From Chloranthus sessilifolius (Eukaryota > Streptophyta > Magnoliopsida > Chloranthales > Chloranthaceae), in the NCBI GenBank assembly GCA_021018995.1, contig CM037593.1, positions 11,374,088 through 11,438,087 on the forward strand: a stretch of DNA of 64,000 bases, written 5' to 3'. Positions 1 through 64,000 of the stretch are shown here, one piece after another (the first letter of the stretch is position 1; the number at the start of each line of letters is the position of its first letter). The position numbers were made by a program, and so were the translations under genes. The notes under the pieces are model-generated. The model was not told where the DNA came from. It saw nothing but the letters and a program-made list of their open reading frames with translations, and did not search any database.

Positions 1-1658
1 TATTGATGTCATATTTTGAATACTTGTATCTAGGATGATGAAGCTTAATGTGATAATTTGTGGATGACTCTGAGATTCATGCTTAGAATTTTTGCAGTTA
101 TACCAAGCTAAGACTTAGAAATCGATGAACTATTTTGTACGGTGAATCTTAGGTTCTTAGTGGAGACTAAACCCAGTAAGCTTTAGAGCTAATTCCCCGT
201 CATTGATGAGCGAATATATAAACTCGGAGTTCTCTTTGAATACGAATTATTTTGCATCATCTCATACATGTTATTTTGGCTTGTCACTTTCCATGATATC
301 AAATTCATATTATTGTGTGAGCGTCTTTGTATATCTACTCAAGACAAATAGGCAAGGTTACCATCTTTTAAGGAAATGATTGAAGGCCATCTTTGGGTTT
401 GCTTAAAATGCCCCACCTCATATAAATTTATCCTTCTAGTACTTTGAGCCTATAGAAAAATTTACCCTTATACATTCTTTGATAAGCCACGTTAACTTTA
501 ACCCTTCACAATTTACGAAAATTTAGCTTTACCTTCTTATTTACGAGAAATTAGGAACGAGGGATGAAAATGAGCGAAAAGAGAGTAAGTGGAGAGATAA
601 TGAGTTATGGTGTTCTTGAGAGTGTATGGCAAATATAAAAAGAAAAAAGGAGAGAAAAAAAAAAAAAAAAAAAAAGGAATGAAAAATGAGGTGCTTCAAG
701 AAAAGGAAATTCAAAAGAGAAGAAAGAATGAGAAAAGAAAAATATTGAAAAAAAAAATGGTGAGAAATTAGAAAAGAAAAAAAGAAAAGAAGAAATAAAA
801 AAAATAAAATAAAAAAATCGAAGTTAGTTCCTTTTCCAATTTCTCGTAAATTTTGAATCACAATTCCTTTCTTTCTTACCCTTACACGAGCCCCATTACA
901 ACCCTACAAAAGACCTTCATGATCCGATCTTGCATTGGTCGCATCTTGTGGAGAGTCAATATATAATACTTATGACACTTGATATGACATGCTAGGATAT
1001 ACAAGTATCTGTTCTTATGAGATTTATTTTTGTTCATTGATTGCATCGTGTTTCATTTATCATGTGAGACCTTTTATTTGCTTTGTATTGATCTCTCACA
1101 TGTGTGAAAACTTACCAATCATCGGAGTGATTTTATTTTGAGAGTATACCTAAAGTGAGGATTGAGTCAAGACAACAGATCCGATGATTTCCGTTGGACT
1201 AGTTCTCGAGATGGATGAATCTTGGTTTTGGTATGCACACACTACGTTTAAGCATGAATGGATGAGTTATCTAACGATTTGGAGCATTAGACTAATTTGA
1301 ATGGATATTGGTATGATTAGTGTAACATTGTTATTTAAAATTGAGAATTTGCATGTTGAATTGATTATTGATTTTGAGCTTTGAAGTTAAATATATGTTA
1401 TAAAAATCAGATTTTGAAAACTCAATTTTACCGATGGTTTGAAATTTTTGGAAGTTTGTGGGTAACTTCACTGCAAACCCTCAGGAGACACAACTCCTCC
1501 ACTAGGGATCACCTAGGGGTTTAAAGGCTTGTTGCACATGCTAAGTGCAATCGTGTTCCCTACGAAAGTGGCATTTAAATTTTAGGATGTTAGTTTGATT
1601 TGCTTTATATTTCTATCATTCTCTTTGCTCGAGGACTAGCAAAGTGTAGGTTTGGGGG
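1..1658 (+). mobile_element. 3' non-coding internal region of a Ty3/gypsy retrotransposon (partial)
   Basis: No convincing ORF is present. The segment ends with GCTCGAGGACTAGCAAAG and then a purine-rich GGTTTGGGGGTG (about 1647-1658). In plant Tat/Athila-type Ty3/gypsy elements this arrangement is the 3' end of the internal region with its polypurine tract, directly before the 3' LTR. A phrase near 1485-1530 (ACTAGGGATCACCTAGGGG) also fits the spacer upstream of the LTR in that group. Positions 541-840 are an A/G-rich low-complexity run whose complement gives a phenylalanine-rich spurious ORF. gag-pol must lie left of the window, so lineage is inferred from the terminus only. Confidence 0.55.
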
Positions 1659-3037
1659 TGTGATGAGTAGTGAAATATGATGATATTTCACCCCTAAATA
1701 CCTATATTTAGCCGTCCGATGAAGGCTATCTGATGAGATTTGCTAGATTTGAAGTGTTTCAGGTAAATACAGTCCAAGTTTCTAAAACAGCCCAAGAATC
1801 CCGAAAATAATGTCAAAACACTGCTATTTTGGGTCATTGAGAACTTAGTGCGACTTGCAGCTCAATTTGGACCTTCAAGACGTCAGATTCAGGAAATTGC
1901 TAAAACATAAAAGTTGTAGAGCTCGTCGTCAGCTTTCCAACGCTTCAAGAATCACCTCAATCACAGAAAATTATGAGCAAAATACCGAGGCAGTATCTGA
2001 TGCAAAGCTAGGCGGAATTCACGAAAATTACTCTTAGATGTCAATCGAGAGAGGTATTAGGGTTAGGCTATTATAAAAGGAAGCCACGAGTTTCTTAGGG
2101 GATTATTATTTTTGCAATTAGAATATTATTCATTCTTTCTTTTTAGTTTTAGGGCTCTTCACTTTGGGGAATATTTTCTTCATCTTTTCAAGTCTTCTCT
2201 CCTTCTTCTAGGGTTTATTCAGGTAGATTGGGTGTACACTAGATTTGCATTATTTTTCTCGAAATTCATAGATTGTATTTAGGAAAACAATTGCAAATAT
2301 CTTTTGGAAGAAATAAAGAGGAATGACTTTGAAAGAAAAGGAGATCAAACACCAAAGATGAGCTAAATCAAGAGATCGGGAAGATGCGATCCCAGATAAG
2401 TACCTATGTTTATGATTAATACCATCTATTATTGTTATCATGGAATCGTTTTGCTCAAAGTTTGTGTGATTGAAAATATTTTAAATGCTTTGTTATGACC
2501 GTTGATTGCTGTATCAATCGGTAGTAATCGCTAGATCTGGACTCGGCAGTGATCTAGTAGAGCGAGATTATGTCGATTGTCGTGGTCTAAATATCATGAG
2601 ATACGCTCTGCTTTTTACATCACTCACACCGCAACGTTAGGCTGAGGCATTGTCCTTATCTACGCTATGCCGGAGTGCCGCTCATATTTTATTTCAAGTC
2701 ATTTTTCTAGATGAATGATGGTGTGAATGATGATTTAATGAAACTGTGGGTTTTAATGATAGAAAAGGGGTACGAATCTGGGGTAGCATATTCCTTGATC
2801 TCATTTTAATATTGTTCGTAGATTTATCAGTAATTAATTGTTTAGATTAATTTATTTTTCTGCATTTAGGAAAAGTGCGTTAAGTTTTTGGTAAAATTGA
2901 ATCTGCCCTTTGGTACTTCCTTAGGGACGTTTTTAAAATCTCTAAAAGAATTAATTAAAAATTCACGTTTCCCTGTGGGTTCGACACCCCTGTTCTTGCC
3001 ATACTGCAATAGATCTTGTGCACTTGCAAGGGTTACA
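1659..3037 (+). mobile_element. 3' LTR of the Ty3/gypsy element (right end approximate)
   Basis: It begins TGTGATGAG immediately after the polypurine tract. A TATA box (TATAAAAGG, 2072-2080) lies about 410 bp in, as expected for U3. Near 1905-1950 is GTTGTAGAGCTCGTCGTCAG, a phrase common in plant LTRs. The U5-like end has CCTGTGGGTTCGACACCCC and GTGCACTTGCAAGGGTTACA, giving TG...CA termini if it ends near 3037. The partner LTR and target duplication lie outside the window. An alternative reading is that the LTR extends to about 4019. Confidence 0.5.
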
Positions 3038-3254
3038 TTCTAAATCGATCAATCAACGTAATTTATTTTGAAGTTTGAGGTAATTTTAATTAATGTTATT
3101 TTCCCGTATTTATTTATTTATGTCATTTACTTACAATATGTGTGGCTAAATTTATAGGGATGGGGATCTAATGATTCCCATCCGAGGGATGTACTTTTAA
3201 TAATATAAAATTAGGGATTAAAATATGAGATTTTTAATTTATGGTTGTTGTGCT

Positions 3255-3620
3255 ATCATGAATGGATGAAATCTCCGCCACTAACCGGGATCGCATGTGC
3301 CGAGCCATGCTCGGGATCTCAGATCTGTGACGGTAATTTTACCCTATCATTGTTATAGTCTTTGTGTTTTCATCGTGTGGATCTAATTACGATTATGTTC
3401 TGGGATCGAGTGTCTTGAGCCATGCCACGATCTTGGTTCTCAGAATGGTAATTTTATCTTAAATATCCCTAATCTGAATAAAGTGTGCTTGAGCCATGCC
3501 CTTGATTTGATTTGTAAGTGGTATTCTTGTTGGAATTTTCACCCACCTTGGGGATGATTTTATTTGAACACGAGATCATGCGTGCTGGCAGTGCCTTGAT
3601 CCCAGATCTATATATGAAAA
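3255..3620 (+). repeat. Degenerate direct repeats (about 60-110 bp, 3-4 copies)
   Basis: The phrase GAGCCATGC(T/C) recurs at about 3303, 3418 and 3490, with a weaker copy near 3585. Each is followed by a GATCT-rich stretch and, in the first two, by GGTAATTTTA. The copies are too diverged to be a recent satellite. They lie between two LTR-type right ends and probably belong to an LTR. Confidence 0.4.
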
Positions 3621-3929
3621 TCATCTAAGTCTGATGCGAGGATGCAACATGGAACCTATTAGGGTGTTGACCATTGATCTTCCATAAAAGATGTTTGTTA
3701 CTAATGAAATATCTCATAATTTAATCCTTAGATTTATATTATAGGAAGAACGGACCAAAGATGGGAGGATTTAGTATCTTCGTCTTTATCATCATCTTCA
3801 CTTTTATTTGTGAATCATCAATTGAATTTTAGTTTGTAGTCATTAATTACCATCAACCACTTAAATCATAAAACTGGTAGAATACTGTTAGATCTTAATA
3901 GATTTCTAGAATTGCTTGTCTCTTTTAGG

Positions 3930-4019
3930 TATTTCAAAATTAATCCTCGTGGGAACGATCTCGTACTCCGCACCCACTATATACAAACCGATTCGTGCAC
4001 TTGCGAGTAAAATATTACA
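3930..4019 (+). mobile_element. Second LTR-type right end
   Basis: TCCTCGTGGGAACGATCTCG followed by GATTCGTGCACTTGCGAG and ATATTACA mirrors the U5 end at about 2965-3037 in order and wording, but the sequence differs. It is either the true end of the LTR that starts at 1659 or the remnant of a related element next to it. No left border was recognised. Confidence 0.35.
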
Positions 4020-4129
4020 TTAAAAATATCACATCAGCACACATCACGCTTAAACGTGATTTTAGGGTCATTTTTGGCGGATATATGACATTTGAAATAA
4101 AAAACTAATTGTCTCTGGAAGATTGGGGT

Positions 4130-4610
4130 GAAACAAGATCTCCATCATCTGATTTGAAGCAATCACAATGATAAATCACACTTTAATGGTGTAAAATAAA
4201 AAGTGAGTTTTTAATGGTGTAAGATCATTTAAACACTATTTGACAAATCATAGGTGTGCCACATGGCATAATGATGAATCACACTTTAATGGTGTAAAAT
4301 AACAAGTGATATTTTAATGGTGTGAGATAATTTAAACACCGTCTAATCGATCATAGATTGAAGGCTGGGCAATGAATGTGAACCATCCGATTGACGAACT
4401 ATAGTATCAACCCTTAAAATTAAAACCAATAGTTGATATTATAATTCCTAACATTATCAACCCTCAAATATACACTAGATTGGTTAGATGGTTTAAATAT
4501 TCCTAAAAAATAATTTTGACGGTTCAGATCACCTATATCATAAACCCTTATGGTCTAAAATTATTTTAACACCATTCTAATGTATATTTGAGCAGCAGAT
4601 GAGTCGGTCC
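4130..4610. repeat. Remnants of small non-autonomous DNA elements
   Basis: The phrase CACTTTAATGGTGTAA occurs twice (about 4180 and 4290), each followed by GATAATTTAAACACC-like text. The same vocabulary recurs near 10560-10830, 11060-11140, 33085 and 38975. This marks a dispersed family of short non-coding elements. Termini were not resolved. Confidence 0.35.
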
Positions 4611-5084
4611 CATACACCACATATATAAAATGTATATTTGACTAACAGGTGAGTCGGTCCCATACAACATATAAAATGCAAAGCCAAAAGAATAAAAGGA
4701 CAAAAAAAAACAGGAAGGAGGAGAAGAAAGAAAGACTTGGAAAACTGAGAAGAAGAAAGAGAGGTAAGGAGAGTCTCCTTTTTTTTTTTTATCTTTTCTT
4801 CTTCTTCTTCTCCTCCAATCTTTTTTTATTTTTCTGGGATTAAATCTAACCCATTTTTTCTTCTTCTAATTTTGCAAAAATTGGCTCTTATTAAGCAAAT
4901 CCGGCGAGAACGAGCCGGAATCCGATGGGTTTCCTTTAAAACCCCTTCCAAAATATTGGTTGCCTTTAAAAAAATAGGTTTTATACCCCTTAAATAACGA
5001 AAACCCCTTTTAAAAATGGGTTGCCCTTAAAATAATTCGATTTTATACCCTTTAAAGCTTAAAGAAACGAAAATCACCATTCGG
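4611..5084. other. Low-complexity A/G- and T-rich stretch, no gene seen
   Basis: A purine-rich run at about 4690-4780 is followed by a pyrimidine-rich run to 4870. Near-duplicate lines with CCTTTAAAA occur from 4930 to 5060. The small ORF across 4649-4843 is K/R-rich then F-rich and is a product of base composition. Confidence 0.4.
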
Positions 5085-5290
5085 CTGATAATTTGAAATT
5101 ATCGGTCGATAATATCAAATTATCGGCCGAAAATTTGAAAAATTAAATTACGGGACGATAATTTAAAATTATCGGCCTATAAAATAATTTGATATTTCCG
5201 GATAGGGGGCGATAATATACATTTTATCGTCTCGGTTTAAGCCGAAACCGAGACGTCTTGGCTGAAAATTTAAAATTTTGGCCGAGATTT
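5085..5290. repeat. Short palindrome cluster (CGATAATTTnAAATTATCG type)
   Basis: Several near-perfect 18-20-bp palindromes occur in succession, such as GATAATTTGAAATTATC at about 5087 and GATAATTTAAAATTATC at about 5157. They are linked by TCGGCC/TCGGTCG. A second palindromic phrase (CTCGGTTTAAGCCGAAACCGAG) follows near 5231-5252. No coding potential was seen. Confidence 0.5.
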
Positions 5291-6209
5291 TGATCCATGA
5301 TCGAGAGGGCTTGTATAACTGACCGATCCGGTCACTAAGGCCACGTTCCGTTCATGGTAATATCTTCTCATGTAAAATTCACTTTACAGATAGAAAAATA
5401 CAATTTGGCGTGTAAAAATGGGTGTTTGTTTCAATGCAAAATCCACTTTGTGTATTACTTTTGTGTTTTAATAGGTAAGTTGGGGTCGAACCACTTTATA
5501 GGCTACTTCACTCACTTTTCATCACTTTTCATTTTTTGAGTTTTATAAGACCAGACCTTCGTAGGCTACTTCACTTTACTTTCCATCATTTTTTTGAATT
5601 TATTCCCTGTTATATTTTTTAATGCATTTTTTGAATTTTATAAGGCTAGACCTTTGTAGGTCAAAAATATTGGAAGTAAATTTATTAGCACAAACTTTTA
5701 GAATTTTTTTATGGAAACTAAAATTCTTATTTTGTATGACCCACGCACACTGGGATTTTATAAAACCCTGAATTGTAGTTGCTTGAAATAATAAAGAGCA
5801 TTATTGGGAATTAAAGGAAACTTCAAAATTTCCTAATTTACATGTGATTCTTATTCCTATTAGAATACCTTGATGGATAGTATTCTAAGTAGGGCATGAC
5901 TCTTCATGCTATATATATTAGTGGACGTCCCCCGCTCACTACACACAAACCTTTTAGCATCTTCCTATTAAGAGAGTGTAGCAAGAGAGGCGGGTAGAGC
6001 CACCTTCTTCTTCTTTGTAGGAAAGGCCTCAGGATCAATATATCGGATTAAAGTTAAAGTGACGGTCACGATCTTTGCGATAAGGTAAACACATAAATAT
6101 TTTAATATGTGATTATTGATTTATTGTTTTGATTGATTATGCACCTAGATCCTAGGGCAATTATATTTTGGGTGGTCGGATAGATAGATCCAACACAAAC
6201 TTCAATAAA
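5291..6209. other. AT-rich interval, no supported feature
   Basis: Only short ORFs without recognisable motifs are present. The phrase TTTTATAAGACCAGACCTT(T/C)GTAGG recurs near 5540 and 5640, suggesting a decayed direct repeat. I see no exon signals worth reporting. Confidence 0.3.
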
Positions 6210-6212
6210 TTA

Positions 6213-6916
6213 GGCCTGGTTTGTGAGCCAAGAAAGTTTAAAAAATTGAGACTTTTCTACGGCAAATCGGCTTTTCGAGCATTTTCTGAGACTTTCTTGT
6301 GTTCGGGAGTTTTCTTAGGCTATGGGTTTTCCTTGCATTTTTCGCTAAAAGTGACAGTTTGTTTTCGAAAGTTTTTCCAGGTAAGCTATGTTTCAGAGCG
6401 ACCAACAGTATATTCCACCAAAAGAAATGCATTGGATCGATTTTAATGAACAAGCGTCAGGCAACATTCTTACTAGCTGTCATTTAAATAGGTTGGCTTG
6501 ACATTTAAGCAAAGAATGAATGACATTTAAAACATTATTGCAGCCGTATTAAAAACCTACATCAGAAATTTTATTTTCACAATCTGTTTAGCAAAAGTTT
6601 TCTACGCATAAAACACATTATCGATTGAAAATATATAAAATTTAAAGATCATCCAATTAGCATAACCGCTTCGATAAACGACATAAATATGTGAGGCTCT
6701 AGCGCTTGCAAGAAACAATTGCACTTTCTGACATTTTCTTCTGAAAGTGAAGAACACAAGAAAAGATTAGAAACGGTAGGAAAATGAGTTTCTGAGTAAC
6801 TCAAGAACGCTCGCAAGAAAAATGACTTTATGTGAATTTAATGTTTCTATACAGAATTTGAGGAGCTCATTTTTTGGGATTTTCTCGGAAAAGCTCTGAA
6901 ATTGCTGAACAAGACC
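6213..6916. mobile_element. PIF/Harbinger (Tourist-like) non-autonomous element
   Basis: The left end is GGCCTGGTTTGTG and the right end, read inward, is GGTCTTGTTCAGC, an imperfect inverted repeat. Both sides are flanked by TTA (6210-6212 and 6917-6919), the 3-bp TWA-type duplication of PIF/Harbinger elements. The 704-bp interior has no transposase. The overlapping small ORFs here are chance frames. Confidence 0.5.
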
Positions 6917-6934
6917 TTATTGTGAAAAGAGCAA

Positions 6935-7060
6935 GCACAATACTTTATGGGAGGACAGCACGCAATATTTTGCTATTAAGGTGAATTGAACATGCCCACA
7001 ATTGTACTTTATGGGAGGACTGTACGTAATATTTTGCAATTAAACTTAGCACGCCCTAAG
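6935..7060. repeat. Two-copy direct repeat
   Basis: ACTTTATGGGAGGAC followed by (A/T)G(C/T)ACG(C/T)AATATTTTGC occurs near 6942 and again near 7006, spaced about 64 bp. It lies just left of the solo LTR. Function unknown. Confidence 0.4.
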
Positions 7061-7071
7061 GTTGATGATTG

Positions 7072-9693
7072 TGTAATGACCCTAAAATTCTGAACAAGAA
7101 TCCGACTGTTTCGATAAGCGTATCCGACACAAAAATCGAGATAAATTAAAATTTTGTTTTAATATTATTAAAAATAATATTAATCCACGGTAAAGTGAAG
7201 TCATGTGCGACTTATCGTATAAGTCTGAGTCTTGTAGAACGTTGTGGAGGCGTGGTATGCTGAAGGAATCATATAGGTGCTCCACACTGGAGCTTAAATT
7301 TAGGAGAAAACTGAAATAATTAGATATTTAAGTTTCTTAGCTTATAAGAGAAGGAAGAAGGGTTGCATACTTGCCTTGCATCTTCTTCTTCTTATTTTTC
7401 CTGAAAATCTGCGCTAGATTATCGTTTTTTAGGTAGTTACCTTAAGAAATCACAGTTGCAAGAAACCTAAGGTAGAGATTGATTAACTTAGGAGTGTGGA
7501 ACCAACGTCAGTACGTTGTGTTTGTCATGTGAGGACGTGCGCCATCTCCGTGTATCAAAGTGAAGCCACGTGCTTACTATTTCGAGTCGTGACGACGACG
7601 AATCTGAGATTTTGGATCCGAAACCCTCTTCGGATCACGTTTGTCGAGAACCCGAAAGGGCTTTAAAGAGGTGAGTTTTTAAATTTATATGGTGGAGGTT
7701 AAGACCTCATGAATGTGTAAAAGAGTATTTAGGAGTGGTTTGTTGAGACCATTAATGGTTAAAGATCAAGTAGGTCAAGAACAAGTGATCGCCATTAATG
7801 ACAAAAACTATCATCCTTGATCGATCAAATTAATGAATTGATCGATCAAGCTTGTGATTGATCGATCAATGTGAAGAATTGATCGATCAATTCGTATAAT
7901 AAGTTAATAGGAACAGTAAGGTATTTTTCTGAAAGTTTAATGCCCGATGGGCATTGATCGATCAAATTGGGATTTGATCAATCAATTTTGAAGGTTGATC
8001 GATCAATCTGAGAATTGGTCGATCAATATGAGAGGCTGATCGATCACAGTAAGGTGATCGATCAATGTGAACATTGATCGATCAGTGAGGAAAATTGATC
8101 GATCAATTCAGAAATTGATCGATAAAATTTTATAAATTAAGTGTGTGAACAGGAAGTGAGAAATTTGAATCTGACTTGATTGATCGATCAATGAGAAAAT
8201 TAATCGATCAAATTTGAGGATTGATCGATCAAACAGGGATGTTGATCGATCAAATCTCCCCTGTCACCTATGAGTTAATTGGGTACAGTGATCGATCAAA
8301 TGAAGTATTTGGTCGATCAAATTTGATAATTGATCGATCAAGTAAAGACACTGATCGATCAATCACCCATGTTTTTTGTTATTTTAGTTTTGTGAATAAA
8401 ACACTACTAGACACTGTGCCAGTTGATATCCTGACATGTCTGACACTAAGTATATTGTGTCTATGGTCTACGATCAGACCGTGATGCTTTAAAAAAATTT
8501 GGATTTGCTTAGAAAAGTCTGATCTGAGGTAGGAGAAATTCAACTGAAATTGTATTTATTCTTGATTACATGGTTCCAAATCTTCTGTATCCTGCTGCAT
8601 ATTCTGATTTTACTTTCCGTTCATGTCTAGCATATGTGTGAAAACTCCATCATATCTGATTCATGTTACCTGGTATTTGTCATCTGATTCCTGTATTATG
8701 ATATGTATGCATGTGATTTGAGGTTTAAGAATCTGACGAATCCCACCGACTTGGCGGTATATCCGTGACTGGCACAATCGTGCATCTGTTTGAAAATTCT
8801 CGACATAATTGCACTCCTTAAATGAGACATTGTTGCAATTCCTGAAATTGCTCATTGAACGACGATGGTAGAGATTATCCATTGGCCCAAATTTGACTAT
8901 CACGTACTATACTCATGAGAGTTACTTAAGTGTACTATTTTAAGTCATCTAAATATTGTACGTATAGCATTTTACAAACTCTGAGGTTCTGTACGTATTG
9001 CATATCTGATCATCTGTCTGTATCTTTCCAGTTCTATTGATACTCTGTTTTATTTATCTGTCTGAGATATGTTCTGCGATCATGTTTTACAATTAAGATG
9101 TAATTTAACTGAAATTTCTTCTCTTGAGCTTAGATGGTAGCTCACCCTGTTTTCTATAATAATAATAGGTTCTGAGGCTAAGGCTTCCGGCACGAAGAGC
9201 CACTCTGAATACCAGCCAAAGCCGGAGGCTGAGACAGAGGAGGAGGCCACTGACACTCATGCTGACGAGTTTTATTAGCAGCTTAGGTATTAGTTTTGTG
9301 TTTTGAGTCATGTATATGTATTTTGGATTATTTGTGTGCCTGGTGGCCACTTTATGTATTTATTATTATAGATGTTTTTACTTGTATTATTATACATTCT
9401 ATAGGAACCACTATCAGGAACTATTATTTTGAGTCATGAATGTTCATCATCAGTGATTCTTCTTGGTTCATTTTTGAGGATGTATATTCTTTTGGTATAT
9501 ATATACATGCATTGTATTGTCTTATTTTTTCTTTCTTTTAAAAGCCATATATGATGACTCGATCTATCACTACTGGACCGTGTCTGCTCTGATTTCCGTT
9601 AGATGAGCAGACATCTGTGATTTGTCTTAAGAATCATCCAAAGCATGATCCTGGTGGCACGAATTTTCGGATGCAAAAATTCGGGCTGTCACA
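7072..9693 (+). mobile_element. Solo LTR (about 2.6 kb) of a Ty3/gypsy-type retrotransposon
   Basis: It starts TGTAATGACCC and ends GGGCTGTCACA, the TGTAA...ACA termini typical of plant Del/Tekay-type LTRs. The flanks are GATTG (7067-7071) and AATTG (9694-9698), a 5-bp duplication matching at 4 of 5. No second LTR, primer-binding site or gag-pol occurs nearby, so it is read as a solo LTR left by LTR-LTR recombination. Orientation follows the TGT...ACA reading and is tentative. The interior holds the 7817-8362 palindrome array and no protein domain. Confidence 0.65.
7817..8362. repeat. Phased palindrome array, TTGATCGATCAA x 21, inside the solo LTR
   Basis: I count 21 units of the 12-bp palindrome TTGATCGATCAA or close variants. 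Centres are 19-22 bp apart with variable 8-10-bp linkers. Three linkers of about 35-60 bp divide the array into four blocks of 4, 9, 4 and 4 units. Flanking text also partly repeats (GAACAG(T/G)AAG). Unit identity is high while linkers are nearly free. The 87-residue ORF at 8221-8484 is the array read as protein. Confidence 0.85.
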
Positions 9694-9790
9694 AATTGCG
9701 TCATCAATTCTGCATACCATTATTTTGGGGCTCATGTGGTGCTGGTGCATGTGCCTTTGACTAGATGCTATTAACATAATAGTGTATAAA

Positions 9791-9990
9791 CACTACAAAA
9801 AATGAGACTATTAACGGCAGTTTTTTGCAGATGAGATTATTAGCGGCAGTTTTTTGTAGTAAGGGTATTGGCGGGAACTATTAATAAAAAAATTATTAAA
9901 ATTTATTAAGACTATTAGCGATAAAGGTATTGGCAGCAACTTTTTTACTTTTTTTGTTAATAGTGGCATTTTTTGGTTATTGTCAATGTC
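9791..9990 (+). mobile_element. CACTA-type transposon terminus (fragment)
   Basis: CACTACAAAAAATGAG at 9791 matches the canonical CACTA (En/Spm) terminal sequence. It is followed by subterminal repeats (TTAGCGGCAGTTTTTTG and variants) to about 9990. No matching opposite end was found nearby, so it is treated as a truncated end. Confidence 0.55.
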
Positions 9991-12173
9991 TTATTTTTTT
10001 TTTAATGAAAATCTCTCTCTCTCTATATATAAGCTCGAGACTATTGGTTCAAACCATCTGGGCTCCACGTACTACTCATCTAAGGGATCAGGTGCCAAGC
10101 ACCTAGCCGCCCAGGGTAGATCAGGTTTATTAGCAATATAAAAACAAAAATGCTATTTATCCATGTTTAAATGTTGGGCAAAGGTGTAATTTCAGTGCAA
10201 TAGGATAAAGCGCAATAAGAAATTTTGACCCGAGTTTGGAGGTCAAAATGATCCTAAAAGAAAAATAAAATAAATAATATAATCTATTACCCTATGAGGA
10301 TTTACTGGAGAGGTATAACTTACGATAAAGTGCCATGTGACACGTGGATCTAGCATTCGATAACATGTGTCAAGTTGTGCGTTGGAATGCATATTCCAAT
10401 TATCCTCTTAAAAGTTGATCGTTGCCACATGATTTGTACAAATCTGTTCTAGCGGTTCATTTCTTAGCATTTGTGGGATCCTAACCACGTGGTTGAGATT
10501 GTTTTTAAATTTTAAGGATGAATTAGATCTAGACAACGGCCTAGTGCACCAGTAAAATGGTGTCAAATAAACATAATTAATAACCAATCAGAGATTGTAA
10601 ATTCAGTTTTAAGATCTTTGACCACTCTTAATCACATGATAAATATGTTTTTCTGATGCAGTCTATGACAATATAGATCTAATTATCATGACCTACCCAT
10701 CACTTAGCACACTATGGAAAATAGTGCCCCATTTCTAAAAGGGCCCGACTTTCCTGACGTCATTTAAGCACCAAAATAGTGTTTAAATGATCACACACCC
10801 TCAATGGTTAAAGTTGTGAGTAATCTGTATGGCCAAATTGAATGGATCATAGATTGTAGTGCAACAGGCTGAAAAATAATGTTTTAGAGAGATTTAAACC
10901 ATCTAATCTGCAGATTTTAAAATTAATTGTTGATATTTAAGTTCATCAATCTCATGGTTCACATTCGCTTATAGGCATGTTTCTTTAGGCTGAGACACGT
11001 TTCAATGATAGATTGACACTTGGACAATTTAGATTGATGAAGAATGTTCACCACATGACCTAATGATAATCTCACTTTAATGGTGTGAGATTAAAAGTAT
11101 AGCTTTAATAGCATAAGATCATTTAAACAGTTTGGGTGTTTAAATGGCACTCGAGCCATTATCCCTTCTTAAAAGTATATGCATAAAAAGGGTTTTCACT
11201 CATTGCCACTACAAGCTGATACCGAAAAATCAGTTTCGGTTTGGTATACCAAATTTCCACTCCTAATGAGAGTGAATAAAAATGGGTGCCCCTTCGATGA
11301 AACTCTAAGCCTTACACCGACGAACCCTTCAAAAGTCCTTAATGACCAAAACCCTCTCTGCACGGTGTGAGACTATTCACAAAAATGTAATGTTAAAAAA
11401 TTTAAAACATTAAAACGTATAACAATCATCATCTCCGAAATTCTTCGGCCGATATACTATCAGCCGTCGTACAATTGGCCATTGTACACAATTTAAAAGA
11501 AAGGCTTGTTATTTTGGAAACAGACGTGGGATGTGTGGAAACATCATCTAAACCGTTAGCTTTGACGGCGATGATCTAAAGATCTTTGATGAAAAAATTT
11601 AGCAATAAATATAATCTATATCACATGATTCAATGCAGTCAACGATCAAATCAGATGATGACCTTTGACTGCATTGAATCATATGATAGAGATCGAATAC
11701 TAATCTGTTGCACCTAAAACTTTGAGATCATGGAAATTAATAGCTTAGATGGTGTTCTCATATGACATAGGTCACCAAAATACGGTGACAAATAACATAC
11801 CGTAGATCTCTTCTTACATGTTATAGAGAGTAGAGCATAGAACGAGAAAAGGGGGCTATGAGATTTTGTGGGATCCCTTTTTAATAAATACAAAAGGCAA
11901 AGCAAAGATTCACTTGGATTCTATATTTTTACTATATAGAGTTGTTGTATTCATAGAGCTGTGTTTGAGAATATGTTTCCATTTTAGGTAACTTATTTGG
12001 TCTTACATTAATTTTATTTGATTTAATACTCAATCATATGATCAGATGCCACATAAGAGATCGATATGATGAGTATAGTATTGTAAAAAGTTGCAATAAT
12101 AAAATATATAATTTGTAAGATCAATAGTATCATTCGTGTGAAAATGAATGGTATAATAAAATATAATTTAATT
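9991..12173. other. Repeat-rich intergenic interval, no gene seen
   Basis: It holds a CT microsatellite (about 10012-10023) and M-type repeat vocabulary near 10560-10830 and 11050-11150. The 63-residue ORF at 11179-11370 has no recognisable motif. Nothing here supports a gene. Confidence 0.35.
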
Positions 12174-12183
12174 GTTTATTTTA

Positions 12184-12349
12184 GGCACCATTTTTTACAC
12201 CCCACGAGACTACTTTCTCACCCCAATAAAAAAAAACACAAAAATAAAATAGAAGTGCGATTTTTAAAAGAGTCCTCTTTTAGTGGGGCGTCTCAAGTCT
12301 CAACACTAGAGTGAGAAAAATGTCTCATGGGGTGTGAATAATGGTACCC
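12184..12349. mobile_element. Foldback MITE, MULE-type
   Basis: The left arm GGCACCATTTTTTACACCCC pairs with the complement of the right arm (GGGTACCATTATTCACACCC). Flanks are GTTTATTTTA (12174-12183) and GTTTATTTTT (12350-12359), a 10-bp duplication with one mismatch. That size points to Mutator-like mobilisation. It is 166 bp and non-coding. Confidence 0.6.
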
Positions 12350-12836
12350 GTTTATTTTTTGTACAATTGACTCTATTGACTATGATTTTTCCACATCAAT
12401 GGTGTCAACTCAACGATGTGAAAATAATTTTTTTATAATAGTCTAATGATTATCAAGCCGCTCCTTTATATTGTACCCGATTATATGATTCAATGCGTGG
12501 GTAAACAATTGTGGCATAGGATGAGTTACCTGGGCAAGGAACGGATTTAAAGATCTATATTATAGAGTAAAAGGGATTGCAAAAATTGGTAGCTAAAATT
12601 GATTTTATAAAAAAAAATTTTTAATTGGTATCTAAAATTGATTTTATAAATTTAATAATAGTTGTTCATTTTTAAGAACATTTTAATCAATTTGAATCAC
12701 ATGAAATAAAATTATTATCCTATGTTATCCTTTACTCACCGAATCGTTTCATCATCACATTGTTCATATCACAATGCACACTTTAGGAAACTATCTGCCA
12801 ACTGTCCACATTCAGTGACCTGTTTCAGTTTTTTCG

Positions 12837-12920
12837 GGGAAATTTACCTGACCGACCCTGTCAGATACGCCTTTTACGTCAGAAGCCCTATAGTTTCACT
12901 TTTACCCAGACAAACCAGCT
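12837..12920 (+). repeat. MULE-1 left TIR
   Basis: It begins GGGAAATTTACCTGACC and runs 84 bp to CAAACCAGCT. Only one base differs from the complement of the right TIR. It probably holds transposase-binding sites and the transposase promoter, by analogy with MuDR. Confidence 0.9.
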
Positions 12921-13257
12921 CCAAGCCTAGCCGACCCTAAGGAGAGTAAAAGGTCCAAATTACCCCCTTCTAAGACCTTCTTTAACAAACAAAGCATCGT
13001 CTTCTTCCTCATTTTAACCTGCAAAAAAGTTAGAGGTGTAAAACCCTAGACGGAGTGTCCTTACTTAGTCTGATCTGCTCCGATCTGCTATTTCGAAGAA
13101 GAAAACAGAGGCTTGGAGAAGAAGAAGGCCCTGAACTTTGTCCTTGCGACTAGAGGTATCCTACTTAACCCCATTTTCAGTTTATTAGTGTTATGTAGTG
13201 ATGCAGTATCTCTTAGAAGAAGAAGGCCCTGCATTTCGTCATCGGCTCCATATACAT

Positions 13258-13506
13258 CCGATATCGATATCACATACAATCGATATCGATTGTGTATAGA
13301 GTCGATTACGACTCTATTTGAAATCGATATCGATTATATATACAATCGATGACGATTGTATGTGATATCGATATCGATTGTTTATACAATCGATATCGAT
13401 TTCAAATAGAGTCGATGCCGATTGTATATACAATCGATATCGATTGTATAGAGAAACGATATCGATTTCAAATAGAGTCGATATCGATTGTATTTGCAAT
13501 CGACTA
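13258..13506. repeat. TCGN4CGA 22-bp array (A1), MULE-1 transposase 5' region
   Basis: About 11 consecutive 22-bp units are present. Each is a 14-bp quasi-palindrome such as AATCGATATCGATT or AGTCGATTACGACT, plus an 8-bp AT-rich spacer. The array ends about 70 bp before the transposase ATG. It corresponds in position to 63335-63540 of MULE-2. Both strands read open because few units contain stop codons. Confidence 0.9.
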
Positions 13507-13577
13507 AGAGTTATAGTCGTCTTTTCTCTTTTATTTCATCAGTCTTATGACCCTTCCTTCTCATTCTTAAACAGACG

Positions 13578-16218
13578 ATGACGGACGTGAGGATTCCTCT
13601 TCTTTGTCACTATGATGGCCTTCTTGTAAACGATGATGGCTTGTATGAAGGTGGCCGGCGGAGGCTTATTAACATTTCAATTGAAATTTCTTATGAACAA
13701 TTCATAAGGCGAATGTCTGCTGTCAGTTTTGCGAAGGCGGATGAAACAGTTTCAACAAAGTTTCATATGAAGATAGTGAATACGCCTGTAGTTGCCGACA
13801 TTTTGGACTCTGATGATTTGGCTACATTATTTAGTTTTTATAAATCCGGAGTGGACGTTATAAAAGTATTCATCATTAAGGAACCGTCATCCTTCGATTG
13901 AAGTGAACAACAAGTAAATCTCCGGGACTGATTTTGTGTCTCATTCATTTCAGCCATAAGTTTGAGGATGAAATTGTATACGATACCGTCCGTTAGCGAT
14001 GGCGGTTATATTATATTGTAAACGATGGCAGAGGGAAAGCAACATTTGATTTAAACGATGCTCCGATTGAATCGTATGATGACCCAGTAAAATACATGCA
14101 TGGGTCACAACAATGTAGTCAATGGTTAGACTATACTTCAGAGAGGGTGGTGGATACCAACGATTTCAGTCATATCTTCCCCGGTGGATGGACAACTTGG
14201 TTTACTCAAGACTTATGTTCTACCATGCCATCGATGGAAATTACCGAGTAACTCAACCCCATGTCCATACATATGAGCCCCCCTTCGGTGAAGGCCCTAG
14301 CCAGGCACGCCATTATCCATACGGTGAAGGATCCGGTCAATCACAACCCCTTCGGTGAAGGATCTAGTCAACCACCCGAGAACATGAATGAAGATACCTT
14401 AGAAGAAGAATATGAAGGCGAACCAGATGGGGTTATGAAAGAGGACCCGAAAATTTTTGTGAGAGATATTGACAATCGTCTAGTAGACGGAGATTACGAA
14501 ATGTCAGAGACATCGGGCGATTCCTCCGATGAAGAGGTGGAAACGAATATCGAATTGACGTTTAAAATTGGAGAGATCTTGAGACAAACAAACATTTCAA
14601 AGAGCATTGAAAGAACACGGTTGAGAAAAACTTTCAAATTCGGCCTTTGAGGACCGCTAGTTATTGGATGCTACGAACCCGATTGTTCGTGAAGGCGAAT
14701 ACATGCTTCTAAATTGGTAGGCTCGATTCTTTCCAAATCAAGACATTCAATAGTACTCACACATGCGGAGCCGCTAAGATCGGACCGCACGGTCACCGTA
14801 ATGCAACAATCTCCTTCGTGCGAATTATATGCACGGGATAAACTTATGGAAGGATTCGACTACACCGGCGTCGATAATGTTTGATATTGCAAAAGCTTAT
14901 AATGTGCAAATCTCATATGCAAAAGCTTGGAGGAAAAGAGCTTGCCCTTAATGATATTAGAGGAAGTTGGGAAGGACAATTTGTTGATCTATCGGCCTCA
15001 CGTGAAGGAGATGAAGAGGGTAGATCCTAATGTACAAACATCCTTTCAACTTACTCTTGACGGTAAGTTTCAAAGATTTTTTGGAGTTTTGGCCCATGCA
15101 TCGGGCTACCGCAATACACTTCGTCGCATATTGCTTGTAGCGGCACACCTACGAGGACGTTTGAAGGATCCTCCTTATCGCCTCTCGCGCAAGACGGTAA
15201 TGGTCATATATTACCGTTAGCATTTGCCGTGGTCGAGTTAGAAGAAGAGGATACGTGGATGTGGTTTCTTGAGCGGGTAGGTGCGTTTCGTGATCGGTGG
15301 GTTTAACGAGGATCTCGTAATTATCACGCAGTGTCGAAGGGTTTAATAAATGCGGTGAAACGATATCTTCCTAACGCATATCACAACTTCGCATGGCATA
15401 TGACACAAAATTTCGGCAAAGACAAGTATCCTGTGAACAATGTGAAGGGTCTATGGTTCTTGGCGTGCATATTCGAAAGAGAAATTTGATTATTTTATCA
15501 ACGAAATGAAGAAAGATCCTGCGATTCTCGGGCCGTAGAATATATTTTGAAAATAGATCCAAAGCATTGGGCACGCAGCATATATGGAAGGAAGGCGATG
15601 AGGTCACGACTACGAATATTGCCGAAAGTTTAAACGGCGTGCTAAAGATAGCTCGAGAGAGACCAATTATTGACTTAATCGAACTACTAGAGAGAAAGTC
15701 GATCATTTTCAAAAGCAGAGATATCGATAAATGGACCACCCTTCTGCTGGCGGCAGATGCTCACATGAAGAAAGTGTTGCAATGGGCGGTAGAAAGAGAG
15801 CTCAACCATACGCGATCAATTCCAAGTCAATTCGAAATTACATTCATCACGTCGACTTGGAATACAAGACACAGTTACGAGTTGCCGTTGGCACATTCAT
15901 GGCTTGCCTTGCTCCCATGCCGTGGGCCATCAATCGAAGAAGTTCGACTATCATAAATTTTGTGAGAACTGGTTTTTCACCGCTTGCTTTAGACAAACAT
16001 ATGACGAGCAATGGGTTCCCACCCTCGATAAAAGTCAATGGGAGTTCCAAGCAGAGCAACTCCCTGAAAATATGAAAGTGAGACCACCCTATTATTGCCG
16101 AAAGCAAGGCCCGTCCAGGAAGAGAAGGATAAGGTCTAAGGGTGAGGTAACGAATATGGTCACAACCGCAGGAGCTGCAAGGCAGTGGGACCGATGGGCT
16201 AACAGTGTATATTTTTAA
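13578..16218 (+). pseudogene. MULE-1 transposase (mudrA-like), broken
   Basis: The ATG at 13578 opens a PB1-like N-terminal segment (13578-13901), then an acidic linker (about 14390-14560). After that come the CxC...HTC zinc-finger region, the plug segment, remnants of the DDE core, the SWIM region (about 15830-15960) and a basic tail. The frame is lost repeatedly. The codons for both catalytic aspartates are damaged: the VDG-TH motif reads VAAH near 15138, and the ITD motif near 15325 is altered. The glutamate motif NIAESLN (about 15617) survives. A gap of about 30 bp has also removed part of the C-terminal zinc knuckle still present in MULE-2. It cannot encode an active transposase. Confidence 0.85.
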
Positions 16219-16296
16219 TAATGATAGATTGAATGTAAATGAGAAATTCAGAATCCATGTTTTTTTACACTCTATTATAGTATTCTTGATGTGTAT

Positions 16297-16530
16297 CATA
16301 GAGTAGTCATCGATTATTATAACTAATGATATCGATTCTATATAGAGTCGCCATCGACTATGTATAACGTCGATATCGATTCATTTAAGAATCGGCATCG
16401 ATTATGGATATCGTCAATGACGACTACATATATAGTCGATATCGATTATTTATACAATCGACGACGATTACATCTGATAAATCACCGATTATTTATATAG
16501 TCGATGGCGACTATATATGTAGTCGCTAAT
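16297..16530. repeat. TCGN4CGA array (A2) between the convergent gene ends, MULE-1
   Basis: About 10 units of the 22-bp repeat lie between the transposase stop (about 16218) and the protease stop (16661). The corresponding MULE-2 array is 60205-60475. Spacers are mostly ATATATA-like. Confidence 0.85.
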
Positions 16531-17559
16531 GGATGCTATTCTACTTTTTAACTACAAGTACATAAAAATAGTGCCATTATATTCAAAATAATTCAATTTT
16601 CAATTACAAAAATATTCGAATGCAACCACACTATTACAAAAATATTCAAATACAACCACACTACTGCTGCTCCCCCTCCTTTTTGTCTTCCTTCACAAGA
16701 CTCGCCATCGCTGTATGTAGCAGTGTATGGCCAATCGATCCTCTCTATATCCGATCATAAGTCAAATTTCTTCCCATCATAAAATATTCGACATACTTCA
16801 CAACAAACACTCCGCAATCACAGGAGTTGGTCTGCCGGGGGACGGCTTTGATCCGGCAGTCAGTAGATGCCCAAGGATAGTTCTTCTTTATTAGCGCAGA
16901 GGAGTCACCGCATTTAATATAAGATCACGGGAAGGTATTGTGTCATTCAAATAATAGAGAGGAGTGTCGATATGTTAAGCTAACAATGATAAAAGATATG
17001 CTAAGCAAAATATCTTACCAAATACCGCAATTGGGCCACATATCTTTCCTTAGAGGGCCTATTAAATATAGAATTAAGCGATCATTATCGATCGTTCGAC
17101 TACCTTTACGATATAGCGCCGTGTAGTGGTTGTTCAGAATGTATTGGCATAAATATCTACAAAAAAGTAATATAATCTCAAAGGGTAGGATAGAAAAAAT
17201 TAAAAAGAATAATTATAAAGAGGATAAAAGCATACTATGTTGCATTCGTGAGCCCACAGATTCCGAAGCTCATTGTAGAAGAAAGTTTCCATCAGCCTCT
17301 TCCCTCCGGTCTCTCTTTGTTTATAGGCACGTGAACTTGAACCTCGATCGATCGGTCGCATACAATTTTTCAAAGAAGCAAAAACTTGTTGAAATCTCTC
17401 ACCATAGCCCATGTCGCCGTGTGTCGCAGGTCCATTAGGAAGTTTTGACATTTTCTCGGGATGAATTTTATCATCAATAACTTCCAAATGTCTCATGTAG
17501 GCCCATAACACGAAAACCAATGCGTTAGATTAAAATATGCGTTAGAGTTAAATACATAA

Positions 17560-17808
17560 TCGTTAGCGACTACGTACATCATTGATATCGATTCATTTTA
17601 GAGTCGAGTAACGATTATTTAAGTCGTCGAAATAGTTATCGACTCTCTAATGAATCGATATCGATGATTTGAGTCGCTAACGATTACATACGCCATCGTT
17701 AGCGACTCTACAAGCCATCGATACCGATTCCATAAGCCATCGATAACGATTACATAAGCCATCGATAACTTGATTATATAAGCCATCGATAACGATTTTG
17801 CCTACGAT
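17560..17808. repeat. TCGN4CGA array (A3) in a protease-gene intron, MULE-1
   Basis: The 22-bp period is clear at 17700-17808, where units such as CATCGATAACGATT alternate with the spacer ACATAAGC. The spacer wording is particular to this array. The position matches 58945-59172 in MULE-2. Confidence 0.85.
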
Positions 17809-18467
17809 ATTAAACTTACAAAGTTATCCAGTCTTTGGGTTTCCGACATCTGAAGGATTGCACCACCTTGTACTTGCCGATTGCTAACATATTCTGCATA
17901 AAACATGACCAACCTAACTCATCTTGACGATAAATATATAATAATAAAGTTAAGTATTCAGGGTAATTCTACTTACGCGTCCTCCTTCGCAGTCTTATAC
18001 CATATGTCTAGCATATATTTTTTCTCCATTAGCTCAGAGCATCTTCATCAAGAGACCGGGACGGTAATGATTGCCACCGATCCGTGCTCGTGATTGGTCC
18101 TTCAGGCCTTCGGTGGGCTTCTTTTCAACCGCTACCCTTCGCTGGGCCTTAGGTTTGATGGAAATTATTTTGCTGGCTTTCGCTTGCCTAGGTCTTAAGC
18201 GCTCGACATTTTGTTGGTGAGGCAATTGGGAAGAGGTTTCTTCACCAGGACCCTTATCGATTGGGTCTCAGTGTCGCTCGTCGCCATGCCTTCACCTCAT
18301 CAACGGGAGGAGGAGGAGGAACCTGATGCGCAGGAGCTAATGGTTCCTTATTGAAGGCTGTGTCGCACACCTTCGATATCAGCTCCTCCATAGCCACATC
18401 CTGTACATCGAAATAATGGTGTAAAATAAGAATTAATTTTTGGTCCACATTTTAAAATGTCCAAATC

Positions 18468-18640
18468 GATTTTAAATATAATCGCTATCGATTATATATA
18501 TATAGTCGCTATCGATTATATATATAGTCGCTATCGATTATATATATAGTCACGATCGATCATATATATAGTCGCTATCGATTATATATATAGTCTATCT
18601 ATTTTATATATGGTCATTATCGATTATATAGATAATGAAA
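18468..18640. repeat. TCGN4CGA-type array (A4) in a protease-gene intron, MULE-1
   Basis: About 7 units are built on GTCGCTATCGATTATATATA, most 20-22 bp apart. It lies between the coiled-coil exon and the proline-rich exon. The MULE-2 counterpart is 57970-58208. Confidence 0.85.
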
Positions 18641-19267
18641 ATTGAATATTAAAACTAGATTTCAACATATACCTTAGGTCTCGCCTCCAATAAATTTTCA
18701 AGGAGATCTTTTATTTCAGTCTGGCCCTTTCTGACTAAAGAGTTGTAGTGATTTAACTTCTGCCACTCCGCATCCCTTGAATTCAGCCTCTCATTGAAGG
18801 AGTTGCAGAGTTTCTCTAAAGAAGCGCAACGTTTAGCCAGGGCCTTATTCTCTCCCTCCAAATCGCTCACTCTTTGGGTGAGCTTCAAGTTATCCACAAA
18901 TGATCGACTCCTCAACAAAGAATCATTGAGGCTATCTATCTTTGCCAGGCTCTCCTTGGCGGCCCCCTAGTTCTTGGCCGACCCTCTCCCACTAGCACGG
19001 GCCCTTTTTCGAGAGGGTTCTTCTTGAACGTCGATCGTCATCCCATTCTTCCTCTCCTCTCCAAGATTATCGAAGAATGTAATTTCTTTTCTTCTTGGCC
19101 GAATCTCTTCCATGACTTTTCTTGATCGGTTCTTTCCTCTTCCCCCAACCTCCTTTTGAACCCGTAGATATTCTCTTACCACGGGTATCTCTAATTCAAA
19201 GCCACGAGGCATGAGGGGCCTTGAACCTTTGAAAGAAAATGAAACAACGAGAATAAAATGATCGTTA

Positions 19268-19450
19268 TATATATAATAAATCACTCTCGATTGTGTAAAG
19301 AATCGCTATTGATTCCTTACCTTAACAAATCACTATCGATTAGATAATGAATCGTTATCGATTACTTATTAAGTCGTAATAATCGCTATCGATTAAATAA
19401 ATGAATCATTAGCGATTCGTAATGAATGTATCGATTCTAGAATGAATCGG
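19268..19450. repeat. TCGN4CGA-type array (A5) in a protease-gene intron, MULE-1
   Basis: Degenerate units (AATCGTTATCGATT, AATCGCTATCGATT) fill the intron between the DUF1985-like exon and the coiled-coil exon. Several units have lost one CpG. The MULE-2 counterpart is 57000-57295, which is better preserved. Confidence 0.8.
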
Positions 19451-20344
19451 TAAGTTGCTTTTTTTTTAATAGATAGACCTCATACCTTCTTCTAACATCC
19501 GCATGAGTGTAACCTTTGATCTCGGATGCATACCGTCCACCATTTCAGGTGGAAAGGGTCCTTGAGGCCTAGCCGGGATGGCGATATATCGGGCGAGGAT
19601 CTCATAAGCCCACCATTGAAGTACATATGCATCCATATGTGTTGTATGCGTCTTCGGGCTTTATCCATCTCGGCGGTTTTTCTATTCGCCGCGCCTTTTA
19701 TTATATACTCCATCAAGTCCTGGTAGACGAGCAGACCCCACGGAGTTCGGTTGAAGGCCTCCATATCATCGATGAGGTCGATGTGGTCTTCAGAAATTTG
19801 ATGGTGGGAACCGGGGAAGAGAAATATGCACAACACAAACAGAAGGGACAACTTTAAGAAGTCCTCATCACTTTCCACTCTATAAATTGCAGCATCTATA
19901 TGAGACCGGAGAATTTTTCCGGGAGGCGTTCCACAAAGTATTTGTTTCTAATGGTTTGTTCTGCCGAGGGTTTACCGGATGGGGTAGCCTTTGCTGGGGC
20001 AACTACGGCAAGGCCCAGTATCAATGCAATGTGTATCTTCCGAAGATAGACATCAGTCTTCCCAGTTCGGAAATGGTTTTTATCAAGCCAAAATGTAAAT
20101 GACGAATCCACGACATCGAGAAAAGAAATCCCACACCTTGGATTTGAAATATTCCACCAAAACCTAATCTCTGAATTCTTCCGATCCGAGTAGCACTTTC
20201 GAGAGATTCAAACTAAGACGGGAGAACACTTGGCAACATGTCGGTACAACCATCTTGACAAATTTTGAAATGAATCGTAATAAAATGAAAGGACTCAACA
20301 CCATACTAACAAGGATAGTTAAAAATGTTGATGAAATGTATATA

Positions 20345-20935
20345 TAAAACCGTATCGATTACATCTAGAGATTATCGATTATATAGGTAATCGCTAACGA
20401 CCCTAGATGTAATCGCGATAGAGTCTATATATAATCGATACCGACTCTAGATGTAATCGATATCGAGTCTATATGTAATCGATATAGACTCAAAAGATTT
20501 CATGAAGTCGCCATTGAATCAAAATGTTTCATTTACTTGCAAAATTTTCAATTACATTCATAATAGTTCAATTAAAATTAAAAGTAAAAAGAAAATCTTG
20601 CAAGTCTACATATATAATCGATAACGATTACATATGTAAGCGCTAACGACTCTATATGTAATCGATATCGATTCATGAAATCGCCAACGACTCAATATAT
20701 ATTGCAATGACCTCAAAATGTTTATTTATATAGAAATTACTTGATTCTTGACTCTTAAGTTTCTTTTTCTTTCTTTATTTCTTTTTCTTTTCTTCCTTCT
20801 TCTTTACCTACACATCGATTATCTCTATAATCGATATCGTTCTATATGTAATCGCTATCGACTCTCAACGTAATCGATCTCGATTACTTATGAAATCGCT
20901 ATCAATTAAATATAAATCTACATTGATCTCAAAAT
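20345..20935. repeat. TCGN4CGA arrays (A6, three blocks) in the first protease-gene intron, MULE-1
   Basis: Blocks at about 20345-20505, 20605-20700 and 20815-20935 are separated by AT-rich text containing AATGTTT(A/C)AT direct repeats. Units such as ATCGATATCGATT and ATCGCTATCGACT are recognisable throughout. MULE-2 has the matching arrays at 55395-55565 and 55905-56085. Confidence 0.8.
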
Positions 20936-21614
20936 GTTTAATTTAATTAAATTTCCTTATTTACATAGAAAATATTTAATTTACTCAAAAGAATTCATGC
21001 ATCAAAAAAAGTTGTTTCATTTACTTCAAAATATTTGAATTACATTCAAATTTTTTCATTTATAATTAAAAAAAAAGAAAAAAGTTAGGAAGAAGGATGA
21101 AGGCGGTGGTGGATGGGGTGGAGGCCGGGTGGTTCTTGGTTTCTTTTTTCTTTTCCTTCCTTCTTCTTTTCTTTTCTTCCTTCCTCTTCTTCTTCTTTTC
21201 CTCCTTCGCCAAAATCTCCATTACTTCATCGTACTCGTCCCACGAGGAACCTGCAGAGGATCCGGTTACGGTGGTGGTGGTGGGGTCCTCCCATACGGAT
21301 AGAACTTTATTGGGTTATAGAAGGTTTTTCTTCTCGTCAGGACATTAGGAAAAATATGGGATGTAGGGATGATAGGTGGTTTGCTAAGGTCGAACTAAAC
21401 GTATTTAAAGCTCCTAGATTGTGGAATACGAATCGTTGTATTAAATTTTCTCATTCTTCCAACCTAACTTGCCATAATGGTTTTACAAAGGGTAGTTGGC
21501 AATAAATTGAAGCGTCTTGAGATAAATATAAAACCTCGTATGATTTATTATGGCATCGAGGTAATAACTATAGGAAATTATTTCAAATGATGGGTATTAA
21601 TTATATTCATGAGA

Positions 21615-21812
21615 GTCGATATCGATTTGTTATAGATTAAATCATCCACAGTTTATATAGTCGATTACGACTACATATATAATCTTTATCGACTCTAAAG
21701 GTAATCGAGAACGTTTCCCATATGTAATCGGAAACGATTACATATATAATCGATATCGACTACATATGTAGTCGTAATCGATTACATATGTAATCGTTAC
21801 CGATTACATATG
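21615..21812. repeat. TCGN4CGA array (A7) upstream of the protease gene, MULE-1
   Basis: About 9 units lie between exon 1 and the right TIR, including AGTCGTAATCGATTACATATG. The MULE-2 counterpart is 54530-54735. Confidence 0.85.
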
Positions 21813-22087
21813 GGAAAACCTAAAAAAAATATGTCAAAATATGCAACAAAGAGAGGAGAAATAAAAAATCTATAGCGATGGAAGCTAATTTTAATTCTAA
21901 CTTACAGATTTGGTAGCTTGAAGGTTATAGTTTTGAACGCGATCGTCCACGAAGCGTCAACGACTCTCCACCGACTTCGAACGAAAAAGTAAATTCAAAA
22001 CAGTAAATGATTTGAAACGACGGCGGCTATTTATTACTGTGGGGGTAGTTTGGGTATTTCCTACAGGCGTGCCTCAGCTCGGCGCGC

Positions 22088-22171
22088 AGCTGGTTTGTCT
22101 GGGTAAAAGTGAAACTATAGGGCTTCTGACGTAAAAGGCGTATCTGACAGGGCCGGTCAGGTAAATTTCCC
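22088..22171 (-). repeat. MULE-1 right TIR
   Basis: It is the complement of the left TIR with one mismatch in 84 bp, ending GGTAAATTTCCC at 22171. The duplication GTTTTTTCG follows at once. It lies on the UGT-proximal side. Confidence 0.9.
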
Positions 22172-22264
22172 GTTTTTTCGTCTAGAACCGGTGGGTTACC
22201 ATATGTGAGCTTAAACCAAAAAGGAAATCATAGGTCACCACTAACCTCACCTCACATATGTGGC

Positions 22265-22625
22265 ATGTTTATTTACAACCCTAATTTTTTTTTCTCCAGT
22301 CATTTCTTACATGGTAAAATCATTAATTGTTTTGAATCAAAATGAAAATCATTTATCATCCCACTCTTTCACATAATAGATTTTGAAATTATGGGCCTAT
22401 CATTAGACAATCAAATGTTGATCCTATGACACATCCCAAAACATGTACGAGATCACAGGCATGCCATTAAACAAAGTTCATGTTCACTTTTTGGATTATG
22501 TACCTAGTGGAATCTACATTTGGCCGTGATAGTAAGCCTAATGTTGTCAAGATCTGTAGTGTGAAAGATGGGACGAAAAATGATCACCAGCCAGCCTGTT
22601 TCAAAGCAGTCAACAATATAAGCAT
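22265..22625. repeat. M1-type inverted-repeat element in the UGT upstream region
   Basis: The left arm has TTGTTTTGAATCAAAATG and ATTTTGAAATTATGGGCC. The right arm has the complementary vocabulary (ATCTGTAGTGTGAAAGATGG, TTTCAAAGCAGTCAACAA). This is a diverged copy of the M1 family, sitting between MULE-1 and the UGT, so the UGT promoter is largely transposon-derived. Confidence 0.5.
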
Positions 22626-22680
22626 ATGAAACTTAAGGTTTAAAAGAAGAATCTTCGGTTGCAAATAAAGGTATCGACAT

Positions 22681-22704
22681 GTATATATATATATATATAT
22701 ATAT
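22681..22704 (+). promoter_or_regulatory. (TA)n tract, possible TATA region of the UGT gene
   Basis: A run of about 12 TA dinucleotides ends 76 bp before the UGT ATG. It is the only TATA-like sequence at a plausible distance, though a microsatellite is weak evidence for a core promoter. Confidence 0.3.
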
Positions 22705-22779
22705 ACACACCAACAGCCCATCCTGGGCTTTACAAAAACCACCACCCCCGAGAGACCAAGGCTCAGAGCACACACAAAA

Positions 22780-24177
22780 ATGGTGCACTTCTTGCTTGTA
22801 ACAATGCCTGCCCAAGGCCACATAAACCCCACTCTCCAGTTCGCCAAGTCCCTAATACGCACCACCGGCGCCCAAGTCACCTTCGCCACAACAGTCTACG
22901 CACACCGGCGCATGATAAAGCCTACCACCATTACCGACGGCTTATCATACGCCTCCTTCTCCGACGGCTACGATGACGGCTTCAAACCAACAGACGACCC
23001 TACGAGCTACATGGTTAAGGTTAAGGAACTCGGGTCCCGAACGCTTTCCCAACTCATCCTCACTCTTGCTAACGAACGCCGCCCTGTGACATGCGTAGTG
23101 TACACCATGGGCCTTGCGTGGGTCGCTGACGTGGCAACTAGCCTCGACATACCGTCGGTTCTACTTTGGATCCAACCGGCGACCCTGTTCGCCGTTTACT
23201 ACCACTATTTTCACGGATTCCATGGTCTTATCGATAATGACCGAAATGACCCCTCTACTTTGATAGAATTACCGGGATTGCCATTACTCACATTAGAGGA
23301 CCTTCCCTCCTTTCTTCTCGGTTCAAATCCCAGCACTGACACTGTGGTCTTAGCAAGCTTCAAAGAACAATTTGAAACTCTAGATCAACAACCCAAGCCG
23401 ACATGTGTTCTCGTCAACACGTTCGATGCCTTCGAAGGAGAAGCTCTAATGTCCGTCGTTGGGATGGAGATGGTGGGAATCGGTCCGTTGGTTCCATCGG
23501 CTTTTTCGGACAGGAAGGACCTGTTGGACACTTCTTTTGGTGGTGACTTGTTTCGGAATTCAACATACTACATTAAATGGTTGGACTCAAAGCCGTAGGC
23601 TTCGGTGGATTACGTATCGTTCGGCAGCTTAGCGGAGCTGCCGAAACCGCAGATGGAAGAGATTTTGCGTGGGTTGGAAGAAGCAAATCGGCCGTTTTTA
23701 TGTGTTGTGAGGAAGCCCGAAAATGGTACTGATATTTCGGATGGTTTCAGGGATAGGAAAGGAGGGCTTGTAGTGCCGTGGTGTAGTCAAGTTGAGGTGT
23801 TATCTCATCCATCGGTGGGGTGTTTCGTGACACATTGCGGGTGGAATTCGTCGATTGAGAGCTTGGTAATGGGCGTGCCAGTGGTGGGTTTTCCACAGTG
23901 GTCGGACCAAGCGACAAATGCGAAGCTTATGGAGGGGTTTTGGAAGATGGGGGTGAGGGCTAGGGTTAACAAGGATGGGGTATTGGAAGGTGATGAGCTT
24001 AGGAGGTGCTTGGATTTGGCTATGGGAGATGAAGAGGGTTGCGAAGAGATTCGGAAGAATTGTGTGAAGTGGAGGGATTTGGCGAGGGAGGCTGTGAGCG
24101 GTGGAGGTTTGTCGGATCGGAATATTCAAGAGTTCGTGAGGGAGGTGAATGAAGGTCGTTGTAGCAAACTCGAGTGA
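22780..24177 (+). pseudogene. UDP-glycosyltransferase, UGT75-type, with one premature stop
   Basis: The frame is 466 codons from ATG 22780 to TGA 24175-24177 and has no intron. It is continuous except for TAG at 23596-23598 (codon 273). The N-terminal half has the acceptor-side motif PAQGHINP, with the catalytic histidine at residue 14. RPVTCVVYT and LWIQPAT follow, phrases characteristic of the UGT75 group, which includes anthocyanin 5-O-, salicylate- and auxin-type glucosyltransferases. The C-terminal half has VSFGS and a complete 44-residue PSPG box (codons 334-377, from WCSQ to WSDQ), ending in Gln as in glucose-using enzymes. The stop falls in the interdomain linker, so a truncated product would lack the UDP-sugar site. 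No other lesion is visible, which implies recent loss, a segregating null or sequencing error. The acceptor is unknown. Confidence 0.9.
23779..23910 (+). other. PSPG box of the UGT
   Basis: Exactly 44 codons run from W to Q, with HCGWNSS and the final DQ pair that contact UDP-glucose in plant family-1 glycosyltransferases. It is fully conserved despite the upstream nonsense codon. Confidence 0.9.
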
Positions 24178-24920
24178 TGTACCCAATAGTGTTATAATTT
24201 TTTGTGAGACCTAGTAATATTGCAATTTCCTTTTTATTCGTCGAGAATCTATAATAATAAATAATAATAATGAAAATGAAACTATGTATACTCATTAAAT
24301 TTTATAAGTTTAAAGAGTAAAGTAAGAAATAACAACTAGTAAAATACTTTTAAATCTCTTTGGATATAGGGAAAACAAAGGAATACTTAAGTTCGTATTA
24401 TATTTTCCATAGTTTTCCGCAGTTTGGAAGCTGACTTAAGGGTCGGAGTATTTTTTTCGTTCATTTCCGAGTGAAGAGTTCGAGAGTACCCTTCGGCATT
24501 TCAATTTGCAAAGACCTCAGAAAAAATAAGAGAACGCGTGGAGAAGAAAAAGATAAGAGAAGGAAAACACAAGGCACTCATTTTTAAACCCTGCAAAAGT
24601 CGGCATTTGGCGATTAATCCCCATTTTACCGTTTAATTTGAAGGGACGGAGGGAGGAATTTAATACTGAGGTCTTCTTTGAGGTTCATCAGTGGCTAGGG
24701 GTCTTGAATCAAAACAAGGACATGTACTCAAATTTTACTGAATATTCGGTAAAATACTCCCGAATTTTGTGACAGTGTTTAAAGATGAATTTGTGTTAGG
24801 ATCGATGGGGTGATTGAGAATCACACAGAAAAAGCCTTCCACCACCCAACTTTTTAAACAGCACCTCCCACAATTTTTAATAGCCTAAGTTATCTAAATA
24901 GCATAAATTTTTTCTTTTTT
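24178..24920. other. UGT 3' flank, no gene seen
   Basis: AT-rich sequence with ATAATAATA repeats at about 24249-24270. No exon, TIR or RNA gene was recognised. Confidence 0.3.
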
Positions 24921-24924
24921 ACTG

Positions 24925-25095
24925 TTAATAAAGATGTTTTATTGAGAAATAAAAGATACATCCGAATCAAGAACTAAGCGAAGCACTTAGATGGCCTCAA
25001 TGGGGCCAAGTACAAAAAAACAACAGAAAAAACAAAAAGAAAACAGAGCAGCCAGAAGAGAGGGTAGCTAATTCTTCGCCCTCATTGAATCACAG
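24925..25095 (-). mobile_element. LINE-like 3' tail (fragment)
   Basis: Read on the minus strand it gives CTTGGCCCCATTGAGGCC and then CTCAATAAAACATCTTTATT and an A-rich end. This resembles the 3' end of a plant L1-type LINE. No reverse-transcriptase frame is attached. Confidence 0.4.
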
Positions 25096-25539
25096 AAGTC
25101 TCTAATATCTGCCTTGGAGCAGCTTTAGCCTAGCAAAATACATTGGCAGAGTTTAAATGCGCCTTCCTATAAGTAAATGTCTAGAAATACAGATCTAAAC
25201 ATGCTCACTGTTTCTCCCAAGTCCCAAACATCTGATAAATGCACTTACATATGTACCATCCCGAGAAAATTGTGCAGCCAATGACCAGTCACAAAATTCG
25301 CTGAATTTTAATAGAAATCTCAAATAATTCACAAATTTAAGGTTCTACAAATTATTCCTGAATTATTAGTGAATTACTCAAAATTTGAGTGCTTGTAAAA
25401 AAGTCGCAAAACTCCTGAATTTAATCACTATTTTTTTTAAAAAATTATGCTTTTAAATCTTTATTTTTTACTTTCCCTCTCCAATTTTTCATCTGAATGT
25501 TTCCCTAAACTTGCCGATTTTTTTCGGAATTTTCCAAAT

Positions 25540-25770
25540 TTTAACCTCGCCGATTATTACCGAACCAGGTTTGAATCGGGTCGGATTTGAGCCAGCCCAG
25601 CCTTTTCCCTTGATATAATCGGGCTTGATCAGTCTGGCCAGGGTTTAGCCAGGCCGATTTCTTTTACCCATAAAAAATAGAACTGAATCCAGCCTGGATA
25701 CAATATTGGGCCCGAACCAGACTGAGTTCTTTCGGGTTCAAACTTTTTATTTAAGCCCAAACGCGGCCCG
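25540..25770. repeat. GGGTCGG/CCCGACC-rich low-complexity segment
   Basis: Repeated GAACC(A/T)GG, GGGTCGG and GGGCTTGA wording without an ORF. It is similar in kind to 31561-31790 and is typical of decayed small DNA elements. Termini were not found. Confidence 0.3.
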
Positions 25771-25914
25771 ACCGGTTGACAAACCTATTTGTGCCATGAA
25801 GCTAAATCATAGAGTGCTCTGGTGGCAAGGAAGAATATCAACAACTCCTGCAGACAAACCAGATTATGAAGGAATGGTACTCAAACAACACTTATTCTTA
25901 TGAAGAGCATGTAT

Positions 25915-26043
25915 AAGGAATGGTACTCAAATCCCACCACTTGTTGGCCACTCGCACTTATGATGTACGACTGTTTCACGTACTGGGGACTTAGTTGGGT
26001 TCTCTAAGAACCCGGATACCCCCTTTATCAACAAAAAAAAAAA
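25915..26043 (+). mobile_element. 5'-truncated SINE remnant
   Basis: The tail TTAGTTGGGTTCTCTAAGAA, then CCCGGATACCCCC, TTATCAAC and a poly-A of about 12, aligns with the tail of the intact SINE at 28648-28827. A box-B-like ACTCAAATCCCACC lies at about 25925-25940. The left half is lost or strongly diverged. Confidence 0.55.
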
Positions 26044-26117
26044 ACACAAAAAAATTGTGTATGGAGTAAAGCAAATGATGTACCATTCAACAGAGTGATT
26101 ACCACTTGATGTAGCAT

Positions 26118-27899
26118 TCATATAATCACATGGATCATTTCTATTGTTTTTTCCGGGTTTGGGTTTGGGGTCTCACCATCAGCTTTCATTCTTTTTGTAG
26201 GCAGCACACAGGTTCTACGATTGTGTCCATTGCGCTTACATGTCGAACATTGATAGGTGGCGTTCGTTTCACTTGCTGACGGTATCCTATTTTTTCGCGG
26301 ACGGCCTGAGCGAAATATAGCACGGGGTGGTTCTACCACCTCGGTGTCAACTCTGTTCTCACGTACAAGTTCAGGTTCAAGGTCAGGATCATCTCGCTTT
26401 AACTCATCACAATATCTTGGCAGCGCCTTATACAAATACTCCCCGCCACCCATTATTTCTCTCGTAGCTATTTCCTTCGCTTTCCATGCTTTACGGTATG
26501 ACACTACCACACCGTATTCCGTTTCGATATACGAGATTATTTTGTTAGGGTTATAATCAGGGTGTTCCTTCAGTAGCGCCTTTACACAGCTAGCGATCCA
26601 ATGGCTTGTTGCTTGTCGATGGTCTCGTCCACGTTCTAGTGCACCACATGTATGCTGGGTTGTGTGACTTTTAATTTTAAATGATGAATCACCACGCACC
26701 TTAGAAGCATAAATGCGCCATGGGCAAGAGTCAACGGAACACTTTGCTATAACCTTTATTGCACGAGTTGTTACGGGTTGAAATTCGAATTTTTTCAATA
26801 CCGCAAATTCCCTCAAAGCATTTACGAAGTCCCCTTTCGATGCATAAACCTTTCCAACGTCCATGGAAACATCCCTCCTTAGTCGTTTAACCATATCGTC
26901 TCGTAACGCCCCCTCCTCTGGGACATTGTCATCGTCAATCCGCTTACGTGTGGAAAAATCTTGTGTAGATGTCCCATCTTCATTGATGTCGCTATCCAAA
27001 TCAGAGGCAATCCCATCTTTTGAGACATCATTTTTTTCATCGTCATAACCATTCCAATCAAAATGATTGTTCAACGTTAAAGGAGCCGTTGTCGGAATAG
27101 GTGCACGGAGTTGAGGATCCACCTCACCACTGTCCGATGGAAACAAACATCGTTCCCTCCTGCCAACATAAGGTGTCACTCACGAGTATATACACTTAGC
27201 TGATTCTAATCACGTCATTGACGTTAATAATCGCAAACTAATTTTACCTAATGCTCGAAGTTGATGATACAATATCTTCTACATGGCCATCAAAATGGGG
27301 ATCTACTTGGGCGTCAAAAGGTGGATTCTCTTGCTGGGGGTTGTTCGGGAATCTACTTCCGCAATGTAGTGTAGTTGAATCAATGTCTGCTTTGCTCCTG
27401 CTACAGAGAACACTGACCATTAAATATATTTATGCCTTGTTATTTACTACAATTAGAGAAATTGTTATGTAGAATCTTAACCGTACCTTTCTTGTGTAAC
27501 AGATTTCATGCCCATAGATCTGCCATTCTTTTTGGTAGATCTATGCCCTTCTCGATTTCCTTCTACTTTTCTCGTCTTACTAATGTATAAAATTATATGT
27601 TGATGAACATTGGCAGATCCATTAAACATCTCACGGATATCTTCCTCGTTTTCTATGTCTATAGCTAAGGACTGCTGGCCTACGGGGCATGAGTATTTAA
27701 GTATCAAGGGGGTTTCTTCACGAGTCAAATTGGTCACCTCATACATCTTTTCGACAAGTTCTTCATACGTAATGCTGCGGTTAACACTTCTCATTCTTCG
27801 TTTACCTCCAACGTAGACAGATCTATGACCATTATCATTGAGCACTCCATCGTAGAGACAAACCAAAGAGACCTTCGCAATTACTGGTGATTCAGTATT
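26118..27899 (-). CDS. MULE-derived protein without a DDE core (PB1 + DNA-binding + zinc knuckle)
   Basis: Three exons read leftward: about 27899-27487 (PB1-like segment with YDG, YVGG, YEELVEKM), 27397-27248, and 27159-26118. Donors GTACGG and GTAAAA and acceptors GTAGCAG and TTGGCAG give compatible phases at both junctions (2 nt + 1 nt each), so the frame is open throughout. It would encode about 523 residues if translation begins near 27866. The last exon holds an acidic region, the mudrA-type DNA-binding segment with a CxxxxC...HTC zinc finger (about 26720-26640), the 'plug' (SYRKAWKAKE), a short linker, PGR-like basic residues, and a CCHC knuckle (CSTCKRNGHNRRTC, about 26250-26209). The 200 or more residues with the catalytic D-D-E and SWIM domain are missing between LEPEL and RENRV. 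The start codon is unresolved: no in-frame ATG was found near 27866, and an upstream exon ending at the acceptor near 27900 is possible. It could be a domesticated DNA-binding protein or an internally deleted transposon. No TIRs were recognised. Confidence 0.7.
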
Positions 27900-27902
27900 C
27901 CT

Positions 27903-28286
27903 GCATATTCAACATTATTAGAAGACTTCAATCGATTTCCCGGTTGAAACCAGGTGCCAATGAAAATCTTGAGTGTCGATTTCGTAAGAAAAATATTATT
28001 ACCCTCGATTTAATTTCTTCCTAACATTCAATTTTTTTAATAGTACAACAATTTAACCTACAACGATTACTATCGGAAAGAGAGGATGAAATGGGGCTTT
28101 TGGTAAATGAGTGAACCACGGATGGAAAGAGCCAATCATATTTCAAAAAATAAAATAATAAACTAATGATCGCCCACAAAATACTAATGAACACGAAAAT
28201 GGATGAACAATGATGAAAATGAATTTTTATATTAACATACTAAAAATGATGAAAATCGTAGTCCATGAAAATGCATTCTAGCCAAT
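27903..28286. other. Upstream flank of the MULE-derived gene
   Basis: AT-rich, with A-tracts and ATGAAAATG repeats near 28195-28260. It may contain the promoter or a first exon of the leftward gene, but I see no clear TIR or TATA box. Confidence 0.3.
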
Positions 28287-28350
28287 GACCATTTTTTTAT
28301 CAGTAAAGTTGAATATTTCATTAGAGTAAAATAAACAAAGGCAGATCAGG
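28287..28350 (-). mobile_element. LINE-like 3' tail (fragment)
   Basis: The minus strand reads TAATGAAATATTCAACTTTA followed by CTGATAAAAAAATGG, the usual wording of plant L1-type 3' ends. It is very short, with no coding part. Confidence 0.35.
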
Positions 28351-28647
28351 GCCAATAACCATTCTATAAATCCATGAATACATGTATTTTTTTGTAACAT
28401 TACATTTTCTTAATTCTCCATATCAAAGCAATAACAATGCTGCTACTATGAAAATGCTTCAGTTATATGAGTTTCACCTTGCATCAAAGGTCGGTTTTGC
28501 TCCCTCTGTGGCGGTCAGTTTCGGTTCATCAACAGTAACCTCGGTTTGTTCAATTTCCATCTAGAAAGAGCAATCAACACAATGTACATAAAGGAAGAGG
28601 AAATGAAAGAAAAAATATAGCTGCCATCAATTTCAAAGATCTTTTAA

Positions 28648-28827
28648 CCTCAATGGATTTGGCGTGATGGCCAGGTACCCGCCTCAGCAAGCGGGAGACC
28701 TGAGTTCGAATCCCTCCCTTGAAGCCACCCTAGGAATTTTATCCCGTGCTAACTTAGCACATGCCCCAGGATTAGTCGGGTGCTCTAAGAGGCCCGGACA
28801 CCCAGATTATCAAAAAACCAAATTTAT
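28648..28827 (+). mobile_element. tRNA-derived SINE with perfect target duplications
   Basis: This is a 180-bp unit flanked by AGATCTTTTAA at 28637-28647 and 28828-28838 (11 bp, identical). Pol III signals are visible: box A-like TGGCGTGATGGCC (about 28659) and box B-like GAGTTCGAATCCC (about 28702). The body ends GCCCGGACACCCAGATTATC and a short A-rich tail. It is non-coding and moved by LINE machinery. The conserved tail is shared with the remnant at 25915-26043. Confidence 0.85.
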
Positions 28828-28999
28828 AGATCTTTTAAGCATACTGATAAAAAAAACTTATGTAGATTTATGAAGAATATCTTTAGCAATATAAGCTACA
28901 GGTCGGTACTTCTTGTGACTTTGTGAGAACTTTGAACCTATCTACAGTAAAGAATAAAAAGGGAACACATGTATCTACACAATAATTAGACAAGAATGT

Positions 29000-29250
29000 T
29001 TTTGATCAGGAGGATAAGGCTTTATTGGATGAATGCAATGAGCAGCACTTCAACCATTTTCCCTCTCTAACGGCCTCCTAGGATGACTTTCAGGTCCTTC
29101 AGGTTGGGGAAAGAGTTTGGGCAGTCCTTTCCTTTTTCTTCTCCTTTTTGTTTTTTCTTTTCTTTTCTTCTCGGCTCCAGCTCCTCACTGCGGCAATGGT
29201 TTGTATTTTTCTACCTTTTTAATGAATTTCCTTTTACCGATTAGAAAAAG
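29000..29250 (+). mobile_element. LINE-like 3' region (fragment)
   Basis: A pyrimidine-rich stretch is followed by CTCACTGCGGCAATGG and TTTTTAATGAATTTCCTTTT with an A-rich end at about 29245. This layout fits the 3' untranslated end of an L1-type LINE. No reverse-transcriptase homology is visible. Confidence 0.35.
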
Positions 29251-29338
29251 GACGAAATGCAGCTTATAAGTTCACAATCCTAATAAGTTGGTAAAACTTT
29301 CAAGGATTACCAAATAAAATTTACTAATAGGCGATTTC

Positions 29339-29600
29339 TTACCGTAAATCAAGGCATTTTATATCATTTGAAGGAGATAAAACCTGAGGAATCCAAGCAC
29401 TAACGTCAAAGAAATTAAGACAGAGTTGAACTCGAAGATGTTTCAAACGTCTCTGAGATCTAATAGTACACTGAATTCCAACTGTGAGCTTTAAGTATTT
29501 CAAAAAATGTGCACTTTCAGTCAGATTCCGAATACCTTTACCACTCATCCTAACTTTTTCAAGGATCGGACACAGTTCACTTGTCCTACGTTCCGATAGG
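29339..29600 (-). pseudogene. Leucine-rich-repeat exon fragment (F-box/LRR-like)
   Basis: The minus strand is open from about 29590 to 29341. It shows LRR-type spacing: SELCPILEKVRMSG, FLKYLKLTVGI, LKHLRVQLCLNFF and IKCLDLR. It ends at a strong donor (CG|GTAAGA, about 29341). The wording resembles the LRR part of plant F-box/LRR or FBD proteins. No partner exons were located, so it is a gene fragment or one exon of a gene with distant exons. Family assignment is tentative. Confidence 0.35.
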
Positions 29601-29851
29601 AAACACTAATCCCATGGCTAATGTGATCCTTGTGAAGGGTCTTTCAACCAAGGGAATCACACCTCCCTTCTTGCTTGCACTGAACAGGAACCCAGTTTCT
29701 CATATACGTGGCTTTAAGCATGCAGCTCATGGCTTATGGGTATGGCTTAAGCATCCATTGTATATTTGTATGCACAAATATATCAATGCACTGGTGTTTT
29801 CTATCAACATTTCACTTTAAACAAAATATTTAATTGGAGTTCCATAACTAA

Positions 29852-30513
29852 GGGTGCCTCTATTTGCACCCACTGAATCTCTAAGGGCACCACAGCCGAA
29901 ACTGTTGACTGCTTTGAATCAGACAATGGAGATCGTTTTTCGTTCCAATCTTTGACACAATGGATCTTGAGATCATGGGCCTACCATCAGACTATCAAGT
30001 TTCGATTCCACTATGCACACCATTGGTCAAAATATTGTCTGATACCGGTATGTACCCGACGATAGGTACCGGTATCGGAGGTCACCGGTATGGTATATTC
30101 AAAGTACCGTACCGGTGCTTCTCATACGTTTTTGGAATGTATTGGAATGTACCGCATGATACATTCCACTGTATCATCTGGAACCGGTACGTATTGTTCG
30201 ATACGTACCAGTATCAGATCTGGACGATACATACAGGAAAACCGGTATTTACATCCATGCTGCACACATCCCAAAACGAGACCCGAAAATCACGTTTGAA
30301 CATGATGGGTGCCACGTGGTTTTCAGATCACTTTTTTGGCAAGTGTGCCTGTGGAATAAAAAATTGACCGTCTGATGGTACGCCCATGATCTCAATATCC
30401 ACTATGAAGAAGATTGGGACGAAAAAACAATCTCCATCGTTTGATTCAATGCAGTCAATGGTTTTTCGGCTGTGTTGTCCTTAGAGATTCGGTCGGTGCA
30501 AATAGAGGTACCC
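29852..30513. mobile_element. M1 inverted-repeat element, copy a, with an internal insertion
   Basis: The left end GGGTGCCTCTATTTGCACCC and the complement of the right end (GGGTACCTCTATTTGCACCG) pair. The arms continue inward for over 150 bp (TTGACTGCTTTGAATCAGAC; GATCATGGGCCTACCATCAG). About 30003-30260 holds foreign CCGGTAC/GGTATCGG-rich text that splits the arms. It is non-coding. Target duplications are not clear. Confidence 0.6.
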
Positions 30514-31010
30514 AATAAATAATTGCAGTGAAGCTATACACTATAAATGCATTACGCCCTTTTAACTTGTATTGCAATCCCGGTGGGTCACTAGCTTTCA
30601 TTAAAGAATGAATCTTATCACTGGAGGCACTAGAATTCACTAGAGAATAAATATTAGCACAGAGAGTTATTCATAAATGTTGTTGGATGACACTTGGGTG
30701 TAACAACTATCCTTAAGAATCAGTGGGTCCAACAACTATAATTTGTGTTCATGAAAGGGAATCATTTTCCAATGAATCAATGATGGATTATGCTAACGAA
30801 GAAACCTAAAGGCATCAACTGGTCATACCTGAGGTAGAATTATTAGAGTTAGTTGAAGTAGGGTTCCGGGATCCCTATGAAAAGGTAGATTAGTTATAAA
30901 TCTTGTCAATCTCTTCTTTTTCTTTACTTTACATAGCATTCTATATGATAATCTATTTGAGCTAAAACTCGTATCCTATGTAAGGTTTACAAAGTACAAG
31001 GCTACATCTA
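30514..31010. other. AT-rich interval, no supported feature
   Basis: No ORF, TIR or RNA-like signal was recognised. Confidence 0.3.
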
Positions 31011-31014
31011 GAGT

Positions 31015-31290
31015 TCTTAGAATCATGGTATCAAAACTCAGCCGATATTGACGCGTGTGCACATTGAGAACCGATACTGATACCACTCGGATACAAGTTT
31101 CAGGTGGTATCGGTCTAGAGTATTGGTATCGGCCGATACGCGACCATATTGGTCGATATGTCTCAAGTATCGGTCGATATGTTATTGTTTAATAATTTTT
31201 AGATTTTTTTTATTTTTCAGATTTTTTTCAAAAAAAAAAATCCCGTACCGGTATCCCGGGAACTGATACCGAGTTAGATACCTTGCTTAG
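31015..31290. repeat. GGTATCGG-family repeat
   Basis: Dense GGTATCGG, CCGATAC and GGTCGATATG wording with a T-rich middle, and rough inverted symmetry (AGCCGATATTG on the left, ACCGAGTTAGATACC on the right). The same family recurs inside 30003-30260 and at 45450-45590, 50255-50335 and 53210-53275. It is probably a short non-autonomous DNA element of unassigned class. Confidence 0.45.
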
Positions 31291-31560
31291 AATACATAGG
31301 CTTCACTAAATGGCTAACATGTAAGTGAAGAGTGTTTTCAATAGGGACTTACTGAGTCTTGATACAGTTGTTCTAAACATGTACAGATCTAAAACTGTTA
31401 AATGAAGTCGCATAAATGTTCCATTAAAGATAGTAACATCTGAAGGAATACAATGCATTAGTCACTATATCATAAAATTCTTAAGGTCAAAACCAACTCC
31501 TACATGATTTCTTATTCATGACCCATCTAGATTGTAGTGCATAACTGCATATACTCACTA

Positions 31561-31790
31561 TCACTTCGGGCTGTTAATAGGTTGGTTCGACCTAATACCC
31601 GACCTGGCTAAGCCGTGTTTTTTATCGGGCACATAAACTTGACCTGTCATGTCGGGTCGGGCAAGAGGCATCCGACCTGACCTTTGTGTCCTGTTGGGTC
31701 GACTAAAAGGTTGGGTCAGGCATATGCCATTTTTCCACCTGGAAGCCAAAATTTTGGCCTGACCTGACCCCACCCATTGACAGCGCTACT
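31561..31790. repeat. GGGTCGGGC-rich small element
   Basis: The left end GGGCTGTTAATAGGTTGG and right part CCACCCATTGACAGCG give a partial inverted repeat (GCTGTTAATxGG versus CGCTGTCAATGG). The interior is rich in GACCTGACC/GGTCGGG. This is typical of hAT-like MITEs in plants. The 8-bp duplication was not confirmed. Confidence 0.4.
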
Positions 31791-33488
31791 TTCACTGCAT
31801 AGAGAGCTTATTAAACGCAAGGTTTATGAGTTTATCAGAATTTAAATGGCTCAAAACCTTCTTTAACAGGTTTGATTATGAAACACATGAGATAGAAAAC
31901 CGAGTTCTCATAAGCATTTAAACAAACAGGTTATGTGCAGATCCTTTAATTCATCTCATTAACTCCCCCACAACAGTGCCAATCAGAACATTTAGCTGCA
32001 GCAGGGGTTCGAATCAGAAAAAGATAACCTACACTACAACCCAATTAATTTTTTGTTATAATAACCCGAGTACCTACCTACCCACCCTTAAAACCCTCTT
32101 AATATTGAGCTGAATTCTCTTAAACATTTCATCAAATAGGTGCTACTCAAATTAAAAAACCCTCCATAAAATTAACATGTCTGAAAACAAAATTCAACAT
32201 TTTTAACAATTTATGATCAGAATCTACATAAACAATTAGTTTATGATCAGATAAGTACCTAGTTCACTTTTATAGCAATCAGTTTATGCTCTGTGCAGCT
32301 ATCTTAACGGCATGCGAGGAGGTCGACCGGTAATTTGAGTCGAGGAAAGAAGATGAACAGGATAAGGAAGAGGAAAAGGCAAACAGAGACTTTGAAGTTA
32401 CAAAGAGGGCAACATCGTAATACTAGGTATGTATTGGGGTGTTCCGGTAAATTTAGATAGCTGCTACGAGCAACCCAGTTTTTTCTTCCCACACACCAGT
32501 TCTACTTGCTTTTGCTCTCTACTCAGTAGGTAAAGGACAATGTTATATGGCAGCCCGTCACGTCGTGCCACATCAGCCGCCTACACTTTACATGCCGTTT
32601 GCAATTCTCGCGATAGGTAATTGAAACAAATAATAATAATATTTTTTTACCGCTATTAAAGATAACCTTTTTTAACAAAAAGGTTATGTAACCATATTTT
32701 AATTACCAAAAAAGTAGGGTTCCTCTTTTACGAAAATGTCTCACAATACGGGTTGTGAACTGAAAATTAGCTTCGGTAGGCTGGCCTCGAAACATAAAAA
32801 TCAGCTTCGGTGGGCTGACCTCAAAGCATGTACTATAATATCGCGTAATCCCACATAAGTAATTGGAGAGATTTTTATTAGGATGGATGAATTGATAGGT
32901 TTAAACACGCTTCCATGGGTTGACCTCGAAGAAACCTGTATTTAGCCCATGTTGCAACATTTTCGCCATAAAAAATAACCCTAATTTTTTTTATGTTTAA
33001 TAAAGGCCTACAAGACCGATTTGGTAACTTGCAATCAATAATTTTGGGCATGGGAGCCCTGAAAGATTCTGTGGGTGCAATTAAAGGTACCCATCATTTA
33101 AACACCATTTGGAAGTTTAAACGTCGACCTGAGCCATTATTCCTAAAATATAAGGAAAATCATAATGAGCGGAGCTCAAACAACATGCCATCAAACAGCA
33201 TGCCAACAATTGGACGACTGCTCATGTGGCGCAATGCAAGTGGATGGCCCAACCTGCATTATTGGGACCCACTGTGCTTACATGGCGCCGCCTAAGAGAT
33301 CCGTTGAATGACATGTTGTTTGCAATCCATCATATATCGCTGTTCAAAATAAAATGAGATACATTCAGGCCTTGTCTGATAAAACTCATGGAAATAGCTT
33401 TTTTTTTTTAACTTTACATGGGTTTAAAAATAAAATAACTTATGGGAAGTTTTATTTTTAAAATTTTACAATGGTTTGATTTTATTTT
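31791..33488. other. Intergenic interval, no gene seen
   Basis: It has a duplicated phrase with TCGGT(A/G)GGCTGACCTC near 32775 and 32810 and a weaker copy near 32910. M-type wording occurs near 33085-33120. The small ORFs here lack motifs. Confidence 0.3.
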
Positions 33489-33792
33489 TCACTATTCTTT
33501 GCACCATGTATGCCTGTAACTTCACCCCATCTCGTCAGGCCAAAATACATTAATCGCTTTGAATTAAAATATGAATTTTTTTTTTTGTTCCAACTTTTTA
33601 CAAGATGAGTCTTGAGATAATGGGCATACACTCAGATAGTTAGTATTTTATGATATACCCATGATCTCAAGATGCATCATGTGGAAGATTGGGATAAAAA
33701 AACAATCTCCTTTGTCAGCTTCAAAGCAGTCAATACATATTGGCCGAAGGAGATGGGGCGAGATTACGATTTTACGGTGCAAATAAATGGTA
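33489..33792. mobile_element. M1 inverted-repeat element, copy b
   Basis: The left arm CACCCCATCTCGTCAGGCC and right arm GGCCGAAGGAGATGGGGCG are complementary. The inner arms carry TAATCGCTTTGAATTAAAA and GCTTCAAAGCAGTCAATA. It is short (about 300 bp), a nearly pure foldback without the longer loop of other copies. Confidence 0.55.
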
Positions 33793-33929
33793 CGATTATG
33801 AGGTGAGGTTGCTTTGAGTCATTTGGTAAAGATTATGCTCAGTGCGGATCTTTTCACTTATGATCTTTAGATCATGGCCTTCAAATTAAGTGGCCTAGAT
33901 GGTTGGATTATATTTATTGGCGTCGCTGT

Positions 33930-34755
33930 TTATGGATACCTCTGTTTGCGTCCATACGATCTCTGAAAGCACCCACGTCTCACACCCATAGAGGTACCTA
34001 CCCTATTATTCAAGGGGTCTGAAAGTGGTTTCAGATATACACGTTTTCTCTAAACACATTCTCTGAAAGCGCCCTCGTCCCAGACTCCTTGAAAATCATT
34101 GATTTCTTCTAATTAAATGATGGAGATTGTGTTTCGCCCCCAATCTTCCACACAATAGATCTTTGAGATCATGGTGGACTGATCTGACGGTCAATTTTTT
34201 ATTCCAAGTTTTACAGATCCCCCCAAAATGGTACTAAAATCACATTTTGGTCTGATTTGTGCCATATGATTCAAGGGCTAGATTTTGGGAATACGTGACA
34301 CATGGAATAAAAAATCGACCATTTGATAGGTTCATCATGATCTTAAGATCTATTATATTGAAGTTCAAGGTGAAAGACGATCTCCATCATCTGATTAGAA
34401 GGAATCAATGATTTACAAGGGGTATGGGACGGGGGCCCAAATAGAGGTGCACAAATCACAATAGATCTTGAGATCATGGTGCACTGATCTGACGGTCAAT
34501 TTTTTATTCCAAGTGTCACAGATCCCCCAAAAATGGTACTAAAGTCACATTTCAGTGTGATTTGTGCCATATGATTCAAGGGCCAAATTTTGGGGATACG
34601 TGACACATGGAATAAAAAACCGACCATTTGATAGGTTCATCATGATCTTAAGATCTATTATGTTGAAGTTCAAGGTGAAATACGATCTCCATCATCTGAT
34701 TAGAAGGAATTAATGGTTTAGAAGGGGCATGAGACGTGGGCGCAAATAGAGGTAG
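33930..34755. mobile_element. M1 elements c, with an internal tandem duplication of about 300 bp
   Basis: The unit from GATCTTGAGATCATGG(T) through CTGACGGTCAATTTTTTATT to the right-end phrase CAAATAGAGGT occurs at about 34152-34450 and again at about 34460-34755, with few differences. A degenerate end (GGATACCTCTGTTTGCGTCC, 33935) lies to the left. It is non-coding. Confidence 0.6.
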
Positions 34756-35130
34756 CTTTCGTTTTTTCCCGCAACATGGGCTAAAAGCAGTTTCAACAGA
34801 TTTTTAGTTGAAAATATTTTGTGGGCTATTTTATCATATGTCCCGGATAAGTGGGACCCACTGAGTTTCCCAAACGGCTGGAAATCCACTTTATGTAAAA
34901 AATCAAAATTTCTACGAGTTTTTTTGAAGAATTCAAATTGCCAAACAAGGCCTCAGATTCAGCACTTTGTAAATAATAAAACGGTGCTTGCAAAGGATTG
35001 AAAAAAGAGGATTTTTTCCAACACACGTTGGAGCTATGTGCTTTCAGCAATTCGGTGGGTGCTAATATGGATACTGTTCCACTAAATCAGGTGGAGTTAA
35101 TAATTCATCAAAATCAAAGTTCAACTCTTT
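34756..35130. other. Interval with no supported feature
   Basis: The small ORFs on both strands (34819-35050) lack motifs. GCCAAACAAGGCCT near 34940 resembles a Tourist-type end, but no partner was found. Confidence 0.25.
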
Positions 35131-35136
35131 ATACCT

Positions 35137-36197
35137 TTAAAACCATACCACCATCGCCATTTCGATGATCCTGGCCACCACCACCCTCCATGCTTTAGAA
35201 GATGGTGATTTATGGAATGTTCTCTTCAGGTCCAATTTGTATGTTTTGAGAGTTATAAGGCTATATTTTCGAGGTAGATGTATGAGATGCACAGAATTTG
35301 AGACGCAATCAATTTTCAAGTATCTTTGGTCAATCCAAGTTGTCCACCGAGGGTGTTCAACAATGGTGTACGTTTCCGCTAAAAAGCAAGCCTGGGAAAG
35401 GATTTAAACCATCCGATCAATGCATTTTAATATTGATCTTTAAAAAATATGCATAGTCATCCATATTATAGTGCATAAATCCGGCGGTCCCAATCTTCCA
35501 AACGGTGTTGTTTTGAAGGATTAACGAACAAAACCATCAAATATCAAAACAAAGGAACATCTTAACTAATGAAATGAGGTAAAAAGTTTATTAAACAATT
35601 AAAATGGCCTACTTATCATGATTCATAAATCTCCCATTAAGGTTTTTTACCGACATCTGTAGACTCGACTTGATCACTCGTCTGTCTGTCGCGACTATGT
35701 GATGAGACTCTTTTACTGCACACCAATTCAGCAACTGGATGCTTTGATTCCTTGATTTTAGAAGCAAATGAGCCGAAGTCCTATCCACATCTACATCTTC
35801 TTCTTCTTCTATGCACTTCAAAATCCTTTCTGTTCCTCCCATTATTCCAAAGAACTCCTACACTTGTCATTGATTATAATTAAAAATAAATTCAAAAAAA
35901 AAAAAAAATCATAAATACTCTTCATTTATTAACACACATTTGAGATAAAAAAATGCATGTAGTTAAGAGATCAATTATGAATCTCAAAAGACCCAGAAGG
36001 TCATAAACTTTACCTCCGAATTCAGGCTTGCAATCAAGCAGATCTTTGAACAAGGAGAGGTTATTAAAACCAATATCAATGAAAATTAGTATAAGAGAAG
36101 TGTCGCCGACTTTGTAGATTGGAGATTGGAGAACTTGCCACAACTCCTCATCAACTGCCACACTCACTACCCTAGTGAGAAGTGCATTCATTTTCAT
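35137..36197 (-). pseudogene. Unrecognised gene fragments (two or three possible exons)
   Basis: On the minus strand, 36197-36012 reads MKMNALLTRVVSVAVDEELW and continues to PEFGG, stopping at a donor-like GGAG|GTAAAG. A second open stretch, about 35857-35609, follows an acceptor-like AGTGTAG and contains an acidic run (EEEEDVDVD) and LLLKSRN, ending in a stop. The splice phases I infer do not match, so either one junction is wrong or the gene is broken. Codon use and length suggest former coding sequence. I do not recognise the family. Confidence 0.3.
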
Positions 36198-36540
36198 AGT
36201 AAGAAACTTGTGTGAATCATGCGATGCAAATTCAAAATTTCCCAGATCATATATTCAAACAAAGTTGATCTTAAAAATTTGTAAGACTATAATTTTGAAA
36301 TTTACATGTTTATGAATCGAAACAAAATCACATAAAATTGTGATTGCTATAGGAAATGTGAGAAATATTATGAGTTTCCTCAATTTTTGGAGCTTCATAA
36401 GCATCATTCTAATCCTATATTTGTATATGTTATGGTATATGAAATTAAGCTCAAGGCTAATAGCGATAGTAGAGAGATAGTATTGTTGTTCAGTGGTGTT
36501 GCTTCCAATAGATCAGGAGCATGATTTTGAGTGAAATATT
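36198..36540. other. AT-rich interval, no supported feature
   Basis: Flank of the possible leftward gene. No TATA box, TIR or ORF was recognised. Confidence 0.25.
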
Positions 36541-36544
36541 ACCA

Positions 36545-36650
36545 ACAGCCAATAAAAAAGTCGTCGCTAATAGTTGTTTATCGACAGCTCCCCATAAAAC
36601 GTCGGTAAAAAGTCGCTCATAACAGCGCAACTTTTAATTTTGCAGAGAGG
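36545..36650. mobile_element. CACTA-like subterminal fragment
   Basis: AGTCGTCGCTAATAGTTG followed by ACGTCGGTAAAAAGTCGC is the 'GCCGCTAATAG' type of subterminal wording also seen at 9791-9990. No CACTA terminus is attached, so it is a fragment at best. Confidence 0.3.
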
Positions 36651-37718
36651 ATTGCGTGATGAGACCTTTTATATAACAAGGGTTGTACAAGGGAGTTATT
36701 GTGGGCAACCTATTGCGCGCAGAGAGTTGCACACAATCGATAACGCGCAACATGCTTTTCGAGGCACCTCAAAATTTGTAAAATATTTTTCAACCTTTAA
36801 CTTAGAATTACGTTTTTAAAACTTCAACACTTATGAATCCAACCGTAGAAAAATATTTTGCAAAACTTTGGTATTCAAAAATCAAATCTGCAAAGCATTA
36901 TTAAATTATACCAAGATTAATAAAAATAGCCATTAATAAGTGTCCCAATGGGAATGACCGGCCGCTTTCGTTCCAAGCATTAAATGGGCGATTATTATCG
37001 GGCATCTTGGAGCTATCACATAACCGGTCCAATTACTAATCGGGCCAGGCCGGCTAACGAATCTGGTCCAATGAGGCCCTTGTAAAAAAAATTAATATTT
37101 TTTTTTCTTTGCTAAATAAATATTATTTGAAATTTTCGAGAAGACATTTACTGAAATAGATGAACTAATTCAAATGATGAAACAAATGATGACTAAAATA
37201 AAATTAGTAAAAATAAATAAATAAAATTGGTGGTAGATTATAAATTTGAGTAAGTGAACTAATATATTTATAACCACTAATAAATGATATGAACCACTAG
37301 CAAACTAATGAATAAATATTATTAATAAGAGAGGCTAAGGAACGTCCTTGATTGAAGTTAAACTGGGGAGCAGAGTTGACGATGTCGCAAACGCTTAATG
37401 ATGCTGAAGGCCCTTTGCGAAGATCGACGGATGACCTTTTATCAATATCCTCTAAAATAGATAAATAAATATATAAAAAAGAATAATAATAATAATTTTA
37501 ATGATTAATTCAAGAGAAAAGAATAATAATAATAATATTTTTAGTGATTTGTAAAAGGAGAACAAAAAGTAGTTGGTAAAAGAAGATGATGGGGAAGATG
37601 AAGAATTGGTAGTTCATAACTTATCTTTTTAGGAAAGAGTGAGAGTCAGTTAGAAATTAAATTGCGCCAAGAGGAAAGAGAATACAAAAATAAAGATATT
37701 TTTTAGGATGAAAAAAAG
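36651..37718. other. AT-rich interval, no supported feature
   Basis: It contains AATAATAATAAT runs (about 37483-37495, 37524-37540) and a short GC-richer patch near 37015-37080. No gene signal was seen. Confidence 0.3.
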
Positions 37719-38121
37719 AGTATCTTTAAATTCACCCACCGAATATTTGAGTTCACCAACACTCAAAACGCATTGACTGCTTTGAATCAAATGATGCTAA
37801 TTGTTTTCATCACAATCTTTCCAATGATCAATCTTGAGATCATTCTCTTACCATCCACCGCCAGTTTTTGATTTCACACGGTATCCATTACCAAAAAGTG
37901 GCCTTAACATCACTTGGAACTCATCACGCTCAAATCAGGTCACTTTTTGGGATGTGTACTACGTGAAATAAAAAAATTATCGTTTGATGGTACGTCCATG
38001 ATCTCTAGATCCATCATGTAAAGATTGGGATGAAAAATGATCTCCATCATCAGATTCAAAGTAGTCCATGGATTTTAGCGTGGTGAACTCAATGATTCAG
38101 TGAGTAGATTCAAAGGTCCTC
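37719..38121. mobile_element. M1 inverted-repeat element, copy d
   Basis: The left end (TTTAAATTCACCCACCGAAT) pairs with the complement of the right end (TTTGAATCTACTCACTGAAT). Arms carry GCATTGACTGCTTTGAATC and GGTACGTCCATGATCTC. The central TCACTTTTTGGGATGTGT is the usual M1 loop. This subfamily has different outer ends from copy a. Confidence 0.6.
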
Positions 38122-39416
38122 TAAAAAAAGCAGTGATTTTGTATACTAGGTTTACCTAACTTACCCCATACCCAACCCATTGTGGGTTGGACTGGGCCGA
38201 GTGAGGATCAAGCCCGGCCCATTGAGACCCCTAATCACCAAGAACTAGAAAAGAACATGTGCGCGGGAAAAACTACACAATTGCTCAAATTTTAATATTC
38301 AAATCTTTTACATAAATATACTTTTTTAACTGTGCAGAAAAAATTTTACTTATGGTTACTTCTATTTTGACCAACTAAAATTCTAAAACTACCAACCAAG
38401 GGCAGGCGAGTAATTTTGGTGGATGTAAATAGAGGTATTCAATTTTATTTTTTTGATAATTAGCTATCCTCAATTATTTATGAGATATTTTTGAGAAAAT
38501 GGGATTTGTTATTATTTCTCTTATTAGTATAAAAAAATTCTTTGATATAATTCTCAAGCATTTTAACCACAATAAAACAATTTTTATAAGTTTTATGTAA
38601 TAGATGATTCAAAGCATAGTCACTAAGTCGGGGGTTCACCAATAATTCGGCGAGGTTAAAATTCGGAAAAATTTGGCACGTTCGGGAAAATATTCCGAAA
38701 GAAAAATAAAAAATAAAAAATAAAAGATTTAAAACTATTAAAATATTTAAAAAGCACATTTTTGTTTTGAAAAATTCGGGAATAATTCATGAATTATTCA
38801 TGATTTTTCGTGAACAGCCGAATTTTTAAAGATTCACGAATAATTCGGTATTAATTCGAATTTTAAAAAAATCTGACAATTTTTGTGACTATGATTAAAA
38901 GCTCTAGCCATGTGGGTAGCCTAGCCTAGTGAAGTACTATGAGCATTTGATGCTCACTTTATGTTAGGGATAAATAATGGTGCCTAAGGCTTTTAAACAC
39001 AAAAATGGTGCTAAATGATCTTACACTAATAAAATTAGACTGTTTTTATCTCTCACAATTGAAGTGCGAATTATCATGATGCCATGTGGCACACTTTATG
39101 GCGAATCTAAATTTTTGAAGTGACTATCTATCTTTGGAACATGTCTAAGAGATAAAAAAATGTACATAAGTAGATGTAAATCATTGATTGTGTACGATCA
39201 TTTAGACGGCTGGTTATGTTAACATGGTGAGGAATGAAAAGAATGGGGAGTACCGAGTCATATGTGAAACACTTGTATACATTATAACATATATGCTATG
39301 GAAAAGAAAAAAGGATAAAAGGTGAAGTATTTAACCTGAGATGAGCTTTTGCTTTTCCAAAGTCGTTCCATTAGTCGTCTGCCACGAAATAGGGAAGGAA
39401 AGTGGACTTGACATTT
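38122..39416. other. Intergenic interval 3' of the NLR gene
   Basis: M-type wording (GGTGCTAAATGATCTTACAC) lies near 39008-39030. AATTCGG direct repeats run from 38640 to 38860. The last 100-150 bp before 39417 would hold the NLR 3' UTR. No separate gene was seen. Confidence 0.3.
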
Positions 39417-42053
39417 TCATCTTCCCACTCTAATTCCTCTCACCAGTTTTTTGCCCCCAGTAATTTCTCTCAAAGTGTTGTTGGCATTACTACTGCGGTC
39501 GAATGGGAGCCTCTTCAAGTTCGGACATTCTATCACGCATATAGACTGTAAGGAAGGGAAGGCTATTGCATGCCTACATATTCTCTTTAATTCTGGTAAA
39601 TGTCCAAGAGTTATATCCTTTACTCTTGGAAAGGTAATTGAGCCATGTGCTGCCGCTTCAACTGCATCACCTATGATTTCTTCTATTCCGTAGCAATTAT
39701 GCAACCGAATTCTCTCAAGGTTACGAAGATGTAGAACCCACACGTTCTTCAACTCATGACATTGGTAAATGTGTAAATCACGAAGGTTTTGTAGGCATCC
39801 CCGGCTTACGAAAATAGTCTTCAATTTGTAATTCTCATAGAGGCGGAGAAATTCTAGTTGGGGAAGTAATCGATTCGCTCCTTCCAACTCATCATCAATT
39901 ATCAACTCCTCCAACTCACGACATTTATAAATGGAAAGTTCTTTTAGTCTCTTCATATTCCCAAAAGCTGATGACAAGTGGAAACGAGTCAATCCTTGGC
40001 AAGTATCTATTTTTAGGTATCGTATGCATTTAGTAAACATGTGAGAACCAAGAAATCTGTCGAGAGAATCAGAATTGACATTTGTAATGGTAACTTGAAG
40101 TTCATTTAGATGCTTCAATACTTCCAATTCCGCCAACAAATTAACCCCTCCTCCTTCAGCATCCTCACTACCTTCCACTTTCCATTTCCTATAGATACTC
40201 ATAAATAGGTTCAAGACTTGCAACCTTGAGAGCCTTGCGATCATCTCAGGGGGAATTGTTTCAAGACAATCTGTATGGCTCAAATCCAAGCACTTCAATT
40301 TTACCAGATTAACTAGCTCTCCCGGTAGTGCTACAATCTTTGTCCACGATAAATTTAGATGCCGCAATTCTACCAATTCATTGATCCCTATAGAAAGTTC
40401 TATTAGACCTGTACCTGAAAGATCTAAGACCTTAAGAAGAGGCATGGATTTGAAAAAGTTATTTGAGATCTTTCTCAAGTCTCCATTGCCTTGGAGCATC
40501 AAAGTAAAGAGATTGGGGCAAGTAGGCGTTTCAGGCAGTTCTTCCAATTCATTTTCCATCAGCGATATCCTCTTCGTTTTGGCCCACTTTTCAAGCATCG
40601 GTGGCTTAGTCAAATGGACACCAGCTCTCACAATAGACTTATACTTCTTCGCCCCATTTTCAGAAGCTATCCAGAGCGCCATCTCGCGAATAACATCGTG
40701 CATCTTCACTTCTGTCTCTTCATTAGGAACGTCTTCCAATAAGCAAGCATTCTTTAGACTTCCGATGAGAGCATGCCCCCACTTTCGAGCTTTATCAAGG
40801 TCATCACTCTCATCATTATCTAAGAACCCTTCCCCAATCCAATAATCTATGAGTTCAGATTTTTCGATATTATAATCTTCAGGAAATAGAGAACAATACA
40901 AGAAACACTCTCTCATTATATCATCGCTTAGATTGTCGTAGCTAAATCTCAAACGAGGGAACACTTCATCTTTCATACCTGGTGAGCTGCCCAAAACTTC
41001 TATTGCGTGCTCCCACTCCGGTGGTGTCTTCTTGGCTGCCATGGCTCTGCCAATGGTGATGAGTGCAAGCGGTAGACCGTCACACTTATCAGCAACATCC
41101 TCGGCAAGCTTTGGTATATCCGGATGAGAATTCAGTGCCTCTTCACCTACCTTCTCTCTAAACAGATCCCATGCTTCCTTAGGTGCCAAACATTCTACTT
41201 TAACCTTCCGGCGAGCTTCCATTTTTCCGCATACTTCCTCAGATCTGGTCGTGAATAGTAACTTGGACTTGTTTTGCCAATTAGGAAGAGGAATTCCCAA
41301 GTCCTCAAGATTCAGCCTTGCCCAAATATCATCCAACATTATCAAAAACTTTTTCTCTTTTAGAGCTTTGAATATGTTTTCAGTTACCAAATCTTCATCT
41401 TCAATGAAGCCCAACTTCTTTCCAATAGCCTTTCGCATATTTACCAAATGTGGTTCTTGCGATGCAACAACCCAAATCAATGGCTCAGGAGAAATTGGTT
41501 GTTGATTTTTGTTAGAAGTGCCGATGATTCCGACATAGTTGTTAGAAGGGTTGACTTCATCTTCTCTAAGGTAACGTAGGACCTTCTGCATCGTTAGATC
41601 CATGCCCACAGTAAATGTGCTAGGCATCTCAGTCACGGTATCAGGAGGAGTTCTCACCGCAACTTCGCTAAAATCACCTTCGTTCTTCAACTCATCCACA
41701 TCTGCAATCTTCTTAGCCACTCTTTTTCCGAGTTTGTAGCTCGACCAAAAATTCGGATGGCAGTCTCCAAGACATCTTCTCCTTTGGTTGAAAGCATCTT
41801 CTATTTGGGTCACTTCGCCCTGAGTAGCTTCTACTCTTTGAAGCCACAGGTTCACTTGATTTGTGCGCTTCCATAGCTGTCTTTCTGCATCATCGACCCT
41901 TAGTTTCACATCGTTCTTTGCTGCTATCAATTTTGCCATAGAGTTTACAAGTGAGCCAACATTTTCTTCGAGTTTAGTGATAATTCTTACGCGCCGTGCA
42001 ATGGGTTTGATTAACCGAGAGACAATGTCGATGACAGGAGTCACGAAATCCAT
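39417..42053 (-). CDS. CC-NB-LRR (CNL) disease-resistance protein, RPS2/RPS5-type, P-loop destroyed
   Basis: This is a single-exon frame of 878 residues, the usual length for intronless RPS5-type CNLs. A coiled-coil region (about 25-125, with VNLWLQRVEA) is followed by the NB-ARC: VGIIG (173-177), RNBS-A LIWVVAS (192-198), kinase-2 FLIMLDDIW (236-244), RNBS-B KLLFTTRSEEV (264-274), GLPLALITIG (326-335), RNBS-D CFLYCSLFPED (383-393) and MHD (451-453). LRRs run from about 515 to 860. The Walker A motif (GMGGVGKTT) is absent. After VGIIG the frame reads TSNKNQQPISPEP. The same bases in the next frame read LLTKINNQFLLSH, the ordinary continuation after a P-loop. So a deletion took the P-loop, and a second indel before LIWVV restored the frame. 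ATP/ADP binding should be abolished. It may be a pseudogene, or a signalling-dead protein with intact CC and LRR. The ATG at 42053 is the only one before the coiled coil. Confidence 0.9.
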   Translation of the reverse strand: MDFVTPVIDIVSRLIKPIARRVRIITKLEENVGSLVNSMAKLIAAKNDVKLRVDDAERQLWKRTNQVNLWLQRVEATQGEVTQIEDAFNQRRRCLGDCHPNFWSSYKLGKRVAKKIADVDELKNEGDFSEVAVRTPPDTVTEMPSTFTVGMDLTMQKVLRYLREDEVNPSNNYVGIIGTSNKNQQPISPEPLIWVVASQEPHLVNMRKAIGKKLGFIEDEDLVTENIFKALKEKKFLIMLDDIWARLNLEDLGIPLPNWQNKSKLLFTTRSEEVCGKMEARRKVKVECLAPKEAWDLFREKVGEEALNSHPDIPKLAEDVADKCDGLPLALITIGRAMAAKKTPPEWEHAIEVLGSSPGMKDEVFPRLRFSYDNLSDDIMRECFLYCSLFPEDYNIEKSELIDYWIGEGFLDNDESDDLDKARKWGHALIGSLKNACLLEDVPNEETEVKMHDVIREMALWIASENGAKKYKSIVRAGVHLTKPPMLEKWAKTKRISLMENELEELPETPTCPNLFTLMLQGNGDLRKISNNFFKSMPLLKVLDLSGTGLIELSIGINELVELRHLNLSWTKIVALPGELVNLVKLKCLDLSHTDCLETIPPEMIARLSRLQVLNLFMSIYRKWKVEGSEDAEGGGVNLLAELEVLKHLNELQVTITNVNSDSLDRFLGSHMFTKCIRYLKIDTCQGLTRFHLSSAFGNMKRLKELSIYKCRELEELIIDDELEGANRLLPQLEFLRLYENYKLKTIFVSRGCLQNLRDLHIYQCHELKNVWVLHLRNLERIRLHNCYGIEEIIGDAVEAAAHGSITFPRVKDITLGHLPELKRICRHAIAFPSLQSICVIECPNLKRLPFDRSSNANNTLREITGGKKLVRGIRVGR

Positions 42054-42250
42054 GGTGACCGAATGAAGAAAATGTACTCAGAAATAGTGAGCTCGCGGGA
42101 TGAACTCAGAGAGAAAGAGAGAGAAAAGATGTTGAGAAAGAGCGACAGAGGGAAATGAGTGCCGAAAGAGAGGGTAGATAAGAGTGGATATGGATTCCAC
42201 TGATTGCATTCTGTGGTAATTGATGTGGGAGTGAATATAGCTTGTTTAAC
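42054..42250 (-). promoter_or_regulatory. 5' flank of the NLR gene with a CT-rich leader
   Basis: In gene sense, 42140-42100 is a CTCTTTCTCTCTCT run, a pyrimidine-rich leader common in plant promoters and 5' UTRs. It lies 50-90 bp before the ATG. A clear TATA box was not identified. Confidence 0.4.
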
Positions 42251-42590
42251 GGTCAATTGCATAAGTGGTATATGTGGAATTTAGGTACTCATTTGTGCGA
42301 GCATACACATACGAATGAGTTGATGGATTTTGATATCAGGGGATGCGAGTACCATCCAACGATCAATTATTTGTTCTACTCGGCTCATATCTTAAAAAGT
42401 CACTTAAAAATCATTTCTGAGTCTGGTGTGTGCGACATGATTTTCTGGCCATTCTTTTAGATTTTTCTCATGCAAGCCTTCGAAAATTAAGTCTCTTTTT
42501 TATTAGTGGGCCCTAGGAAAGCACAAAAGCAAGGAATCAGAGGGCAAATACTGAGGGTATAAAAGAATTTGGGTAGATATATTTACAACC
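42251..42590. other. Interval with no supported feature
   Basis: The small ORFs here are without motifs, and no TIR was recognised. Confidence 0.25.
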
Positions 42591-42599
42591 ACCAATTAT

Positions 42600-42930
42600 T
42601 TCTTCACAACCATAGGTTCACACTTGCGAAGCCGTTAACTGCTTGCAATCAGACGATGAAAACTCTCCATCTTTTTTTTTAATGTTCAACACATTGCACC
42701 GAGATCAGAGGTGTACCATGATAAATTTTTATTGCACATGGCACACATCCCCAAAACATGAATTTGATCACATGCAATGTACCATTGAACAAGATTTTCA
42801 AGTCACTATTAGGGTGTGGGCCACATGGAATCAACATCTGACGATTTAATGTGGACCCATAATCTTAAGATTTGTTGTGTGAAAGAATGGACTAGAAAAT
42901 TATGTCCATTACCAACAGTTTTGCACATGC
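42600..42930. mobile_element. M1-type element, diverged subfamily
   Basis: The left arm has GCCGTTAACTGCTTGCAATC and the right arm GTGTGAAAGAATGGAC. The centre has GCCACATGGAATCAACATCTG, shared with the copies at 22265-22625 and 48368-49650. The outer termini are not clear. Confidence 0.45.
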
Positions 42931-43037
42931 AAACCTATCTCCTATCGTTGTATGCCTTGTGATCAGCTGAGATGTCCACCCACAACGCTATCCTGAGGTA
43001 CTGCATTTAGGGAGCAGAGAGAGTTGCCAAATCACCA

Positions 43038-43396
43038 AGGGTGCCTACAGTGAAAAATATTGATTGCTTTGAATCACACAATTGAGATGGTGACAATGCA
43101 CATTTAGATCATAGGTGTACCATTAGAAGGTCAATTTTTTTTCAACTTTGCATACCTCCTGATAGGTGACCTTGAAATCATATTTGAGCAAGATGTGTGC
43201 CACGTGTTTTTTAAATCACTTGGAAATAATTTCACATGAAGTAAAAAATTAGTCGTTTGATGGTCTGCTTTTGGTGTTAAAATCTATTGTGTGAAAGGTT
43301 GGGATGAAAATCGATTTCTTTCGTCTAATTTAAAGCAGACAATAGTTTTTCAGTGTAAGAGCCATAGGTAATTTAGTAGGCGTATAGAGGTGCCCT
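43038..43396. mobile_element. M1 inverted-repeat element, copy e
   Basis: The ends AGGGTGCCTACAGTG and the complement of the right end (AGGGCACCTCTATACG) pair imperfectly. Arms contain TTGATTGCTTTGAATCAC and TTTAAAGCAGACAATAG. It is non-coding. Confidence 0.5.
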
Positions 43397-44251
43397 AAAT
43401 AAAAGAGTTTCTTGCTTTTAGGAAAAAACTTAAGTGTAAAACACATATACGCACAAATTATATTTTTACAAACACTGTGTTTAAAATATAAAATAGTTAA
43501 TATCTTTGATCAATCCAAGCCAGTTATCATTGACCCATGTCACAGCCAAAGAATAACTTATTTGTGAATTAGAGCATTCCAGTTAGTGCACTTTAATATG
43601 AACAATTAAAAATATATACACAACCATTCATGGGGCTATAGTTCACAATCTTTCCATCCTCAAGGTCACAAGTTCAAACAAAGCATACCTATTAAACAAA
43701 AAAAGAAGAATTCAACTCGCAAAATTGGTTGATTCTGTCGCTAGGGATGCAATCATATAGGATATATGAGTTTTTCACTTGCACTTTCCTGGATTAGTAT
43801 TATAGGGATTTTTGCACACGGAATAGAACCCCACTACGATAAATTAAGAAAGAAGATAATCGAACAAGACACGGGAATTTTATGTGAGAAACCCTCAAGG
43901 GAAAGAAATCCCATAACAGTCCACACAGAGTCCACTACCTCAAAAGCAAAAAAGAAAGCCTTAGCATTTCTATAGCCTCTCACTCACACTATTCAATAGA
44001 GATAATTATTATCTATGTAGAAAACATGCAATCAAAATAACGTACAAACAAGCAATTACAAACACAAGATTTATGTAGTTCGACAATTTGCCCACATCCA
44101 TAGGTGATTCTGAGTTCTTTTCAATAATCTGTGAGAACTAGGGTTACAAATCTCTCAAATCTCACCTCATCAATACAAAATCGAGCTCTTTTAATATAAC
44201 CTTAATCTATGATTAGAGCTTATATCTAATATAAAATATGACAAAAAATTT

Positions 44252-44315
<64 letters not shown>

Positions 44316-45430
44316 GATATGATAAAATTACCCTAAGTAATCGTAGAAAAACTTCGACCCGCACAATTGTGGATGAGTGTGCAGTGTAACCTGTTGATCA
44401 GTACCACCAACAAAGTTCAAGGCACAATCTCCACAGTATGCATAGTGAAACCCTAAACCTTGTAATCATATGCAATTGTTAGATAAAGCTTGCCTCCCAA
44501 GACATAATGTAAGTCATCCATTGAGCTTAATCTCTTTTTTAAAAGACCCGAATATAAACCTGGAGACCATCAGCTCTCGACCATCGGCAAACAGGCGGGC
44601 TTCACTAGCAAATACATCGGACTTCGCCCTACAAACCACCTAACCCGAGATGTCAGGCCCATGAACCTAACAAGTGCAATCACCAAGAAATGCGTAGACT
44701 CGTCTTAATCACACCTACTAATTTGCCGAGTGTGAGATGAGACTCTTTTACCTCTCACCTTGAAGAATGATTTAAAAGGATTTCTAAAGGGTCTCTAGCT
44801 AGAATTGAAAGGGTTTATACGATGGTTTCCTAAAAGGATATCTTTAAATTTAAAGGAATTTTTACTCAAGGAAGTTTCCTAAATCAAAGAGATAAAAAGA
44901 TTTTATCTCAAGATTTGATGTGTGAAAGATTGAGATGAAAAATGATCGAAATCATATGAATTTTTAAAGCAGCCAGCGGATTTTTACTTTGTTAAGTATG
45001 TGGTGGTTGTAACCAAAAGATGTATGATAGTAACACCAACCTTTTTTAAACTTAAGGAAGTCCTAAATCAAAGAGATAAAAAGATCTCCTAGAGTAGAAA
45101 AGTTTTCTAATTAAATTTTTTTAAAAATAACAATGGGCTATGGAATGGCTTCTCTCTAAGAAGGAATTCCTAAACTAGCAAGGCTTTGTCGAAAACTGGT
45201 CTTTAAAACTAGGGGAATGGTCGAAAATTGGGGCTGAAGCAAGAACTGTGAACGGGTGGACCAATTTAGAGCAGCTTCCTTATTCTTTTATATCTCTCCT
45301 TAGATTTGTATACTACTTATAATCATTTGTAACTTCTTCCTTTCTTTTGATGTAGGGTGAGGGCCCATCAGCCTCAAGCATAATTATAGAAAAAAATAAA
45401 TCTAAGAGAGATATTTAAATGATTTTTTTT
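43397..45430. other. Intergenic interval with an AT microsatellite
   Basis: An (AT)n tract of about 55 bp lies at 44257-44311. A phrase AAATCAAAGAGATAAAAAGAT is repeated near 44880 and 45063, and CATCAGCTCTCGACCATCGG occurs once near 44566. I found no gene. Confidence 0.35.
44257..44311. repeat. (AT)n microsatellite
   Basis: Uninterrupted AT dinucleotides, about 27 repeats. Length is likely variable between individuals. Confidence 0.95.
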
Positions 45431-45449
45431 TTAAGTGAGCATAACCAAG

Positions 45450-45590
45450 GTCTCAAATCGGGTATCGGTATCGGGTAACGGTCCATAAAGGACGGATACA
45501 TATTACGGCCCCGGTACTGTATTGGGGCCGTATCGGTATCAGTTGGCCAAAATACCGATACGTGTGTGTAGGTATCCGCGGATACTTGAT
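45450..45590. repeat. GGTATCGG-family repeat
   Basis: Repeated GGGTATCGG, GCCGTATCGGTATC and CCGATACG wording. It belongs with 31015-31290. The overlapping minus-strand ORF is not coding. Confidence 0.45.
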
Positions 45591-45648
45591 TCCTTGAGCA
45601 TGATATTCCCTAAATAGCTTGAAGAAATTAGAGTTTACAAAAGTTTTA

Positions 45649-46081
45649 AGGGAACCATTATTTACAACTTGTAGAATTGTGATCTCACTCGATCTCCTCC
45701 AGCCGGGTTGCATTGACCGACTCTGAATATGATGATGGAGAACATTTTTTGTCCCAATCTTCCACACAAGGGATCTTTAGATCATGGGCGTACCATCATA
45801 CAGTCAACTTCTTATTACAAATGACACACCTGAAAAAGTGGCCCTAAAATCATGCTTGAGCGTGATGTGCGTCAAATGATTTTAGGGTCACTTTTTGGGA
45901 TATGTGCCATATGGAATAGAAAACTGATATGATAGAACACCCATGTTCTTAAGATTGGTTGTGTTGAAAATTGAGATGAAAAAATTGATGTCCATCACCT
46001 AATTCAAAGGCAGTCAATGCATGTTGACTGAAGGAGAAGAGGTAAGATCACAATTCCACCGAGTGCAAATAGTGGTTCCCT
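45649..46081. mobile_element. M1 inverted-repeat element, copy f
   Basis: The ends AGGGAACCATTATTTACAAC and the complement of the right end (AGGGAACCACTATTTGCACT) pair well. Inner arms carry GATCATGGGCGTACCATCAT and GTGGAA-type text. The central pair CTGAAAAAGTGGCCC and GGTCACTTTTTGGG are complementary. Flanks AAGTTTTAA and TAGTTTAAA agree at 7 of 9, a possible decayed MULE-size duplication. Confidence 0.6.
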
Positions 46082-47159
46082 AGTTTAAAACACCATGGCC
46101 TGCTAGGCCTGTCCTAATCATAAACACTAGAATGTCAACTAGAAAGGGTCGACCCCTTTCCCATGCTAGACCACTATCTTATTAGAGATATATAGTGAAG
46201 ATATAAGTGTATAAGTTCACCCCTTAAGGTCTAATCTGAGTTCTTGAAACGAAAAGGGATCGTCTCTCAGAAGTCCCAAAGAGAACAAGTGAAAAATAAG
46301 AGAGGAATGAGTAATAGCTACCTATACATATTAGGGAAAGGCCTTGGAATATTATCAACACATTTTTTATTGAAAAGATTAGAAAAATATGTCTATGTTA
46401 CAATAAAATTAGAAAAACATGCCCCATTTTCTTAGTTTTAGGAAATTAATGCCTATGAATTTCTAGAAACGATTTATGCTCTAAACGTTGCATGCATCTA
46501 GGATCAAATGTCATGGGAACTTGCCCAAAGATGGTGATCTATTACCCATCTCTAGGATCGGGTGTCATGACAACTTAGATAAGATTGATCAGGTACCACT
46601 CAAAAACTTTAGGTAAGATCCGATCCATGTCCATGGTCGAAAATATGGTCAAAGGTGTCATAACTCAATGCACCAAGTTGGGTGGGAGTTACTGTATATT
46701 TGGCTCATCATATGAAGGAAAAAAAAGTTCAAAAAATAAAATTTAAAATATAAAAAAATCATATCGACCCAAAAAAGACATCATTTTGGGTTGATTGTGC
46801 CACTTGGCATTGATTTGGCACCGAAATACAATAATTTTGGCTTGCATACAGGTGCATATATATATCCTTTGCATCCTATGAGGCCTAAGAAAATGAATTC
46901 AAGCATCGCCTTTTGAGTAGTGTCCAAACCAGTTGGGCACCCTATGGCCCCCTTCACGAGGATCCGGTGTTACGGTAACTTGGATAATATCGTTTAGGTA
47001 GCACCCAACAATTGGATGCAAGAACTCAATACATCAGATTGGATGTATCTTTGAGCCATCAAATGAAGGGCAAAAAGCTTTAAAAAGAGGTTTTTCTTTG
47101 ACCAATCAAATAAGAGGCTAAAAAGTTCAAATAGGAGATTTTCTTTTAAAGAAAAATAA
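46082..47159. other. Intergenic interval, no gene seen
   Basis: A loose direct repeat with TAGGATC..GTGTCATG..AACTT occurs near 46498 and 46552, with a related copy near 46960. M-type text is absent. No ORF has motifs. Confidence 0.3.
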
Positions 47160-47375
47160 ATCCAAAACGGGCGGTCAAATCATGGACTTACCATTATGTG
47201 GTCAAGTTTTCGATCACTTTTTGGGTTGTATGCCACGGGTAATCAATATTTGGCCTTGTTTCGCTGGGCCCGTGAACTCAAAATTCATTTTGTGGATGGT
47301 TGGGATGGAAACGATCTCCATCAACTGGGTCAATTGTTGTAAGTGCAAATCATAGGTGCAAATAATGGTACCCAT
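47160..47375. mobile_element. M1-type element, partial
   Basis: GGTCAAATCATGGACTTACC, then CACTTTTTGGGTTGTATGCC and TGGTTGGGATGGAAACGATC follow M1 order. The left terminus is missing and the arms are diverged. Confidence 0.4.
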
Positions 47376-48367
47376 TAATATATTTGAATTATTGAGAGCC
47401 TAAATGATGCTGCTGGTCCAGCGGACCCTCAAAAAAAACTGAAGCGTTCTTTTCACTCCAAGCACAAAGCAAGTTGAAATGTACAAGAGTCCAAGGCTAG
47501 CCGGCTAAGTGGGTTGCAAAATAATTAAACGTACCATTTTTGCAGCCAAAGAATCTGTCAGCACAATTAATGATTCTATTATTTATTGACTGGTTTGAAT
47601 CAACATAGAATATCGTTTTTGGTTCTAATGATCTTAAAAAAAATGAGAGAAGATGATTTCACTTATAGCACATCTCCTAAAAGTAATGGAAGAATCTAAA
47701 AACGTCCTTTGCCTAAATTCAAGCCAATCAACATTATTAAGGGTAGAATCATTAATTGTGCCAAACGAATCTTCAGTTGCCAATACATCCACCCAATAAT
47801 TAGTAGTTGTACAAATATGAATTGCAGGTGAGTGAAAGGCTAGTGAACCAATATAATTGGTATACCGGGTTTAAAACAAAGACTTACAAATTTGGCGACC
47901 TCTGATATATGAAAACATCATTTAAATCATTTGATTTGGAGCCCGTCATTTAAAGATATTATGTGCAAATGATTAGCACAGAATATAATTTTCATCATTT
48001 GATTAAATATAGTCAGAAGGTATTATTTGAGAGGGTATTATTTGATTCAGCGATTGAAAATAATAGATCATATGATAAATATTATATTGTCTCTAATCTT
48101 ATCCACTAAGAATCTATAGATTATGAACTTTAAATCAAATGCCCAAATTGCTTTTTCGTATGTCACATGTTCCTAAAATACAAAGTTTTTCTCTAACTTC
48201 GGTGTAGGAGCCACATTTCCGAGTGCAACTAATGGCTCCCTTAAAAAGAAAGTTTAAATAATTAATTGTTGATGTAGTCAACTGGTTGGGGTTCCGAATG
48301 TAGCCGTCATCAGAGTTTCATGTAAAAAGCTCGGGACAAGGGACGAAATTATACGAATACAATTATT
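47376..48367. other. Intergenic interval, no gene seen
   Basis: AT-rich, with no TIR, RNA gene or exon recognised. Confidence 0.3.
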
Positions 48368-49650
48368 TACCGAGAATTTATCTCACAATCATAGGTTTGT
48401 ATGTGAAAATGGTTGGTTGCCTTGAATCAGATGATACATATCGTTTTTTTGAGTACTAATCTTTCAGGTAACTAGGGGTGTTATTGGGTCGGTTCGGGTC
48501 AGTTTTGGGGCAAAATCGAAACCGAACTAATAACTATCAGTTTCTATTTTATGAAACGAAAATCGAACCGATAAGGTTCAAAATCGAAGCCGAGCCGATA
48601 ACTATCGGTTCGGTCGGTTTTCAATTTCTAAACCTCAATTATTTATTTATTTTTATTAGGAAGCCATTATCGATTCATAAGGGTCAGACCATTGAAGACT
48701 CTGTAGGTTGTTGCCTATATCGCTAATTCGCTATTAACGATCCAAAAGTAGGTGATTGATCAGATGGCTAAGAACATTTCCCAGAAATTAATGCACCAAT
48801 CAGACAGTCTAGATCGATGGGTATTTTCTATATAATTTTATTTTAAATAAAAAAATGACAAATATATGAGAACAATTCAGGAAACCAAATTCCCAAATGC
48901 AAAATCACAAAACCCAAATCAACACAAATACAAACTACAAAGGGAATCCTAAGAAAACTCAAAATAACGCATTCATATACACTATATAGAAATCACAATT
49001 AAACAAAATGGGGTTTTAAAACCCCATAAATACACATCTTTATAACCCATTACCACTCTCCAAAGCCTTTAACTTAAATGGTTCTTCCAATAACAGAAAA
49101 AACACATATATGAGAATATAAGATTTCAAAGGGGAGAAATAGATTTCGTTATTTGCAACCTAAGTTTTGTATGCACTACGCACTTATGCAGCCGTGTAGC
49201 ACCACTATCGGTTTCTTATCGGTTCGGTTTCGATTTTTTAACGTTAAAATCGAAACCGAACCGATAACTATCGGTTTCTATTTTTCAAAATCGAAACCGA
49301 ACCGATATGTCCCAAAACCGAAACCGAATCGAATTTCGGATCGGTTTCGGTCGGTTCAGGTCGGTTTCTGCACAGTCCTACAGGTAACTGATTTTTAGAA
49401 CATGATGCATCTATCATATGACTACAAATTGAATCTAAATGACATATCGACAAAAAAAAGTTTCATCATTTGCCAACCATGAGAAGGTGTTCTAAGGCCA
49501 GTTCTATGGATGTGTGTCTTGTGGAATCAACATCTAACCATCGAATAATTGCGAAAAGATCAATTATGAGGACGATTGGGCCAAAAAATGATTTTGCATT
49601 ATCTGATTGAAGGCAGTGAGCCCTATCCCCATAGGTAATTTTTTCAAACA
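48368..49650. mobile_element. M1-type element (diverged subfamily) split by a hAT insertion
   Basis: The left arm (GGTTGCCTTGAATCAGATGA, 48417) and right arm (ATTATCTGATTGAAGGCAG, about 49598) are complementary. The interior is interrupted at 48473-49380 by a separate element with its own duplication. This orders the events: M1 first, hAT later. Confidence 0.5.
48473..49380. mobile_element. Non-autonomous hAT element with perfect 8-bp target duplication
   Basis: The ends are TAGGGGTG and, read inward from the right, TAGGACTG, matching hAT-type short TIRs. CAGGTAAC flanks it at 48465-48472 and 49381-49388, identical. Subterminal regions are dense in CGGTTCGG/ACCGAACC and can fold back. The middle (about 48660-49190) is unrelated AT-rich DNA with no transposase. 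It is 908 bp. Confidence 0.8.
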
Positions 49651-50250
49651 GTGATATACAACGGACAACTTGTTATAGACAATTTTGTAGGCAGTTTATG
49701 TTGTGTGACGTGATTGGCTGCACACACAGTGGGCCGAAGCACTACAGCCACTCACGTCGGGCCAAATAAGCTATCTAAAAGTTTGTCTATCAAAATCTGT
49801 CCACTCGTTTATAATTTTCTGTAATTTGTTCTCCGCGAATCTTTTTAATAAAAAATTGAAAAAAAAAGGGAAAAACCAAATGCTTATATGTTACATATAA
49901 TTTTTTAGTACCTTCATTTTCACCCACCAAATCTTTGAATTCACCCACTTATGGGGATATACAACTTAAAAAAATTGATTCTTTAAGTTCACTCGTTTGG
50001 GCGAATATTTTATAAATAATTCACCCACGGGAATTCTTTCGGCACACCCACATCTTACCCGCTCGACAACGGCGATATCAGTGACGATGCCAATGTTGGT
50101 GATGTCAATGCCTACATAGGCGATGTTGAGAAAAAAAAAAGCCTTTGAATCCTCTTGAAACCCTAAGAAGAAGAATCCATGAACTTTTATAACCTTTAAA
50201 GAAGAAGCCATGAAACCCTTTTGAAGCTCTAAGAAGAAGAAGCCGTGAAC
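49651..50250. other. Interval with no supported feature
   Basis: A duplicated phrase with ACCCTAAGAAGAAGAA-type text occurs at about 50160-50245. The Phe-rich minus-strand ORFs here reflect this A/G richness. Confidence 0.3.
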
Positions 50251-50254
50251 AAGA

Positions 50255-50334
50255 TATCAAAATCAGTATCAGTCTCGGGTATAAGTTTGCCCGAGGCTGA
50301 TACAACTCGGTCTATACCGATATGTATCAACTTA

Positions 50335-50335
<1 letters not shown>
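50255..50335. repeat. GGTATCGG-family repeat, short
   Basis: CAGTATCAGTCTCGGGTATA and CCCGAGGCTGATAC form a small inverted repeat of the GGTATCGG family. It lies directly before the AT microsatellite. Confidence 0.4.

Positions 50336-50340
<5 letters not shown>

Positions 50341-50408
<68 letters not shown>
50341..50408. repeat. (TA)n microsatellite
   Basis: 34 uninterrupted TA dinucleotides. Confidence 0.95.
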
Positions 50409-50412
<4 letters not shown>

Positions 50413-50879
50413 GAAAACTAAGAAAGTCAGGTCTTAATTGCACGTCACACTATAAAAAGTTGAAATAAGAAAATCTTGACTGCACGTCCCGTCATAAAAA
50501 GTGAAAACCAAGAAAGTCAAGATTTTTCTATTTGATGGGGTAAGAATAAAAATTCGGTTTTCCTATTTGACGGGGTAGGAATGGAATTTCCGTTCTGCTC
50601 GGTAGACCCGGACCATTGTCCTTACGTGAATTGTGAAGTGTGAAGCATTAACATGCTATCACATCCCAAAAAAACGTTGTCGTATGCTAGTTTTTAAAAT
50701 AAGGGTTTTTGCATATACCCCCCTATGTTATGCTAATATTATAAGAAACCCCCTGAATTATGAGTATTTATTTTGCAGCCCCTGCTTTTGTGTTTCTGTT
50801 TCATATAACCCCCTGCCGTTAACTAGGCGTGAGTTTATGGACGAAAAGCCTATTTTGCCCTTAATAAAACTAACATTTT

Positions 50880-51020
50880 AAAAATACCACCATTCTAAAA
50901 GGCTCTTCATTCATCTATATTTACAAGTCATGCCATTAAAATTTATCACAATTCTAAAAGGCACTTCATTCACCTTTATTTACAAATCATGCCATTATAA
51001 TTTACCACTATTCTAAAAGG
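50880..51020 (+). repeat. Three-copy direct repeat of about 60 bp
   Basis: A unit built on CCA(C/T)NATTCTAAAAGGC(T/A)CTTCATTCA followed by ATTTACAA(G/A)TCATGCCATTA occurs at about 50888 and 50948, with a partial third at about 51007. It lies inside the 1.8-kb MULE-type element. Confidence 0.6.
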
Positions 51021-51024
51021 AGTA

Positions 51025-51410
51025 CATTTAAATCCACCTACAAAATCTTTGAGTTCACCCATGCTGAAACACATCGACTGCATTGAATCAAACGATGGAG
51101 ATTTTTTATCGTCCCAATCTTTCATGAGATCGATCTTTAGATCATGGGTGTACCATCAGACGGTCAACTTTTTATTTCATGTGGTACACACTCCGAAAAG
51201 TAACCTTAATATCAATTTTAAGCATGCAAGTGATGTTAAGGTCACTTTTCTGAGACGCGTGCCACGTGAAATAAAACACTGACCGTCTGATGGTACGATC
51301 ATGATCTCAAGATCCATCATGTGAAAGATTGGGAGGATAAATGATCTCCATCATTCGATTCAATTCAATCGATTTAAAGATGGATTAAAGTTATTTCTAA
51401 AGTTACTCTT
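51025..51410. mobile_element. M1 inverted-repeat element, copy i
   Basis: CACATCGACTGCATTGAATC, GTGTACCATCAGACGGTCAA and the complementary right arm GACCGTCTGATGGTACGATC are clear. It is nested in the 50703-52520 element. Confidence 0.6.
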
Positions 51411-51649
51411 CTAAAAGGCCCTTCATTCACCCATCAGATTCAAGACTCATCAGATGGGTGATTCTCCCATTAAAGTATGCCAACGTATCGACGAATACTC
51501 AACCAATGGAGGATTTGTGGCAAACAATGCAATTATTCTTGAAAAGAATACCTTAAATCTACGTATTCCACTCAAAATACTTGTCCCTCCAATTTCCTAT
51601 ATGATTCAAGACCCATTTTTAGGAATTGGATTATCTAACCGCGTCTGCT

Positions 51650-52275
51650 TCCATCCACCAAATCTTTGAGTTCACCCACGCTAAAACACATTAATTGCAT
51701 TGAATAAGACGATGGAGATCGTTTAGGCATACCATTAGACGATCAGTGTTTTATTTCGTAGTACACATCTCAGAAAAGTGACCTTAACATCATGTATACG
51801 GTTAAAATTAATTTTAAGGTCATTTTTTTGGGTGTGTACCATATGAAATAAAATCAACCATTTGATGGTGCCACCATGATCTCAAGATCCATCGTGTGAA
51901 AGCTTGGGACGATAAACAATCTCCATCATCTGATTCAGTGCAATCAACCATCTGATGGTGCCACCATAATCTCAAGATCCATCGTGTGAATGGTTGGGAC
52001 GATAAACGACCTCCATCGTCCAATTCAATGCAATCAACTGTTTGATGGTGCCACCATGATCTCAAGATACATCATGTGAAAGGTTGGGACGATAAATGAT
52101 CTCCATCGTCTGATTTAATATAGTCAACCGTCTAATAGTGCCACCGTAATCTCAAGGTCCATCGTGTGAAAGGTTGGGACGATAAACAATCTCCATCGTC
52201 CGATTCAATGCAGTCAATGTTTTTCAGCGTGGGTGAACTCAAATATTTGATAGGTGGATTTAAAACTATTCTTTT
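51650..52275. mobile_element. M1 element, copy j, with an expanded right arm
   Basis: The left arm (TTAATTGCATTGAATAAGAC, 51692) is normal. The right arm is amplified to four tandem copies (51856-52213). Outer wording (CTTTGAGTTCACCCACGC and GCGTGGGTGAACTCAAA) pairs. It is nested in the 50703-52520 element. Confidence 0.65.
51856..52213 (+). repeat. 90-bp tandem repeat, four copies
   Basis: The unit starts at (T/C)AACCATTTGATGGTGCCACC-like text at 51856, 51946, 52036 and 52126, exactly 90 bp apart. Copies differ by about 5-12 substitutions and no indels. Because 90 is a multiple of three, the minus strand stays open and gives repetitive ORFs. Confidence 0.9.
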
Positions 52276-52574
52276 TTGTAAGTGGAGGGGTAGATTTAAA
52301 ATTACTCTTATCACGTGTAGAGGGTGGCAATTTAGTAATTTAATTTTTAAAAGGATAAATATGGTATTTAGGCTATTCTTTAACGGCTGATTAACCATTC
52401 ATTCGTTAAAGGTGTTTTATAAACACGAAAATGCTAACTCAAGGGTTTAAAGCAAATAGCTATAACTGGGGGGTTATTTATAATATCAACATAACTCAGG
52501 AGGGTATTTGCAAAAAACCCTTAAAATAAATTGTCACATCACACAAAAAGCACCCTTTGCTAGTTTTGGGTAAC

Positions 52575-52990
52575 TGAAAGCACAAAGATCCTAGACCTCT
52601 TAAAACCCGTTGATTGCTTTAGATCAAATGATGGAAATCTTGTTTCATCCCGATGTTCTACCAAAAGGATCTTAAGATCATGCATCACGAATCAGACGAT
52701 AAGTTTTTTATTTCACATGTTACGGATCTTCAAAATATGGCCTTAAAATTTGTTTGAGCGTGACGTAGTGTGCCATAAGATTAAAAATCCATTTTGTAGC
52801 GATATGTGTCATGTAAAATAAAAAACGGACCGTCTGACATGGTAGAAATGATCTTAAGATCTACTGTTTGATAGATCTGGCGAAACACCATCTCCATCTT
52901 CAGATCGGAAGTGATCAATGGATTTTAAGGGTTCAGAGATGTTAATGCCTTCAGTAAAGGCATTGGTGCGTTTAGAGGTGCCCAAAGAAC
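52575..52990. mobile_element. M1 inverted-repeat element, copy k
   Basis: The left arm CCCGTTGATTGCTTTAGATC and right arm GATCGGAAGTGATCAATGG pair, with central GATCTTAAGATCATG and ATGATCTTAAGATC. The outer end is GAGGTGCCC at about 52977. Confidence 0.55.
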
Positions 52991-53452
52991 TTTTTCTGCC
53001 ATTTAAAAGCAGGCCCGATAGCTTGGGTGGATAGATTGGTGGGGCGAATTGAAAACTTGAGTCTTCAAATCCTTTTGCGGAAACTTTCAAAAAGACTTCT
53101 GACTTCTGACGCATTGAATGACAATTACTCGCTGGTTTCCAATGCACTCTGGGAGTTCGCTGCTTTTGCATTGAATTTAAATGGTTTTCAGTGCGTTATG
53201 ACTTACGAATTAGTCGATACCAAATGCTATCGCCGATACATATCGGTATCCACCGATATTTGATACTTTGTATTAAACCCTTTTAAAATTTTAGGAATAA
53301 GTCATGAAATTTTTTTAAAATCCTTTAAAAAAAGAACAAAAAGAAAAAGAAGAGAAGAAAAACTTCAAAAAAACTCATATACTTCTCCTAAAAATTTCTG
53401 AAAAGAAGGAGAAACGTAAAAATAAGAAAAAGAAGGGAAAAACAAAAGTGTT
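52991..53452. other. Interval with no supported gene
   Basis: GGTATCGG-family text lies at 53210-53275 and an A/G-rich run at 53330-53445. The ORFs are motif-free. Confidence 0.3.
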
Positions 53453-53454
53453 TG

Positions 53455-53630
53455 TATGTGTGACGGTGGGTACCCACTATCAGTGATTTAAAATTGACGA
53501 TAGATACCCACTGCCATTTTTTAAAATTTGACAGTGGGTACCCACCGTCAATGGTTACTCATCGTAGTTTAAAGCTGATGGTGAGTACCGTCGGTTTTAA
53601 ACCACTGACAGTGGGTGCCATCGTCACACA
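53455..53630. repeat. GTGGGTACCCAC palindrome cluster
   Basis: Variants of TGACAGTGGGTACCCACCGTCA occur about four times on alternating phases (about 53461, 53493, 53530, 53605). They are linked by TTTAAAA(T/C)TGACG text. Each is a 12- to 22-bp palindrome. There is no coding potential. Confidence 0.6.
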
Positions 53631-53696
53631 TACAAACAAGTTTTTTTTTTCTTTTTTTCTTCTTCTTACGTTTCTCATTCTTTTCAGAGTTTCTAA

Positions 53697-53900
53697 GGCT
53701 GTGTTTAGGTTAGCTCTTATAAGAGCAGAAGCAGTTCTTTGCCAACTCTCTATCATAGCAAATGAAATATGCCCTTAAGAGCTCCCCACCATAGCAAATG
53801 AAGCAAAGAGTTGTATCACCAAATGTAAAGTAGTTCTCTACCGGAGTCAAAAAGCGAAAGAGCTGCTCTTTGCCCCAAAATAGCTAAACCAAACACAGCC
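53697..53900. mobile_element. Tourist-like MITE (PIF/Harbinger)
   Basis: GGCTGTGTTTAGGTTAGCTC pairs with the complement of the right end (GGCTGTGTTTGGTTTAGCTA). TAA flanks both ends (53694-53696 and 53901-53903). It is 204 bp and non-coding. Confidence 0.7.
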
Positions 53901-53903
53901 TAA

Positions 53904-54164
53904 GGGATTTTTGTAAGTTTAAAGAGGGGTGAGAAGATGAAGAAGTGGATCACCGGAACGGAGTACTCGTCGGAACTATAGAAGAAGAGGAAGAAGATGA
54001 AAAATAGCATCCAAATAAGTAGGTGAACTTCAAGATTCACTCTTCACCAAATCGAATCTTTAAGGGCACCCACAATCGAACTTCAATATTCCCTCTGCAC
54101 GTGTATGCCTCGGTGAACTCGAAGATTCGGTGGGTGAAAATAAAGTTACTCATAATTTTTGTAA
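53904..54164. other. Flank of MULE-2, no gene seen
   Basis: A/G-rich text to 54000, then M-type outer wording (GAACTTCAAGATTCAC, GGTGAACTCGAAGATTCGG). MULE-2 inserted into or beside an M1-like repeat. Confidence 0.35.
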
Positions 54165-54173
54165 GAAAAATAA

Positions 54174-54257
54174 GGGAAATTTACCTGACAGGCCCTGTCA
54201 GATGAGCCTTTTACGTCAGAAGCCCTGTAGTTTCACTTTTACCCAGACAAACCCGCT
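54174..54257 (+). repeat. MULE-2 left TIR (protease side)
   Basis: It begins GGGAAATTTACCTGACAGG and extends to about 54257. The following GCGCGCCGAGCTGA(C/G)GCACG is shared with the protease side of MULE-1, so subterminal DNA is also conserved. Confidence 0.9.
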
Positions 54258-54529
54258 GCGCGCCGAGCTGACGCACGCCTATAGGAAATGCCCAAACTAT
54301 CCCCACAACAATAAATAGTCGTCCTCTTTTCAAATCATTTACTATTTACTTTTTACTTTTTCGTTCGAAGTCGGTGGAGAGTCGTTGTCGCTTCGTGGAC
54401 GCTCGCGTTCAAATCTACAACCTTCAAGCTACCAAATCTTTAAGTTAGAATTAAAATTACCTTTCATCGCTATAGATTTTTTTTTTCTCCTCTCTTTGGT
54501 GCACATTTTGACATAATTTTTTTAGGTTT

Positions 54530-54735
54530 TCCCATATGTAATCGATATCAATCTTAGATGTAATCGATATCGATCTTATATGCAATCGTTAACGATTACA
54601 TATTGAGTCGCTATCGATTATATGTAGAGTCGCTATCGATTACATTTAGAGTCGATAACGATTATATATGTAGTCGTAATCGACTATATAAATAGTCGAT
54701 GACGACTCTATAATAAATCGATATCGACTCTCTAT
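54530..54735. repeat. TCGN4CGA array (A7) upstream of the protease gene, MULE-2
   Basis: About 9 units with the 22-bp period. TCG...CGA is kept in most, with centres ATAT, TTAA, CTAT, ATAA, TAAT and ATGA. It lies between the TIR and exon 1. Confidence 0.9.
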
Positions 54736-55394
54736 GAATATAATTAATACCCATCATATGAATTAATTTTCCTATAGTTATTACCCTCGATGCCATAATA
54801 AATCATACGAGGTTTTATATTTATCTCAGCTGACGTTCAATTTATTGCCAACTACCCTTTCGTAAAACCATTATGGCAAGTTAGGTTGGAAGAATGAGAA
54901 AATTTAATACAACGATTCGTATTCCACAATCTAGGAGCTTTAAATACAGGTTTAGTTCGTCCTTAGCAAACCTATCATCCCTACCAGCCCATATTTTTCC
55001 CAATGTCAGACGACGAAGAAAAAACCTTCTATAACCCAATCAGATGGGAGGACCCACCACCACCACCAGAACCAGATCCTCTGCAGTTCCTGTGGGACGA
55101 GTAAGATGAAGTAATGGAGATTTTGGCGAATGAAGAAAAGAAGAAGAGGAAGGAAGAAAAGAAAAAGAAGGAAGAAAAGAAAAAGAAACTTAAGACGGAA
55201 CCACCCGCCTCTCCACCCCATCCACCACCTGCTCTTCATCCATCTCCCTAAATTTTCTTTTCATTTTTAATTGTAATTAAAAAAATTTGAATGTAATTGA
55301 AAAATTTTGCAAGTAAATGAAACATTTTGATTCAATGGCGACTTCATGAAATCTTTTGAGTCAGTAAATTAAATATTTTGAGATCATTGCGACT

Positions 55395-55565
55395 TTATAT
55401 TGAGTCGATGGCGATTTCATAAGTAATCGATATCGATTATATTTAGACTCGATATCGATTGCATATAGAATCGGTATCGATTTTATATAGATTCGATTTC
55501 GATTACATCTAGAGTCGTTATCGATTACATATAGGGTCGATATCGATTATATATGTAATCGATAT
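55395..55565. repeat. TCGN4CGA array (A6, duplicate 1), MULE-2
   Basis: About 8 units such as ATCGATATCGATT and GTCGTTATCGATT, with 22-bp spacing. It is part of the tandem duplication and corresponds to 20345-20935 in MULE-1. Confidence 0.9.
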
Positions 55566-55904
55566 TGGTAAAGAAGAAAGAAGAAAAAAAAAAGAACAAA
55601 AGAAAGAAAAAGAAACTTAAGAGGGAACCACCCGCCTCTCCACCCCATCCACCGCCTGCTCTTCATCCATCTTCCTAAATTTTGGTTAGAAGCGGAGGAC
55701 CGCTTTTATCGAAGAATCTTCCTTAGGACGTTGCTGTAAGATTTTCTTTTCATTTTTAATTGTTATTGAAATATTATGAATGTAATTAAAAAATTTGCAA
55801 GTAAATGAAATATTTTGATTCAATGGCAACTTCATGAAATCTTTTGAGTCAGTAAATTAAATAATTTCTATATAAATAAACATTTTGAGGTCATTGCGAC
55901 TTTA

Positions 55905-56085
55905 TATTGAGTCGATGGCGATTTCATATGTAATCGATATCGATTACATCTAGACTCGATATCGCTTACATAGGGAATCGGTATCGATTATATATAGACT
56001 CGATATCGATTACATCTAGAGTCGATATCGATTACATAGGTAATCGATAACGACTCTATATGTAATCGATACAGGTTTTATATAT
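55905..56085. repeat. TCGN4CGA array (A6, duplicate 2), MULE-2
   Basis: About 8 units, partly in the same order as duplicate 1 but not identical in centres or spacers, so it has changed since the duplication. Confidence 0.9.
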
Positions 56086-56999
56086 ATACATTTCATCAAC
56101 ATTTAAACTATCCTTGTTAGTATGGGGCTCAGTCCTTTCTTTTTTATTACAGTTCATTTCAAAAGGCTGTCAAGATGGTTGTACACCGAGCTGTTGTCAA
56201 GTGTTCGCCCAGTGCCATTTCAAATCTCTACAAAAATACTACCCCAGCTCGGAAGAAGTTACTGAGAGATTCAGTTTTTGGTGAAATATTTTAAATGCCT
56301 AAGGGTGTGGGATTTCTTTCTGATATGGTGGATGCAATGTTGACATTTTGGGTTGAAAAAAATCACTTCTGAATTGGGAAGACTGATGTCTATCTTCGGA
56401 AGATAGACATTGCATTGATACTGGGCCTTGCCGTAGTTGGCCCAGAAAAATATACCCCATTCGTTAAACCATCGAAAGAACAAATCATTCGATACAAATA
56501 CTTTCGTGGAACGCCTCCTGGAAAAATTCTCTGATCTCATATAGATGCTACAATTTGGAGAGCGGAAAGTGATGAGGACTTCTTAAAGTTGTCCTTTCTA
56601 TTTGTGCTGTGTATATTTCTCTTTCCCGGGTCCCACCATCAGATTTCGGAAGACCACATCGACCTCATCGATGATGTGAAGACCTTTAACCGAACTCCGT
56701 GGGGTCTGCACGTCTACCAAGACTTGATCGAGTATATAATTAAGGGCGAGGCGAATAGAAAAACCGCCGAGATGGATAAAGCCCTAAAGACGTACAACAC
56801 ATATGGATGCATATGTGTACTTCAATGGTGGGCTTATGAGATCCTGCCCAATATATCGCCATCCCAGCTAGGCCTCAAGGACCCTTTCCCACGGTTGCTG
56901 AAATGGTCGGACAGGGCGCAGTTAAGGATCAAAGGTTACACTCGCGAACAGATGTTAGACAGTAAGATATGAGGTCTATTGCCAATTTAAAAAGTAACT

Positions 57000-57295
57000 T
57001 ACCGATTCATTCTAGAATCGATAACAATTCATTACAGAATCGATACCGATTGTTTACGAAGTCGATAGCGACTCAGTACAGAATCGGTATCGACGTCTTA
57101 GTAAGTCGATCGCGATTCATTTAGGAATCGATAACGATTCCTTAACAATCGATAGCGATTCCGTACAGAATCGATAACGACTTACTACGTAGTCGATAAC
57201 GATTCATTAAATAATCGATAGCGATTTTTTAACGAATCGATAACGATTTATTAAATAGTCGGTACAGATTCTTTACATAATCGAGAGTGATTTAT
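57000..57295. repeat. TCGN4CGA array (A5) in a protease-gene intron, MULE-2
   Basis: About 13 units, nearly all exactly 22 bp apart (one 21). Centres are ATAA, ATAC, ATAG, GTAT and ATCG. Spacers (CATTACAG, GTTTACGA, CAGTACAG) are particular to this array. It fills intron 56962-57350. Confidence 0.92.
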
Positions 57296-57969
57296 TATAT
57301 ATAACGATCATTTTATTTTGTTGTTTACGTGTTTCCTTTTCTTTCAAAAGGTTCGCGCTCCCCTCGTGCCTCAGGGCTTTGAATTAGAGATACCTGTGTT
57401 AAGAGAATATCTACGGGTTCAAAAGGAGGTTGGGGGGAAGAGAAAAGAACCGGTCAAGAAAGTTGTGGAAGAGATGCGGCCGAAGAAGAAAAGAAATTAT
57501 ATTTCGGTCGAGAATATTGATGAGGAAGAATGGGATGTCGCATCGACGTCAGAAGAAGAACCCCCATCGAAAAAGGGCCCCGTCCATGTCGGAGAGGGTC
57601 GGCCAAGAACTAGGGGAGCCACCAAGGAGAGCCTGGCAGTGAAAGATAGCCCAGCTGAACCGTCAATCTCCAATGATCCTTTGATGAGGAGGGTCGATCA
57701 TTTGACGATGGAGAACTTGATGCTCACCAAAAGAGTGAGCGATTTGAAGGGAGAGAATAAGGCCCTGGCTAAACGTTGCGCTTCTGTAGAGAAACTATGC
57801 AACTCCTTCAAAGAGAGGCTGAATTCAAGGGATGCGGAGTGGCAGAAGTTAAATCACTACAACTATTTGGTCAGAAAGGGCCAATCGAATATAAAAGAAC
57901 TCCTTGAAAATTTATTAGAGGTGAGACCTAAGGATGTGTTGAAATCTGATTTTATATGTTCAGTTTTGT

Positions 57970-58208
57970 TAACATAAATCGATATCGACTGTATATAGAG
58001 TCGATAACGATTATATACACAATCGTTATCGACTTTATCTAGAGTCGATACCGATTATATATGCAATCGTTATCGATTATATATACAGTCGATATCGATT
58101 ATATTTACAATCGATAGCGACTATATATATAATCAATAACGATCATATATAAAATCGATAGCGACTATAAGTACAGTCGATAATGATTATATTTAAAATC
58201 GATTTGGA
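57970..58208. repeat. TCGN4CGA array (A4) in a protease-gene intron, MULE-2
   Basis: About 11 units with 22-bp period and ATATATAC-like spacers fill intron 57921-58267. Confidence 0.9.
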
Positions 58209-58944
58209 CTTTTTAAAATGTGGACCAAAAATTAATTCTTATTTTGCACCATCATTTCGATGTACAGGATGTGGCTATTGAGGAGCTGATATCGAAGGTG
58301 TGCGACACAGCCGTCGATAAGGAACCATCAGCTCCTACGCATCATGTTCCTCCTCCTCCTCCCGTTGATGAGGTGACGGCAGCTACTGACGAGCAGCTTG
58401 AGACTCAAACTGATAAGGGTCCTGCTGGTGAAGAGGAAACCTCTTCCCAATTGCCTCACCAACAAGCTGAGCCTCGCTTAAGACCTAGGCAAGCAAAACT
58501 CAGCAAAGTAATTGCCGTCAAACCTAAGGCACAACGAAGGGTAGCGGATGAAAAGAAGCCTACCGAGAAGGCCAGCGAAGGACCAATCGAGCTGAGCCCG
58601 GACCAAAGGCGATCATTACATCACGATCTTGGGTCTCTGGTGAAGATGCTCTCCGAGCTTCCACTGAAATGACAATGAGCAAAAATATATGCTAGACATA
58701 TGGAACAAGCCTTTAAAGGAGGTCGAGTAAGTTATTTTTCCCTGAATACTTAACTTTATTATTATATATTTATCGTAAAGATTAGTTAAGTTGGCCATTT
58801 TTTATACAGAGAATATGTTAACACTGTCGGCAAGTATAAGCTGGTGGTGCAATCCTTCAGATGTCTGGCAGCAACGCAGTACCTGGATAACTTTGTAAGT
58901 TTAACATACTGTAGGCAAAATCAAGAATGGTTAAAGCTGTTGAC

Positions 58945-59172
58945 GACTCAAAAAAGAGTCGATATCGATTCATTATAGAGTCTATAACGATGGCTTACAT
59001 AATCGTTATCGACTCTCAAATTAATCGAGATCGATGACTTTTAGAGTCGATAACGATGGCTTATGTAATCGTTATCGACTCTGTAAATCATCGATATCGA
59101 TTCATTGGAGAGTCGATAACGATGACTTAAGATATCGTCATCGATGACTTATAGAGTCGATAACGATTATAT
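58945..59172. repeat. TCGN4CGA array (A3) in a protease-gene intron, MULE-2
   Basis: About 10 units at exact 22-bp steps with spacers GCTTA(C/T)(A/G)T and ACTTATAG, inside intron 58895-59217. The neighbouring introns of 78-83 bp have no units. Confidence 0.92.
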
Positions 59173-60204
59173 ATTTCACTCTAACTGCATATTTAAATCT
59201 AACTGCATTGGTTTCAGGTTATGGGCGCCTACCTGAGACATTTGGAAGTAATTGATGATAAAATTTATCCTGATAAAAATCTCAAAAACTTCCTTATGGA
59301 CCCTGCCGCACTGACGTACCTGGGCTATGAACTAAGAGATTTCAACAAGTTCCTGCTTGCTGAAAAATTATACAACCAATCGATCGAGGTTCAAGTTCAA
59401 TGGTGGGCTGTCTATAGACAAAAAGAGACCGAAGGGAAGAAACTGATGGAAACTTTCTTCTTTAATGAGCTTCAGAATCTATGGGCTCACGAATGCAGCA
59501 TAGTATGCTTTTATCCTCTTTATAATTATTCTTTATAATTTTTCTATCATACTCTTTGAGATTATATTACTTTTTTGTAGATATTTATGCCAATACATTC
59601 AGAACAACCACTACATTGGGCGCTTGCGATCGTGAAGGTAGTCGAACGATCGATAATGATCGTCGACCCTATATTTAATAGGCCCTCTAAGGAAAGATAT
59701 GTGTCCCAATTACAGGCGCTAGTAAGATATTTTGCTTAGCATATCTTTTATCATTGTTAGCTTAGCATATCTGACACTCCTCTCTATTATTTCGAAACAG
59801 ACTCAATACCTTCCCGTGATTTTATATTCGTATGGTGACTCCGCTGCACTGATCAAGAAGAACTATCCTTGGTCATCTAGTGACTGTCGGATCAAAGCCC
59901 TCCCCCGACAGACCAACTCGTGTGATTGTGGAGTATTTATTGTGAAGTATGTCGAGTACTTCATGATGGGGAAGAAATTTGACTTCGCGCAATCAGATAT
60001 AGATAGGATCATGGCAGAAATTGGCCATATCGTTACATACAGCGATGATATGAGTCTTGTGAAGAAGGACGACAAAAAGGAGGGGGAGCAGCAGTAGTGT
60101 GGTTGTATTTTAATATTTTTGTAATTGTAAATGAAATATTTTTTCTTAATGAATTATTTTGAATATAATTGCACTATTTTTATGTAGCTGTGGTTAAAAA
60201 GTAG

Positions 60205-60475
60205 AAATAGCAGCCATTATCGACTACATATATAGTCGTCATCGACTATATAAATAATCGGTGACGACTCTGTATGTAATCGCTATCGACTATATAACTA
60301 ATCGGTAACGACTCTTTATGTAATCGCTATCGACTATATATAGAGTCGTCATCGACTGTATTCATAATCGATACCGATTCTTATAGATTCTATATAGTCG
60401 ATGGCGACTCTATATAGAGTCGATATCGATTATGGATATAGTCGATGACGACTCTATGATTCATCGGTAAAGACT
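60205..60475. repeat. TCGN4CGA array (A2) between the convergent gene ends, MULE-2
   Basis: About 12 units between the protease stop (60097) and the transposase stop (60550), including AGTCGTCATCGACT and AATCGGTGACGACT. Confidence 0.9.
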
Positions 60476-60549
60476 ATATTACAGTAAAAAAATATGGATT
60501 CTGAATTTCTCATTTACATTCAATCTATCATTCTTAAAAATATACACTG

Positions 60550-63261
60550 TCAATCCATTGGTCCCACTGCCGTGCAGCTCCTGCGATTGTGACCATAATC
60601 ACTGCACCTGCTACACTGTAGTGCCCTAACCTCACCCTTAGACCTTATCCTTCTCTTCCTCGGACGACCGGCTTGCTTTCTGCAATAATAGGGCGGTCTC
60701 ACTTTCATATTTTCAGGGAGTTGCTCTGCTTGAAACTCCTATTGACTTTTATCGAGGGTGGGAACCCATTGATCGTCATATGTTTGTCTAAAGCAAGCGG
60801 TGAAAAACCAGTTCTCACAAAAGTTATAGTAGTCGTAACTTCTTCGATTGATGGTCGCCACGACATGGGAGCAAGGCAAGTCATGAATGTGCCAACGGCG
60901 GCAACTACAGGTCTTGTGTTCTAAGTCGACGTGATGAATGAAATTTCTGGAATTGACATGGAATTGATCGCGCCCGTATGGTTGAGCTCTCTTTCTACCG
61001 GCCCATTGCAACACCTTCTTCATGTGCGCGTCTACTTTCGGGCAGAGAAGGGTCGTCCATTTCTCAGATATCTCTCTGCGTTTTTGAAAATGATCGGCGA
61101 CTTTCTCTCTAGTAGTTCTGATTAAGTCGATAATTGATCTCTCTCGAGCTATCTTTAGCACGCTGTTTAAACTTTCGAAAATATTCGTAGTCAGGGAATC
61201 GTACTGCCTTCCTTCCATATGTGCGTGTGCCCAATGCTTCGGATCTATTTTCAAAATATATTCTACGGCCTAAGAATCAGTAGGATCTTTCTTCATTTCG
61301 TTAATAAAATAATCAAATTTCTCTTTCGAATATGCACGCACGGCGCACCACCATTTACCCTTCACATTGTTCCTGGGATACTTGTGCTGCAAATTTTGTC
61401 ATATGCCGCATGCAGTAGTTGTGATATGCGTTAGGGAAGATATGTTTCACCGCATTTATTAAACCCTTCGACATGTCCGTGATAAATACGAAATCTTCGT
61501 TAAACCCACCGATCACGAACGCACCTACCCGTTCAAGAAACCACATCCACGTATCCTCTTCTTCTAACTCGACCACGGCAAATGCTAACGATAATATATG
61601 ACCATTACCGTCTTGCGCAGAGGCGATAAGTAAGATCTCTTCGAAACGTCCTCGTAGGTGTGTGCCGTCTACAAGCAATATGCGACGAAGTGTATTGCGG
61701 TAGCTTCCGATGCATAGACCAAAACTCCAAAAAAATCTTTTAAACTTACCGTCAAGAGTAAGTTGAAAGGATGTTTGTACATTAGGATCTACCCTCTCCA
61801 TCTCCTTCACATAGGCCGATAGATTAACAAATTGTCCTTCCCAACTGCCTCTAATATCATTAAGGGCAAGCTCTTTTCCCCTCCAAGCATTTTCATATGA
61901 GATTTGCACATTATAAGCTTTTGCAATATCAAACATTATCGACGCCGGTGTGTAGTCGAATTCTTTCATAAGTTTATCTCGTACATAGTTCGCTACGGAG
62001 GAGATTGTTGCATTACGGTGACCGTGCGGTCCGATCTTAGCGGCTCCGCATGTGTGAGTACTATTGAATGTCTTGATTTGGAAAGAATCGAGCCCAGTCA
62101 ATTTAGAAGCATGTATTCGCCACGAACAATCGGGTTCGTAGCATCCGGCTGTCACTCGATAACTAGCGGTCCTCAAAGGCCGAATTTGAAAGTTTTTCTC
62201 CACCGCGTGTTCTTTCAATGCTCTTTGAAATATTTGTTTGTCTCGGAAGATCTCTCCAATTTTAAACGTCCAATTCCGATATTCAGTTTCCACCTCTTCA
62301 TCGGAGGAGTCGCCCGATGTCTCTGACATTTCGTAATCTCCGTCTACTAGGGGATTGTCAATGTCTCTCACAAAAATTTTCGGATCCTCTTTGATAAACC
62401 CATCCGGTTCGCCTTCATATTCTTCTTCTAAGGTATCTTCATTCATGGCTTGAGGATGACTACGCCATTCACTAGCGGTGTTCTCGGGTGGTTGACTAGA
62501 TCCTTCACCGAAGGGGTTCTGATGTGATTGACCGGATCCTTCACCGAATGGATAATGGCGTGGTTGGCTAGGCCCTTCACCGAAGGGGTGCTCATGTGTA
62601 TGGACATGAGATTAAGTTACTCCGGTAATTTCCATCGATGGCATGGTAGAACATAAGTCTTGAGTAAACCAAGTTGTCCATCCACCGGGGAAGATATGAC
62701 TGAATTCGTCGGTATCCACCACCCTTTCTGAAGTATAGTCTAACCATTGACTACATTGTTGTGACCCATGCATGTATTTTACTGGGTCATCATACGATTC
62801 AATCGGAGCATCGTTTAAATCAAATGTTACTTTCCCTCTGCCATCGTCATAATATAACCGTCATCGCTTAACGAGACGATGCAGTATCTGATTTCATCCT
62901 CAAACTTATATCAGAAATGAATGAGTCACAAAATGGGTCCAGATTTACTTGTTCAGCTTCAACTGGGAAGGATGACGGTTCCTTAATGATGAATACTTTT
63001 ATAACGTCTACCGCGGATTTATAAAACGTAAATAATGTAGCCAAATCATTAGAGTCCAAAATGTCGGCAACCACAAGCGTATTCACTATCTTCATATGAA
63101 ACCGAAAATCGATAAAGCAGAGACATTCGCCTTATGAATTGTTCATAAGAAATTTTAGTTGAAATGTTAATAAGCTTCCGCCGGCCACCTTGATACAAGG
63201 CATCATCATTTACAAGAAGGCCATCATAGTGACAAAGAGGAGGAATCCTCACGTCCGTCAT
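60550..63261 (-). pseudogene. MULE-2 transposase (mudrA-like), interrupted but with all catalytic motifs
   Basis: The ATG at 63261 starts the PB1-like segment, which is disrupted by a small deletion near 63115 and a frame change near 62840. From 62446 to 61355 the frame is open: an acidic N-part, the zinc finger (CYEPDC...HTC), the plug, then LVDGTHLRG (first Asp) and ITDMSKGL (second Asp) with CMRHM. A frame change near 61390 and a TAG near 61270 follow. From 61254 to 60739 the frame has NIFESLN (Glu) and the SWIM finger (CSC...PCSH). A TAG replaces the Trp codon seen in MULE-1, after which a basic region and the CCHC knuckle (CSRCSDYGHNRRSC) remain readable to 60550. There are few lesions, so decay is recent. 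Confidence 0.85.
62450..62620 (-). repeat. Short in-gene tandem repeat of the MULE transposases (GGTGAAGG(A/C) units)
   Basis: The minus strand reads four times (C/T)(T/A)CGGTGAAGG(A/C)(C/T)C(T/C)(A/G)G at about 30-bp spacing. The same occurs at 14282-14370 in MULE-1. It encodes GEG/PSQ-rich linker residues between the N-terminal and zinc-finger parts. Confidence 0.5.
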
Positions 63262-63334
63262 CGTCTGTTTAAGAATGAGAAGAAAGGGGTCATAAGACTG
63301 ATGAAACAAAAGAGAAAAGACGACTATAAATCTT

Positions 63335-63540
63335 AGTCGATTGTATATACAATCGATAATGACTACATATACAATCGATATCGATTGCAAATACAATCGT
63401 CATCGACTCTATATAGAGTCGATATCGATTGTATACACAATCGATATCGGCTCCATATGGAGTCGTCATCGACTCCATATACAATCGATATTGACTCTAT
63501 ATGGAGTCGATGACGATTGTATTTGCAATCGATATATATT
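63335..63540. repeat. TCGN4CGA array (A1), MULE-2 transposase 5' region
   Basis: About 9 units at 22-bp steps (15-bp motif plus 7-bp spacer, such as CAATCGATATCGATT and GCAAATA) lie 75 bp upstream of the transposase ATG. The overlapping ORFs on both strands are array translations. Confidence 0.92.
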
Positions 63541-63913
63541 TTTAAAAAAACGGATCGAAGGATACAAAGACCTTTCATATACTACACGAATAGGAGATAC
63601 TGCATCACTAAGAGACACTAACAAACTGAAAATGGGGTTTAAGTAGGATACCTCGCGTCGCAAGGACAAAGTTCAGGGTCTTTTTGCCACAATGAAGAAA
63701 TGCAGGGGCTTCTTCTCCCAAGCCTCTGTTTCCTTCTTCGAAATAGCAGATCGGAGCAGATCAGACTAAGTAAGGAGACGTCGTCTAGGGTTTTGCACCT
63801 CTAACTTTTTTGCAGGGTAAAATGAGGAAGAAGAAGATGCTTTGTTGGTTAAAGAAGGTCATAGAAGGGGGTAATTTGGACCTTTTACTCTCCTTAGGGT
63901 CGGCTAGGCTTGG

Positions 63914-63997
63914 AGCTGGTTTGTTTGGGTAAAAGTGAAACTACAGGGCTTCTGACGTAAAAGGTGCATCTGACAGGGCTTGTCAGGTAAATTTCCC
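63914..63997 (-). repeat. MULE-2 right TIR (transposase side)
   Basis: The complement reads GGGAAATTTACCTGACAAGC, matching the left TIR with about five differences in 84 bp. The three bases GAA that follow begin the target duplication, and the window ends there. Confidence 0.88.
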
Positions 63998-64000
63998 GAA

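Follow-up and report, generated by a model that had tools for sequence, protein, structure and literature searches.

Dense 22-bp arrays of a palindromic, CpG-containing motif in a TIR-bearing MULE family of Chloranthus sessilifolius, and their likeness to VANDAL/VANC targets

Two array-bearing TIR-MULEs

The window (i.e., the whole 64,000-nt stretch of the Chloranthus sessilifolius genome analysed here) contains two full Mutator-like elements (MULEs), A and B, each of which was delimited by its pair of terminal inverted repeats (TIRs, ca. 98 bp) and by a perfect 9-bp target duplication. A Mutator-like transposase gene is present (DBD_Tnp_Mut, MULE and SWIM matches via Pfam) and lies opposite to a second gene:

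12837..22171, + strand: element A, full TIR-MULE; transposase gene on +, second gene on −; target duplication GTTTTTTCG
54174..63997, − strand: element B, full TIR-MULE; transposase gene on −, second gene on +; target duplication GAAAAATAA
60555..63264, − strand: transposase gene region of B, with DBD_Tnp_Mut, MULE and SWIM domains (Pfam, frames); frames broken; given as a whole span, not divided into exons
55003..60097, + strand: second gene of B, eight proposed exons, frames broken (Pfam; splice sites and frames assigned by visual inspection)
56153..56961, + strand: exon 2 of the second gene of B, PMD/DUF1985 domain, putative distant VANC21 relative (from open copies elsewhere)

The second gene of B comprises a PMD/DUF1985-like domain, a probable coiled coil and a partial Ulp1/C48 domain, with the C48 match (E=2e-9) on the + strand of B and the transposase on the − strand (Pfam). 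Its exon model is provisional at the frame join between exons 2 and 3; exon 2 is interrupted by stops in B and open in the copies L013, L025, L034, L038 and L046.

Scanning the window revealed 111 TCGN4CGA sites and 67 pairs of sites exactly 22 bp apart, with 19 of these pairs in A, 48 in B and none in the other 44,877 bp, which held five single sites. The 63 sites and 48 pairs of element B compare with simulated means of 2.9 sites and 0.003 pairs (first-order Markov simulations, n=300). TCG-N4-CGA, noted as the invariant part of the unit by a first-pass annotation made from the sequence alone, belongs to a fuller one, i.e., the dyad-symmetric ARTCGNTANCGAYT plus 8 bp. The resulting arrays (without strand assignment) were located via the motif scan, supplemented for B with aligned copies:

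54564..54727: B, upstream of the second gene
55405..55546: B, intron 1, array 1
55912..56053: B, intron 1, array 2
57040..57246: B, intron 2
57979..58164: B, intron 3
58959..59166: B, intron 5
60236..60451: B, between the 3′ ends of both genes
63375..63516: B, upstream of the transposase gene
13280..13487: A, upstream of the transposase gene
16348..16510: A, between the 3′ ends
17560..17795: A, intron 5 counterpart (placed via alignment to B)
18482..18581: A, intron 3 counterpart (placed via alignment to B)
19274..19392: A, intron 2 counterpart, eroded
20391..20883: A, intron 1 counterpart, arrays (placed via alignment to B)
21616..21952: A, upstream of the second gene

Since intron 1 holds two arrays, B has eight arrays over seven compartments, while the intron 2 array of A is worn down to two sites, 31 bp apart.

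Placement, spacing and constraint of the arrays

Array placement was examined across 15 aligned copies, i.e., A, B and 13 fetched copies that were chosen among the best matches with both genes at the usual distance and are not a random sample. Seven long non-coding compartments (the upstream regions of both genes, the gap between the genes' 3′ ends and four long introns) contained 841 of the 844 TCG-N4-CGA sites, in line with the seven corresponding places initially noted in both elements. Six compartments held at least two sites in 15/15 copies and the compartment upstream of the transposase gene did so in 14/15; in this sample, every aligned copy carried arrays at the same places, and the array-free copies that the first-pass annotation had named as a refutation were not encountered. 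As it had stated for A and B, the TIRs (0/844) and the three introns of 78–84 bp (0/844) were free of sites; of the three remaining sites, one lay in exon 6 and two in the transposase region.

This distribution bears on whether the protein bound by the arrays might be the MuDR-type transposase of the element itself, with the arrays serving as an extended set of sites for transposition or anti-silencing. The transposase does have a DBD_Tnp_Mut domain, and a review counts MURA of MuDR as one of the transposon proteins showing demethylation activity (PMC10706983). Nevertheless, the usual transposase sites are the TIRs, which are empty of the motif, the arrays sit in introns distant from the ends, and the known system of the same layout employs VANC (PMC5735166), rendering this explanation quite improbable.

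The arrays also appeared to be particular to the family. While 604 22-bp pairs were counted in the 155,007 bp of 16 fetched copies (A and B excluded), none was found in 43,507 bp of flanks of copies or, as stated above, in the rest of the window, so that arrays outside the family did not turn up in this sample. Genome-wide, 39,345 such pairs were counted (vs. 144 in a reversed control, and 702 pairs at 21 bp); the family-specificity counts cover the flanks and the window. One further array site, on C1, is a divergent family member, and one relative with ca. 70% (70–74%) DNA identity retained 10 exact cores that still lie in 22-bp register at homologous positions. The dyad-symmetric, CpG-containing motif might look like a transcription-factor site, and the element could accordingly exploit a DNA-binding activator, repressor or insulator of the host as reader of its arrays. 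Yet the lack of 22-bp pairs (single sites aside) in flanks and window, together with the presence of an own DUF1985-type candidate in the element, makes a host protein very unlikely.

Across 18 copies that include both ends, steps between sites measured 22 bp in 670 cases, as initially described, but 44 bp in 94 cases and 19–24 or 43 bp in a few. With 10.5 bp per helical turn, a step of 22 bp overshoots two full turns by ca. 34 degrees, so that neighbouring motifs nearly face the same side of the DNA, as had been proposed for the arrays at large, but a 9-unit array drifts through most of a turn. A nucleosome-phasing or bent-DNA scaffold without a specific reader would match AT-rich spacers that recur about every two helical turns; it is hardly conceivable, however, given this drift of 22 bp against a 10.2–10.5-bp repeat and given that constraint falls on specific bases rather than on AT content. 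Among the functions raised at first pass, neither nucleosome phasing nor a silencing decoy drew support from any result of the analysis. In its abstract, the primary paper on the KIU genes treated below (Sasaki 2022, EMBO J) reportedly names motif sequence, density and helical periodicity as determinants.

The motif profile is symmetric, and among 310 distinct units the half-sites lacked positive covariation (their R/Y and N pairs being even anti-correlated), with the spacer pair −5/14 as the only pair agreeing above chance. Such symmetry without positive covariation is as for a dimer site, not a hairpin, and the idea of a hairpin or cruciform was dropped for want of half-site covariation over these units.

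Shared variants per site between copies amounted to 0.049 in the core, 0.173 in the spacer and 0.085 in other non-coding DNA (Fisher p=1e-9 and p=0.01). Within units, the A/T positions of the core varied least and most spacer positions most, although one spacer position was as invariant as the core (0.024). Against other non-coding DNA, the core showed no significant deficit of private variants (p=0.11) and no difference in its shared:private ratio (p=0.17). Relative to private variants, shared ones were rarer at motif CpGs (30:115) than at CpGs outside the arrays (157:297; p=0.0014). The sequence comparisons suggest that the core is under constraint, though not cleanly, and modestly so vs. 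other non-coding DNA. Small shared indels were not depleted in the arrays (6.1/kb vs. 7.4/kb in other non-coding DNA), indicating that the exact phase is not clearly protected by selection. Events larger than 10 bp came in multiples of 22 bp in 17/48 private and 5/8 shared cases.

The first-pass annotation had left the choice between a minisatellite and a functional scaffold. A neutral, functionless minisatellite spreading through the non-coding DNA of the family would account for the copy-number shifts in 22-bp multiples, the weakly protected phase and the modest constraint on the core. It would not readily account for the contrast between core A/T and most spacer positions inside the same units, for the depletion of core variants among shared variants, or for placement and in-phase cores outlasting ca. 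30% divergence (in one relative). A minisatellite is unlikely, and protein binding is the better supported of the two options.

The second gene and known systems

All open copies of exon 2 (5/5) matched both PMD and DUF1985 at E<=0.01. The PMD score exceeded the 34.9-bit cut-off in L013 (39.8 bits) and fell below it in L025 (31.3 bits), and the DUF1985 matches (E=1e-5 to 7e-5) stayed below the curated cut-off (Pfam). In a single comparison, L013 showed 27% identity (E=1e-18) to the clear DUF1985 protein L051, which in turn matched the solved VANC21 at E=1.4e-4, and a joint profile led to VANC21 at E=2e-6. Since direct searches of the PDB did not find VANC21 with either a family-only profile (E<=10) or a single copy (E<=1), the VANC link rests on the intermediate sequence and on Pfam. 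The second gene thus appears to encode a divergent PMD/DUF1985 domain, tied to VANC21 only via this intermediate.

DUF287, the second domain by which VANC proteins are marked, was absent among the Pfam matches (E<=0.01) of the scanned exons (exons 1, 5 and 7 lying outside the scan), and no arrays occurred in 5 kb at one other DUF1985 locus, L051. Searching a perhaps plant-poor protein collection with exons 1–3 of the B second gene and open exon 2 returned no match, a three-row alignment gave a poor predicted structure for exon 2 (mean pLDDT 42), and matching the VANC21 segment against the alignment of the family alone, profile to profile, was uninformative.

The first-pass annotation knew of no described MULE with such a design, but the VANDAL/VANC system is one (PMC5735166, PMC10398659): Arabidopsis VANDALs carry arrays of short motifs in their introns and in the non-coding DNA between genes and at the element ends, which are bound by the anti-silencing VANC (PMC5735166). 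The family of A and B resembles VANDAL21/VANC21 in combining a MULE with a probable DUF1985-type gene, in its dense and often tandem short-motif arrays in non-coding DNA, and in arrays that contract or expand and whose motif appears particular to the family (PMC5735166, PMC10398659). Its array compartments are of the same kinds as those occupied by VANC21 in VANDAL21 (PMC5735166). In contrast, the VANC21 motif YAGTATTAY is non-palindromic, CpG-free and arrayed in one orientation (PMC5735166), whereas the motif of A and B is a palindrome with two CpGs and a 22-bp step; VANDALs are termed non-TIR (PMC13317346), unlike this family with its ca. 98-bp TIRs; and binding and demethylation have been demonstrated for VANDAL21 (PMC5735166), whereas for the present family both are proposed.

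Related VANDALs likewise carry another short motif, that of VANC6, as tandem repeats in non-coding parts, and since VANC6 targets differ from those of VANC21, motif divergence between families is known (PMC5735166). The VANC6 motifs (AGTTGTCC/AGTTGTAC; PMC5735166) have neither palindrome nor CpG, unlike that of A and B. Ulp1-bearing VANC genes, termed KIU, have also been described, and Vandals carrying them are said to recognise motifs of their own kind (PMC13317346). Assignment of A and B to the Kaonashi type, as made at first pass, agrees with a Ulp1-domain gene running in reverse to the transposase gene but not with the TIRs, KIU/Kaonashi MULEs (KI-MULEs) being non-TIR (PMC13317346, PMC2528002). 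TIR-MULEs with a Ulp1-domain gene in either orientation were already described in melon and grapevine; the excerpted text on these leaves motif arrays unmentioned ('tandem' occurring 0 times; PMC2528002), whereas the present family has them. PMD proteins MAIN and MAIL1 have been linked to a promoter motif (PMC7156037), and were set aside as support because the reader of that motif is left open there.

A candidate anti-silencing system

With array anatomy and placement in 15 copies established for the family, along with some constraint on the core and a gene of apparent DUF1985 type, its best reading is that of a TIR-bearing relative of the VANDAL/VANC system with a palindromic, CpG-containing target. 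The arrays are likely high-density binding sites for the protein of the element's own second gene, a probable distant relative of the VANC/KIU anti-silencing proteins. This protein would read ARTCGNTANCGAYT, probably as a dimer since the target is dyad-symmetric, and many sites about two turns apart would allow dense binding. Occupancy across promoters, introns and the 3′ gap could then remove DNA methylation from the entire element or prevent it there, and the loss of methylation would free both genes for expression, in this family only.

Because each constrained core contains two CpGs, gating by CG methylation is conceivable: the anti-silencing protein would bind only unmethylated arrays and keep them so, methylated arrays excluding it. 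The array would then work as an on/off memory that sustains itself, Ulp1 acting as effector through deSUMOylation. This extension is doubtful. The 0.417 private vs. 0.109 shared variants per site at motif CpGs fit methylated decay in resident copies and intactness in transposing lineages; purifying selection alone would equally yield them.

The design of an array-bearing MULE being known already (PMC5735166), the family offers a high-copy, sequence-defined VANC-like target, i.e., a palindromic CpG-containing motif in a TIR-MULE, with the 39,345 pairs counted in one genome. If the above reading is true, array-based anti-silencing would not be confined to elements with degenerate TIRs (PMC10398659 discusses this connection), and one could directly test what part CG methylation plays when the target is recognised.

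Elements in the window and their family

Two full MULEs of one family lie in opposite orientation in the window, i.e., elements A and B, each of which carries a transposase gene and a second gene running in the opposite direction.

12837–22171: element A, with ~98-bp TIRs and a perfect 9-bp target duplication (GTTTTTTCG)
54174–63997: element B, with ~98-bp TIRs and a perfect 9-bp target duplication (GAAAAATAA)

The reading frames are broken in both elements. In B, Pfam comparison of the transposase gene frames revealed DBD_Tnp_Mut, MULE and SWIM, while the second gene, whose model relies on visual inspection of its frames and splice sites, yielded a stretch resembling PMD/DUF1985, one resembling HAUS5/bZIP that reads as a probable coiled coil, and the later portion of a Ulp1/C48 domain. 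The boundary between exons 2 and 3 is provisional, since no continuous frame could be carried across it in B. Adjoining the elements are open frames resembling a UDP-glycosyltransferase (22669–24177) and a CC-NBS-LRR gene (39417–42077; both translations judged by eye).

The family is large. A first look at the source genome (2.17 Gb, 32 contigs) returned 7,594 candidates for the transposase, 2,577 for the coiled-coil exon and 1,838 for the TIR, the best ones alone being scored, and 20 further copies with both genes at the usual distance were taken from the best matches listed. Among the 16 copies with well-matched TIR pairs (A, B and 14 fetched copies; end shift of at most 3 bp allowed), target duplications were perfect over 9–10 bp in 13 and had one mismatch in three.

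Placement of the 22-bp arrays

The window holds 111 TCGN4CGA sites, forming 67 pairs at exactly 22 bp; element A accounts for 19 of these pairs and element B for 48, and the other 44,877 bp hold none. Both ends could be placed in 16 of the 20 fetched copies (155,007 bp), and these contained 604 such pairs; the flanks of all 20 (43,507 bp) yielded no 22-bp pair and three single sites. In 18 copies (these 16 together with A and B), neighbouring sites were 22 bp apart in 670 cases and 44 bp apart in 94. Genome-wide, 39,345 pairs were found at 22 bp (vs. 144 for the reversed control) and 702 at 21 bp (vs. 212). The intron 2 array includes one 21-bp step (57128–57158), which most of the 15 aligned copies share; the genome listing contains further 21-bp pairs that closely resemble it.

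The 22-bp arrays are genuine and occur in every copy of the alignment, which comprised A and B along with 13 of the 16 fetched copies (three were omitted). As the first-pass annotation had proposed, they occupy seven long non-coding compartments (upstream of each gene, between the 3′ ends and in four long introns), where 841 of the 844 aligned sites fell, the exceptions being two in the transposase region and one in exon 6. Its companion claim held for the TIRs and the three short introns of 78–84 bp, which contained 0 of the 844 sites.

Other repeats occur in the window. A different array, TTGATCGATCAA (7817–8362; step mostly 20–21 bp), has a pattern that recurs genome-wide, 11,250 pairs having a spacing of exactly 21 bp (vs. 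0 for the reversed control). It sits within a putative element (about 4164 to 11147) that also holds a short array of palindromic TTATCGGNCGATAA-like units ~21 bp apart (5081–5182). The 297 bp at 4164–4460 matched at 40 scored places out of 2,211 candidates, and no frame of at least 100 aa was present in the 3901–11300 region scanned. A fragment of another MULE transposase (26118–27179, minus strand; DBD_Tnp_Mut) contained no 22-bp pairs.

The one divergent locus examined bears the first array site in the genome listing.

C1:122609–126574: L001/L004, an internally deleted relative

Identity stands at 70–74% at the DNA level and at 68% for the DUF exon. The locus carries 10 exact cores, in 22-bp register inside each of three arrays; one array is upstream of the transposase, one at the junction and one beside the DUF exon. 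It derives from a divergent subfamily and, as a non-autonomous copy might, has lost most of its coding sequence while retaining these arrays.

Signs of constraint on the repeat unit

Across 69 units of the alignment, the unit consists of ARTCGNTANCGAYT and an 8-bp AT-rich spacer. Its profile is symmetric about the centre and its half-sites show no covariation, which together fit recognition by a dimer rather than a hairpin; the hairpin reading was rejected on that lack of covariation. Substitutions per site were lowest at core A/T positions (0.016–0.033), and intermediate at the CpGs of the unit (0.039–0.054), while most spacer and N positions had the highest values (0.052–0.085); a single spacer position (0.024) was as low as the core.

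Private and shared variants per site amounted to 0.170 and 0.049 in the core, 0.295 and 0.173 in the spacer, and 0.204 and 0.085 in other non-coding DNA. With p-values that are rough because sites and copies were treated as independent, shared variants were depleted in the core (p = 1e-9 vs. spacer; p = 0.01 vs. other non-coding DNA), the depletion of private core variants relative to other non-coding DNA was non-significant (p = 0.11), and the shared:private ratio of the core differed significantly from that of the spacer (p = 0.013), not significantly from that of other non-coding DNA (p = 0.17). Under the same treatment, motif CpGs had a lower shared:private ratio than CpGs outside arrays (p = 0.0014). 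Small indels were not clearly depleted inside arrays. The array core bears signs of constraint, and we read the variant pattern as constraint in lineages that transposed and decay in resident copies.

The second-gene protein and the likely role of the arrays

All five open copies of exon 2 matched both PMD and DUF1985 at E ≤ 0.01. In two of these loci, the PMD match was over the cut-off (L013) or under it (L025), and both DUF1985 matches were below that family's cut-off. DUF1985 itself exceeded the cut-off at 150 of 150 scored places in the source genome, out of 4,046 candidates. In a single comparison, the L013 exon shared 27% identity (E = 1e-18) with the clear-cut DUF1985 protein that this genome encodes at L051.

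C3:135664400–135669400: L051, DUF1985 gene with an open frame

No such arrays were present in the 5 kb examined around this gene. Its protein matched the solved chain 9lnj of VANC21, i.e., an anti-silencing protein of Arabidopsis VANDAL MULEs, at E = 1.4e-4. A joint profile reached VANC21 at E = 2e-6 over nearly the whole length of exon 2, and at 2.6e-5 (positions 24–195) upon adding one more DUF1985 protein. A search for VANC21 without an intermediate sequence gave no match, and similarity reached only via intermediates argues for the second-gene protein being a remote relative of VANC and not a close one. Helical periodicity was reportedly named by Sasaki in 2022 among the determinants of specificity.

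In Arabidopsis VANDAL21, VANC21 is described as occupying introns, intergenic and terminal non-coding DNA, with YAGTATTAY as its in vitro target, an apparent requirement for high motif density and targets that are frequently tandem repeats; for VANC6, the same layout is described with different motifs (PMC5735166). Non-coding regions are contested between RdDM and VANC (PMC10398659). Some VANC genes contain Ulp1 (KIU), and Vandals with KIU are stated to recognize motifs of their own kind (2026 review, PMC13317346). Since MULEs that combine TIRs with Ulp1 have already been described in melon and grapevine (PMC2528002), this combination is not new per se. Compared with the VANC21 and VANC6 systems as described, the present family has a palindromic CpG motif, a 22-bp step and TIRs.

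The earlier statement that no MULE of such design had been described must be withdrawn in view of the VANDAL21/VANC21 layout (PMC5735166), and the array design is known in kind. The likeliest function of the arrays, which we hold to be fairly probable, would be to dock the VANC/KIU-like protein that the element itself encodes.
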